A DNA stretch of 64,000 bases, taken from Tricholoma matsutake (Eukaryota; Basidiomycota; Agaricomycetes; Agaricales; Tricholomataceae). The position numbers and the translations under genes are program-made. The notes below the pieces were generated by a model. That model saw only the letters and a program-made list of their open reading frames with translations, was not told where the DNA came from and did not search any database. The DNA is taken from assembly GCA_026075535.2 (NCBI GenBank), contig AP026541.1, forward strand, positions 12,710,001 through 12,774,000. The letters run 5' to 3'. This document shows, piece by piece, positions 1-64,000 of this stretch (position 1 is the stretch's first letter; every line of letters starts with the position of its first letter).

Positions 1-348
1 TGCGACGGGCTTGTACTTCTTCTTTGAAGCAGTGAGTGTTGGATAGAGAGAGTTGAATGTCGAGATATTGGAAGGGGAATAGATAGAAGAAGATTGCATA
101 GGGGTCGCCGTCAAGGTCAACAAATATGTTGCATACTGTTCACTAGCCATTAAATATAAGTTTGCAATGATTGAAGAAAAGGAATAGTAGTTCAAAGTGT
201 TTGAGGAGTCAATATTGGGAATGTCCGCAGTGTACTCGATAGTAATAGAAGGATTAGAATGGTCATAGGAAATAATGAAAGCGCACTGATCGGCCTCCGA
301 AAGTTGATCCTCTAACTCCGAAAATCCTTTCGAACTACTTTTCGACAT
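1..348 (-). CDS. Ty3/gypsy A pol, N-terminal part, runs off the window
   Basis: Reading the minus strand from an ATG at 346-348 gives an open frame of 116 codons to base 1, ending in a Lys-rich KKKYKPVA segment. That segment resembles the linker found just before the reverse transcriptase domain in Agaricomycete Ty3/gypsy polyproteins; RT itself lies outside the window. The frame is open back to 450, so it overlaps the gag-protease frame (which ends at 384) by 67 bases and lies in the -1 frame relative to it. I see no canonical slippery heptamer in the overlap. The call as pol rests on position and linker type, not on a catalytic motif. Confidence 0.6.
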   Translation of the reverse strand, partial: MSKSSSKGFSELEDQLSEADQCAFIISYDHSNPSITIEYTADIPNIDSSNTLNYYSFSSIIANLYLMASEQYATYLLTLTATPMQSSSIYSPSNISTFNSLYPTLTASKKKYKPVA

Positions 349-383
349 TGATTTGATCGAGGGATCGTTGGAATGGTACACGA

Positions 384-2636
384 TCACATCGAGTTTGGAT
401 CGAGGATGGTAATCGTCTGTGATTCGTTCCAATAGTTCTTTACTGTACTCTCAGTGAGAACTTCAAAAGGGCGTCCGAATAAAATGTTGTATGCTGGGTC
501 GCAAATAATATGAATTTGCATGTATAGCATGATGGTGCCGACTTCACAAGGAACTTTGCGTGCTAAACCAAGACTTTCATCAATACCACCGTTTGCCAAT
601 TGTAGAGGAATGCGGATTGAAGGGTCATAGGTGAGACCGAGTTCGTGACAAACCTCTTCCGACATTGCGATGATTGAGGAACCTGGGTCAACGACACTCT
701 CGACTGGGTTTCTACCGTTGACATTTATAATGACCGATCTAATTGCGTGAGATTCCTTTGTGACGATGAAAGGTTCCGGAATGTCACCAGGGCACAGACT
801 GTTAATATAAGTCTCATAAGGATCATTGAGTACGTAGACATCATCATCGAGGATGTTCATTGCGTTATCGGTTTGCTGAACGCGTCGTGTCGTGACCTTT
901 TCTTTCCATTTAGTTCGAACCTCCGGCGCTACCGAGAGTAATTCTTCAGATGTTAGTGTGATAATAGGAGTCTTCATCGAACGAGTGAAAATGTCTTCCG
1001 CGATCTTGTCCTTGTGAATTGGAGCTTGGATATGGTGCGATGGGCCTTCTTTACCTTTACCTTTACCAGTCGATGCAAAGTTTCATTTGTGAGGCAGGAG
1101 GTACGAGTTCTCTTTAGTGGTGGCATATGGGTGAGCGATAGGTGGCAAGGTTGGACTGGATTCGGTAGCCAATGCTGAGGTCAATGTTGGAGGATTGGTT
1201 GCCATAGATAAAGTGGAAGGTACCAGAGCACGTGGAGCAGTCGTTGGCTGGACTGGAGTAGGTGGGACCGGGTTCGAAGGATGGGGTTGTGCTGCAGGCA
1301 TGTTACGATCAGTTCGAGCATACAGTCTACCACTTTGTAAGGCAAATAGTTCTTCCTCGAGCTTTGCGATGCGATCATTCGCTGTGTTAGATACTTCCGA
1401 TACCTGATACATACCTCTAGGTAGTAGTGTCGATGATATTGAAGATGCGATGTTATACATGAGGGAAGGAGTGATGGTGACCTGTGGGTTTCATCGAAGC
1501 CACTCATTGATGTGTTCCTTGATGTAGCAGCCGGGGATGTTATAAGGAGTGAATTGACCGTTAGGGAGAACTACCTTTCCTTCAGCATTCTTCTTACACT
1601 TTCCTTCGTTAATATAGGACTGGCAAACCAAACAGTCGCTAATAAAATGTCCGGCGAGACCGCAAAAGATGCAAACCAGAGCTTCAATTTGTTCAGGTTG
1701 AAGGCTATTGTTAGCACGAGGTGGGTTAGACGTTTTTGAACCTGCTAGAGCCGTGATGAGAGTAGTTGCAAACTTTTTGAAGATAGCCGAAAGGTCTTCC
1801 AATTTGATCTGAGGTGCTGCTGTCGAGGTGGTCGCTGCCAATGACGAGGTTGCCGAGTTTGAGCTGAGTAGGGAAGAGGTGTCCGAGGAGTTCGATCCAG
1901 CTAAGACAAACTTTGCAGCTTTGTGGATGTGATCGAGTGGGTAGGGGTCATCTGGGTAATGGTCAGGATACTTAAGCTTGAGTCATCGAGCAATGCGCAT
2001 CCACAATCCAGGTTGGAATCCTCGAACGAATGCTCTGCTTTGCTCTGCTTCTGAGATTCTGTTTTTAGTTGACAGGAATTTTGTAATGTTATAAAAGGCT
2101 CGGAAATACAATCCGAGATCGTTCGTGTTGAAGATGCCGATGCATAGTTGCTCGCCAACTAACTTGTCCATATCAGAGATAGACCACTTGTGATCGTCTT
2201 CTGAACCGGGGTAAAGCTTGTGAATTGCGATGCAAAAGTGCTGGAATGAAATGCCAGTGTCGTATTCTGGAATCGATTCCCAGAGTTCGGAAGTGTCAAT
2301 ATTGAGGTAGTGACAGGCATGCTTCTTCATATCCTCCGAGTTCGTGACATTGCATGCGGAGAAAAGCAATTCGAGTTCGTTAAAGTATCTGCAAAGTTCT
2401 TGCAGCTGGGTAGGGTCGAATTTCAGAGCCGTGGAATGACCACGAGCTGGCATCATTGCTTGTGTAGTCATGAATGCGATGTTTCTAGGAGTGGGAGTTA
2501 AAACTTGTGTGAATGATGGTAGAGGAGTCGAAGTGGTTGGAAGGATGAATGAAGATGTGGATGACGAAGATGAAGAAGTAGAAGATGATGTTGAGGGTGA
2601 TGATATTGGTGAAGGGAATAGCCAACGATGAGTCAA
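384..2636 (-). pseudogene. Ty3/gypsy A gag-protease ORF, three TGA interruptions
   Basis: One continuous minus-strand frame holds, in order, a Ser-rich N-terminus, a gag capsid-like region (2636-1983), a CCHC zinc knuckle (C-x2-C-x4-H-x4-C, about 1670-1640), a Pro/Thr-rich linker and an aspartic protease with the VDPGSS active-site motif (about 700-660). The frame is broken only by TGA at 1983-1985, 1491-1493 and 1083-1085. At each place the sequence resumes in the same frame with family-like residues, and the homologous position appears to be Arg. The gene would supply capsid, nucleocapsid and protease for retrotransposition. It is likely dead. An alternative is that the pieces are exons, but no GT-AG pairs are needed to rejoin the frame. 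Confidence 0.75.
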
Positions 2637-3777
2637 TTCTGCTTCGGAAACAGGTATAAGAATATCTCCCGATTGTTCGAGAGATTCGAAGGCGTGACAA
2701 GTGTCAATGTGTAGGTTTCTAGCTTGTGTTGGCCTAAGCCGGGAGATTCGAGATGGATTAGGCGATGAAATGATTTAGAAACCCCTTGCAGTGGGCTCCA
2801 AAATGATATGCTCAACCCGGAAACCCCAAACAAAACCTACTAAAATGGCCTTGGATGGTATAACACGAGTTAGAGGAAGGGTGTGAGGTGGTACTAAAAG
2901 TCACTGAATCCAACCCGATGGAGGCATAAGATGTCCAAGTGGGTACGAAGGGTTTCGATAATGTTCAAAGGGGCGCGAGATCTCTCGATGTAAGTTTGAG
3001 GGAGATTGATAAGGTTTGAGGGTTAGAGGAGACATTCGAGGTAATTGGGAATGGTATAGATGGTTTTACGAAGTGTGTAGAAGGAATATGTGAGTGGGGC
3101 GGCAATGATAGTGATGAGGGGCAATAACGATATACGATGGACGAAGGGTTCAAGGGCTAATATGAAGTTTCAAGGAAGTTCGCGATGATTCGCAGAACTT
3201 TGGGCTAGACGAGAGGCTTGGACTCAAGAGCTGAACTCTTAAATCAGACTATAGTGAAGTAAGACAATCTCTTTCTTTTTTTTTAAGTGAGTAACTATTA
3301 CAAGTTTAAATAAGTTCTGAAGAGGTACTACCAAAAAGGGGAAGGAGAACATGAGGCCTACATGAGGTGAAGTCTAGGATAAAAGATAAACCTCTATCAC
3401 TGAGTAAAACAATAAAAGATAAGAATTAAATCTCCGGAGTCCTGATATGTGTGAAATGTACTCGTCCTATGTCATTACAAACCATCTAAACATTTGAAAT
3501 TTGCCTCATCGTGTCCTTAGTTGTCTTGCGCATGCTCAGTTGGTGGCTGAATAGCTTGGTCAACCTTGCTATGACTCGTCGGCATGTAGTAAGAGTGCCA
3601 GAGGCCATGATGATGGCAGCTGAGCGCGTTCAAAGTGTTCCTATATCATTCGAGGGGGATCGAGGGGGATCGAGGTAGCGTGAGGCTGCTCGAAGCCTGT
3701 TCAGGAGCATTTCGTGAGGCTCGAAGGCGTTCAATGGGTTCCGAGTGTCGTGAGAGATTGATGCGGAACTGCTGTGA
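2637..3777. other. Non-coding 5' flank of gypsy A
   Basis: No supported gene. The sequence is rich in CGAG/TCGA words, has a T-run near 3275-3285 and two GGGGGATCGA repeats near 3655-3675. It probably contains the leader and 5' LTR of gypsy A, but the other LTR is outside the window, so boundaries cannot be set. Confidence 0.4.
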
Positions 3778-3834
3778 GTGGTTACTGACCTTATAGTGCT
3801 AGGTGGACCTATCATTGGCTGGACCAACAGCAGC

Positions 3835-4030
3835 AGCGATGGCAGTTGGAACAGCAAGGGCAGGTGGAATGGCAAGGGCAGGTGGAATGGCAAGGGCAGG
3901 TGGAATGGCAAGGGCAGATGGAACAGCCACTGCAGCGGGAATGGGAACAGCAGCAGGGACAGGATCGGCAGCAGGGACAGGATCGGCAGTGGGGACAGGA
4001 ACGGCACCGGGAACGGGAACAGCACTGGGA
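3835..4030. repeat. 18-bp tandem repeats at the gypsy B insertion site
   Basis: About four copies of GGCAAGGGCAGGTGGAAT run from 3855 to 3924, followed by degenerate copies of an 18-bp GGGACAGGATCGGCAGCA unit. Several frames stay open through it (Gly/Ala- or Gln-rich), which is expected for triplet-type repeats. The array abuts the left LTR. The Gln/Ala/Gly-coding triplet character resumes just after the right LTR, so gypsy B landed inside this low-complexity tract. Confidence 0.7.
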
Positions 4031-4086
4031 ACAGGATCAGCAGGGGGAACGGGAACGGCACTGGCACCAGCCAAGAAAGTGGGGAT

Positions 4087-4507
4087 TGTTAGGAAACCAC
4101 CCCATTACCTAATAAAATGTCATTTTTATTTTATTATGTCAAATTATGCTACATTATGCTAAATGACGCCAAATGATGCCAAATGACACTACATTTTGAT
4201 AGCATGAGAATTGTATTTCGCACACATCAAAATGTACGCACATGTACGAGTGTGTCAGTAACAACAATGTACAATATATGTAACATAGTATATAAACCCT
4301 AAATATACACCTAGGGGACCCAGTTGTGTTCTCTTAGGTATTCCACCTACGTTTTGGGTGTGAAAGGCCTTTGTCAACAAACTCACCTATTAATAACCCT
4401 GTCCATCAAAACCATCAATCCCCCCATCACGAGCACGGATCCCGCCCCCTTCTTGTAGAGAGAACCCACACGGTCTTAGCTAGCAGATAGTTGGTGTCGC
4501 CCTAACA
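4087..4507 (+). repeat. Left LTR of gypsy B
   Basis: 421 bp with TGTTAG...CTAACA inverted ends. The same length and nearly the same sequence occur at 9947-10367. Differences are mostly transitions such as CATGTACGAG versus CATGTACACA, pointing to a moderately old insertion. Confidence 0.95.
4291..4332 (+). promoter_or_regulatory. Predicted LTR promoter: TATA box and R start
   Basis: TATAAA at 4291-4296 lies 31 bp upstream of AGTTGTGTTCT (4322-4332), the segment complementary to the primer-binding site after the LTR. In self-priming elements the RNA 5' end supplies the primer, so transcription should start at about 4322. The TATA spacing agrees with that. Confidence 0.75.
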
Positions 4508-4509
4508 GA

Positions 4510-4520
4510 AGAACACAACT
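4510..4520 (+). promoter_or_regulatory. Self-priming type primer-binding site
   Basis: AGAACACAACT, two bases after the LTR end, is the exact reverse complement of 4322-4332 inside the LTR. Elements of the Tf1/sushi type prime minus-strand DNA from the folded RNA 5' end through such an 11-nt pairing. I did not compare the site with a tRNA set. Confidence 0.8.
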
Positions 4521-4993
4521 TCCCATATCAGTGCACCTTCTCTTACTTGCGCATACATCATTGTTTCACTGCGCCACATCCGATTACTCATCCTTTTGGC
4601 ATGAGCCAGAAGTACTTGTACATATGTAATCTACCTTTTCTTTCATAAGCCGATGCCAGGCCTCGCCTTACATTGCAACCACAAGTGATCGAGAGGCAGC
4701 ACTCATCATTAGGACAGCTGCAACCAGTCAACCAATTGGATCTGGTTTAGTTATGATTTACACCACTCTATTTGGACGACTATTTTAGTTACAAGCCAAA
4801 TTCAGTGTTATTCCCGAGATCAGGCACTGTTGGAAGGGTTATTGATCCGAAGTGTCAAATTAGGCGCCCGACGAATGACAAACAATTGACGAATGATTGA
4901 TGAACCATCATGTGACCCATAAACATTTGGAGAGGTCTTGAAGAACAAGTCTTGAAATCGTTGAAGAAGTGACTCATCACAGATTTTTCAATT

Positions 4994-6091
4994 ATGTGCG
5001 AACCCTCAACTTCTAATCCCGGTCCTAATCCTGTTCCCACACCAGCACTAGAGGCAAAAATTGATGTGCTTACAGTGCAAATGTTGCAATTAGTGTCAGT
5101 GTTGGCAGCATCACAGCCCAGACAAGTGGAAGTACAGCCAGAGACAACAGGAGAAAGAGATGATGAGATGGAGGAGATGGTGGAGTGGATGTCGCAGGAG
5201 GATGAGATGGCAGAGAAATCCGGAAATGGAAAAGCACGCTTACCTAAGTACATGTCCCTGCAAATCTTTGACGGTACCATGGAGAATACAAAATCCTTCA
5301 TCAGCTCTATAGTATTGTACATCCATGGGAGGAAGCCAGAGTTTCGTACAGCTGAGTCTAGGATTATGATTGCTCTCTCATACATTCAGGGGGGGAAAGC
5401 ACAGTTCTGGAGAAACGAGGCTATAAATCAAATTGCCGCAGGAAATAAACCATTTGCAACATTCAAGGAATCTTTGGAGAGATTGGAGGCACAGTTTGGA
5501 GATCCTAATCCAAAGGCAACAGCCAATGCTAAATTAAAGACCATGCGCCAAGGTTCCCTAATGGCGGATGAATTTATTTTGCAGTTCAAAGCAGAAGCTT
5601 CACAAATGGATATGGGAGAAGCCACGTTGGTAGAGTTTTTGAAAGCAGGATTAAATCCCTCTTTATTCAAGTCTATCTACCGACTACCTTCTATGCCAGA
5701 GAAGTTGGACAAGTGGTATAATTGGGCAATGCACCTTGACCGGCAATACCAGCAGGAACAGGCAGAGTCAAAGTTGATGTATGGAAGTAGTAAATTTGGA
5801 AAGTCATCAGGAGGAAAGTCCGAGAAAGGAAAAGCACCTCAGGCGCAAACTCCGAGGGCACAGCCACTGGCCATGGCAGTGACACCTATAGTTACAGAGT
5901 CAGCAGCACCAGCAGAGGCAATGGAGGTTGATCAAGCAGGGAGACGAGCCCCACTTAAATGTTTTAACTGTGGGCAGTTAGGACACATTTCTAGGAATTG
6001 TAGGCAGAAGAGAAAGATTAGGGAAGCTACAATCGAGGAAGTGAAGCCAGAGGAAGGCAGGCAGAAGAATTTTGTGGAAGAGTCCCAGTGA
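4994..6091 (+). CDS. Gypsy B gag (capsid-nucleocapsid), 365 aa
   Basis: Intact ORF from an ATG at 4994. An N-terminal Pro-rich and acidic stretch (aa 1-75) precedes a retrotransposon gag/capsid domain (about aa 85-260; LQIFDGT, then AQFWRNEAI and RLEAQFGDPN). A basic Lys/Ser linker follows, then one CCHC knuckle CFNCGQLGHISRNC near aa 322-336. The product would package element RNA into virus-like particles. It ends at 6091 inside an overlap with pol, whose frame is open from 6022. Pol is in the -1 frame, which suggests frameshift expression, although no canonical X-XXY-YYZ site is visible. This is the only fully open gene of gypsy B. Confidence 0.9.
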   Translation: MCEPSTSNPGPNPVPTPALEAKIDVLTVQMLQLVSVLAASQPRQVEVQPETTGERDDEMEEMVEWMSQEDEMAEKSGNGKARLPKYMSLQIFDGTMENTKSFISSIVLYIHGRKPEFRTAESRIMIALSYIQGGKAQFWRNEAINQIAAGNKPFATFKESLERLEAQFGDPNPKATANAKLKTMRQGSLMADEFILQFKAEASQMDMGEATLVEFLKAGLNPSLFKSIYRLPSMPEKLDKWYNWAMHLDRQYQQEQAESKLMYGSSKFGKSSGGKSEKGKAPQAQTPRAQPLAMAVTPIVTESAAPAEAMEVDQAGRRAPLKCFNCGQLGHISRNCRQKRKIREATIEEVKPEEGRQKNFVEESQ

Positions 6092-9000
6092 AGGTTTCCC
6101 CATTGGTGACCCAGAATCGTTACAGTGTATTAGTATCCGAGGAAACCCAGAATAAATCAGAAAAGGAAATCGAGGAGGAGTACAACCATTCTGAATCATG
6201 TGACAAAAAGGAGTACAACTGTTGTGAATCATGTGACAAAGAAAATTGTCATGCATCATTTCTGAAAACCCCTAAATTCTTTATTTGCTCTGCACGAATA
6301 GAACCTGAAATCACCTTGACTGTGGAACTGAAGACAGTGGACACACATGCAGCGATTGATGTGGAAGCATTGCTTGATAGTGGTGCTACAGGATTATTCA
6401 TTAATTGGTCCTTAATTACCAGAAACGGTATTAGCACACACAAGCTGGCGCAACCTATAATGGTGTATAATATTGACGGAACAGTCAATCGTGGAGGAAC
6501 TATCAAGGAGGAGGTGCCTATGGTATTAAAGTATCAGGAGCATCAGGAGCGAGCCGTATTTGAAGTGTGTGATCTTGGGAAAACCAATCTAATAATAGGA
6601 TGTCCATGGTTATGGAAGCATAATCCCGAAATTGATTGGAAAACTGGGAAAGTACAAATGACTTGTTGTCCTAAGGAATGTAATGTGTATGGGAGGAAGA
6701 TGAGGAAGGAGAAAAGGAAAAGGAAAGAGAAAGAACATCTGAGGAAGTATCCTGTAACGATGGAGGAAGTGGAGGATGAGGAAATGCCAAATGGGGAAGT
6801 TCCAATCATAATCAAGAAAGAAGAGCAGAAGCAAACCTTTAGAGCAATTCGTGGAGGACAGTCGTGGGACAAGAATATTGTGAAGGTGGAGAAGCCAGTG
6901 GAGGAGTGGGTGCTGAAAGTGTATCATGAATATCTGTCAGTGTTCCAGAAGAAGGAGTCTGAGCAAATGCTGGTATGGAAGCCATGGGATCATGGGATCG
7001 AGATGAAGGCAGGGTTTGTGCAGAAGAAGTCAAAGGTATATCCGTTATCTCTGATGGAACAAGAAGAAGTGGATGTGTTCCTGAAGGAGCAATTGCGGAA
7101 AGGATACATACGACCTTCGAAATCACCGCAGATGTCACCAATATTCTTTGTGCCAAAGAAAGACCAAAGGAAGAGGATGTGTACAGATTATAGGTATCTG
7201 AATGAGTGGACAGTGAAGAACACGTACCCCCTGCCATTGATCTCAGAAATAATTGACAAGGTGGGAAAAGCCAAGGTCTTTACAAAATTGGATTTACAAT
7301 GGGGATACAATAATGTAAAAATAAAGAAAGGAGATGAGTGGAAGGCCACATTTGCCACACATCGAGGATCCTTTGAGCTGCTTGTCATGTTTTTCGGGAT
7401 AACAAATAGTCCCCCAACCTTTCAAAATATGATGAACGACATTTTCAAGGATGTAATAGACAAAGGCATGGTAATAATATTTATTGATGACATTCTGATA
7501 TTCACAGAGGATGAAGAAAATCATGAGGTGATAGTGCAGGAGGTGTTATGGAGGTTGGTGGAGAATGATCTATTTTTGAAACCGGAGAAGTGTGTGTTTG
7601 CGGCAAGCAAAATTGAGGTCCTAGGATTATTGATCGGCCCTGATGGGATCAAAATGGATCTGATCAAGGTACAGGCGATCACAGATTGGCCTGCGCCCAC
7701 CCATGTCAAGGAGGTTCAAGCTTTCTTGGGACTTGCAAATTATTATCGTCGCTTTGTGCACAATTTTTCTAAAATTGCCACACCCTTACATAACCTTATG
7801 TGAAAGGGAGTAGTGTGGAGGTGGGGAGAGCAACAGAAGACAGTGTTTGAGGAGTTGAAGAGGAAGTTTGTGGAGGGACCAATATTAGCCCCAGTGGATT
7901 TCACATGCCCTTTACGAGTGGAATCAGATGCATCCAATTTTGCTACTGGAGCGGTATTATCAATGCTGTGCAAAGATGACAAATGGCATCCTTGTGCATA
8001 TCTGTCCCAAGGGTCGAATGATGTGGAGAGAAATTATGATGTGCATGACAAAGAGATGTTGGGGATAATATGAGCATTAGAGGCGTGGAGGAAGGATGTA
8101 TGCATCAGATTGAGATCTGGATGGATCATCAAAATCTGCAATACTTCATGTCTGCTAAAAAGCTTAATCGCCGGCAAGCGCGTTGGGCATTATTCCTATC
8201 ATGTTTCAATTTTCACTTGGTCCACAAAGCGGGAAGCTTAATGAGAAAGGCAGATGCATTGTCCAGATGTATTGACCATAAAAGGGGGGTGGAGGAGGAC
8301 AATAAGAATGTTACCTTACTCAAACCCGAATACTTTCGCATTTGTGCTATGCATCAAGGGCATCTATTAATAGATAGGTCAGCAACAGAAATGTTGTCTA
8401 AAATTAGACAATGTTCAGAAATGGATGATGAAGTAGTGGAAGCCATGAAAGCTCTGAAGGGAGAGAAGAAAGGTAATATTAAAGGAGATGAATGGGCTGA
8501 GGAACAAGGGTTGGTGTTGTTTTGAGGAAAAGTGTATGTACCGAAGGATCAGAATTTGCGAAGGGAGATTGTCCGATTACATCATAATATGCCAACTGCT
8601 GGACACCCAGGAAGATGGAAGACGTTGGAATTAGTAATGAGAAATTATTGGTGGCCTGGAATTTCAAAGTATGTGTTGGGGTATGTGGATGGATGTGATA
8701 CGTGCATGAGGGGGAAGAAATTTCCAGAAAAACCTGCAGGAAAATTAATGCTGAACCCTATACCTAAAGCGCCATGGCAAGATATATCTGTGGATTTTAT
8801 TACTGGATTACCTGAGGCTCAAGGGTACAATGCAATATTCATAGTATGTGACCGCTTCACAAAGGAGGTCCATATTATTCCTACTACTCCAGAAACCTCA
8901 TCATTAGGCTTGGCATGCCTCTATCTAAATCAGGTATGGCAGTTACATGGATTACCCAATACCATTATCTCTGATCATGGACCACAATTTGCTTCCACGT

Positions 9001-9935
9001 TTATGCGAGAACTGAACAAGATATTGGGAATTCAAACTAAATTATCTATGGCATATCACCCGCAGACTGATGGGCAGACAGAGAGAATTAACCAGGAGTT
9101 GGAGCAGTACCTATGTATGTTTGTCAACTACCAACAAACCGACTGGCCCGAATGGCTGGCAATTGCTGAATTTTCCCACAATAACAAATTCCATTCAGCT
9201 ACTCTTATGTCACCCTTTTTCGCAAATTATGGATATCATCCTCGCATGGGAGTAGAACCCAGAAGGGAAGTCAAAGTACAGTCAGTAGAAGACTTTGTAT
9301 CTAAGATGCAAAAGGTACAAGAGGAAGCAGAGGCAGCATTGAAGAAAGCACATGATGACATGATGTGACATGCAGATCATACTCGAGCATGTGCTCCAGA
9401 GTACAAAGTTGGTGACTTGGTGTGGCTAAGCACCAAGGACCTGAATATTCCATGACCTTTGAGGAAACTTTTGGAGAAACAAGTTGGCCCATATGCGATC
9501 TCTAATGTGATCTTGCCTAATGTGGTAGTGCTAAAATTACCCCGATCATTCAAGATTGATCCCGAGATTAATGTATCCCGCCTATGCCCTTACCACCCGC
9601 CCACTATTCCTGGCCAACAAACTACTCCGCAACCTCCGATAATAGTAGAAGGTGCTCCAGAATACGTAGTTGAAGAAATTCTAGACTCACGTCTTCGACA
9701 GAACAAATTGGAGTTCTTAATAAAGTGGAAAAACTATACTGACAAAAATAATTTGTGGGAGCCTGAAGAGAATTGTAAGCGAGCACGTAACGCAATCACC
9801 CAATTCTTTAAACGTAATCCGAATGCTCCACGTTGCATTGTGAGAATGGTGTATGAGGGGATGAGATTCCAGCCTTACCAAAATTTCACAGAGGGGACAA
9901 ACACAATATTTTCTCGCCTGGAAGTCGAGGCATAA
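6022..9935 (+). pseudogene. Gypsy B pol: protease, RT, RNase H, integrase, chromodomain (broken)
   Basis: Domains in order are aspartic protease (LLDSGATG, D at aa 97 counting from 6088), reverse transcriptase (FIDDIL; catalytic DD at 7486-7491; YYRRFV at the end), RNase H (about 7900-8260), an integrase zinc module (HH...CDTCM, 8580-8715), the DDE core (VDFITG, SDHGPQF, TERIN; 8790-9090), a GPY/F-like module (VGPYAI) and a C-terminal chromodomain (EYVVEEILD...WEPEEN, about 9660-9780). TGA codons at 7801, 8071, 8523, 9366 and 9453 each stand where the family has Arg. One frameshift near 8095-8110 joins the frame ending at 8073 to the frame of 8070-9935. The chromodomain suggests targeting to heterochromatin. 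Confidence 0.9.
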
Positions 9936-9943
9936 AAGGGGGG
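9932..9943 (+). promoter_or_regulatory. Polypurine tract of gypsy B
   Basis: AAAAGGGGGG, a few bases before the right LTR (9947), is the expected plus-strand primer. Confidence 0.85.
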
Positions 9944-9946
9944 TAA

Positions 9947-10367
9947 TGTTAGGAAACCACCCCATTACCTAATAAAATGTCATTTTTATTTTATTATGTT
10001 GAATTATGCTACATTACGCTAAATGACGTCAAATGACGCCAAATGACGCTACACTTTGATAGCGTGAGAATTTTATTTCGCACGCATCAAGATGTATGCA
10101 CATGTACACATGCGTCGGTAACAACAATGTACAATATGTGTAACACAGTATATAAACCCTAAATATACACCTAGGGGACCCAGTTGTGTTCTCTTAGGTA
10201 TTCCACCAATGTTTTGGGTGTGAAAGGCCTTTGTCAACAAACTCACCTATTAATAACCCCGTCCATCAAAACCATCAATCCCCCCATCATGAGTGCGGAT
10301 CCTGCCCCCTTCTTGTAGAGAGAACCCGCATGGTCTTAGCTAGCAGATAGTGGGTGTCACCCTAACA
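9947..10367 (+). repeat. Right LTR of gypsy B
   Basis: 421 bp, paired with 4087-4507. It keeps TATAAA at 10151 and is followed at once by the GGGAT target repeat. Confidence 0.95.
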
Positions 10368-11924
10368 GGGATGGCAGCAGCAGAGAAAGGAAGAGCAGCA
10401 GCGGCAAAGGCATGAGGAGTGGCAGTGGCAATGGCAGCAGCAGCAGCACTGGCAACGGCCAAGATGCGGGCCCAACCAGAAGCATCAGGATCCAGACTTC
10501 CAGCCCCAGCCCAGCTACCAATGCTGCCAGCAATCACAGTGAGACCCAGGCTGTGAGAGGTGCAGAGTAGCAGGGGATTGGAGCAGGATTTTGATGAGGA
10601 GATGGAGAGTGATGCCGGTGCCAATCCCAGGATGGCACGGAAGCGGCACAATGCAGCAAGGGCAGCACAAGGAGCACCCCAGCGAGGGAGTTTGTGAATG
10701 ACGCCATGTGCACGATGTGTCAGGCTTAGGCGTGAGTGTTGGGAGCAGGTGAATGGGAAAATGGCCTGCTACTTCTGTGGGAAAGGGAAAGTTCGGTGCG
10801 ATCCAGAGGACATGGATCAAGTGCTGAGAACCAAGAAAGCAAAAGGATCGGCAAGAAGAAAAGGAAAGAAGGTGTGATTTTCCAGTGAAGACAGTGGAGA
10901 GGAATTGTCTAGGCAGTTCACTGCAAGCCAAAAAGGAAAATCCAAAGGTTAGTTCTTCCATATCATGACACATAAAACCACTAACATGTATACCCATAGC
11001 TGTGGAAGAGGATATCGACATGGCCGATCCCAAGCCCGAGCCGACTGCCCTCCCTGCCCTGACTCCCTACCCCTCTGCCGGTGACTACACCACCTTCACT
11101 GGATGTCTATACCAACTGGAGGAAGACATGTACAAGCATGCATGGTGGAATGAAGAGTCATTTGTAGAGTCCTGACTCCACATACAAGAACTCTGGGACA
11201 CGGTCGACTTGCTTCAAAACAGGGTGCACAGCCCATTACATTGTACAATGGTTACATGGCTGGGCAGGTGGTTCGCCTTGAGAGGACTCCAAGCAGGAGG
11301 GCAGAGGTGGATTGGGAAGAAATGACAGATGCCGAGGAAGGTGATGCTGCTCCCGGTCCCACTCCTGTTCCTGCTCCCGGTCCTGTTCCTGCTCCTGCTC
11401 CCACTGCCACTGCCACTGCCACTCCTGCTCCTGATCCTGCCCCAACTCCTGCTCCCACTCCCGTTGCCGCTCCTGCTGCCAGCAACAAAGACAAACAGAT
11501 GGCAGAACTGGTTGAGGAGGGGGGATTTGTCAAGGGTAACACTGAGCCTGAGCATGGTGAGGAGGGACTGGCTGTGCCAGAAGAGGTGGCAGGGGAAGCA
11601 TCCTTGGCTGGCACCCCCCCCATCCAAATTATTCCCGCCACACCACAGGATTCTCCAAGAAATGGTACAGTCCACAACATCAATGGCCACACCACTCCCT
11701 CTCCTCTTCCCCCCAATGTCGCTCGCCGAGCCCGAGCCTGCCACCCCAGCATTGGCACTTACCCCACCGGCATCGGCAGTCGATGTAATCACCTCACCCC
11801 GGCCCTCCCCTCCCCCTGCACAGCTGCGCCGATCCCCATGCGGGCTGACCCCTGGTCCATCTGGACTACGTTCCAGAAGTACCACCCCTCAGCCAAACCC
11901 AAGGAAGAGAGCAGGAAAATCTGA
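10368..11924 (+). pseudogene. Cys-cluster (zinc-finger-like) protein with Pro/Ala-rich tail, broken
   Basis: A readable exon (about 10640-10947) encodes two CxxC units in the arrangement CARCVRLRREC...CYFCGKGKVRC, then a Lys/Arg-rich stretch. This resembles Agaricomycete Zn-cluster-like DNA-binding proteins. A GT-AG intron (10948-10999, with CTAAC near the acceptor) joins it to an acidic segment AVEEDIDMADPK. The frame continues, after a one-base slip near 11215-11235, into the ORF 11241-11924 with its (PA/PT)n repeat at 11350-11480. TGA codons at 10695 and 10875 and one near 11174 interrupt it, probably former Arg codons. Gypsy B lies immediately upstream and may have removed its promoter or 5' exon. 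Function is not known. Confidence 0.55.
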
Positions 11925-11945
11925 GGACAGAGGGGAGATGAAGTG

Positions 11946-12134
11946 AGGCAGAAAAGAATAGATGTGATTTGGCATGTACATAAAAGTTGGACTATCTTTT
12001 TTTTCACATTACATAGTGTTTTATTTGTAAATCTATGCAGCAAATTTCACTTTTTTAATTCTCTGTCTCCTCCCAATGGCCTGGGTTGAAATGGCTTCCT
12101 GCTGTGCAAGGTCATCGGCTGTCCTTCAGATAGG
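11946..12134. other. Short intergenic stretch
   Basis: T-rich run near 11998-12006 and no gene. It separates the Cys-cluster gene from the tail of the minus-strand gene. Confidence 0.5.
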
Positions 12135-14696
12135 TCATGCCCATGCCGAGGATGGATTTGCTGCTGATCCTGATGTTGCTGTTGCCGATCCTACTGGTGC
12201 TGCTGCTGATATTGGTGTTGCCGTTGCCGATCCTACTGGTGTCGCTGCTGATATTGGTGTTGCTGTTGCTGATCCTACTGGTGCCATTGCCAATATTGGT
12301 GTTGCCATTGCCGATCCTACTGGTGTCGCTGCTGATATTGGTGTTGCTGTTGCTGATCCTACTGGTGCCATTGCCGATATTGGTGTTGCTGTTGCCGATC
12401 CTACTGGTGCCGTTGCCGATATTGGTGTTGCTGTTGCCGATCCTACTGGTGCCATTCCTGATATGGGTGTTGCCATTGCCAATGCCACTGTTGCCAATGC
12501 CAATGCCACTGTTGCCATTGCCAATGCCACTGTTGCTGTTGCCAATGCCACTGTTGCCATTGCCAATGCCACTGTTGCTGTTGCCAATGCCACTGTTGTT
12601 GCTAAAGCCCTTGCCCTTGCAATAGGATGCTCCATCCAATTTCCCTCTAAAAGTGGTTGAGGCTTAGGGCATTGTGAGCTCTCTTGAGGTATATCCAACA
12701 GAAATGGATCAATTGGGCATGGGGGATCATTTACAATGGCATTTCCAGCTGATCCAGGCATGATGTATCTCATGTAAATGTGTCGAGGAATGAGATACTC
12801 TGGTTCACCATCACTAGGACCATTAATTGGCTGTGGTTGAGTGACACCAACCATGCAGAGGCTGTCCATTGTCATTTGATCCACTTGGACATATTGTGAT
12901 TCAGTTGTATCAGAATTTGGGGTCTGTCCTGCTGTTGATATTTGGCGAGCTTCCTTGCGCTTGGGTTTGCCTTTGACAACTTTTCTGCCTGTTGATGCAG
13001 CAGGCGGTTCGGCAGTGGCAACGGCCTCCAGTTTGGTGCTGGCTTGAGGATCAGCATCAGCATCATCATTTCTTTGGCCCCTGTGGTTTGCAGAAGGCAG
13101 TTTGGCATTTGCAACAGCCCCAAGCTTGGTGCTGCTATGAGGATCGGGATCATCATTTCTTCGGCCCCTGCATTTGGAAATGTGTCAGGAGGGTGAAGGG
13201 TTATTCAAATCATTCGGATAGTGTGCAGGAGCCACACTCCTGTCCATGGCTTTGATTGGTTTGAACTGTAACACACTTTCAGGGCCCTGCACTATTTGTC
13301 ACTGCAGAACATGGTCAAAGAAGTCTTCTATGACACTCTTGTGCATGTTCCATGGGTCTCTGATTTTGAACCTAGCTGGGAGATATTCCGGACTGACAAA
13401 TGATGATGTCCGATCTCCAATTGCTTTGAATGGGATATGGCGACTATGACCATTGTTTGCTAGTTCTGCAGGAGATAAGTAACGGTTTGTGGAATAGGAA
13501 GTCAACATACTGTAATGCTGGCCAACATACAACATAAACCATTCTTCCAGCTCTTTTTTCTTGAATTGTGATCTTTTCCATGATGTGGGAAGGATTGGGA
13601 AGCCATCGTTAGTCATTGTTAATTGGGTTAGTGTTGCATTATGTTGCATTGCTGACCTTGAAGCAAGGTGTGATGGGCGTACAAACTTGATATAACTCAT
13701 AAAGTTTCGCTTCAGTTCAGTTACTTGATCATAATACATGTCCAGAAACAATTGTGCAGGGGTGGCTATCAGAGAGGCAACATTTTTGTGACTGGAGTCG
13801 GCATCGGCATCGGCATCGGCATCGCATTGGCAGTAAATAATTCGGGGACTCATCAACAACCATCAAACCATTAGGTGCAGTATAGGCTGTAAATGTCACA
13901 GACAACACCCCCATTTCCAGCCACTGTTGTTGTGCATTCTCCACCACACATTTAAGGAGGTATTTGTCTGCTAGACTGTGAAATGTTCATTATGTCCAGC
14001 AATGGCAACAGCAATGGCATCGGCTTCAACTTACACTTGCTTCATCTGCTTGGGATATCCTTCCTGCATCATTTTCTCCTGTTCGACTTCAAGGATGGCT
14101 TTCTCCTCTGCATTCATGGTGTTGAAAACATGGTTGATAGCTGGCAGTCATGCTTGGAACCATCCTGGTGTACTTGTGGTGGCATCCTCAACACCTAACA
14201 GGTTTGCGATCTGTTGGAAAACTTGGTCCCAGTACAAGCTCCAAATGACTTCCGACCGCTTTACTTTGAAGTGGTTCAATTTCCGTGAGAGGCCTTTGGT
14301 CATTTGCCAGTTGTTGGAAAGCCAGGTTGTTAGTTCCTGGCGATGTGATTCAATAATACAACCTTCACATGCTTGTGAGTTTACCTTGGCACGAATGCGA
14401 CTCTCCTCCTCATCCATAGGGGCCCTGTCAATTGATGCCCAGTAGTTGAATATTGCTGGGAGGATGTTGCACTTGAGTATTTGCAATTGGCCAGCTTTCA
14501 ATTCCTGCGATCAGAATGCAACTTTATAAGGCTCAATGATCTTCCGCTCTTCAACTGTATATCTGCTTCCCTTCCGGTACTGTCTCAACCGCGGGTTCTC
14601 TGATGGCTCAGGCAGCATTGGGGGGGAATTGATGTGAAGGAAAGAATCATTCTTGTCATTGACATAAAACATATCATCAACACGAGGATCACACAA
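12135..14696 (-). pseudogene. KDZ-associated companion gene of unknown function, broken
   Basis: Minus-strand pieces run from 14696 downward. The first (14696-14511, with KGSRYTVEERKIIEPYK) continues through TGA at 14511 into 14501-14148 (ILPAIFNYW...WFQA), then through TGA at 14148 toward 13947-13299 (GVDESPNYLLP-type and FVRPSHLASRSA regions). Next comes a Lys-rich linker with an internal duplication (13160-12960), and a C-terminal tail (12884-12135) of Ala/Thr/Pro repeats. Three of the stops (14511, 14148, 13299) are TGA in positions that read on smoothly. I do not recognise a catalytic domain. The gene is divergent from the KDZ transposase that starts 95 bp away, and the two may share a promoter region and belong to one transposon. 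Confidence 0.55.
12165..12605. repeat. 42-bp and 21-bp tandem repeats in the companion gene
   Basis: Seven to eight copies of a 42-bp unit (VGSATATPISAMAP on the minus strand) lie at about 12165-12475. About six copies of a 21-bp unit containing ACTGTTGCCATTGCCAAT follow. Both preserve the minus-strand frame. Confidence 0.85.
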
Positions 14697-14730
14697 GGAT
14701 CACACAAGGATCACACAAGGATCACAACAG
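14686..14730. repeat. 11-bp direct repeats between two divergent genes
   Basis: GGATCACACAA is repeated about four times end to end, just upstream of both the minus-strand companion gene and the KDZ gene. It could be a transposase- or regulator-binding array. Confidence 0.6.
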
Positions 14731-14790
14731 GTCGATAGTACAATACCCCCATCAATAATTGGGTGTCATTGTGACTCACCCCAAATCATC

Positions 14791-17700
14791 ATGAGCCTAA
14801 CAAGAGTTCCTTACAAGTGAAAGAGAAGATCAAAGAAGACTGCCCCCCTGCATGAGGACAATGATGATGCAGTCGATACTGTTACACATGTAGAAGTTGA
14901 GGTCAACACAAAACATGGACCAAAAACAAAGCGCATCAAGGTCCCCCTGACTGCAGTGGAAGAACCAGGTCAATCAAATTCTGTTATACAGGATAATCCC
15001 AATGTTACTCCAGAATGGGACATGCAAGAACCTCAGGTGGCCACTGAGCTGACTTGGCCACACATCGGCATGGTTAGTTTCTGACACTGATTGCTTATGG
15101 AGCAAGGCTCATATACAAATAATAGAGACAGTGAGACTATGTACTGCAGTTTGTGGGATGAGTAGATGAATTGCTGCAAGCATCCCTTGCTCGGCAGGCA
15201 TGGTCGGTTGACAAACAAGTTTGCAACCACTGTCCATTCAATAAACAGGCAATTTGGCGATGCATTGATTGTTCACTGGGAAGCATGCTTTGCCACACAT
15301 GCATGCATGTAACCCACAGGCAGAATCCCTTCCATCGCATTGAATGCTGGACTGGCATGCACTTCTGCCGGGCTGAGCTATGAGAGGTCGGCACATACAT
15401 TTTAGTCCAGCACCAGATGGATCAGCTGATTTGCAATGCTCTGAACTTCCAATTGAAATATCTGGAGACATTTGAAGATGTGAAGGATAAAGCAGAGCAA
15501 GAGTCAGCCAATTGGCAGGCAAATGATCAGAAATGGCACCGGCAGCAGCAGCAGCACCGGCCCTCTTCACCTGACTCAACCTCGAACACCTATAATGAGT
15601 CTCAGGCCGACGACTGGGCCACAGATGAAACTGGGGCCAACTCAGCATTTTTTAATCACCTTGATGCCCTTTGGCATCAAGGGAAGGGGAATATTGATGT
15701 TGAGAACAGTTTCCAAGACTTCTTTGATGGCAATGACAAATCTGAAGTTGAGCATGCCGATGACGACCTCCATGGGTTTCAACCATATTTGCCTAATCCT
15801 AATCAAACTGCCGATGCCATACCTCCTGCCGATGCCATCCCTCCTGCTGATGCCGTCCCTCCTGCTGATGCCCTCAACAACAGTTATATTTGTGTGGTCC
15901 ATACAAATGGGATACATCACTTAGTGATGGTTACCTGCCAGTGTCAGGGGGAACACCAAATTCCCTTGGACCTGGTAACCAGTAACTTACTACCCACAAG
16001 CTTCGCCAACATATGGACTCTGTTCACCGTGCAGGTCCTAGACCATTTTCGGCTCTGTAATCTGGAATTAAAGGCATTGGCCTATCAGTTTTACCAGCTG
16101 ATTCGGCGTGTAACATTGCCGATGAGGCCTGCCAAAGTGGTCAATCTCTATCATGAGCTTCGGTGCATGTCCCGCTTATGGCATTGGATGAAAAGATTGA
16201 AGTGGGCAGGGTATGGACACAATCAAAGAGATCCTTTGAATCCTGAACCAGGACCACTTGCCAATTTCTGTCCAGCCTGTCCTCAAGTAGGCATTAATAT
16301 ACTGGGAAATTGGAAGGACGATGTGAACCAGTGGGTGTCAAAATACCTTGGTGCAGTGGCATCTAAAATGATACTATGGATTTCAGATTTGTTTTCAAAC
16401 ACATATTCATGGCCAATGGCAATTTCAAAGCTGATCATGTTTGGCAGAAAAACTCCGATACTGATATATGGCTATGGGATGGAGGTGGGATGGCCCCAAA
16501 TCGGGCTGAATATGAGCTGTTTCTCCAAGCTGCCATAGAATGATTAACGGTAGGTACCTTCCCTTGGTGGTGGCCAATGCTGTTCCCGATGCTGCCCCCA
16601 AAGCCAGTCTGATTTGTATTTGGGTTTCCAGAAGGCTCCTTGCAAAAATAAATTCCTAGCTGTTGTGAATGCTTTTCTGGTGTTGAAGGCATGTGACAGG
16701 ACTGGAGTAGCAGCCATTGCATGTGCATGGCATGGATGTTATGTGCCCAATGCATTGGTAGACCTGTTTTGTGGAGAACAGCAAAAGAATGTCGACTTTG
16801 CTTTCCTTCAAGCGCTGAAGACCACCAGAGTTGACCCTCAACAGGGAGTCATGCTCATTTACGACATTGTCTGCCAGTACATTATCCACCTTCGGGAACG
16901 TATTGGTGCCCATCTTCCAGCTGGCTTGACCATTGACCAGGCCATTGGGCTTTTGGATGTTCATGGCCACAAGGATGAATGCTTTTTTCGCTATGCTCTG
17001 TCTTTCATTCCAGGGTCTGGCATTGTAGCAGGAGAAATACTTGAGTCTATGTGGGCATCACTAAAATCCATTTCCCCGACAGTCAGAACAGCGACCTTGC
17101 CACATTGGGCTGAAATGCTTGATGATCATGCTACAGATTCAAATCACAAGAAAATGCTTGGCATGACAGTCACACTCTGCTCAAAATCTCAGGAAGCCCT
17201 TGAGAACTCTACACAACTTGGCCAATACCATGGCAGCATTTGGCCAACTGGCAATCAAACGATGGGAGGATGAAGTGAGGGCAGCAGAATCCTGGAGGCT
17301 CACAGATATCAGGGTAATGGATATGTATGCCACTCACATATCAGAAATGGCAGAGGCAGCAGGGACAGGATCAGCAGCAGGGATGGGATCAGCCTTAACT
17401 TCGGCATCGGCACTGGTTTAATCCATGGTTGAGGGGTGGATTGATTTTGCTATTCTTTTTGAACAAATGCAGTGAGTTGTACTGCCTACCACCAATCACA
17501 ACCCATCATTGATTGTCACCAGGATTGAATTATGAGACAAAGTCCGTCGACTTGGTAAATCACCTCACATTTCTGACACGCAAGCTGTTGAACAGGAGAG
17601 AGAAGCTCTCACATCTCACATGGTAACCTTAACACAGTTACAAAATGCTGCCAACATTGCCAATCATGACATTGCTCCCTCATGGATCACCCATGATAAT

Positions 17701-18574
17701 GAAGGGGAATTTGATACCCCCAGTGACCTGGATGATGACAGTGCTGTGGCATTGGGCCTGTCAGATCTCCCAGCCCACACACATGCTATTCCAGTTGAGG
17801 AGCAACAAGTATACCTCCCCTCTAATAGCAATCTTGTGGATGTAGAGATTAACCTCTGCAAGATCCAGGCAAACCAACTGCTGCACCAGCTGCAGGAGCT
17901 CATTGCTGACAAATCATTTCAATATTCACACATCATTCGAGTGGTGCCATGAAAGGGAGTTCGCACCTGGTCATGAGCTGTTGGTTAACAAAATTAGCTT
18001 GCATGGCTGAATGTATAACCATTGCCATAGCTGAATGCTGGCACTGGATTGTGATGATGACACATTGAGTATGTTTCAGCAGTTATCCAAGGATGACCTC
18101 AATGCCAGCACAGCTATTTTGAATCCAAATGTACCTGGTTCCACCTCTGTTTGTCTGTCCTGGATTTGGCATAATTCCCACATTCGTACTGGTCTCATGG
18201 CCGATGCCATTCCCATTCCTGTTCCCGATGCCGTTGTCAATGCTGGCCAATTCTGGGAATGTAAATATATTTTGTAGCCATCCGTATTCATCATACTAAC
18301 ATTTTTCATAGTCAGGTGAGTACATTGGCTTCATTCATGGGCTCAGAGAAATTGATGGAGAGAGGAATTTCTACTGGTCACATATGAAATGCAGTGGACT
18401 GTGTGGTATTTCATCTATCACAGCCAACAGTGGCAGTCAGCCTCACAGTCCGAGAATACCCTTCCTGGTCTGCTAGCCTATGCTAATCGCCAGCACGCTT
18501 CATGGTATGAATTAGCATTGAGGGCTGACAATGCATTTAGATCAACAAATGCCAATTATATCTCCCCTCTGTGA
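14791..18574 (+). pseudogene. KDZ transposase with CxC2 cysteine cluster (KDZ1), broken
   Basis: The start is ATG at 14791. Introns are inferred at 15073-15149, 16331-16386 and 16550-16631. A CxC2 B-box-like cluster (CNHC...CIDC...CHTC...HRIECW, 15222-15371) precedes the KDZ core. Core signatures are FKADHVWQKN, WHGCYVPNALVD, LIYDIVCQY and DVHGHKDECF, then PGSGIVAGEILESMWA, which holds the likely catalytic Glu. The C-terminal part includes KSFQYSHIIR (17905-17940), LTKDDL-type and EMQWTVWYFIY-type segments and ends at 18574. TGA at 14818, 15159, 15381, 16541 and 17950, plus a frameshift near 17200, break it. It would catalyse cut-and-paste transposition. Ala/Asp-rich PPADAI repeats (15810-15880) are inserted in a linker. 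Confidence 0.85.
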
Positions 18575-18625
18575 CTGAAAAGGGCCACATGTATTATGTA
18601 AACATGATTATCTTGATCACCAACC

Positions 18626-20422
18626 ATGACCACGTCGAACAAAAGTCTCTCAATCTTCAACCCTTTTTCTTTGCAATCGGGCCCAAAAGGGCAAGTCCAA
18701 ATGCAGACACAAGAGATCATTTGGTATGCAGAGTCCCGATTCCGTCAAGTTTTGTTGGAGTTAGACCAGGCAAACTTTGTAAAACAACGTTGGATGCAAA
18801 AAATTCTCTATGCCGAGCTTGTATGTTGAGATCTTTCCTAAAGGAAGTAAGTATACATCACTGACAAGTATGACAGATGTATGTCATGTCTTGGATCGGC
18901 ATTGGCACCTCCATTGGCCTTATGATGGATGTGCCGATCCTTCTTTGGTCCTTGGCTGACAGTCTTGCAGATGTGAATTTGGACCACCTACCCCTTGGAT
19001 ACCATCCATCTCTCTTGGCCTCGTTGGATGATGGTGTTGCCAGCGATGGTCCTAGCCATCTGGTGGATTCATATGTATGTGATTGGTGGAGCCACAATAG
19101 TGAACTGGCACCAGGACAAATTTTTGCCAGTGACACCCTGGATAAGTGCTTCGATAGCTATCGGCAGTATATCCCTGCCCCTGTGATCACCAGCTCACCG
19201 CTCACCGATAGCCAGCCAGCAGACAATGCTGGTGATGGCCAAGCTGACTGCCGATCTTGCATCGACCTGCAGGCTCTCATTGGGGATTTGTTCAATGAAG
19301 CATGTGGGATGCGGGACTTCATAGATGGCTGTGATGAATGCAAATGTCAGGCAATCAGCAGGGTTCCAACGGCTTCATGAGCTAGCCCTGCTCAAGGAGC
19401 TTCAGTCTGAACCACATAAGTTAACAACGGCAGCGGCAGTGGCATTGGCATCCAAAAACAACTGTGGACATGCTGGGAGATGGTTGGCCATAAGAAGACA
19501 ATTGGAACTGGTATCTGCACATGCACAGGCTGAACTTGAGTGCCTGAAGGCCCTTTCCCCAACCTCCTACAAGTGGACCTGGGGCGTTGATATTGCAGAG
19601 AATGAGGTTTTAGCAATCAATCAGGCAACCAAGGGCAAGGGAAAGGCACAGCATTCTGGGTATGCAGGGTCTCTACCTGATGGCACGCAGCAAAAGAAGG
19701 AGTGGTCAGGCACACCAAGTCTCCCAACAGTTGTCTCTACCTACAGTCGACCACCCATGGTTACTGGTCATGATGCTGGCCTATATTTTTCAGATGCTGA
19801 ATCCGATGTGTCCAATGCTGGGACTGCTCCTGTTGTTCCTGTCCCCGCTCCCGTTGCTTCAGTCCCCATTGCTGATGCCGATCTCTCCGCTGCCGATGCC
19901 AATTCCAATTCTGGCCCCATTCCCACTACCAATCCCATCCCCACTGCCACTGCCAATGCTGAGACACTCATGGTTTGGCAAGGTGAAGATGAGGTAGCAA
20001 ATGATGCTGATCAGCATACCGCCCTTCAGGCAGCCATGGCATATGGTTCTGATTCATCATCTGCCCCTACGGGTTCCCCAACCGGCATTGATGCTGCTGA
20101 CTTCTACCTCAATGATTCTACCTCTTCATCTCCACCCTCAAATCCCCTATCAGCTTTTGCCACCGCATCTGATGTGGAGGATGTTTTTCTCTCATCATCA
20201 GAGACAGATTCTACTGGACCTCGGGGTGAATCCAATGCTGATGCTGATGATGCTGGTGCTGATTCTGACAATTTTAGTGATGAGTCCCCCAGCACCTCCC
20301 AGATAGAGCACCCCACTCCTTCTCACATCACGCTGCCCATCTATACTCATGCAGACTTTGATTATGTTGATGACACTTGGTTGCATAGCTCTGATGATAT
20401 GGACACTACAGACAATGGATGA
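18626..20422 (+). pseudogene. Third gene of the KDZ1 region, acidic Ser/Ala-rich protein
   Basis: First exon 18626 to about 18820 (SRFRQVLLELDQANFVKQRW); an intron with a GTATGT donor and a GACAG acceptor ends near 18876. A second exon reads 18877 to about 19360 (VNLDHLPLGYHPSLLASLDD; SCIDLQALIGDLFNEACG). A one-base slip near 19345-19375 passes into the long frame 19325-20422 (FQRLHELALLKELQSEP; KNNCGHAGRWLAIRRQLELV). The last 200 aa are disordered, Asp/Ser/Pro-rich. I do not recognise the family. Its place 50 bp after the KDZ gene, on the same strand, suggests an accessory protein of the same element. Confidence 0.5.
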
Positions 20423-21567
20423 TGCTCATTTATTTCATTTACATATTCTATACATGAACATGTAGTAATAATTGTTGGTGCTTCTGGAACACTGAATGTT
20501 TTCTGCTCGATCCCTAATCCCGGTGCCGGTGCCATGCTCAATTCTGAATCTCTGAAGCCGATCTCTGATTTCATGAAGGTCTGTATTATGCGTCTGCTGC
20601 TGCTGATGTTGGTAAAATTTTAATTTCTGCTGCCAGTGCCAAAGGTCTGCATACAACAAATGAATGATTGCTAATTGAGGCATTTATCATACATGTCACT
20701 ATATAACCTTTGGCATCAGGAAATTTCCTTAGGCGGCATCGGCAGCATTGACCAACACCAATGGGGTTGGCAAGCTGATCCCATTTGGTAGGTAGGTCTG
20801 CACTATATAGAAAATCAGTATCATTGCCTATAGCTAGGCCATACAGTTTCCTATGCACATCTATACCAAGACTGTTAGCCTGATGCCAATGCCGTATATA
20901 TATGCCAATGCCAATGCCAATGCCAATGCCAATGCCAATGCCGAATACTGTGTCCAACACTATCTCATAGGTACAAGCAAGAATTGTAAAAGACCCGTTT
21001 GGTAGGTCTGCACTACATAGAATGAATTATTGCATCATTGCCCATAGCTAGGCCATACAGTCTCCTATGCACATCTATACCAAGCATTGTAATTCACTAT
21101 AGTACATGCAGCTAGGTCGTACTGTTATGGCAAAGTGGTGCCTGGTGCCAATGCCATACTTCTATGCCAATGCTGTTGCCAATGCCAATGCTGTTGCTGA
21201 GTACTGTGTACACTATCTCTGATCTGTATATTATTAACATTCTTCATAGTGTATCACAAGCAAGAATTGTAAAAGTGTATTCATTTGATACTAGTACATG
21301 TTATACATACTATGAGAGTGTTCGATGGCATCCACCAAACCTGTATCATTCAGTACACTGTATGCATTCGATAGACCATATTATTTGGTACATTGTAGCT
21401 TACCTATCTGTTGCATAAACGTCCATGGTAATTCTGAGTCAAACATGTGTGGTACTTGCATGACGAGATGCTCCATTGGAAGGACTTTTTATTAGCTTCT
21501 GGAAACCTGATCGCCTATTGACTCAGTTAGTTAACCAGCATTCACTGTCTTAATTTTCTACATTGAC
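20423..21567. repeat. Duplicated non-coding block with (GCCAAT)n
   Basis: Two related copies of about 170 bp (about 20788-20945 and 20999-21200) share GGTAGGTCTGCACTA, CATAGCTAGGCCATACAG and TCCTATGCACATCTATACCAAG. Each copy has a GCCAAT hexamer run (about 20903-20943 in the first, shorter in the second). No gene is visible. Confidence 0.6.
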
Positions 21568-22135
21568 TCAGTCCTTCTTACTCTTTCCTCTCATTGCACC
21601 ACTCTTCACCTTCTTCCTGCTCAGTTTCTTGGCAACCTGAAATGTACTCCTCATATTCTTCATCATTTCCTGTAGTACTCCCCCTTCTTGCTTCCTGTTC
21701 TCCTCATCTTCCTCTTCCATCCCTGATAGCTGGTTCAAAACATTACTCTCTGTTTTCCACACTGTTTTGGGGAGCTCAAAGGTTGGTGTCTCAATCACAA
21801 GTGGGATGTGTTGCATACTTGGGTCTGTAAGTATGTGGTGGAATGCAGGCAGGCCGAGGTAACCTCTGCATAAAGAGGTAAGCAAAGACAATACATGTAT
21901 AGCAAGAGAGAAGTGGGAAAAGGAAAGAGGGGAGCAAAAGGGGACCTACATCCCGATGTTCTTGTGGTGGTCATGTTTGGAGTTGAGTTCCATTTTTGAG
22001 TCATTGAGGTGCATGCCTCAGAGTTAGGATAGGCCTACTTGAGTATCAAATTTTTCCACTATGATTTTAAACTGCTTCTTGTAGTTGTATATTTGTAATC
22101 TTGAGTTGAGTCAAATGACTTACGAGTAGCACTGG

Positions 22136-23972
22136 TAAGGCTCCAACCATTTAGTTTATGTTTACTTGACCAAGGTCAAGTATACATAAACAGTAGTCTA
22201 AACAGTATAACCATCTATATACCATTTAATAAACAGTATATACAGTTAAAATATTAGTATTTGATGAAAATGTTGGAGAATTTTATTGAGCTAACTAACC
22301 GTGGCATGAAGTGAGGGGCCACAAAAGTAATTACTGATAGAAACAAAAAACCTTGCATTTTGTGCAGGGAAGGCCACTCATGGAGGTGGTTGCTTCCATG
22401 TCTCTTGTCCCCATCATCCCTGTCCCATGTTAGCACCCTTCATCTGCTTGCAGTGGTGGTGCCCCCCTCTCCTAGTTGTTCACCCTTGCTGGTTTCCCCC
22501 CACCGTTCGTGATTTGTCCCCTTTGTTTGTCATTGTCATTGTCTGAGTCCCTGTCATTCCCATCATCATCTGCTCCCTGCCTTGGTCCTGGATGTCTTGA
22601 TTGCTGTTGTCCTTGTCATCCTCATGGTTTTTGTCACCTCACAATCCTTGTCACCCATCCCTCATTGCTCCCCATTTCCACCCCATGAGCAGTTGCTCAC
22701 GGTGGCAGTTGGGGGTGCTGTGGTGGTGGTGGTGGTGGTTGTGACTGTGTGTTCCTCCTGGTTGTTGTCTTCCTGTCATGTTCTGCAGTGTCAGTTTGTT
22801 GGGCTCATCCTAGGGGTAGTTGTCCTCCTCATTGTCCTCCCTGTTGCTATCATTGTCCTCCCCATCATTGTTGTTTCTGTCTGTCGTTACCAGGTAATGG
22901 GGTGCTGGGTTTGTGGTTGATCTGGGGGTGGATGTGAATTGGGGTGGGTGGAGATGGGAATAAGGGGTGTACCTAGCAGATATCCCGCTCCTCAGGTCTC
23001 CTGACACCCCTCCATGGTCTCCAATTCCCAAATGAGAGCATCACATCCCATTTGGATGGAGAGGGTTGTTATGTGTATTGTTGGCTGTTGTCCAGCTGAA
23101 AACACTGGGAAAAGAACATTTGGCTATTTATAGTTGAAGAGAAATAAACAAAAAAGCTCACTATTTCAATGGTGGAAGTAGTCATGGTAGCTCTGGTGAC
23201 TCATGAGAATACAAGTTATGATAGAAAAGAAAAAGGAGATTATTAGTAGTGAAAAGAACAAGAAAAGGAGGAAGAATTACCTATTAAAAGAATCCTTACT
23301 ATGGCAAGTGTCATGGTGTAATAACAATGATCATTGAGAAGTCGATCATTGTTAGTCATGTTCCCATGGTCTCAACATGTCACATTTTGTGTGTGTATTG
23401 ACTCTAGTGTTGCCACGGCTTGAGCCGCGTTTTTTGCTATCTTGGGAAATAAATTACATAAAATCACTAAAATATTTCAGGAGCTAGATCCCATCAAAAG
23501 CCGAGGGGTCTCCTGCCAACTCTAAGTGATCGGAGAAGTGGTTCCTGAGATATTCTGGTGGCTTTGAAACGGCTTGGCTTGAGCCATTTCAAAGCCACCA
23601 GAATATCTCAGGAACCGCTTCTCTGATTGCTTAGAGTTAGCAGGAGACCCCTCGGCTTTTGATGGGATCTAGCTCCTCAAATATTTCAGTGATTTTACGT
23701 AATTTATCTCCCAAGATAGCAAAAATGTGGCTCAAGCCATGGCAACACTAATTGACTCTATTGAGCATTCCCTAGATATATTTGAGCCATTTGTAGGTAG
23801 TATGTAGCAAGTAATGTGTCAGACCACTACTTCTACTTAAACCGTGTAACCATCTATATACTGTTTAACTACTGTATACATGACTTTGGTGACAAGGGGG
23901 TATACATAAACATAAACATATATGGTATAAACCATGTAAAACAGTTATATAGATAGAACAGTTGGAGCCTTA
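22136..23972. mobile_element. hAT-type non-autonomous DNA transposon
   Basis: Perfect 12-bp inverted ends TAAGGCTCCAAC...GTTGGAGCCTTA are flanked by the 8-bp direct repeat AGCACTGG (22128-22135 and 23973-23980). Ends beginning TAAGG fit the hAT terminal pattern YARNG, and 8-bp duplications are the hAT hallmark. Subterminal CATAAAC and TATACATAAACA words recur at both ends. No transposase is seen inside; open frames near 22476-22937 are low-complexity. It lies inside the APN1-like gene. Confidence 0.85.
23405..23750. mobile_element. 346-bp hAT-like foldback MITE nested in the hAT element
   Basis: Ends TAGTGTTGCC...GGCAACACTA are flanked by the 8-bp repeat ATTGACTC (23397-23404 and 23751-23758). 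The two halves are near-complete inverted copies over about 165 bp each, with the centre near 23575, so the whole element can fold into one hairpin. TAGTG also fits YARNG. Confidence 0.85.
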
Positions 23973-24910
23973 AGCACTGGGAACATGTGTCAGTGACATT
24001 GGAAAACATACACTGGAAGAAAGGGAGAATAAGATGTACTTCCAGCCATCCTTCGTCCTGATATCATAACCCTGAATACAGAGCATCAGTATTTGAAAAA
24101 ATCACTGGAGATGGCAAGTGGCTGACCACTGTGAACATATGGCTTGAAAAAGACAATTATTAGCAATGAGAAACATTAATAGCGACACACAGACAACAGT
24201 TGTACATGTGTCCATACACACCCCAACCATCATTGTGTCCTCCACCTGCTTGATAATATCTGCTAAATGTGTGAAATCAGATCCAATGATATTTCCCACA
24301 CCCACCTACAAAGGAGGTAAAATGATCAAATAAACAGCCTGGGGGTGAGCTTCAACTTACCATGTTCTCTAAAATGGTAGTGACATAGCTCATTGCCTTG
24401 TGGGTGCAGTTTATACACTCAGTGATGAGGGATATTGAACTGGCAGTTGTGGTTCCACCAACAGTCAAGCCAGGGTTGTCAAAAAGCAGAGCATGATGAT
24501 GCATCACAAGGGTGTTTGAGGAGACAAAGCAAAAAAGAATGATACTGGAAGCTATATAACTCTAAACCCAATTGCTCACATCTCATCAAGTCATCAAGGA
24601 AGCAGTCATATGACTTTTGGCACTTTCTCTGCAACCTGTAAGTCACAATGCCCCAATATTAAACTGGAAGGATCTATGCATCAGGATTTCAGAGATTAAT
24701 CAGGTAACTTCCATGAGGTAGCACTACACTGTTTAAGTAGCCAGAGTCCTGCATACACTCCTTGAATGTTGAGATGGATGAGGTTGTGAGGGCAGGAAAG
24801 GACCATCTACACTGAGACTTAAGGAAAATTGCAAATACATTAGCCCTGGGATCAAAACCATGTGAAAGATGGTGAAAGGAAGTTAAAGCAGAAGATGCAC
24901 CTGTAGGAAA

Positions 24911-24985
24911 GCAGAAAAGATGACCAGACTGGGGATTGAACCCAGGCCCTCCTGGACATATACCAGATGCTGAGCTATCAGGTCT
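24911..24985 (-). promoter_or_regulatory. tRNA-like sequence with A and B boxes
   Basis: On the minus strand TAGCTCAGCATCTGG (A box type) is followed by GGTTCAATCCC (B box type, 24932-24942), flanked by GACCTGA and TCTGGTC, which pair at six of seven positions. The A-to-B spacing is about nine bases short and no anticodon arm is clear. A tRNA-derived SINE remnant is more likely than a tRNA gene. It sits between APN1 sequence and gypsy C. Confidence 0.5.
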
Positions 24986-24989
24986 TATA

Positions 24990-27197
24990 GGGTTCAACAG
25001 AACAAGGATACCATATAACCAGACATGGATGGCCACAACCAATGACTGCCACCAATGTCAGGGGGTTCCTGGGACTCACCAGATACATTGCCACCTTCCT
25101 TCCGGCACTCACTGAATATACAAGTGTACTCCACTCACCACCAAGGAATGTGACCGGGAATTCCCCCCATGGACTGCAGAACACCAGGCCACCTTTGAAC
25201 ACATCAAAGACTTGGTTCTCAGCGCCGACTGTCTCACTGTAATTAGTTACAAAGACAAGGCATCGAATATCTATGTCACCACCAATGCCAGCGACCGCTG
25301 AACTGGCGCCATGTTGAGTTTTGGTGCAACTTGGAAAACTGTGAGACCAGTTGCCTACAACTCCTACCAACTCAATGACACTGAGAAGAATTACCCTGTT
25401 CACAAGAAGGAACTCCTTGCCATCGTCAAGGCATTTAATAAATGGAGATCCTACCTCCTTGGTGCCCATTCTGTGATTGGAAGTATTCGAGTGTTTGGTG
25501 GTCAGTGAAGACCTCAAAAGGAGATGTCGAGACAACAAATGAGATGGACAATGTACATGGCCAATTTTGACTACAACATTACCTATATCCATGGTGAAGA
25601 AAACACCACTGCAGATGCACTATCCCACATGCCTTATGCCACACCAGATGCATGCCTCGCTGCCTGCATGATCACATACACATGCAATGCACTGGCTACA
25701 CATGCTGCTGGCATACTAAACATTGCTGCAGACCAGTCACTTCTCAATGCCATCATCATCGGCTATGAGACTGATTCCTTTGCCAAACAACTTATGAAGG
25801 ATATTGACATGAGGAGCATCGAAGGGGCAACCCTCACTGATCAACTCCTCTATGTCGGCTGCCGACTTGTGATCCCACAAGATCTCAAGGTATGCAAACT
25901 GGCACATGATACCTTGGGCCATTTCAGCTTTGACAAAAGCTACAAATCCCTCCGCGGCTCTTATTACTGGCCAAACATGTGCCAGGATTTGGAAAATGCA
26001 TACATCCCATCATGCACTGAGTGCCAGCAAAACAAAAACCAGACCACGAAACCCACCAGTCCCTTGGACCCACTACCAGTACCTGATGACCACTTTGACA
26101 CTGTCGCCCAGGATTTCATTGGCCCATTACCAGAGGAGAATGGAAAGGACACCATCCTGACCATGACAGACCTCCTCGGCACTGACATATGCATCACCAG
26201 CATTCACTCCTCATACACTGCTGCCCAGGTCGCTGTTGTGCTCTTTGACAAATGGTATTGCAAAAATGGCCTCATGCTACACCTCATCTCTGACAGAGAT
26301 GCACATTTCACCACCGACCTTTGGACTGCACTCCACAAGCTCACTGGCATTAAACTAAAAATGTCCACATCCTATCACCCTGAAACTGATGGCAGCAGTG
26401 AACGGACAAACAAAACTGTGAACCAAGCCATTTGGTACCATGTTGACAACAACCAGAAGGGCTGGCTAGCTAAACTCTCCTGTGTACAGTTTGCCATCAT
26501 GAACACCGTGAATGCATCCACTGGCTTCTTTGGTTTCCAACTCAAAACCGGCCAATCTCCACACATCATCCCACCTATTGTGCCCCTCACCAAAAATGCC
26601 ACCGCTGAGCAGATCACTGCACATGACATCATTACATGTGTCCACCTCGATGTTCAGGAAGCACAGGACAACCTCCTTGCTGCCAAACTTCACCAGGCAT
26701 ATCATGCCAATGAGCACTGGGTGCCAGAGGATGTCTACAAGGTCGGCGACCTTGTCGTGCTCTCCACCAAAAATCGCCGCCACAATTACAAATGCAAAGG
26801 CAAAACATGAGTTGCCAAATTCATGCCACAACATGACGGCCCCTACATGGTCACACATACCTTCCCTGAATGCTCCGAATACACTCTCAAACTTCCCAAC
26901 AACCCCAACGCCTTCCCTGGTTTCCATGCACACCTACTAAAATGATATGTCCCCAATGACCCACTTCTCTTCCCTGACCAGGAGCCAGCTCAGCAAAGGC
27001 CAATTGTCACTGAAGATGGCACCAAGGAGTGGTACATTGATAAAATTGTGGATGCACGCCAACACAGCAGGGGTGTACAATACCTTGTCCATTATGAAGG
27101 ATATGGGAAAGAACATGACGAGTGGTGCCCCAGCTCTGAAATGGCCGACACTGATGCCCTCAACCGGTGGGAAGATGAAAATGGGATGGAGGTCTGA
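24990..27197 (+). pseudogene. Gypsy C: 5'-truncated chromodomain Ty3/gypsy pol
   Basis: The sequence starts within the RT/RNase H junction (VRGFLGLTRYIATFLP, 25060). RNase H follows (YNSYQLNDTEKNYPVHKKELLAIV, then ITYIHGEENTTADALS), then an integrase zinc module (HDTLGHF...CTECQQNK, 25890-26040) and the DDE core (DFIGPLPEENG, SDRDAHF, SSERTNK). A C-terminal chromodomain follows (WYIDKIVDARQ...DEWCPSS, about 27030-27150). TGA at 25299, 26808 and 26943 replaces probable Arg codons, and another break lies near 25506-25524. The 5' LTR, gag, protease and most of RT are missing. Confidence 0.88.
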
Positions 27198-27218
27198 GAC
27201 CCACACAATTTTTTCAAG

Positions 27219-28190
27219 TGGGGAGGAGTGTAAGTCTGGCCCCACAGACTCACGACATTATGACAAGTTAATTTACCTACACCACCATTACACACTTCCA
27301 TGGTGCTGGCACACCACACACATCGCTGACACAACCACCGGCAATAGCACAGCCACCTATGGTGCATAAATAACTCACCAACACCAGACATACCAATGTC
27401 TGTGTTACTTTACTACACCACTGTTACACACTTCCATGGCACTGGCACAGCCACACACATTGCCAACACAACCACCCTTGCCACCAGCACAGCCAACAGT
27501 GATAGCATAGCCACCTATGGCGCATAAACAACTCACCAACACCAGATATACCAATGTCTGTGTTACAGTGAGTTATGGCCACCCTACACCGCCAACACAC
27601 TCCCACAGCACTGACACAGCCACACACATCGCTGACACAATCACCCTCGCCACCGGCACAGCCACCGGTGAATATGACAACAACAACCAGTGACATGCAT
27701 CCTGGCAATGGCACCATACATCCTTATTACCCTTCTATCCACATCCAGCAGTGCTGACATTATCCTATTGATGCGGTACCTTCCTATTATGTGACTATGC
27801 CTGATGCGGCCTTCCCAAATCACACACTATGCTTGATGCAGCCTTTTACTTACACGGTCAATCTTTTTCTTATATATTACTTATTTTTTATTTCTTAACC
27901 TTTGTTCCTACTTCCATGCAATGAAGGTATAGTAACTTCCTATTCTTTTATTTGTAGTAACTTATGGTTCCTACTTCCAGGCAACAAAGATAATTTGATC
28001 CTGTCTTTTAGTAAACCTAAGTCTAGTGTAGGCTGCCAAACTCAGCATCCTTCCACCTAACATACTAGTTGACGTGATTAGATCAATGCTTGCTGACTAG
28101 TTTGTAATGTTTATACTTGATCTGCTTACCTGTCAAGAGAACCTCTGGAGATCATTGCCTTTAACATTCTGGATAGTGTTGGACTGCTCC
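27219..28190 (+). repeat. Probable 3' LTR of gypsy C with internal tandem repeats
   Basis: A purine tract AGTGGGGAGGAG (27219-27230) is followed by TGTAAGTCTGG, a likely LTR start at 27230. Two to three tandem units of about 135-150 bp (27288-27670) repeat CACACACATCGCTGACACAA, CAGCCACCTATGG and CAACACCAGAYATACCAATG. The LTR end cannot be set without a second copy. 27700-28190 holds nothing I recognise. Confidence 0.5.
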
Positions 28191-28194
28191 CGCC

Positions 28195-28780
28195 AACCTC
28201 CTCCATCATACTGACATTATAATGCCATCAAACCCTTTCCCACACCTTGTCAACACCATTCCGATGCCTGCCACCCATTGTACTGACATCAAGCTGTGAT
28301 CAAATGCTTCCTGTAGCCTGTCAATGCATTCTCAACACTCCCTGCCCATAATACTGACATCATCTTGCCATCAAACCCTTTCCCACACCTTGTCAACACC
28401 ATTCCGATGCCTGCCACCCATTGTACCAACATCAAGCTGTGATTAAACACTTCCCACAGTTTGTCAAGTACCATTCCTACATTGCCCACCAGCATACTTG
28501 GCTCCCACAGCCTATCAACACCTTCCCGCTATCCCCGCTCGCCATTCTTGTTTGCTTCTGACTGTCAGCACCATCCCACCTGTCATGCCAGCTTCCCACA
28601 TCCTATCAACACCTCCATGCTACCCCTGCTCACTGTTCTTGTTCGCTTCCCACACCCTATCAACACCTCCCCGCTCCCTGTTTCAGCATCATTGTTGTCC
28701 TGCCTGTCATGCCAGCTTCCCACACCCTATCAATGCTTCCACTCACCGTTCTTGTTCACTTCTGGTTGCAATTGCCTTCC
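28195..28780. repeat. Imperfect direct repeats, non-coding
   Basis: A block of about 75 bp containing CATCAAACCCTTTCCCACAC, GCCTGCCACCCATTGTAC and CATCAAGCTGTGAT occurs twice (about 28228-28303 and 28371-28445). It is followed by several copies of TTCCCACACCCTATCAACACCT. No gene. Confidence 0.6.
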
Positions 28781-28890
28781 CACTGTCCTATAGTCTTATC
28801 TTTAACACAGCATCTCCTCAGTGTAGCTCTTTATGTTCAATCTCAGGATATACTAGTAGATTCTGTCCTACCTTCAGTTCTCCTGTTCAC

Positions 28891-29715
28891 ACAACAGGCA
28901 GGGCAAAACTTTCCCAGAGAGAGAATGTGGAGAAAATGTGGAGAAAATTACACTTTTTTGTTAAGCAAACAAGTAGGGAAAAACTAGTGAAAATAACTTA
29001 TTTTCTGTTCATTTTCTCTTCAATCTGCTGAAGGAAAAACATATCATTTTTGTGGAGAGAAAAAAAAGGGAATCTGCAGTGAAAAGAACTTATTTCTTCT
29101 TGATTTCCCCCTAATTTTTGCATAGGAAAAAAGAGTGATATTTCCTGCAAAAGCAAATCAGAAATCATGAGTGAATATAACTTATTTCTTCCAAATTTTG
29201 ACCTGGAAAACTGCATGTGAAAAAGTGTAATTTTCTCCTCATGTTTGCCAGATTTTCACCAGGAGAAAAAGAAACTCTTGCCTGCTTATGTCAACATTGG
29301 TGGCTGTGTTCTTGACCCAAACAGGCAGGAGTTTCTTTTTCTCCTGGTGAAAGGCTGGCAAACATGAGGAGAAAATTACACTTTTTCACATGCAGTTTTC
29401 CAGGTCAAAATTTGGAAGAAATAAGTTATATTCACTCAAGATTTCTGATTTGCTTTTGCAGGAAATATCACTCTTTTTTCCTATGCAAAAATTAGGGGGA
29501 AATCAAGAAGAAATAAGTTCTTTTCACTGCAGATTCCCTTTTTTTTCTCTCCACAAAAATGATATATTTTTTCTTAGGCAGATTGAAGAGAAAATGAACA
29601 GAAAATAAGTTATTCTCACTAGTTTTTCCCTACTTGTTTGCTTAATGAAAAAGTGTAATTTTCTCCACATTTTCTCCACATTTTTTCTCTGGGAAAGTTT
29701 TGGCCTGCCTGTTGT
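28891..29715. mobile_element. 825-bp foldback element
   Basis: Two arms of about 393 bp (28891-29283 and 29322-29715) are near-perfect inverted copies around a loop of about 38 bp. Outer ends read ACAACAGGCAGG...CCTGCCTGTTGT. I could not define a target duplication. Purine-rich AGAAATAAGTT words recur inside. Mirror-image 72-aa ORFs on both strands are a by-product of the palindrome, not genes. Confidence 0.85.
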
Positions 29716-30289
29716 GTCATGTTGCTGAAAACCTAGCTGTGCATGCTGCACATTCCCTGCTGACAACACCCCGCCCTTTCTCTGTCCTTGTCTCCTCCCA
29801 AAGGAAATGGTCTTTCAAATGCAGTATCTATCACCTATGGTGGACAGGGACTTTGTCGACAGCTCGCACTGATGCAAACAGTACACTTGAACAAGTCAGC
29901 TCACCAAATTGCAATTGCAAAAAAGGTGCAATGTGATCATCTTGCAGGTAAACTACATTGATGCTCTATTGCTTGAGCTGCAGCTAACTTTTCTATAGTG
30001 CTCAGCTTCTCTGAGTGTGAAGAATTGCTTCACTTAACAGGAAATGATACTGAAATGATGGATTTAGAGAGGTCTTTACACTCCCCCCCCCCCAATCCAA
30101 GCAGACTCCACTTGGACTCGGACAGTCCTAGGACTGTCCAAGGACTTTGTTTGGACTTTGCTCAGACTTCTTTGGGTGAAAGTCCTGCCAAACTAGATGT
30201 CCAGTCTGAGCTGAGTCCAAGTGTCCAAGTGGTCCAGCACTCATACAGTCCTAGGACTGTCCGAGTTGCTTATATAATTGAGTGAAAAA

Positions 30290-30385
30290 TCAGTGGCTAC
30301 CGCAGGGATTGAACCCTCATAGTCACATGATAAAGTATAATTAAGGCAACAATGTAACTGTTAGACTAAAGTATCATTACAGGTT
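30290..30385 (-). promoter_or_regulatory. Outward tRNA-like unit, left end of E1
   Basis: On the minus strand: A box TAGTCTAACAG (30358-30368) and B box GGTTCAATCCC (30305-30315). Both fit RNA polymerase III internal-promoter consensus. Transcription would run toward the left terminus. Confidence 0.65.
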
Positions 30386-30622
30386 AATAGTTTTATCTCT
30401 CTATGTACTGCCCCAGCTGTGATGACAAATCAACACAGCCACATCACCAACGATGATGCCAGCTCATCATCAATCATCACCAACCACCACCACCACTCAT
30501 GACACTGCCTCCCTCCTGTGTCCTGCTGCTGCCACTGCCCCCTGAACACCCCACAGCAACAGGTCCCATGCCAGCACACAATGAAATGGGCCCAAACGAC
30601 TCTATTGTCATTTGGGCCCCAG

Positions 30623-31059
30623 GTGAGTTTTTTCTTTTTTCTTTTCTCATGTTTTCTTTAAGCTAACACATTTTTTCATTAATTATAGGTTATATCTATA
30701 CTGTAGCAGCACAATGACCCCCAAACCACCAGATGAGGAACAATGACAAGACCACGACCCAGCACCCACCCCCGCCAGTGGGAGCAACTGCTCGCATAGG
30801 GGAGAGTGGCTGCTAATGGTGACAATGATGGCAGGGAACGACGGGTGGAACAACAACAATCAGAGGAGACACCAATGACAGCCAGCACCCCCTATAACCA
30901 CTGCAGGCAACTGCCCATGGGGTGGATGGGGGGTGTGAGAGTGCAGGTACCAACAGGGAGACAAAAAAGGCCCAAGAGACATTAACGTCTCTTGGGTCCT
31001 AGGTAAGTTTTTTTTTTCTTTTCTCATTTCATTTTTTGATGCTAACCAACTTTTTTTAG
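30623..31059 (+). other. Intron-like cassettes in E1
   Basis: Two segments, 30623-30688 and 31003-31059, have GTGAGT/GTAAGT donors after GGNCCYAG, long T-runs, a GCTAAC branch-like site and TAG acceptors. Between and around them lie G/C-rich palindromes GAGCAACTGCTC (30782-30793) and GAGCATCTGCTC (31259-31270). No ORF of note spans the presumed exons. Confidence 0.5.
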
Positions 31060-31559
31060 GTACAAACTACTACTGGCAATGACAATGATGAGGGGACACC
31101 ACCACCACCACTGCTGCAAGCCCCTGGGAAGGTGAGGGTGAAGAGACGAGGGGGAAGGGAGACAAGAGGGAAGGGAGACAAGAGGGAAGGGAGACGAGGG
31201 GGAAGGGAGACGATGACGAGAGTGGGGACACCCATGATGACACTGGCCCCATGCCTATGAGCATCTGCTCATGGGGTGGTTTGGGGGGGAGAAGAATGGG
31301 GACAGGAGAGTGAGATGGCCAGGGGATGACCTGGGGAGAGACAAACACCACCATGAGCAACTGCTTGTGGTGGGTGTTTTAAATTTATTTTTATAATTGA
31401 TAGTTACGGCCCCCTCCCCTCAAGCTTGCAAGGGGAGGGCTTAGTATTATACATATTAATTACCCCTCGCACAGATGTGAGGGGGTCAATTTAATAATCT
31501 ATTCATGATATATAAAAATTAGATTTCAGTAATAAATAGATATAATGTATGTAACTTTA

Positions 31560-31655
31560 AATGACTACTTGGCTTAAGTGGTAGAGTGCACATGTTTCGT
31601 CATCATGTGATTGCTAGTCCAGAAGGCTGTTGGTTCAATTCCTGCTGTGCACACA
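31560..31655 (+). promoter_or_regulatory. Outward tRNA-like unit, right end of E1
   Basis: A box TGGCTTAAGTG (31570-31580) and B box GGTTCAATTCC (31632-31642) on the plus strand, directed toward the right terminus. Confidence 0.7.
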
Positions 31656-33904
31656 TCATTTTGTGAGACTTATAAAACTTTCTCTAAGACTGGAACTTGG
31701 ACTTTACTTGGACAGTGCTTTAAAGGTGTAAATAAATGCACAATTGATGTTGTCTGAGCAAAGTCTGAGTGCAGTCCTCGGACAGTCTGAGTGTCCAAGC
31801 AGAGTCTGAGTGAAGTCCAAGGACAGTCCAAGTGTCCGAGTGTGTCTGAGCAGAGTCCACTCAGACTGTGGGGGGGGGAGTGTAAAGTACTGGATTTAGA
31901 CAACTGGGATGACATTGCTGAACATGACCGCCTGCAAGACATGCCTTCTGGAGATGAGGGATTCCTTCAAAGTCATGCTGGTGTATAAGTTATTCTTCAT
32001 GAAATCCTTGTTGGAATGACTCCTCAGTTTGGTTTGTCTACTCAGTTGTCAATCCAAATTCCTAGAATGGGGCAAACTTGAGATCTACAGACAAGCAAGG
32101 ATTGTACACAAGAGCATATTAATGCTTGGAGAAGGCAGCTTTCTTTTCTCATGGATGCATATCTATTGTGGAAGCATGAAGGACCACCACACCATGACGG
32201 AAGCCACAACTTGGATGCTAGCTCTGGGATTACATGGTCACTATTGACCATGAGTTTTACAAATGAGTACTATGCTCTGGACTCCCAATTACATGTTGTG
32301 ACCCCAATGCCAATGCAGAGCATCAGCCAGTTCAATTCACACATACTGCCACTGCTCGGTCAGTCAATGAAACACTTGTAACTTATGGGTTCCTTGGTGC
32401 CTCTCCTGAAAAGCCAACTCTTGCATTTTCCTTCTCTTTGTTTGAAATTTATTGTCAAATCCATCGGGTCTGTCCACAGTTCAGCATTCACATGCTTGCC
32501 AAGAGTCTCTGCCATTTGCATCAGGTATACTCCCCTGTGCAATTTCATGTTACATATAAGTTTTCTACCAGATCCCTCACTGATCAACTCAGCACTGCCT
32601 ATGACTGCTATCTTGAAGTATGCAGGACATTGCTCAAAGAGCTGATTTGGTGCTCGGACGTAATCCTCAATGGAAACAGCAGAATGTCTGTGCACCCTGT
32701 CTCTACAAGACTGTTGGAGAGCTGCCTCTCAAGTTCTCACTTCTCGCATGCATGCATGGCAACAATTCATGGAAGCTCATAGATAGTACATTCAGGTCAG
32801 GAAAATCATGAATGGATGATTGGGTTTCGGCTTCACCATTGTGGGTAACACCCGAGCAAGTGGATTGCTTCAAAGATGAAGTTCTGAAACATGTTACAGT
32901 ATGTCCTTACTAATGGGATTTATTATCTTCTGAATTCAATGCATATGACCATTTTCAGTCCACTGGTTCTCAAAAGGGCTTATTATCCTCCAATCAAGCA
33001 CCCATTCCATTTCCTATCACATCCAGCACTTCTGTTATCTCTGACTCAGTTCCAACCAATTTTTTGGCTTCCGCCAATACCTCCAATGACACTGCTGAAT
33101 CTGATCTTGATAAAGATGAAATTATGTGGCTCAATCTTGTTGAGCATGATGAGCTCACCCAATGTCTAGACACATGCATTGATCATTGGTGGAATGCCAG
33201 TCCCGAAGCAAGAAAGAAGATGTTTGCCTTATTCACAATTGCTGGCATATTTCTTGCTGTGTGTCACCATGGCCATGTATTGGTGATTTGCGACATGATC
33301 TGAAGTGGGGAGCTGTAAGTTTCTTTTCTCACTTGAACCCTATTCCAAGCTTAACCTTTTTCAGAAAATAGGGAAGGCATTGAAGACATGTGCAGAAGCT
33401 ATTCACTGTGCATTGAATGATTACAATGGAGCAGTGGCACAGCTTAATCCTCCATGAGTGGGAGCAGGTAATCAATGCTGTGACTCTTGCTGACTTCAAT
33501 GTTCTGCATGATACCTGAATGGATATCTGGTCACTTCCCTGGGCTCAACCGGCACATTGTGAAGCAATGAACCTGCACTTTGGCATTGTCTGTGCATGAG
33601 AAGAGATTGAACGACTCAACATCAAGATTTGTCATCTCCTGACTTTCATGATTGACAATCACACTGACTTTTACCGTGCTGTCACATCAAATTTAGTCAG
33701 GAATCCTTCTCTTGCACATCAACTCTTGTGCAAATGGGGAGTATCACACTCATATCCACACAACCATTGCATGAAGGCTCTGACTAACAAGTGTGTTGAA
33801 AGGATTTTCAGGGACTTTGTTTCCTGGTCCTCATGAAGATCATGATTCCAATTTGAACTATGATATTCCACGAGGGCTTTACACTCCCCCACCTTTCCTA
33901 GTAG

Positions 33905-34205
33905 ACTCTGACTGGAGTCCACTGGGACTGGTCACCAGCCAACTGCCTGCAAAGTTGCCAGTCCAGTCCCAGTCCAGTCTGACTGGACTCTGAGTGGAAT
34001 CCACTCAAACACCAGATTCCACTTGGACTAGTCCAGTGGAGTCCAGTTGGAGTCTGGTTGGAGTCCAGTTGGAGTCCGGTTGGAGTCCAGTTGGAGTCCG
34101 GTTGGAGTCCAAGTGGAGTCTGGTTGGAGTCCGAGTGGAGTCTGAGTGGAGTCCAGTTGGAGTCTGGTTGGAGTCCACTGGGAGTCCACTGGGAGTCCAG
34201 TCAAA
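33905..34205. repeat. GGAGTCC tandem array, left end of E3
   Basis: Some twenty units of 10-12 bp such as GGAGTCCAGTT and GGAGTCYGGTT run head to tail. The mirrored array (GGACTCCACTT) lies at 41715-41870 near the right end. Confidence 0.9.
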
Positions 34206-34214
34206 TTCTGCTGA

Positions 34215-34310
34215 AAAAGTGTGTAAGAAAAGGAATTGAACCCAGATCCCTGTAGGTTGCTTATGTAATCATAATGCACAATATAACTGTTACACCACAG
34301 TACCTTGTGT
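34215..34310 (-). promoter_or_regulatory. Outward tRNA-like unit, left end of E3
   Basis: Minus strand: A box TGGTGTAACAG (34287-34297) and B box GGTTCAATTCC (34232-34242). Confidence 0.65.
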
Positions 34311-34396
34311 AAGGTATTTATCATCTACTTGCATTAGGTACCGTGGTGCAGCTGTGTATGACAAAGCATATTGCTGCATCATCAAATGTGCCAGCT

Positions 34397-34452
34397 CATC
34401 ACTCACCACCACCACCACCACCACCACCACCACCACCACCACCACCACCACT
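34397..34452. repeat. (CAC)n microsatellite
   Basis: An uninterrupted CAC/ACC run of about 55 bp within E3. It opens poly-Thr/His/Pro frames on the plus strand, none credible as a gene. Confidence 0.95.
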
Positions 34453-35529
34453 GTCAATGCCACCTCCCTCCCTCCTCTCTCTACCACCACCACCACCACT
34501 GCATGGACACCCACTGCCACTGCTCCCATGCCCAATCTGCCATCACCACCACCCGCAAATGAGCTGAATGGATGGGCCCTAGGTAAGTTTTTTTTCATTT
34601 GCTTTTTGTTTTTATAAACTAACTAACTTGTTTCTTTTGTTTTGTAGGTTCTAATCTACTGGTAATGATGGCCAGATGCGAGACAACCCCACACACCCAC
34701 CCCATGCCTGCGAGCCCCTGCTCGTAGGGTGGATCGTGAGTGTCACCAGGACCCCCAGAACATGAAACAATGGGGCCAACAACACACCACCTGCCTCCAG
34801 CCCCTTGAGCAACTGCTCGGGGGGTGGATCACGGGTGGAATGGAGGTGACGACAGCGAATGATGACAGGGCAATGCCGATGCCAACACAGAACGACACCC
34901 ATGCCAGCCCCCTCCTCCCTGTCCAAACGGGATGTGAGGGTGTCGATAAAGGGTAGGAGATGGCAGAGGGGTACCGGGAGACCTGTGGAGCAGGATACCC
35001 ACCTGGGAAGCACCCACCTACCCCCTCCCTCACATGCCACATCACTGACCCCTTCCCCCAACCCCTCCGAACTAGGAGACCCACAAAACTGACAACACAC
35101 CCACCCCACACTGACGAGCACCTGCTCTTTGGGTGGATGGCAGGTAGACCAGGGCTATGATGACCACAGCACCCATCCCCACACCTACGAGCCTCTGCTT
35201 GTAGGGTGGATGATGGGTGCAGCTTGCTACGGCGACATACATGTGCAAGGAGGGGTGGGCAATGACACCCACCCCAGACTGCATCCCCCAAACCCCCCTC
35301 CCCTGCATTTTGCATGGGGAGGGTCTTTATTATTTTTAATTCATCTCTGCCCCCCCCTCGCATCTTGTGAGAGGGTTTTTTCTTTGTTTATTATTATATT
35401 ATACCCACTCCCTCGTGTCCTACATGAGGGATGTGGTTAATTAAAAATTTTTGATCTTAATTGTTTGAAAAATGCCTCCTCAAAGAATATGAAAAGTTGA
35501 GTCATAAATAAACCTTATATTGATCTCTA

Positions 35530-35560
35530 ACAAGCTTTTTGAATGTGCCTTTGGCACACG
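35530..35560 (-). terminator. Candidate Helitron 3' terminal hairpin
   Basis: TGTGCC-TTT-GGCACA (35544-35558) forms a perfect 6-bp stem about 100 bp past the Helitron ORF stop. On the minus strand it is followed by ATTCAAAAAGCTTGTTAG. Helitron 3' ends carry a short hairpin a few bases before the terminus. The exact end is not fixed. Confidence 0.5.
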
Positions 35561-35663
35561 GGTGATATTTATATTTATATCTACACATCTTTATATATGT
35601 GCTATGATACATTATATTATATACTATGATACATTATTGTACCCATCTTTATGTGCACTCTAT

Positions 35664-38600
35664 CTATACATTATCTAGTAGTACTTCATTATATACAATA
35701 TTTTTTGTTATTGCCTCCTCACTTGTACTTGCCCAGATGGCTTTGATGTTGTGAACTGATGTCACCCAAGAGATTGCCACATAGAACTGCCCATGTGTAA
35801 AAACTGGAGTCCGCAGGTCAAGACCAACATGTCTGACAGACTGGCCCTGTGACTTGTTGATTGTCATTGCAAAGGAGAGCCGCACTGGAAACTGCCTCCT
35901 AGTGAACTCAAAAGGCACTTGATCCTCAGTTGGTCGCAGTGTAATCCTTGGAATGAACACAGTCTCTCCAGCATGATCCCCAGTAAGAAGCTGTACCTCT
36001 AACACCCTGTTTCTCATCCTTTTGAGAATTCCTCTGCTCCCATTGCAGACACCATGCCCAGGATCCAGGTTCTGAAGCACCATCACTGGACAACCAATCT
36101 TGAGAGCTGTCTGAGCCAATGGCAGTCCCAAGCAGTTGATCGAGTTCAGGTACTCCACAGCATACATGAGCTCTCCCTGGTCTTGTGTGTTGTTTGGAAT
36201 TGAGTCAGCACTGTTAAACACCCTCTGCTGTCCAGGGAACTTGTGAAGGATATAAGCATTGAGGTCATCCACATCATCATTGCAGCTTGAGAGGATTGTC
36301 CGATCTGAGAAGTACTGGTCTAAGTGCTGTTGTGGATGATGGATGTCAGGATAGATGGCATCCATGAGGGAGGGGACCAAGTTCTCTGGGCACTTGAAAT
36401 GGTCAGGAAGATGGATGTTGGCCTCATTGTCTGTGTGCATTCCATGACCAACCTCCAGCTGCCACCTTGCAAAGTTGCGCTCCTCTGCAACATCTCCACT
36501 CAAACACATGTTCTGCTTGAGATGGAGCACCTGGATATTCCCCCAAAGAGCAGAGCACTGCATGGAGGCACTGACAGTCTGAGGACATGATCCTCTGATG
36601 ATAACAGGCAGAATCTGCTGAAAGTCCCCTCCAAAGATGATGGAGAGGCCACCAAATGGCTTGTCTGATCCACAGATATCATGGAAGGTGCGATCGATAG
36701 ACTCATGGATGTGACGATGCTGCATGGGGGCCTCATCCCAAATGACCAAGTCTGCTGCACATATGAGCTCTGCATGCTTAGAAGTCTTTGAGAGGCCACA
36801 TGTGGAGGACTCATGGATGGGAATGGGAATCTTGAATGTAGAGTGTGCAGTACGACCACCTTTGAGAAGAAGGGCAGCAATGCCTGAGGATGCAACACAG
36901 AGAACAATCTTAGCCTGGGAGCGAAGCCTGTAGCACAGAGTATTGTAGACATATGTCTTGCCAGTGCCTCCAGGGCCATGAAGGAAAAAGGTCTGGCCAG
37001 ACTGAGTATTGACTGCAGCAAGAATTTCATCAAATGCCACCGTCTGATCCTGATTCAACCTTGCCTCATGCTCAGCTGCCAACACTGCTTGCTCCTCAGC
37101 ATCATACAACCTCTGCTCATTGATGAGGTGGTTGCCAACCATGGCTTGCCAGTCCTGGGTATACTGAGGCATAGTGGGCCAATCAGTGAGGGACTTGTTG
37201 GTATGAGAGAGAAGCCGGTCAATGAGGAAGAGGCCATAGTCCTGGACATCATCATCAGTGGGGTTGAGGTGGGTGTAGTCATGCTGAAGGCGGTAGCGCA
37301 GGTCATCACAGATATGAATCCAAAAGGTGTTCCAGAGTGCAGCAGGGTCAGAGGGCAGACAGTTGTGAAGGATGGTCACAAACAAATGGTGAAGCTGCTG
37401 ACCTGTCTGCATGGACCTGGCCTCCTCTAGACACTGATGCCACTCCTGATCATCTTCTAACAGTCCACAGGCGAGGCAGGCCTCTCTAAAAGATGGTGCC
37501 TGTACATCTTGGAAGGTGAGGAGGTTCTCAAATGATGTTGGGCCCCTGACAGAGGTGAGAAGAAGGCAGAGATAAAAGCGCTCACCAGCAGTGGGGTGGA
37601 CATAATACAGCCTGCCAACTGCAAAGCCACATTTCCTGGGTTTCCACTTGCCAGTACTCTTGTGATACACAAACTTGGAGGGATAGTCCTGGTACAGAAG
37701 GTCACCACCAACCTCTGGATATGCCAGGTTGGCCTTGAAGAATGCAGTGAGAGTGGTGTCTTTTGTGGCTGCTTGCTCAATGACCTGCTGCACAGTCTCT
37801 ACTCTATCCTCACTCCATGTGACATTTTGCTCATTTGGAAGGTGGACATGGAGGTGAACAACATTGGGAGAGGCACCGTGCATGACAAAGTGGAAGAGAC
37901 ACCAGAAGGACTCGCAGGCAGAAACAAAGTGGGCATCCAAGTACTGCCTAACCTCATTATCACAGGTGCCAAACTGCATTGTGACCTGATCATGGCCCTT
38001 GTAAACATACTTGTAGATGTACTTCAAGGCCTTGATGGAGGAAATGACCTCAACATTGATGTGGCAGTGATACTTCCATATAAGATAGGCACAGTAAGTG
38101 ACAACCCAGCGATTGTCGACCTGCTTCCCCTGGACCTCAAAGGTCTGGCCAGTGTTGCGGCACCTTGAAGAGGCATAAGAATCATCAGAGATGGTAGTGT
38201 GCTCTCTGAAGGGCTTGGGAAAGTTCTTGGAGCACTTGCCATTGACCAAGCATGGGGCATCAGCATTGTCATTTTCAGCACCGCAGGGCTTGTGGACCAT
38301 GAACTGCTTGACCAACTCGAGGAGCTCAGGATCATCAACAGGGAACTTGCAAGAAAGAAGGCTGTCCACATCCTCTGGGGTGCGGAGCTTGGAAGCCTCA
38401 TCAAGGAAGATGATGCAGTGCATGTGAGGAAGGCCATGCTTCTGGAACTCAATTATGAAGACATGACCAACAGCTTTGCCAAAGATGCCATGCTCAATGT
38501 CCTTGATCAGCTCCCCACGCTTTGCCTCAAAAGCCCAAACTGCCAAGTCAGGACAGTCTGCTGGATCCTGACCTGGCAACAGGGCATTCTGGATCTCTGG

Positions 38601-39934
38601 CCAGTTGGGGATGGCAGTCATAGTGAGAAAGAGGTCGCCACCTTTGAAGTACTGATTGATGGCCAATGAATCCTGGAGGAGCTGCTGCATGTGGCAGGTG
38701 CTTCCAGCAAAGGAAGATGGCAAGATAGTCCTCTGACCAAGAGCCCTGGGGTCTGCATCAATGTTGGCTGCAACAGCATCTGTGAGCCCAGAATACACCT
38801 CACTGTGAAGCTTGCCCTGGCTGGACATGATATACATCAGACGATCCTGCTCACAGGTGGCCCAATGGTCGCACACATATTGCTGAAAGAGCTTTCCTGC
38901 CTGGAAGATATGCTGGGGCTCAATGTTGGGAGGGCATGGATGAAGGTGATAGCGATAAAACTCAGACTTGGTGACATGCTTGTGCTTTCGAGGCTGGCCC
39001 TCAGCAGGAGGCTCCACAGCACCATCCTGATTGTTGACCTCCTCACCGCCTCTGTACTCGAGCCGAGGATGCCATGAGAGCTGGCCAGTGGGATGCAGCA
39101 GCACATAGTGGAGGGCAGGATAGAAAGGATGGCACTCAGAGATGCGCTGGAGGCCATTCCCATGCTTGCGGTAGAGTACAATGTCATGATAGCCCCCTGG
39201 CTGGTCTCCATCCCCTGGAAGAATAACAGCAATCTCATTTCAGCTGGCATCAGGAAGGTTGTACTGATGACGATCACAGCCCTCATCAAAGCGAAGAGCG
39301 ATCTTGCACTGCTGCTCAGGTGGCAAGTCTTGGGTGAGCTCAAAGGCCTATCTGTAGAGTGCAACTCCTGGATGGTGGTTGTGAAGCATGTCCTGAAGAT
39401 TGCTCAAGATGTCTGGTTGCAGATGGGTGTTCTGTCTGTGGTTGTGACGATGGTCAAGTGCCTGAGCAGGATCATAGATATAAAGCTGGGAGTACACAGG
39501 ATTCTTGCCTGCAAGAGGGAGAAGGGAACCTGCTTTGTGGGACAGCTCACCATGGAGCCTGAAGATCCAGGGCCCATTGCCATTGTTCATGGAGTTGTCC
39601 AGCTTTTGGCCAATGGAGGTCATGGCAAGTGCATTGTTGTAGTTGCGTATGTGCTCACAGAACTCTTTGCTGAGATGATCCTGGCCATTGAAGAGTTGGG
39701 ACAGTTCATGGGGGAGGTCATAGAGATGGGGGAGATCGACTTTTCCACTGAAGCAGCACATGCCAAACTTGGGATTTATCAGAGAAGACTTGGCAGTTTT
39801 CTCTGCCATCCAATGAAGCGCATGGCATGAAGGACATTGGATATCCATACTCCCAAGACTGTGGACAGGCCAGTTGAGATTGAATGGCTGGTGGGCAACA
39901 GGAAGGGGCTGAACAGGTGCAGGTGCAGGAGGCT

Positions 39935-39971
<37 letters not shown>

Positions 39972-40955
39972 TGGATGAGCAGGAGCAGGAGCAGGTGGAT
40001 GAGCAGGAGCAGGAGCAGGTGGCTGAGCAGGAGCAGGGACAGGAGCAGGTGGCTGGAGTGGATTCAAAGGAGGCATGGCAGGGAAGGGCTGGTTGTTCAA
40101 GCATCAGCCATGAAATGTACATACAAAATGGTAGAAGGAGAATACCCACCACAGCAACAGGAGCTCCTCTACCTCTACCTCTACCTTGACGTCCACGCAC
40201 AGGAGCAACTGGCAAGGGTGGAAGAGCTGCATGCTGGGCCATGAGATCAGCCATAGGCAGTGGAGCAGGAGCAGCCCCACAACCTTGAGCCCCATGACCA
40301 CGACCTCGTCCTGCATTGATAGGAAGTGGTGGAAGAGCAGCATACTGGGCCATGAGATCTGCAAATGTGAGGGGAGCAGGAGCAGGAGCCTGGAGTGGGG
40401 GAACACCAAAAGGGTCAGAGTTATTAGCAGCTGGACCAACCATGGGAGGAGAAGGAGGGAGTGGGAGGCCAATTGGAGAAGGGGCAAAGTGCAGTTGGCG
40501 GGCATGATGAGGGGTGCGGTGACGCTGAGGGCTATCCAGGACACGCGGGTCTCGTTCACTTTGCTGGGCAGCAATACAGATCTGCTGAGGAGTGTTGGGA
40601 GGGGTTTGATCCCTGCAGAGGCAAGGATGAGAATAGAACAAAAGAAGGAAAGAAATCAGAATGTACTCATGCGGGACAAATCAATGCAGATCTTCATCTT
40701 CATCTTTTGCTCCTGAGGCTGGTCCAGAGCACTCTCCTGCTGCAGCTGTGCACTCAGATTCTTAAAAGCAGCAGTGAAATCAGTGCAAACAGCAGTAGTT
40801 GACAGTGGAGTGACTTCCAGTGATGGAAGGGGAGGCAACTGCATACCCGCCAGCCCAATCTCCCTACACACTGTGCCCAGAGAGAGGTCCAGGCCCAAAT
40901 CAACTGGCAGACACTCCTTTGTTGAAAAGGAGAAGCCAGGGAGGCAGGACTTCAC
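35664..40955 (-). CDS. Helitron Rep/helicase (RepHel), nearly intact
   Basis: The main frame 39104-35664 is open for 1146 codons. It holds an HUH Rep domain (GLPHMHCIIFL, then YIYKYVYKG with paired Tyr) and a PIF1-type helicase: Walker A GPGGTGKT, VIWDEAPM, FGGDFQQ and a C-terminal motif AMTINKSQGQ. The same frame continues upstream to 40088 through TGA at 39240 and TAG at 39348, giving the Helitron-like N-terminal region (HALHWMAEKT, PKFGMCC, NYNNALAMTS) and a Pro/Ala repeat. Introns are likely at about 40089-40152 and 40613-40666, with exons to 40955. The protein would nick and unwind DNA for rolling-circle transposition. Two point nonsense changes make this copy suspect, although both core domains are intact. 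Confidence 0.88.
39915..40075. repeat. GAGCAG/GTGGAT repeats in the Helitron N-terminus
   Basis: Hexamer and 24-bp repeats (GAGCAGGAGCAGGTGGAT type), encoding PAPAPAHP on the minus strand. Confidence 0.85.
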
Positions 40956-41520
40956 TGGGCTTCACCTTGGTCTACTGATTCCTCAAGAACCCAATTGCAA
41001 AGGCAACTGGAGGAGAGAAAACACCAAACCCCACTCACCTCACTCAAAAGGCAGGTCCAGGCCCAGGCCCAGGCCAAAAGCTGGGAAGAGAAGGCCATCA
41101 GCAAAAAAGAGAGGATGGCAAGGGAACACCCAACAAAAATCCAGGTGCAAACAGGCCTAGAGGGACAGATACTATGAGAAACCAAGAGGTAAGGCAGCTG
41201 ACTCACCAAAAGAAGGATAGCCAAAAACTGAAAAGACAGCAAAAACCCTCTAAATGGCAGAAGCCAGGGGCTGTAGAACCCCCAAAACAGTGTCAGATGG
41301 TCAGCAGGACCCAATGACACCTAAACCTACCTTTGTGGAAGGCAGAACGCAGAGGGAGAAAGGCAGGGAAGAAGAGAAGTCGCATGCAACAAATATTTTA
41401 TTTTGATGCGTGATGCGCTGGCATGGGTTTTGCCGGCATAAAACAGCACAGTCTGCTTAGTCAAATTTTATGTAACATTAAAACTTTCTTGGGGTCAGCT
41501 GACTGACATGACTTTATTAT
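40956..41520. other. Helitron 5' flank inside E3
   Basis: No supported gene. The minus-strand 5' end of the Helitron should lie here, probably before the AT-rich stretch at 41390-41520. I could not fix the TC terminus. Confidence 0.35.
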
Positions 41521-41524
41521 ATTA

Positions 41525-41620
41525 TAAGTCTCCTGTGGCTCAAGTGGTTGAGCACACTTGTTTGGTTTGTCATGTGATTCCTTATGGTGAGGTCTTGAGT
41601 TCAATTCCTGCAGTACACAA
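41525..41620 (+). promoter_or_regulatory. Outward tRNA-like unit, right end of E3
   Basis: A box TGGCTCAAGTG (41536-41546) and B box AGTTCAATTCC (41598-41608) on the plus strand, pointing to the right terminus. Confidence 0.65.
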
Positions 41621-42079
41621 ATTTATTTTGTGGGTACTTTATGAAATTCACCAAGTCTGAAGTCCTTTGAGCTCATATCTAATTGACTTATCATTTGGTT
41701 GAAATGCATTCCACTCGGACTCCAGTTGGACTCCAGTTGGACTCCAGTGGGGGATTGAACTCTACATGACTTAATGTAGTTCAATTGGACTTCACTCAGA
41801 CTCCACTTGGACTCCACTTGGACTCCACTTGGACTCCAGTCAGTCCAGTCGGAGTCCACTAGGACAGGTGGGGGACTGTAAAGTACTGTATTCCACTGCC
41901 TCCATGGGTGGGCTTGTTGAAGTTGAAGGTGAAATTGATGGATTGGGGAGGGTGTCAGATGATCTGGACAATGATGATGACCTTTTACCTCATGACCTGG
42001 ATGTTAATACAGATTTAGTTATTCAGCTCATGGAACACATTAATACTACTGCTAGTTTAGATGATTTCTATTAGATCAT

Positions 42080-42986
42080 TATGCTCAATCCTCACGGTGT
42101 GAAAATCATGAAAACAATGTAATTTTAGCTTCCAAAGTTGTCACAATTGGTATCCAACTCTTCCAAGTTGAACATTAGTTGCAGTTGAGACATTGTCTTA
42201 TTTGAGGAGTAGTACTATTGTAGTTACAATGTTACATTCACAATCACCACAAATATTGAGTGGAAAATGTGTAATTGTTGCATTTCAACTGTAGGCATAA
42301 GTTCAAGACAATGCTCAAACTTGGCATGACATTCAAGTTCAAGTTCGAACTCATGACTACTTCAACTTATGCAGCAATAAGGGAATAGATTGCATTCAAT
42401 ATTCAATAATTAAGTGATGGTGATCCTAAATATAATGTGTGCTGTATTCAAGTTTGACAATGTGGCATGACATTCAAAGTTAATCACTTGCAGATGTTAT
42501 TGGATGACTACTAAATTACAATCACAACTTATGTGCCACAATATGAAGATCAACCTGGAGTTCAAACTTTCCTTAATTCTGGTTGAACTTGCACTCACCT
42601 TGGTCTACTATGTGCATGTTTACAATTCAAGTTTTAGGCTGCAGCTCTGGTTTGGAGATGCAGTCATGGTAACATCAGTAAGTCTCAACACAGCTGGTAC
42701 TGATCATGACAGTTCATCCTGTTCTCCAGGTTTCTTTGGAGTCTGAGTCTTCAATCAATTCAAAGCTTGCAACACACTGAGCTATGATCTTCATCTGTGC
42801 AGGTATTCCAGAGAAGAATTTGGTAATCTATTCTAACTTTTATTGGACCCAATTTGAGGAACTGATTGGATTACCCCACTTGCTTCTTGCCTTTTTTCCC
42901 TCAACCCTTACCTCAAGGGTTACTGTGGCAGTAGTATGACTGCTAGTATATATATAGTGCAACAACATTTATCATCTGCATTCTTC
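42080..42986. other. Spacer after KDZ2
   Basis: AT-rich, with repeated CAAGTTC/GTTCAA words, and no convincing gene. Short open frames (for example 42504-42746) lack family features. Confidence 0.4.
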
Positions 42987-44629
42987 ATGGCATCCAAAAC
43001 CTCCAAGTTCAAGTGGGGTGTTCCTGTCAGTATTCCTGTGCCACCCTATGGTGATGGCGATATACCACCATGGAGTGACCTCAAATTCAATCCCCTTGGG
43101 ATATACAACCTTTGTCATCACATTGGGGTTCTGGCTGGTGAATGTGGCACTTTCAATAGGTATCAGTGTTGATTTGAGGCTGCTGACATAGCCTGGTTTG
43201 TGGCTGGCACCTCTGAAGACAATGATCATTACATCCCAGCTAATACTTTCCATCACACATTCGACATTATCCAAGATGATTTACTGACTGAAGAGGAAGG
43301 CAGAAAATGGTGCAAGCAATTGTGCTCTCATCTCATGAACCTTTTGTCCAATGTGGTGCTCTGCCTCTTTTCATTTTATTAAATCAAGTATTTATGCTCA
43401 TCCAGGCTACTTTGTGGGATCATGCATTTGGGAGTTCAACCATGTTGAAGGCACAAATAGTCCTGGAGCACCAGCACTTCCAGAGTGTGTCAAGGCTGAC
43501 ATTTATCTTCCCCCTGTCTTTGTGAGCAAGCATCCAGAAGCTCATCCTGCTATTGCTCAGATAGTCCAAACTTTTATTGAGGAGGTTGGTATCCACACTA
43601 TCCAAAGTTGGACACACACTGGCAAAAAACATGGCTGGTTGCTTTCTCAGTCTGTACATGTCCACAGAAATCAAGGATCTACTACATGCCCACTTGTCTC
43701 TTTGCCAGTTTCAGGTACTTTTGCATTATCAATTCTGCAGCTGCCCCCCATATGGCAGTTTGACCCAATCTGTCTCTTCTGATCATTCTCACAATGACAA
43801 GTTTCCTGTCAGTCCACATGCTGAGCCTGCAATGTCTCAGGATAGTGACATCATGGATGATTCAGAACCTTTGAGCCAAACCACTCTCGATTTCACCAAT
43901 TCCCTTGAAGAGATTGCAAAATTGAAAGCGGAACTCAAGGGTGCTGGACACAGGGAGGATAGCCTTATACCCCAGATTCATACCCTTTCAGCTGCCTACA
44001 GGAAAAGGATGCAGAAATTGCTCATGTTCAGGTCCAATTAGCCAACAGGTCTTTGCCATCCCTCTCCACACTGTCATATGTTAGCAGCATCACTTCACGC
44101 CCCCAGACTCCTGAGCCACACTCTCCATCAAAGCAAAATCTGCAAAACAATCTTGCATTAAAGTTTCTGAACATACTAGACTTGGTGCATTTCATTACTT
44201 GACCCTTCCACCTTTCCAAAGCCATCTCTCATGTGAGTGCTACCCTTTGGACCTTCCTCGCCTCCTACTCAACCCACTTCTCATGATGCTAACTCTGATA
44301 GCCCAATTATCCATTTTGCTCCTCCACCAACTCCAGCCTCTTCATGTGGTCATCATTGTGGTCATGTTCTCCAGGAGCTGGCTCAGCCACTTTCCCTTGG
44401 TACATACTGGACAAGTTTCTTCAAGAGCACAGGTTACAGGAAAAATTGGGGATCACCTTTTGCTCATTTTAATACACCCACTCCTGCATGGTTCAAGTTC
44501 ATCAATTCCTTAGATCTCACAGATCTCCAGCAAGGAGAATTTATTATGGCACTGACCTGTACTGTGGGGGCAAGAGGGCCCACCATAGGTTGCCATTGGG
44601 ATACAGGTCGGGGACAGGGTCTCCCTTGA
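42987..44629 (+). pseudogene. Unknown protein downstream of KDZ2, multi-exon, broken
   Basis: The frame opens at ATG 42987 (KWGVPVSIPVPPYGDGDIPP), passes TGA at 43170 in phase and continues (DIAWFVAGTSEDNDHYIPA) to about 43350. A probable intron ends at AAATCAAG before HPGYFVGSCIWEFNHVEG (43390). Further segments read PALPECVKADIYLPPVFVSK, a coiled-coil-like SLEEIAKLKAELKGAGHR (about 43905-43965), then 44237-44629 (YWTSFFKSTGYRKNWGSPF). I do not recognise a domain. The conserved-looking segments and their place after a KDZ gene suggest a companion gene, as in the KDZ1 region. Confidence 0.4.
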
Positions 44630-44743
44630 CCCCATCAACATTGGAAGAGAGGAGGACGCCAGTCTCTCAACTGGCATCAACATATGCAATGGTGGCATGG
44701 GTACTGCCTCAGGGACACATCCAGAAGGACATAGAGATGGAGG

Positions 44744-45703
44744 ATGGTGAGGTGGGTGGAGACACCAGGAGATGAGAGAGCAGTGGCAGGCATGTGTGCC
44801 TATGTAAGGGATGCACAGATGGTGCATAAGGAGGAGAGGCCACCTCTACAAAATGCAGCATTGGCAAAGTGGAAGACACCAGGATGGGTGTCAGTAACAA
44901 GGATGGGGAACCCTAATGTTCCTGCAGGGGTGAACACGCCCTGCTTGACAGACTTGCCCAAGGATTGGGCAAGGTGGTTGTGGCGATATCCCCAGGAGGT
45001 GGAGGTCCCTCCTGGCATTTGCTGAACAAGGGATGGACTTCCACTGTCCTCAGTGAGGGGATTTTTGTTGGCAGCGGTGAGAGCACCAAGGGGTGCCACC
45101 ATTCAACATGTGAGAAACACATTCATGCTTTGGGCCGCTGAACTGGTGGCATCACCGGGACATTATTGTTGTCTGGTGGACAAACTATGTCTCACCATTG
45201 CCACAACACCGAGGGTGATGATGGCACAACCATCTGACAACATCATGGTGGAGGACATGACACATCTCTTCGCGGTGGATGGAGTTACCATTCCCCAGAT
45301 AAGGGATGCGCATAACTGGGGATCGCTGGCACTTAACCAGTTGTCCCTCGGTTCAGACACCTCCAGGCGGATGGAGGCGATGGCAACACAGATGAGTGTG
45401 TGCCAACATATGAGTCAGGATGACCAGGACCACCCAGTAGTTCTGGAACCCAGGTGGTGGTACCCGCCACCTGGAGGATTTGGGATGGTGCCCATGCCAA
45501 TGGGTTTGCAGCCTCTGGGGCAACCACCACTGGCGATGGTGCCAACCATGGGGTTGGTATCCCACCATCCTGTGGGTGTGGTCATTCTGATGGTTTTGGT
45601 GGTGGAGGCACCACCTGTACCATCAGTTGCCAGCACAGCAGCTCAAGGGTACCCGGAGGGTCCAAGGTCACAGCTGGCCCCAGACGATGGAGTGACCAGA
45701 TAG
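44744..45703 (+). pseudogene. Unknown ORF upstream of E4, one TGA
   Basis: One plus-strand frame from 44744 to 45703 is broken only by TGA at about 45023. It reads AGMCAYVRDAQMVHKEERPP, DWARWLWRYPQEVEVPPGIC, then after the stop VRNTFMLWAAELVASPGHYC and VEDMTHLFAVDGVTIPQIRD, and ends in a Gly/Pro/Met-rich tail. It has the look of a real protein of unknown family, perhaps gag-like. Antisense frames of similar length exist, so strand choice is moderate. Confidence 0.4.
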
Positions 45704-46284
45704 ATGGGTGTGTCCATCATCTACATTCAGAAAAAGAAGAGAAAGAAAAACAGGAAAGGGAAAGCAGCTTGAAGACAAGCTGAAGAAGAGGTGGAGGAAT
45801 GCAGTAGTGGGATATCCCCCAGGTCAGACATGGGCGATGGGGAAGCGTCACTACCACAGGAGCAACTGCTGCCATCAGGCGACACAGAGCACCTGCCTAC
45901 AGACGGTGTGCACAAGGACATCGAGATGGAGTGAGAGGTGGGATTCCACCTCAAAAAACAAAAAAAAAGAATCATGTTTTTTCATAGAAAAAATGAGGTC
46001 TTTACTGTGCCCCACATATTCTGAGCCAGTCCGCATGGAACTTGGTGGACTCCACACAGACTAGCTCGGACTCCGCACGGACTGGCATTCACTCATTTGG
46101 CTCAAATGTCCTGTATAGCAGTTGCTCGGACTCTGCACGGACTTTCGTGGAGTCCGAGCTGTTTTTGCACCTTTACTCGGAGTGCACACGGACTTTGTCC
46201 AAGCAACATCAATTTACTCAGACTCAGACGGATACATGTCCAAGTCATCCGAGTTGAGTCCGTGGATGCATAGCAGAGGCTACA

Positions 46285-46380
46285 GAAAAATTATGTAGTA
46301 AAGGAGAATCAAACTCCAAGCCTTATCACCAAGCATAAATAGCAGCAATTAACCACTACACCACAGAGCCATTGTCAAAC
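46285..46380 (-). promoter_or_regulatory. Outward tRNA-like unit, left end of E4
   Basis: Minus strand: A box TGGTGTAGTGG (46353-46363) and a weaker B box AGTTTGATTCT (46305-46315). Confidence 0.55.
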
Positions 46381-46399
46381 AAGCAAACAATTGCATTAT

Positions 46400-48041
46400 G
46401 TCACTGTAGAACCGTGAGAATGTATAGCCATGATCAACATCAACCTCAGCCACAACCACATCGCCATGACATTGACACAACCCCAAAGCCTCAAGATCAA
46501 ATGATTAACATGTTCAATTCTCACTCGACTGTCCCCACCACCCGTAGCAGCCACAAACAGGACAATCTGTGCAGCCGCAAACGCGCCACATCATTGGCTG
46601 ATGTGGGGGCTGCCAAAGTGAAAAAAAAAAAAAAAGATTGCCAGTAGTGACGACGAAACAGATGTGCTGAAGGGGAGGAAAGGGAAGAAGAAAGGGGAGG
46701 AGAAGAGGAAAAGCAGAGGAAAGGAGGAGAAGGAGAAGGAGAAGGAGAAGGGAGGACAGGGGAAGAGGGGTACAAAGGCGAGGTAAGCCACCTGCTCCAT
46801 CTGCAGCCTCTCCCCTTACCCTTTCCCCCCCCTTTTTTCACAGGAAAACTTTGATGATGCGAGCACAGGAGGATGCGGCTGCCGCTCTCCCGTCTCGTGT
46901 CACCAGGTATGTTTTCTCTTTTTTTTTTCATCTTTTTTCTTGTTTTACTCACTTCTTTTCTATCTGTCTTGCACAACCAGGTATGTTTTATCTTTTTTTC
47001 TTCTTTTTTTTCTTGTTTTATTAATTTCTTTTCTATCCGTCTCATGTCACTAGCTATGTTTCTCTTTTTTTTTCTTCTTTTTTTTTCTTCTTTTATTCAC
47101 TTCTTTTCCATATTACTAGGAGTGCTGCTGTGCTAGAGGCAAGTGGCATCACTATAGCTCCCCCCAAGCGTACCAAGGTGACATCCTCCACCCCCACAGC
47201 TCCACCCTCTCTCCCAAAGCTGACCCGTCTCTGCCATGCTGACATGGCAATGGTGGCCTCAGCATCCAGCAAAAACATGGCCAGGAAATCCACGGAGGAG
47301 ACTGACAGCTCCCAAAGTGACAGCGACAACAACTCCCAAAGCGACAGCGACAACAGCTACCCAAGTGACAGTGACAAGAGCAGTGAGGGCAACATGAAGA
47401 GAAACCAGGACCAGGATGACAGCACCTCGGGGACTGGCAATGGCGGGAGTGATGACAGCGAGAATGATGACAAGGACGACGATAATGACGACGGTGAGAA
47501 CAGGGATGAGGAGAAGGATGGCAAGGACAAGGGCAACGACGGCAAGGGCGAGGACAACAACGAGGAGGGCAAGGACAACAATGAGGGCAAGGGTGAGGGC
47601 ACAGGCAACGACGACGACGCTACCAGGGCCCCCAATGCTGCGATGGTGGCGACCTCTATGAACGAAGACACCAACAACCATGGCCCCACCTTTGCCACTG
47701 CCTCTACCACCATGGCAGCAACCTCTACAATCGAGGATGCCAATGATGGACCCCCCCTCACCCTCGCCACCTCTACCATCGCAGTGGTGGCCTCTACAAA
47801 TAAGGACACTAATGACAGCAGCCCCACCCTCCCTGCCATGCCTACTGCCATTCCCACTACCCCCACCATTAACGAGGGGATTGAACCTACCGCTACTGAT
47901 AACAAACTGCCACCACCACCCTTCCAGGAAACCAAGGTGCACCAACTGCTGCAACCGCCCCTGATGCTCACACCGACATCATCATGGCCAGTCCACCTGG
48001 CACCCCCTCGTGCCATGAACTTCAGGGTGCCTCTCGCATAA
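46400..48041 (+). CDS. Charged disordered protein in E4
   Basis: A first readable stretch (46495-46790) has RKRATSLADVGAAKV, an A15 homopolymer (46621-46635) that shifts the frame, and a Lys/Glu-rich tail. The stretch 46791-47130 is intron-like. The main exon 47130-48041 encodes a Thr/Ser-rich start, an Asp/Ser/Lys-rich middle (SDSDNNSQSDSDN; DDKDDDNDDGEN) and Thr/Pro-rich repeats ending in FRVPLA. No domain is recognised. A chromatin- or DNA-associated accessory role is only a guess from the charge pattern. Confidence 0.4.
46905..47120 (+). repeat. Three tandem intron-like units
   Basis: A unit of about 71 bp is repeated three times: (C)CAGGTATGTTTT, pyrimidine run, TTGTTTTAYTCACTTCTTT, CTATCYGTCT, then CCAG or CTAG. 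Each unit starts with a plausible donor and ends with a plausible acceptor. Confidence 0.65.
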
Positions 48042-49229
48042 CAGGGGGAATTATACGTGGGGGTGCCCAAGGTAATGTGTACAACATTGCTGATCGTATC
48101 AAATATGAGGGGGATATTTCCCCAACTACTAGTGAATTCTTCTTTATTAATATCATCATACCCAAGTATAATAACCTAGAATAATAGGGAAAGTTTTTGT
48201 GTTCTGGTCACATGGTAACCCTGATACTTCTGAGCCATACATGACCCTTAGCCATCATGTAACACCAACCTTGGGGCCAGTTTTGAAGAAACTTGGCATT
48301 CAATATTCTCCTGTTTCCAGTAAGTCATTAATTAAAATAAATATTAGGTGGATAAATCTATTTTGGGATTTTTAGAGAAAAATCAGCAGATTTTTGTCTA
48401 TGAGGATGATTTTTGGGCTGTTAAAGGATGATACAACACAGCAGTGGCAGATAATGATAGTGCAGAGTGGAAAGTTATCAATAATCAATTTCATTTGAGG
48501 TTACTGATTGTGAGATTTTATTCTTGATTTGAAAATCTTCTTCTCACCATTAAATTAGACTGACGATGAACCGATTTCTTCAGCATCTCAGGGTCCTTTG
48601 TCTGCATCAACCTCAGAACCCCCTCCATATGTTGGACATATGGCCCCCACAGTCGACATGTTCAAGTCGCAGTTTATTTGCATCCTTGATATTCCCTCCA
48701 ACCTGATAGGTACTGGTGATGTGTCACTCAAGATTGCATATCAAAAGTACAAGGCATTTCTTGTTGCCAGTCATACTGTTAATGACATGGTGGTGAGTGT
48801 GACTTGGGAAATCAAGCAACCAATGAAAACTGACCTCATTGAAATTTTCATCTCCAAATCATATTTCCATTCTCACTATTGTCGATATTTCACAAAGGTA
48901 GCTGCTATCCACAGATGGTGGCGTGGTTGGAGGGGGAGACTGATGAGGAAGACATTGGCATTTGGGGGTTCAAGAAGATTTCATATACCTTCACTGATTT
49001 GAATACTTGGCTGTTGAATGGTGGGCCCTTGGAGTTTGAGGATGAGGATGAGGATGGGAAATTGGTGAAAAAGAAGAAAAAGGGGAAGGGAAAAGCAAAA
49101 GAGATGGAAAAAGAGAAAGGAAAGGAAAAGAGGAAGGAAAAGACGATGGAAAAGGAAATGGAAATGGGAAAGGGGAAGGGGAAGGAAAAGGTGCATAAAA
49201 AAAAGAATACCAGCAAAAAGGCCCAGTAA
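48042..49229 (+). pseudogene. E4 middle gene: FKSQF...Lys-rich protein
   Basis: Fragments in order: GGIIRGGAQGNVYNIADRI (48035-48100), GKVFVFWSHGNPDTSE (about 48190-48240), then 48598-48900 (APTVDMFKSQFICILDIPS; VTWEIKQPMKTDLIEIFISK) and, after a one-base slip at about 48895, 48900-49229 (MVAWLEGETDEEDIGIWGFK; LNTWLLNGGPLEFEDEDED) ending in a long Lys/Glu tail. The segment around WEIKQPMKTDLIEIF resembles TWKPQKPMKAEALLL in the mariner cargo gene at about 54180. Function unknown; possibly a DNA-binding partner of the CxC5/CxC6 protein. Confidence 0.45.
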
Positions 49230-49417
49230 GTAGGGATGATAAACCAAAATGATCAATAATTATATCATCTCTTTGCAGTACTTGGATAGTATCAACTTGG
49301 ATTATAAGCCACATCCTGGCTCTGGTTTCCAAAATCCTTGTATTGGCCATAAATCGTGTACCCTGGCACATCTGGACTTGGGTGGTTTTGTCAGCATTTA
49401 TTCCTATTGCCTCTGCA

Positions 49418-51601
49418 ATGCCAGCAGGAGAGGATCCTTTCCCAAATATCACATTCAAAGTCTTCAGTCAATTTATCAGCCAACACTTCAGCTCTAAAAC
49501 ATCACTATCAGCAGTGCTTGTCCTATTGTTTTCATTGACTGAAAATCCTGAGTTGTTGAATCTCCATGCCTGGCAGCAATACATTCAATGTGAAGGAGAA
49601 AATCATGTCATGGCATCAGGTTGGATCAAGGGTCTTGCATGGGCAATCAAAGAAAATATGGATAACAATCAGCAAAGGCCTTTGAAGATGAAGGAGGTTG
49701 ACAAAAACATGGATGCTGAACAAGAAATTACTGCACTCAGCCTCAAGCTTGATGCAGCTGCAAAACTTTTGAATTTGCATCAATACAATGCACGTGGACA
49801 TCTGCAAAAGAAACTACAACCCATATCCCATAAATTGATCCAGCCAGTACATGTTCTTTGTCCCAACTCAATGGAATGTAAAACAGCAAATTGCAATTCA
49901 AGGGCACTACACCAGGCCATCCAAACACGGAATATTCCTCGAGTCACACTGATCAAGAATTCAGTAATACATGAAAATGTTTTTGCTTTGACTGGGGAAT
50001 GCTTAACCTGCAAGACCAAATATTCAGCAGACCATGAACGGGCAATTGAAGTTGGGGAGGCACATCAATATAGCAGGGTTTATCTGAATTCTGCCTGATA
50101 CCTCAAGATAGGTCAGAGTGTATGGGTGGACTGGGCATTTTCTCATGGTGTCTTGAATGGCATCTACAATTTCCATGCATCAGCTTCAGCATATGCAGAA
50201 TATTGGAATAACAGCTTTAAAAAGCATCAAACTGTCAATTTCAATGGGGTGACACGCTGCCAGGTCTGGCAAGCATTTGTTCAGGAGTCTATTCAGACAG
50301 TTGCTTCTCCATATGGAACTGATCTCACACTTCATGATGGCTTAGCAATTGATGAAGTGACCAGGGAGGCATTCTTATCTCTGGGACAAGATGGAATTAT
50401 TCTGGCAGCCAAAGACCACCACTGCTCAGATTGCACTCATCCATACAGACAAACATCTGATCTCACTGCCATCAGTGATCCAACTGCAACTCTTGAAAGC
50501 AATAATATACCTGTATCACAGAGGGCAGGTGATAATTTGCAACAGGGTTCATCAGCTGGACAAAGAATGGAAGTGGAGGATTCAACTGCTCGAGATGTGA
50601 CAATGGCTGTTGTTGATGGAATTGTCTTTGGACCCCCAGTATGGAACATCTACTGGCAAATACAAATTGATCACTTATAATATTTTTTTGATAATTAGCA
50701 TTGTGCATATGATGACTGCACTGCAGAGTTGGCAAATGCAAGAGGTGGGGTTTTTTGTGCTCTGCATGAACAACAACATGGGGCCACATGCCATGTTCAA
50801 GGATGGGAAAACCAGAAAGTTCATGGGACAAATGCATGTCAAGATCATGAGGAAATGTGGAAGAGATATCTCAGTAACCATTCTCGCAAACAGCTGTCTG
50901 GCTTTCAAAGGATGCTGCATAGGCCTGGTGAAAATCTACCATGGCAACCTGCTCAAGACTCAATTGGACAACCTCATGACCAACCAGCACCTGATGTGCA
51001 GTATGCAACCTACTTTATGCCACACCGCTTTTACTGTGTTGAAACAATATGTGCACCATGTGGAGTTGTCATTGCTTGGGCAAAATTTGCAAAATTGGAA
51101 TCACCCACTAATATTATGCACTTTTTGGAGACAGTATATCCAACAGAAGAATCACACCCTGATTATATATGCATTGACAAAGCCTGTGTGGTGCTGAGCC
51201 ATAGTATTGCTGATGGTAGCTGGGAATCATGGGCTAAAACAAGCCAATTTATTGTCGACTCCTATCATTACACCAACCATCAAACAAGTGATTATTTGTG
51301 CAGGAAGTGGTGCAATCCAGCTCCTTTGGATGGCTCTGCTCCAAATTTGGTCATTCTGGACTACAATAATGAAGGGCAGCCATACTACAAACATGCATTC
51401 AATACACAGGCATGTGAACAACTCAATGCATGGCTTGGTGGGTTTGAATCAATATTGAGAAAGATGACAGTGGGGAATTTCAATTGGTTTTTGCATACAA
51501 TGTTGTTTTACCATACCCAGATGGTTCTTGAAAGGAAACAACAGAAGGTTAGTGACAGTGGTGATGATAGTGATGGAGATAATGATAGTGAGCAGGAGTA
51601 G
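49418..51601 (+). pseudogene. CxC5-CxC6 KDZ-associated protein, likely transposase of E4
   Basis: Exon 1 runs 49418-50638 (ATG at 49418, MPAGEDPFPN), intron 50639-50698 (GTATGG...TTAG), exon 2 50699-51601. The CxC5 cluster is CPNSMECKTANCNSRAL...CLTCKTKYSADHER (about 49855-50040). CxC6 is HCAYDDCTAEL...FCALHEQQHGATCHVQG...ACQDH (50699-50850). The C-terminal half has ETICAPCGVVIAWAKF, YICIDKACV, FIVDSYHYTNHQTSDYLCRK and ACEQLNAWLGGFES, an order that fits a DDE/RNase H-like core (D, D, E; inferred). TGA at 50096 sits where Arg is expected. One CxC6 position reads Trp (HVQGW), where the repeat pattern suggests Cys. About 707 residues if read through. Confidence 0.8.
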
Positions 51602-51689
51602 TACAAATCTCTATTACTTATAGTGTATCACTGGTTTATTCTTTACATATGTCTATGATAGTCATGTTTCACTGATGTTAACTTGTACT

Positions 51690-51815
51690 AGCTCGGACTC
51701 CACATGGACTAGCTCGGACTCCACATGGACTAGCTCGGACTCCACATGGACTAGCTCGGACTCCACATGGACTAGCTCGGACTCCACATGGACTAGCTCG
51801 GACTCCATGCAGATT
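51690..51815. repeat. 21-bp tandem array, right end of E4
   Basis: Five perfect copies of AGCTCGGACTCCACATGGACT (51690-51794) and a sixth diverged copy, then scattered GGACTCCACACGGACT units to about 51995. The matching left array is 46030-46262. Confidence 0.95.
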
Positions 51816-52358
51816 AGTGTAACAGTCCATTTGAATGGGTTTCTACTCAGACTAGTGCAGACTCCACACGGACTAGGTTGGACTCCATGTGGACTGGGTC
51901 AGACTACACATGCATAAGGGTGGGAATTTCCATTTTAGTCACCAGGTGGTCGGACTCCACACGGACTAGCTCAGGCTCTGCACAGTCCGCTAGGACACGT
52001 GGGGCACTGTAAATTACTGGAAAAACCTTTCTTTGCATTGACAAATGATGCATTGCATAGAGACCCATGCGGCTGTTAAAATCACTGGTGGGCATGGTGC
52101 TTGGGTGGCCAATGTCATGTTGGGCATTGGTGAGCTATCAATTGTTTTTCAAAATTTTTATTTTTTTGAAATTTGAATGTACAATGTGCATGTACTAGCA
52201 TGGCACAATCACAGTCATTACAGCCCTTCCAGAAACTAATGAGAATCATGGATTTTTTTTCTTTTTTTTTCACATGTGAAAGTAGTCAATTTCCTTTTTG
52301 AGAACTGGCTCTTTGAATGCATCCAGCTCAGCATTGACGTGTGTGTCCATTCTACCAT

Positions 52359-55323
52359 GGCTTCCACATCTGATGATCCTGGTGTTATATCTGAAGATGA
52401 ACCTGAAATATTGCAGACTGCCAATGAAACTGTCAATGCAATGATTCAAGACACTATTGCTGAGGTTCCATCAGGTCAGCTATGCCTACTCAAGATATCT
52501 GCATGTAACACATGATTTCATTGTACAGCTGCAAAGTGGTTTGTTAGCAATCCTGAGCTACTAGTGAAAAAACTTAGGCAAAAGCAGGCCAGGGAACGAG
52601 CAGCAAAAGAGAAAGCAGGCAACACATTGGAAAAGAGGAAGAGGAAGGACAGTGATGTTGATGCGAATGTAAAGGATGAAGAGTCAGCTCCAAAGCCACC
52701 CAAAAAGTGTGTGAAGAAACACAAGGCCAGCATTGACACTGATAATGAGGATGACAACAAACCGCTGATAGATTGTCTCCTCAGCTCAAAGGCCGATTCA
52801 CTATTTCGACTACATTCTAATCACATCAGCTAACTCCCAAAATGTCCCAGAAGCAGCAAGACCACTTCTGACCAAGTCTATTGATCGCAATATCATATCG
52901 ACCACGTCGAAACATCACCAGCGACATTGATCATACTGAGGAACCACATTGCACAACCTTAGGACTATGTCGAAAGCCCCTAAGATCCCTCTAAATGACC
53001 ATCGAACATCCCCAATCAACTTTGAACAGCCGTGACCATGATCAAACATTGTCGACCATTGTCGATCATCATTGAGCATCATCAATTGATATCAAGAGAC
53101 TACGAGTGACATCGGGCACCACATTTGTTATCTATATGGTAGAATACCATGTGCCAGGAGGTATTCCAACTCCTGCTCTAACCTGCTGATAGTAGGTCAG
53201 CCTCATTCCAAGTCCCTATCGCATACAGAACCCACTGGATGAGTTATTGCGAGACTTAGCATGATTTATACACAAAGGACAGTCCCCTTTTAGTTCTATA
53301 CCCTTTATTACTCTTTCATCATATGATATATATCTTTCTTGTTTGGATTCCAGTCTCCTTTTTGGCCTTGTGCCTTAACTCATATCTTTTGCCTCATGTT
53401 CTACACATATTTCTCATTCCATTTTAGAAAGTTTCTTTAAAACATATAAAACTCTGTAGTATCTACTTGGAAAAAAAGAAGAAATTGTCTTCACCTATCA
53501 TCTCATATTAAGTTCTAAGAATCAGATCTATCCTCTAAAACAATCTAAACTTCTACAAGTTTTCTCAATCGACAAGAAACCTCTACGATCATCGCATCCT
53601 CAATCCTCTTTCAACTCTGTCATTGTTAGCACTAGTAACCATCTCGACACTTCATAGCCATTGGCTATAGCCTTCATATACCATTGACCTATCAAAAGGT
53701 CCCCAGAGACCATCGACAATAAACATTGTTCATCGTCGATCTCGTCAATCATCCTCGATATTGATCGATACTCGATCGGACCACACCAAACACCTTCGTC
53801 CCCTATAGCACTACCTTTGCGACTAGTACCCACTAGTTATCTTCCTATTGGTTCGAGCCGTTCGACTATGAACATTTGGAATGACTCACACCCTTCCTCT
53901 GACTCATCGCAAATATCATTGATTGCCTCATCGGATGTTTTGGTGGTTTTCCCGGGTTGAGTATCATCACCACCGTTCACAATCTTGGCATATATCCATG
54001 TTCCCCACCAGAATCTTCCCACTGCTCCATCTAAAACCCATGGAAAGAAACCTAGCAATGAATATATTCAGCATGGACCTCTTCAATTTCAAAGCACTGA
54101 CTCTTATGATGACTTTCTTCAATCTGTTGCTATGACACTTACATGTCCGGGTCTGAAACATATCGCTGCCGTGAAGATTACTTGGAAACCACAGAAGCCT
54201 ATGAAAGCAGAGGCACTATTGCTGGGTGGTGCTCTTGGGTTTTCTATCATGATTGATGAACTTGCTGGCAAGGCTTCGTGCATTATCACCCTCACCATGC
54301 CACCTCCCACAAAGCCAGTTGACGAGATTCTGGTACATATATTTACCTAGATATTGGAATGTCAATTCATTCACTGATGTTTCGAGGTAGTTCTGGGATA
54401 CTGGTGAAATTTCAACCTCATGGGTTGGCACAGAATTCCCATATGATGAGTTAGAACTCCAGTCGATGACTGACTCTATTGCTCAGCAATGTGTGAGTTT
54501 GACACCATTTGGATACAATCAACCTGGATGCAATCTAACAGGCTGCCAACAGGTAACATTTGACAAAGCAGTTGGTACCAAGCGCTTTGAGCTTGAAGAA
54601 AAGTACCCTGAGGATAACAATCCCTTGTTTTCTGGAAAGCGCATCTACACCAACAGCAAAACCAGCTTCCAGTTTGAGTTGAATACTGGAAGAATTATGG
54701 TATGGGCCTCCCACCTTGTAAGTGCTCATTTCTGTTTCTGTTTTGGAATGATGCACATATACCCAGGCTTGTGGGACTGTGACCCTTGACAAGCCACCTG
54801 CTACTCCTCTTTTCAATTTCTCTCAATGCATCAAGACCAGATGTACTCCCTCTCCACCTGCTGTTGTACCAGCCTCTGTTCTGCCTCCTGTTTCTCCAGT
54901 TGCCCCTGTTCCTCACACCTCAATTGCACCTATGCCCTCAATCACCGAATTGCTCTTGCTTCAGCTTTTTCAGAACCAACAAATGGCTGCACATGCTTCA
55001 CTTCTTGCAACACCTCATCAGCATGCACTACTTGCAGTTCCAGCCTCTGTCTCTGCTCTGCCTCTTGCTTCTCTCCCTCCTTCTCTGACAAGGCACCGAT
55101 ATGTGTCTCTGGACAAGTTCTGTACCCACTATGAGATCTCTGAGGCTGACCATGGCCATTTACAAAAATTAAATTTCCAGCCTGGTGATCCGATCGAAAA
55201 GCTTGAACAAGTAGAGTGGCATGACGAAGGTGGATTTCAGTGTTTGGGGTGGGATCGGATGTTGAGCAAGAATCATGAGTTCCTTCGAGATATGCATGCT
55301 GGTACTGTTTGGATGGCAACCTA
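52359..55323 (+). pseudogene. Cargo gene of the mariner element, C-terminal SAM-like segment
   Basis: Exon 1 52359-52474 (acidic, SEDEPEILQTANETVNAM), intron 52475-52528, exon 2 from 52529 (KWFVSNPELLVKKLRQKQAR; Lys-rich, PPKKCVKKHK). The reading is then cut by a 1.2-kb repeat (about 52763-53975). It resumes at 53985 (HVPHQNLPTAP; FQSTDSYDDFLQSVAMTL; VKITWKPQKPMKAEALLL), 54466-54720 (TKRFELEEKYPEDNNPLFSG) and 54779-55323 (Pro-rich, then LDKFCTHYEISEADHGHLQK...WDRMLSKNHEF, resembling a SAM-type helical domain). The product is unknown and is probably not needed for Tc1/mariner transposition itself. Confidence 0.55.
52763..53975. repeat. 1.2-kb dispersed repeat, copy 1
   Basis: Non-coding block homologous along its length, same orientation, to 58622-59827. 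Shared landmarks are ACATTCTAATCACAT, GCTAACTCCCA, ATGTCCCAGAAGCAGC, GGAGGTATTCCAACT and GGGTTGAGTATCATCA. LTR-like or part of a larger element; class not determined. No clear target repeat. Confidence 0.7.
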
Positions 55324-55420
55324 GTATGTTCTCATGTAATTGCCAAGATGTTCTTTGTGTGTTCTTTCCACTTGTAATCGACAGACATGTAATAAGTAGT
55401 ACAATTTGCAGCAACTTCAT

Positions 55421-56500
55421 TCACCGAACAATATAACCTGCATGCTCAAACCAAGCTGTTGCCATCTCTGGTGTAATGCATCCACATGCCTCCAGCAACA
55501 CGAGTATGGGATCTTCAGCCCCATGCATTATGGTGCCATAGCGATGAAGATGGGCCTTCCCTGTCAACTGACTGTCAGAACTATATAATTGTGAGGTAAT
55601 TTGATGAACATACAAGTGCTGAATGACTCTTCTATTGGGCTGAGATCAGGCAAGTACGGAGGAAGATACAAGAGCATGATGCCAGCATCATTGAGTATTT
55701 CTTGTAGTGTATCAGTATGGTGGATTCGACAGTTATCTAATATCAGAACACTTTGGACATCAGGGAATGTGTTCATCCATGGAAGCTGAGAAGTCAGATC
55801 AGTAGCTATATGCAATGGCATGAAGAGAACTGTTGTACTAACAACCTCCTTGACAATGAAGTCAAAGAACCCAAAAGAGTCAAACAATCCAGGTTGTACT
55901 CGTGTTGCCCTATAGCCAGTGGTACTCATAGCAGCAACAAGAGAGTAACACTCACCGTGAACAAAAGGGTTGACAAAATGTGGAGCCTGTCCAATAGGTG
56001 CGCGCCCATAGCATCGTGCAACATCATGCTCATTCTTGCTGGACTCATCAATCACCACAAACTCAGATCCAGTGCCTGAGAATTTGGTCTGAACTGCATG
56101 GAGAAAGTCGGTCCTCATTTCTACATCTCTCTTACATGTGATCTTGTGTAATAACCTTCTTGTCAATCCTGCCTTCTCCAAATTTTCTTGAAGAGCTGAG
56201 ATTGAGATCGGAATGTCATGATGGATTGCCAAAAACCATTGAAGCTTGTCAATATATGTGTCTGGGTGGTTTTCATAGAGTTCTTTGACAGCTGTGAGTA
56301 CAGCCAGAGTGATGAGGCGAGGCCGGCCAGTGAGGGGTGAAAGAGGTTTGGTCATAGTTCTGAACTCATCAAAGATGTGTACCCATCGATAAAGGCTGGC
56401 TTGAGAAACACCAGATATCAGAACGACACCATCCAGCTTCCCAAAGTTTGAGTGCGCAATCCTTGAGGTCAGCAGTGATACGACAATTGCCCATGGTTTT
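55421..56500 (-). pseudogene. Tc1/mariner-family transposase, frameshifted
   Basis: N-terminal HTH (MGNCRITADLKDCALKLWEA, from about 56494) is joined by a one-base slip near 56430 to GVSQASLYRWVHIFDEFRT and then the frame 56355-55613 (GRPRLITLAVLTAVKELYE...). The catalytic core has VVIDESSKNEHD, VLILDNCRIHHT and LPPYLPDLSPIEE, the DDE/DDD pattern of the DDE_3 superfamily. A GTATGT...GACAG intron (about 55555-55612) leads to the final exon ending at 55421 (GKAHLHRYGT...WFEHAGYIVR). It acts in cut-and-paste transposition at TA sites and lies within its TIRs. Apart from the slip it looks well preserved. Confidence 0.88.
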
Positions 56501-56632
56501 GATAGTGATGATGGTTCTAAAAAAGGAAATTGACTACTTTCACATGTGAAAAAAAAAAAAAGAAAAAAAATCCGTGATTCTCATTAGTTTCTGGAAGGAC
56601 TGTAAATTTGCATGGTGAACCATGCTTCCTAT

Positions 56633-57030
56633 TGTTAAGAGATATAAGTATATATCAGTACATTCCTTAGTAAGTAATGTGTAGAAAATCAACCTAACAT
56701 AATCAGAGTATAACTCAGTCTCTGTATAAGTGACTATATAAATACAATCACTGTACCTAGTGTAATCAGAGTATAACTATAAGTACAGTAAGTATTGGTC
56801 CGTAATCTCATAATGTCTAAAATACTCACCTCAGTCTCTGTATAAGTGACTGAGGTGATTGGATAACTATGTCCCCTATATATAAGTGAGTCCAGCTACA
56901 TAAAGAGTCAAAGGGATAAGAGGCATAAAGGTATCTATGAGACAGTGCATCAAAGGGATATACTAAAAATAGTATGCACATCAAAGATGTGATCATGTAT
57001 ACTTACAGTGTGATAATCAACATCTCAACA
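56633..57030 (-). repeat. 3' LTR of the minus-strand copia element
   Basis: On the minus strand it begins TGTTGAGATG just after a purine tract GGAGGAG and ends CTCTTAACA, 398 bp. The second LTR is beyond 64000. It carries several repeats of CTCAGTCTCTGTATAAGTGACT and CATAATCAGAGTATAACT. Confidence 0.6.
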
Positions 57031-58621
57031 CTCCTCCTTGCATGGAATCACATCAACAAAGGCCGAGATATTCCTGGAGATATAAGAACTGCTTGACCTC
57101 AAGGGCCTTAGTGAACATGTCGGCAACATTTTTGCAAGTATGAACATAAGTGAGCTGTAGGTTGTTGGACTGTACGCAGTCTTGGAGGAAATGGTATTTG
57201 ATATCAATATGTTTAACACATGAGTGAAGAAGTGGGTCTTCAGAGAGGATTTTTGTCACAGAGTTATCACAAGATATTATGGTGGGTGAAGTCTGAGAGT
57301 AGCCAATAGTGTTGTGTAAAGTATGCATCCAAATACATTCCTTTGCCGTTTCAAATGCAGCAATGTATTCAGCTTTGCATGAGGATGTTGCAACAACCTT
57401 CTGTTTGTGTGCCATCCAGGAGATAGCGCCTGAACCTAGAGGGCATATAAAACCCCCAACACCACAATGAGTGTCGAGGCAGTTTGCCCAGTCAGAGTCA
57501 CTAAAGGCGTGAAGGTTAACAGAAGGGTCACCTCTGAGATATAGCTTAAGGTCTCTGGTACCCTTGAGATATTGTACCAGTCTTATAGCCACCTTCCAGT
57601 GTTTGAATGAGTAACAATTGAGGAATTGTGAGAGTTGTTGGATGGGATAGGAGATGTCGGGGTGAGTTCCAATTGCCAAATATAGTAGACAACCAACTAG
57701 GGAACGACAGGGGAGTTTGTGAAGTTGGAGCTGCTGGTCAGAGGATAGGATGTTGCAGTCGAATCAGTGCAGTTTGGAGCCAGGTTCCAGTGAGGTGGAT
57801 ACTGGGTGTGCATCTCTCTGGCCAAATTGATCGACAACTTTGTCAATAAGGGCAGTCTGTGATAGCGCAACCGTATGTGCCATTCTATCCCAAGTGACTG
57901 CAATCCCAATAAGGAAACATGTGGTACCCAATTCAGAAATAGTCCAGACTTCTCACATCTGACTCTTGAACCTCTCATTCTCATCTTTGGAGTTGGCTAT
58001 GGACAAATAATCATTGACGTGAACAAGGTAATTATGGTCCCAGAATCAGTCTTGCAGTAATATATACAAGACTCACAGGACAGTCGGGTGAATCCCCAGG
58101 AGAGTATTTGGGCATTGAGCATTTGATTCCAGATATGCCCACTTTGCTTCATGCCCTATAGTCTGCGCTGAAGTTGCCACACCCAGTCCTCTTTTCCAGG
58201 TTCCTCAAAATCGACCAGTTGTTGCATATATTGTACTTCATTGTCTGGTAGCAAGCCATAGAGGAAAGCAGTTTTGATGTCAATTTGTTGGGCATCCCAT
58301 CCCAGTGATGCTGCAATGTGTAAGAGAATTCTCCAAGATTCCATGCGCGCGGTCGGTGAGCTGGTCTTAGTGTAGTCCTTGCCATAAATCTGCTTGTAAC
58401 TCTTGAAAACAACACATACTTTCCACCTGACAGCCTTCCCAGTTTCATCCCACTTGATATGGAAAATGGGTTTCCCTTTTTAGATATGCTTCCCCTGAGG
58501 AACTTCAGAACATGGTATCAATTTATAGACACCCATGTCCTTTAGTGATTTCAACTCATCCTGATATCCCTCTGCCCATTGTGCAGCATCCACGGAGTTC
58601 TTGGCTTCATCCCATGTTTGC

Positions 58622-59827
58622 GGTGATAGGTTTTCTCCTTGGCTCAAAGGCCAATACACCATTCTAACCACATTCTAATCACATTGGCTAACTCCCACGA
58701 TGTCCCAGAAGCAGCGCGACCACTACCGACCAAGTCTATCGATCGCAATATCATATCGACCATGTCGAAGCATCACCAGCGACATCAATCGTACTGAGAG
58801 AACAGATCGCACAACCTTAGGACTATGTCGAAAGCCCCTAAGATCCCTCTAAATGACAATTGAACATCCCCGATCATCTTCGAACAGCTGCGATCACGAT
58901 CAAACATCGTTGACCATCATTGACCATCGTCGAGTGTCATCAATCGATATCGAGAGACTGCAAGCGACATCAGGCACTGCTTTCCTTATCTGAATGGTGG
59001 AATACTATGTGCCTGGAGGTATTCCAACTTGTGCTCTAGCCTGCTGATAGTAGGTCAGCCTTGTTCCAAGTCCCTATCATGCACAGAACCCACTGGACAA
59101 ATTATTGCAAGACTTAGCGTGATTTATACACAAAGGACAGTCCCTTTTTAGTTCTATTCCCTTCATTACTCCTTCATCATATGATATATCTCTTTCTTCT
59201 TCAGATTTCAGTCTCCTTTTTGGCCTTGTGCCTTAACTCATATCTTCTGCCTCATGTTCTACACATGTTTCTTATTCCATTTTAGGAATTTTCTTTAAAA
59301 CATATAAAACTCTGTAGTATCTACTTGGAAATAAAAGAAATTGTCTCCACCTATCATCTCATATTCAGTTTTAAGCATCAGATCTATCCTCTAAATCAGT
59401 CTAAGTCTCCACAAGTTTTCTCAATCAATGAGAAACCTCTATGATCATTGCGTCCTCAATCCTCCTTCGATCCTCTTGTCGCTAGCACTAGTAACCAGTT
59501 CAACACTTCATAGCCACCGCATATAGCCTTCGTATACTATCGACCTATTGAAAGGTCCTCAGAATTCACACATCGACCATCTATGATCAACATCATTCAC
59601 CGTCAATCTCATCGATCATCCTCGATATCGATCAATACTCGATCAGACCGCGCATAACACCTTTGTCTCCTCTAGCACTACTTCACAACTAGTACCAACT
59701 AGTTATCTTCCCATAGGTTTGACCACGAACATTCAGAACGACTCCCACCCTTCCTCTGACTTGTCACAAATATCATTGATTGCCTTGTTGGCTGTTTTGG
59801 TGGTTTTCCTGGGTTGAGTATCATCAG
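58622..59827. repeat. 1.2-kb dispersed repeat, copy 2
   Basis: Homologous to 52763-53975. It separates the copia linker from the RT domain; no frame crosses it, so it is probably an insertion. Its left edge extends about 50 bp into copia-like sequence (GCTCAAAGGCC), and copy 1 shares that extension. Confidence 0.7.
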
Positions 59828-60479
59828 CAGCTTGTCTTCAAATTGAAGTGATTCCGGATCAAAATCGTCCATCTCTGAAATCATAGCCAGAAGTTCATGT
59901 GCCTGATCACCAAGATTGAGATTTTCAAAGGCCTGTTGTAGATCAGTAATGACATCATGATCAGGGAGGGCCTCATCTAAGGCATTAATGGCCTGTCTAC
60001 CTGCCCTCCGCTCTTGATGTGCCTCTTTTATGCGGGTTGCGCTATCTTGGGATTCTTGTACTGCCTTCATTGTATGTGTGATAGATAGTCCCCCATTAGG
60101 ATTCCTTTCAGTTGGGACTGGTACACAAGATGATCGGCAAGGTGGTTCCAGTTGGGGGATGGGCAGCACAGTATGGTTAGTAACAGGAGGGTTGGATGGT
60201 GGGATAAAATCAGTACTTTACACTCCCCCCCCCAGTCCAAGTGGACTCTGCTCGGACACACTCGGACACTCGGACTGTCCAAGGACTTCACTCGGACTCT
60301 GCTTGGACTCTGCTTGGACACTCAGACTGTCCTAGGACTGTCTGAGTTGTCTGAGTAAAGTCCAAGGACTGCACTCAGACTGCACTCAGACTTTGCTCAG
60401 ACAACATCAATTGTGCATTTATTTACACTTTTTAAAGTACTGTCCAAGTAAAGTCCGAGTTCCAGTCTTAGATAAAGTC

Positions 60480-60590
60480 TCACAAAATGATGTGTGCACA
60501 GCAGGAATTGAACCAACAGCCTTCTGGACTAGCAATCACATGACAACAAAACATGCACACTCTACCACTTAAGCCAAGTAGTCATTTAAA
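60480..60590 (-). promoter_or_regulatory. Outward tRNA-like unit, left end of E2
   Basis: Minus strand: A box TGGCTTAAGTG (60566-60576) and B box GGTTCAATTCC (60504-60514); the same unit as the right end of E1. Confidence 0.7.
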
Positions 60591-61849
60591 GTTACATACA
60601 TTATATCTATTTATTACTGAAATCTAATTTGTTATATATCATGAATAGATTATTAAATTGACCTCGCATCTGTGCGAGGGGTAATTAATATGGGTAATTA
60701 ATATGTATAATACTAAGCCCTCCCCTCCCAAGCTCGAGGGGAGGGGGCCGTAACTATCAATTATAAAAATAAATTAAAAACACCCACCATGAGCGGTTGC
60801 TCATGGCGGCGTTCATCTCTCCCTGGGTCGTCCCCTGGCCATCTCGCTCTCCTGTACCCATTCTTCTCCCCCTTGAACCACCCCACAAGCAGATGCTCAT
60901 AGGGGTGGGGCGGGTGTTGTCATGGGTGTCCCCACTCTCGTTGTCATCTCCCTTCCCTCTTGTCTCCTTCCCCCTCATCTCTTCCCCCTCACCTTCCACC
61001 CTGCAAGCAGTGGCTTGCAGCAGTGGTGGTGGTGGTGTCATTGTTGTTGTTGTTGCCAGTAGTAGTTTGTACCTATAAAATGTTAGTTAGGATCAAAAAA
61101 TGAAATGAGAAAAGAAAAAAAAACTTACCTAGGACCCCTAATCGTGGTCATTCCTGTCATCGTTCCCTGCCATCATTGTCATTCCTGCATGGTGGGCATG
61201 AGTAGCTGTTCTTGTTATTTCAAAGTTGCACCTATTCCCACCCCGCGAGCAGCTGCTTGTGGCAGTGGTTCTGAGTGCTCATCATCGTTGTCGTCAGCAG
61301 TACTAGATAATACCTCCAAAGGTTCATTAGTAACAAAAACAAGAAAAAAAAACTTACCAATGGCCCAAGAGACGTCTTTTCTTCATTTGCTTTGCCTTCC
61401 TTTCGTTGTTTCCTGCTCGTCCCCTTGTCATTCCATCTCCCAGTTCCAGTCGTCTCCAGTCGCCTCGTTGCGTTGTCGTTCTGTTTGGCCAAGTTGGTGT
61501 TGCCGTTGTCTTGCCATTTTGCAGTTGTACCTGTTCCCACCCTGCAAGCAGTTGCTTGCGGCAGTGGTTCTGGGTCCTAGGGTGGTGGCTGTGTCAGCCG
61601 TTGTCATGGTTTTGAGGCTGCGGCATTGTTATAACATAGATAAAACCTATCATTAAGGAAATTTCAGTTAGTTAAACAAAACAACAAAAATCATGTAAAA
61701 AAACACTTACAAGTGAGCCCGTTGTTGGTTATTGGGGTAGGAGGTAAGGAGGAGGCAGGGCCATTGCCAGCGTTGTTGATGACGCAGCTGTGTTGATTTG
61801 TCATCACAGCCAGGGCGGTACATAGACAGATATAACTACTTATCTGTAA

Positions 61850-61945
61850 TGATACTTTAGTCTAACTGTTATATTGCTGACTTAATTGTGCTTTATCATG
61901 TGACTATGAGGGTTCAATCCCTGTGGTAGCCACAGATTTTCAGTC
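61850..61945 (+). promoter_or_regulatory. Outward tRNA-like unit, right end of E2
   Basis: A box TAGTCTAACTG (61858-61868) and B box GGTTCAATCCC (61911-61921); the same unit as the left end of E1. Confidence 0.7.
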
Positions 61946-64000
61946 AATTATATAAGCAACTCAGACAGTCCTAGGACTGTACGAGTGCTGGTCCACTCAG
62001 ATGCTCGGACAGTCCGAGGACTCAGCTCGGACTCAGCTTGGACTGGACATTTAGTTTGGCAGGACTTTCAGCCAAAGAAGTCCAAGCAAAGTCCGAGCAA
62101 AGTCCGAGTGTCTGAGCGGAGTCCACTCAGATTGGGGGGGGAGTGTAAGACCTCAGATAAAATCATCATCATCATCGGCATAAAGCAGGGGGGTGAATGT
62201 GGGGTTGGCAGTTTCATCAGGGGTGGAGTCTGCCTTGGGTGGGGTTGGGCTCTGCCATGGGCACATGTGTCCATCATGGCTCTCGAGGAAATGGACATGG
62301 AAAGAACTATGTATTTTCTGCATAGTGTGGTCATAGCATCAGTACATTTTTGAGTTTGGGTCATAGCCAATCAGTGTACACTCAATTGACCGTTCACAAA
62401 TCTTTGGGTTGTCTTTCTTTGGTATCAGGACAAAAGCCTGACATCCAATTTCCCACATATAGGAATAGTCTGGCTTTCGACCAAACCATAATTCCCAAGG
62501 TGTGATTCCCTGTAGCGAGTGGGTTGTAGTTTTTGAATGCAGATGTGTAGCTGTTAAATAAAATTCATCCCAAAGAAAAGGGGGCAGTCCTGCATACAGC
62601 TGCATTGTTTGTGCCTTTGCCATGAGCATTCAATGCATCCATTTGACACATCCAATGTGAGTGGATGTGTGTGGAGCAGTGAAGTGTTGGTCTGATCCCC
62701 AAGATTTAAGCCATGTCTGCATTTTGCTGGACTTCAGCTCTCCATTGTTGGTAATGCATGTCCCAACTTTCAAGCTGGTTTCATTTTTGTGTGCCAACTC
62801 CCATGCCTTGAGCTCAGGAAATGAATCATCTTTATGTTTGAGGGGTATAGACCATGGAAATGAGGTAAAATCATCGATGATGTCCATTACATATTCATGA
62901 CCAGTACGGGACTTGACCACATGTGGGCCTGGTAGATCAACCCACACCTTCTCTAGATGCCTTGTTGCCCTATGGCCTTCACCCCCCTCATGTTTCTTCT
63001 GAACCGATGCTTTTGTCTGTTTTCCAACAACACAGGCATCACATTTGGGTGGCTGTGTAGTGGCTGACAATGGTGTACCTGTGAGTGCGCCTTTCTTGGC
63101 CATATCCCACAGGGATTGATAATTGGCATAGCCAAGGCCACGGTGCCAGGTCTCCAGCTTTGGAGATCTGTGAATTGTTAATGTGTGCTCAGCAGACGCA
63201 GAGTGTAGGGTGAGCAAGTAAAGTTTCTTGGGGGTCATAGAACCACAAGCTATCAATGTGCCTGTGGATTTATTAGTTATCCAGCAAGATGAGTCATCAA
63301 AATGTGTGACAGCATTTGAGTCTCTGGCAAGGGAGCTGACAGATACCAGCCAAACTGTTGACTCAGGGACATAGAGTGCATTATGTAAGGTGATTGATGC
63401 GCCCTGAGCTACCTGTAGTTTGATATCACCCATGCCGATCGCAGTGATCAAAGATCCTCCCATGCCCCTGATTGATCAAGGAGTGATCAGGCAGAGAGAA
63501 AAGAAATCAGAACAGTCTGGGGATATGTGGACCATGGCGCTGCTGTCAACAAGGAAGGGTAAATCAGTCAATGAGATATGGGTGCACCTGGTCTGACTTA
63601 AGGGTGCAACAGTGAAGGTGCTGTTGTCCACTGGAATGGTGTGCTTTACCCAATCAATGGTGGTCCTCAGCTCCTCCTCAACCATGAGCCAACCCTTGTA
63701 TTCAATTTCATCAATTGTAGAGATGAGGGCAGGGTCACATGCTATACCCACAAAGTCAGGGGGTGAGGTCACCACTAAGGAGGGGTTATGATCGACCATG
63801 ACCATGAAGGTACAGCCATTCATGTCTTCCATGGTTATGGGGATCTTTGAAGTAATGGGACTAGGCTTTTTCTTTTGGTCAGAAGCTGCCCTCCGAGCTG
63901 CAATCAACTCAGTAAGTGTCTTCCCTGCCATCCCTCCACCAGGTTTGATGCAGTACTCGATGGTGTGTCCTGGCTTCCCACAAGTAGAGTTGCTACAAAT

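What the first reader, a model, noticed from the sequence alone, without database searches (positions are those of the whole stretch)
30069..62155. A transposon family (E) whose ends carry outward-facing tRNA-like Pol III promoters
Seen directly: four copies (30069-31890, 33872-41886, 45995-52017, 60213-62155) share CTTTACACTCC-type inverted ends, flanking repeats of about 10 bp (10/10 in E1 and E2, 8/10 in E3, 7/10 in E4), GGACTC-rich arrays and, at seven of eight ends, a tRNA-like unit with A and B boxes. In every case the A-to-B direction points toward the nearest terminus. A DNA transposon that may drive Pol III transcription out through its own subterminal repeats is not a layout I know. 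The transcripts would cover the repeat array and TIR, and could serve as guide, silencing trigger or decoy for transposase; that part is inference.
Basis: partly seen in the sequence, partly recalled or inferred. Interest (0 to 1): 0.87.

Follow-up and report, generated by a model that had tools for sequence, protein, structure and literature searches.

The report
Pol III units at transposon ends
In the matsutake mushroom genome, a very common kind of cut-and-paste jumping DNA carries a small tRNA-gene-like switch just inside many of its ends, pointing outward and with its own stop signal, a layout I did not find described in the papers I could search.

Summary
The window lies in the Tricholoma matsutake telomere-to-telomere assembly. 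E1-E4 are TIR transposons with 8-bp (not 10-bp) target duplications and unlike tips (GAGGYC / CAGTA). E3 carries KDZ-transposase-associated CxC5 and CxC6 domains; E2 is a roughly 2-kb element with a Helitron-like insertion. Seven of eight ends carry a tRNA-like unit, all pointing outward.

In 140 ends sampled by exact tip, the whole module (A box, B box, T4+ run 12-17 nt after the B box) is outward in 99 and inward in 1, which is the far end's unit in a 0.77-kb copy; 60 flanks have none. The 111 units fall into 15 clusters sharing little but A box, B box and T run, usually with a palindrome TYAYRTRA between the boxes. No consensus RNA fold was found.

Best reading: each border holds a complete Pol III unit (predicted RNA about 100 nt), kept to assemble Pol III factors, perhaps as a chromatin barrier or polar replication-fork barrier. 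Transcription itself is untested.

The parts
30069..31892 (+). E1, non-autonomous element, L tip left, R tip right, TSD GATTTAGA 30061-30068 / 31893-31900
   Evidence: full-length relatives at 83-86% identity
30285..30368 (-). E1 left Pol III-type unit (A box to T run), outward
   Evidence: T5 at +15 after the B box
31570..31662 (+). E1 right unit, outward
   Evidence: Rfam tRNA model 22.8 bits at 31586-31653, below gathering 29
33872..41888 (+). E2, about 2-kb non-autonomous element split by a nested insertion, TSD TATTCCAC 33864-33871 / 41889-41896
34030..34201 (.). E2 left subterminal array, 11-bp period GGAGTCC-type repeats
34214..34297 (-). E2 left unit, outward
   Evidence: T4 at 0 and T5 at +13 after the B box
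35530..41525 (-). nested Helitron-like insertion in E2 (Helitron_like_N + PIF1 ORF 35664-39239), not part of the system
41536..41629 (+). E2 right unit, outward
   Evidence: T4 at +17
45995..52019 (+). E3, KDZ-associated element with coding sequence, TSD GAAAAAAT / GAAAAACC (6/8)
46286..46363 (-). E3 left unit, outward; degenerate B box (3 mismatches), T5 at +14
   Evidence: the first 412 bp of E3 recur at 40 of 40 scored places
49844..50218 (+). E3 CxC5 cysteine cluster (one TGA inside)
50699..51601 (+). E3 open frame with CxC6 cysteine cluster; relatives in many Agaricomycetes
51687..51807 (.). E3 right subterminal array, 21-bp period
60211..62154 (-). E4, E1-type element inverted (R tip left, L tip right), TSD GATAAAAT 60203-60210 / 62156-62163
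60484..60576 (-). E4 left (R-type) unit, outward
   Evidence: T4 at +16
61858..61940 (+). E4 right (L-type) unit, outward
   Evidence: T4 at +15

Best explanation
These are KDZ-associated (Zisupton-like) TIR DNA transposons of T. matsutake. Their terminal arms run: tip, GGACTCC-type subterminal array, then a complete tRNA-derived type-2 Pol III transcription unit (A box, usually the palindrome TYAYRTRA, B box, T4-T5 run) pointing at the tip. Shown: the layout, its direction, its preservation across 15 sequence clusters, the T-run position. Inferred: TFIIIC and TFIIIB bind and Pol III makes RNAs of about 100 nt that stop before the array. Most likely use (inferred): the assembled Pol III complex, not the RNA, is what is kept; it holds each border of the element open and blocks spread of silencing over the terminal arrays that the transposase is presumed to bind, as tRNA genes do at yeast heterochromatin borders.
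For: Full module outward in 99 of 140 ends, inward in 1 (explained), 0 of 60 flanks. Starting from two unit cores instead, 71 of 76 on contig 1 lie outward beside a tip with 0-1 mismatch. T4/T5 run at +12..17 in 110 of 111 units and 14 of 15 clusters, against 27 of 1158 same-size windows on the interior side. Between 13 cluster representatives A box 0.69 and B box 0.78 identity, middle 0.57 against 0.52 shuffled. Boxes plus T run vary less than the rest of the unit within five clusters pooled (86 of 2626 against 458 of 7399 cells). No consensus RNA pairing. Units also in transposase-associated copies. In S. pombe a tDNA barrier needs TFIIIC and Pol III (PMC2040200 abstract).
Against: No transcription, binding or chromatin data. 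The S. pombe barrier works in either direction (PMC2040200 abstract), so it does not explain a strict outward direction, which could also be inherited. 36 of 140 ends lack the unit even by the wider criterion, including R ends of transposase-associated copies. B boxes of cluster 1 (0.084 against 0.061) and A boxes of clusters 2 (0.110 against 0.086) vary more than the rest. One host genome only.
Confidence: 0.45

Rival explanations
1. Polar replication-fork barrier: forks that enter the element from either side meet the outward Pol III unit head-on and pause at the border, which would couple transposition to replication or expose the ends.
For: Outward direction at both ends of all six complete two-unit elements and in the sample. 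Fork pausing at tDNAs depends on direction (PMC7990762 passages).
Against: No replication data; direction may be inherited from one ancestor; many R ends have no unit.
Confidence: 0.2
2. Vestige: an ancestral element took up tRNA pseudogenes or SINE heads next to its ends; they ride along without function.
For: No tRNA-family match in 20 loci; no RNA fold; some clusters' boxes decay as fast as the rest; some lineages lack them.
Against: Clusters that are otherwise near shuffled identity keep A box, B box, T run and often TYAYRTRA at set spacing; a SINE head would not be expected to carry a terminator at +12..17 (recalled).
Confidence: 0.17
3. The RNA is the product: a short Pol III RNA, or a read-through RNA over array and TIR, acts as guide, silencing trigger or decoy.
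For: Complete Pol III gene layout; about half of the runs are T4 only (53 of 110), a weak terminator in fungi (recalled).
Against: T run before the array in 110 of 111 units; body sequence and fold not conserved between clusters.
Confidence: 0.1

Closest known systems
Zisupton / KDZ (Kyakuja-Dileera-Zisupton) DNA transposons
   Same: 8-bp TSD as for Zisupton (PMC12730594 passages); CxC5 and CxC6 clusters in E3
   Different: Outward Pol III units at the ends; the word tRNA does not occur in PMC12730594. Kyakuja as described there has 7-bp TSD and no TIR
tRNA-gene (TFIIIC/Pol III) chromatin barriers of yeasts
   Same: A box, B box and terminator; a whole Pol III gene at a border (PMC2040200 abstract)
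   Different: There a host tRNA gene; here a transposon-borne unit without tRNA fold, in fixed outward direction
tRNA-derived SINEs
   Same: tRNA-like A/B-box promoter in a repeat
   Different: SINEs are retroelements with the promoter at one end; here units sit inside both TIR-TSD-bounded ends with their own T run
Cassandra TRIM elements (recalled, no call)
   Same: A mobile element carrying a Pol III gene in its ends
   Different: LTR retroelement with a 5S gene, direct not inverted ends

Membership tests
KDZ / Zisupton DNA transposon | 8-bp target site duplication | tested here: met
   E1, E2 and four further complete copies 8/8, E3 6/8, E4 8/8 with a one-base offset
KDZ / Zisupton DNA transposon | KDZ transposase or its cysteine clusters | tested here: inconclusive
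   E3 has CxC5 and CxC6 but no PF18758 (KDZ) match, also not in four relatives scanned. Exact tips lie within 9 kb of 2 of 18 CxC5 and 1 of 29 distinct KDZ hits on contig 1 (L-tip list complete only to 11.84 Mb). At least 14 of 40 E3-type L ends have CxC5 3.8-6.5 kb inside. E1, E2, E4 carry no such gene and are linked by tips, TSD and arm layout only
KDZ / Zisupton DNA transposon | terminal inverted repeats | tested here: met
   GAGGYCTTTACACTCC / CAGTACTTTACACTCC type
tRNA gene | cloverleaf scored by a tRNA model | tested here: not met
   ARAGORN 0 in the window; one sub-threshold Rfam hit there; no RF00005 at E up to 5 in 20 loci with ends
Pol III type-2 transcription unit | A box, B box at tRNA-like spacing, T4+ terminator | tested here: met
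Pol III type-2 transcription unit | transcribed by Pol III in the cell | not testable with these tools
   no RNA or ChIP data at hand
SINE | retroposed copy with promoter at its 5' end, 3' tail and own target duplication | tested here: inconclusive
   71 of 76 units on contig 1 lie at a transposon tip, not free; duplications around the unit itself were not sought
Helitron (insert of E2) | Helitron_like_N plus PIF1 helicase | tested here: met
   Helitron termini were not tested

The most novel reading that the evidence does not exclude
A large lineage of KDZ-associated DNA transposons uses paired outward Pol III genes as built-in polar border devices (chromatin barrier and head-on replication-fork barrier), with an extra TYAYRTRA factor site inside each gene, so that Pol III machinery is a working part of a cut-and-paste transposon.
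Probability: 0.3. Interest if true: 0.9.

Novelty: new variant of a known kind. Interest (0 to 1): 0.72.

Why it matters
If the units are live, hundreds of Pol III complexes would sit at transposon borders in one genome: a natural, much-replicated test of whether Pol III genes insulate DNA or steer replication forks, and a new way for a DNA transposon to deal with host silencing. It would also bear on how tRNA-like and repeat sequences are annotated in mushrooms.

Tried and rejected
Rejected or lowered: read-through of array and TIR (T runs); a simple SINE insertion (both ends, strict direction, 15 clusters, T runs); the PIF1 helicase as part of the system (nested insertion); a functional tRNA; a 10-bp TSD (8 bp).

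Led nowhere: the first loose box scan rang on both strands and in flanks. (A+B mismatches at most 1): L ends 40 outward, 3 inward, 6 both, 21 none; R ends 40 outward, 0 inward, 30 none; shuffles 1 of 210 and 0 of 210; the inward L hits printed there are mostly GGTTGGAGTCC array repeats. Word searches for a DNA transposon with tRNA-like or Pol III ends (held no paper) gave, by their listings, none that describes this; for that point only PMC12730594 (passages, outline, one section) and PMC5014426 (passages) were opened. Subscription papers, the first Zisupton and KDZ papers among them, were not seen. No other fungal genome was available. Which host tRNA the units derive from was not worked out; 14 of the 20 host tRNA stretches fetched read as near-copies of one tRNA.

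Limits of the counts: the 140 ends are the first by position with an exact 16-base tip (contig 1 for L; contig 1 and the start of contig 2 for R), so families with other tips are missed. One search looked at the outward strand only, at both. In some searches inward tips were sought among listed exact tips only. One search used only part of the 163 CxC5 matches, so 14 of 40 is a lower bound. Clusters may share an ancestor, so cluster counts are not independent events, and the small P value ignores relatedness. In one search one KDZ row was entered twice (29 distinct).
Full report
WHAT GENOME. The window lies in a genome of 161,040,721 bases in 13 contigs. That total and the lengths of C12 and C13 (9,912,917 and 9,869,253) equal the published telomere-to-telomere assembly of Tricholoma matsutake (PMC10211490, passages).

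THE FOUR ELEMENTS. E1-E4 are insertions with 8-bp target duplications (E3 6/8, E4 with a one-base offset). The tips differ: GAGGYCTTTAC.. at one end (L), CAGTA.TTTAC.. at the other (R); E4 is an inverted E1-type copy. E3 encodes CxC5 and CxC6, cysteine clusters associated with KDZ transposases, with relatives in many mushrooms (894 proteins, best 120 listed); the KDZ profile PF18758 itself does not match it. E2's helicase gene belongs to a nested Helitron-like insertion: element matches stop near 35534 and resume at 41524, insert matches start near 35530 and end near 41525-41529, and in copies without the insert the halves are adjacent, for example C7:8601349-8602684 and C5:2319969-2320976.

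THE UNITS. Seven of eight ends carry a tRNA-like unit on the strand that reads toward the tip. In the whole window, A and B boxes (at most 2 mismatches in all) with a T4 run 12-17 nt after the B box occur six times, all at these ends; the seventh, E3 left, has 3 B-box mismatches.

Exact tips: 1018 L and 387 R, reversed controls 0. I took 70 L and 70 R ends by position. A+B with at most 2 mismatches plus the T run: outward 58 of 70 L and 41 of 70 R, inward 1 and 0; with 3 mismatches 61 and 41 outward, 1 and 0 inward; 0 of 60 flanks on either strand. The one inward case, L032, is a copy of about 0.77 kb: its far tip (3 mismatches) lies at 751 bp with a 7/8 TSD, so the inward unit is the outward unit of the other end. 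Starting from units instead: two unit cores have 289 and 270 exact copies, reversed controls 0. Of 76 of these on contig 1, 57 lie outward beside a listed exact tip, 14 beside a tip with 0-1 mismatch, 5 beside none found within 450 bp, and none had only an inward exact tip. Six complete elements in hand carry outward units at both ends.

ENDS WITHOUT A UNIT. By the wider criterion, 7 of 70 L and 29 of 70 R ends have none. The 29 R ends group into families of 9, 4, 4, 3, 3, 3 and three singles. One (L060) lies 2.1 kb from a CxC5 gene, and E3's own R end has none.

T RUN. A T4 or T5 run starts 12-17 nt after the B box in 110 of 111 units and 14 of 15 clusters (the last run is T5 in 57, T4 in 53); same-size windows on the interior side have one in 27 of 1158. 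Of 20 host tRNA stretches, 15 have it at +13 or +16, one at +11, four have none in the 21 nt seen. Assuming a start 12 nt before the A box, the RNA would be 89-119 nt; the run ends 53-506 (median 232) bp from the tip. The array and TIR lie outside such a transcript.

WHAT IS CONSERVED. The 111 units form 15 clusters at 75% single-linkage identity, nine of them single sequences. Between 13 representatives the A and B boxes are alike (0.69, 0.78), the middle is near shuffled level (0.57 against 0.52), trailer positions 1-11 are not alike (0.31), the T-run stretch is (0.54). In an alignment of 12 representatives and L190 the invariant columns fall in A box, B box and T run, and RNAalifold predicts no pair. 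cmscan finds no tRNA in 20 loci. Within five clusters pooled, boxes and T run vary less than the rest (86 of 2626 against 458 of 7399), but not in every cluster: B box of cluster 1 and A box of cluster 2 vary more.

A FURTHER MOTIF. An 8-bp palindrome TYAYRTRA (TCATGTGA, TTACATAA and the like) lies between A and B in 99 of 111 units and in 9 of 15 clusters, and by eye in L190; shuffled middles have it in 515 of 22,200, interior positions 11 of 35,711, terminal arms 0 of 22,775, host tRNA stretches 0 of 20. It resembles bZIP or bHLH sites with decayed CpG (recalled; CpG observed/expected 0.31 in the window, 0.16 in the units). What binds it is unknown.

LINK TO TRANSPOSASE-ASSOCIATED COPIES. 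The first 412 bp of E3, unit included, match at 40 of 40 scored places (190 candidates); at least 14 of the 40 have CxC5 3.8-6.5 kb inside on the same strand. A CxC5 element on contig 1 with an exact GAGGTCTTTACACTCC tip has another unit, read by eye in L190: A box without mismatch, B box AGTTCAATCCT, a T6 run about 16 nt on. So the unit is not confined to non-coding copies.

HOW IT MOST LIKELY WORKS. Boxes and T run are kept while the RNA body drifts, which points to the Pol III complex, or the act of transcription, as what is selected (inference). A tDNA barrier in S. pombe needs TFIIIC and Pol III but works in either direction (PMC2040200, abstract); fork pausing at tDNAs depends on direction (PMC7990762, passages). 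Outward direction at both ends fits a fork barrier or simple inheritance from one ancestor; the data do not separate these.

NOVELTY. Eight word searches of an open-access library listed no paper that describes this; subscription papers were not searched. I rate it a new variant of a known kind: KDZ-associated TIR transposons with terminal Pol III units.

Noticed in passing
L188 (G000:C1:7782500-7783500), L189, L119: Near-identical tRNA genes (56.3 bits; anticodon read by eye as TAT, Ile) sit in reverse inside a short repeat with TGTT..AACA ends; in L188 two copies lie about 300 bp apart, like a tiny LTR element carrying a tRNA gene in its LTR. It may explain the 275 tRNA-Ile(TAT) genes reported for T. 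bakamatsutake (PMC10627285, passages).
   Followed up: partly
window 35530-41525: A Helitron-like insertion of about 6 kb (Helitron_like_N + PIF1) nested in E2, a few bases from the E2 right unit; related insertions at about 20 other places.
   Followed up: partly
window 28889-29717: A 406-bp inverted repeat with 96% complementary arms and a 17-bp gap.
   Followed up: no
window 52218-52305 and 56514-56605; 52763-53972 and 58621-59829: 53-bp inverted arms 4.2-4.3 kb apart, perhaps another TIR element, and direct repeats of 81-86% identity about 5.86 kb apart.
   Followed up: no
genome-wide: Exact L tips outnumber exact R tips (1018 against 387), so R tips vary more, or L-tip families differ in their R tips.
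   Followed up: no
window 23532-23625: A hairpin with sub-threshold matches to the mir-237 model on both strands (36.7 and 27 bits, gathering 80).
   Followed up: no
own genome: The tRNA model had 11,061 first-look candidates of which 63 were scored, far more than a normal tRNA set would need; how many are units of this kind was not counted.
   Followed up: no
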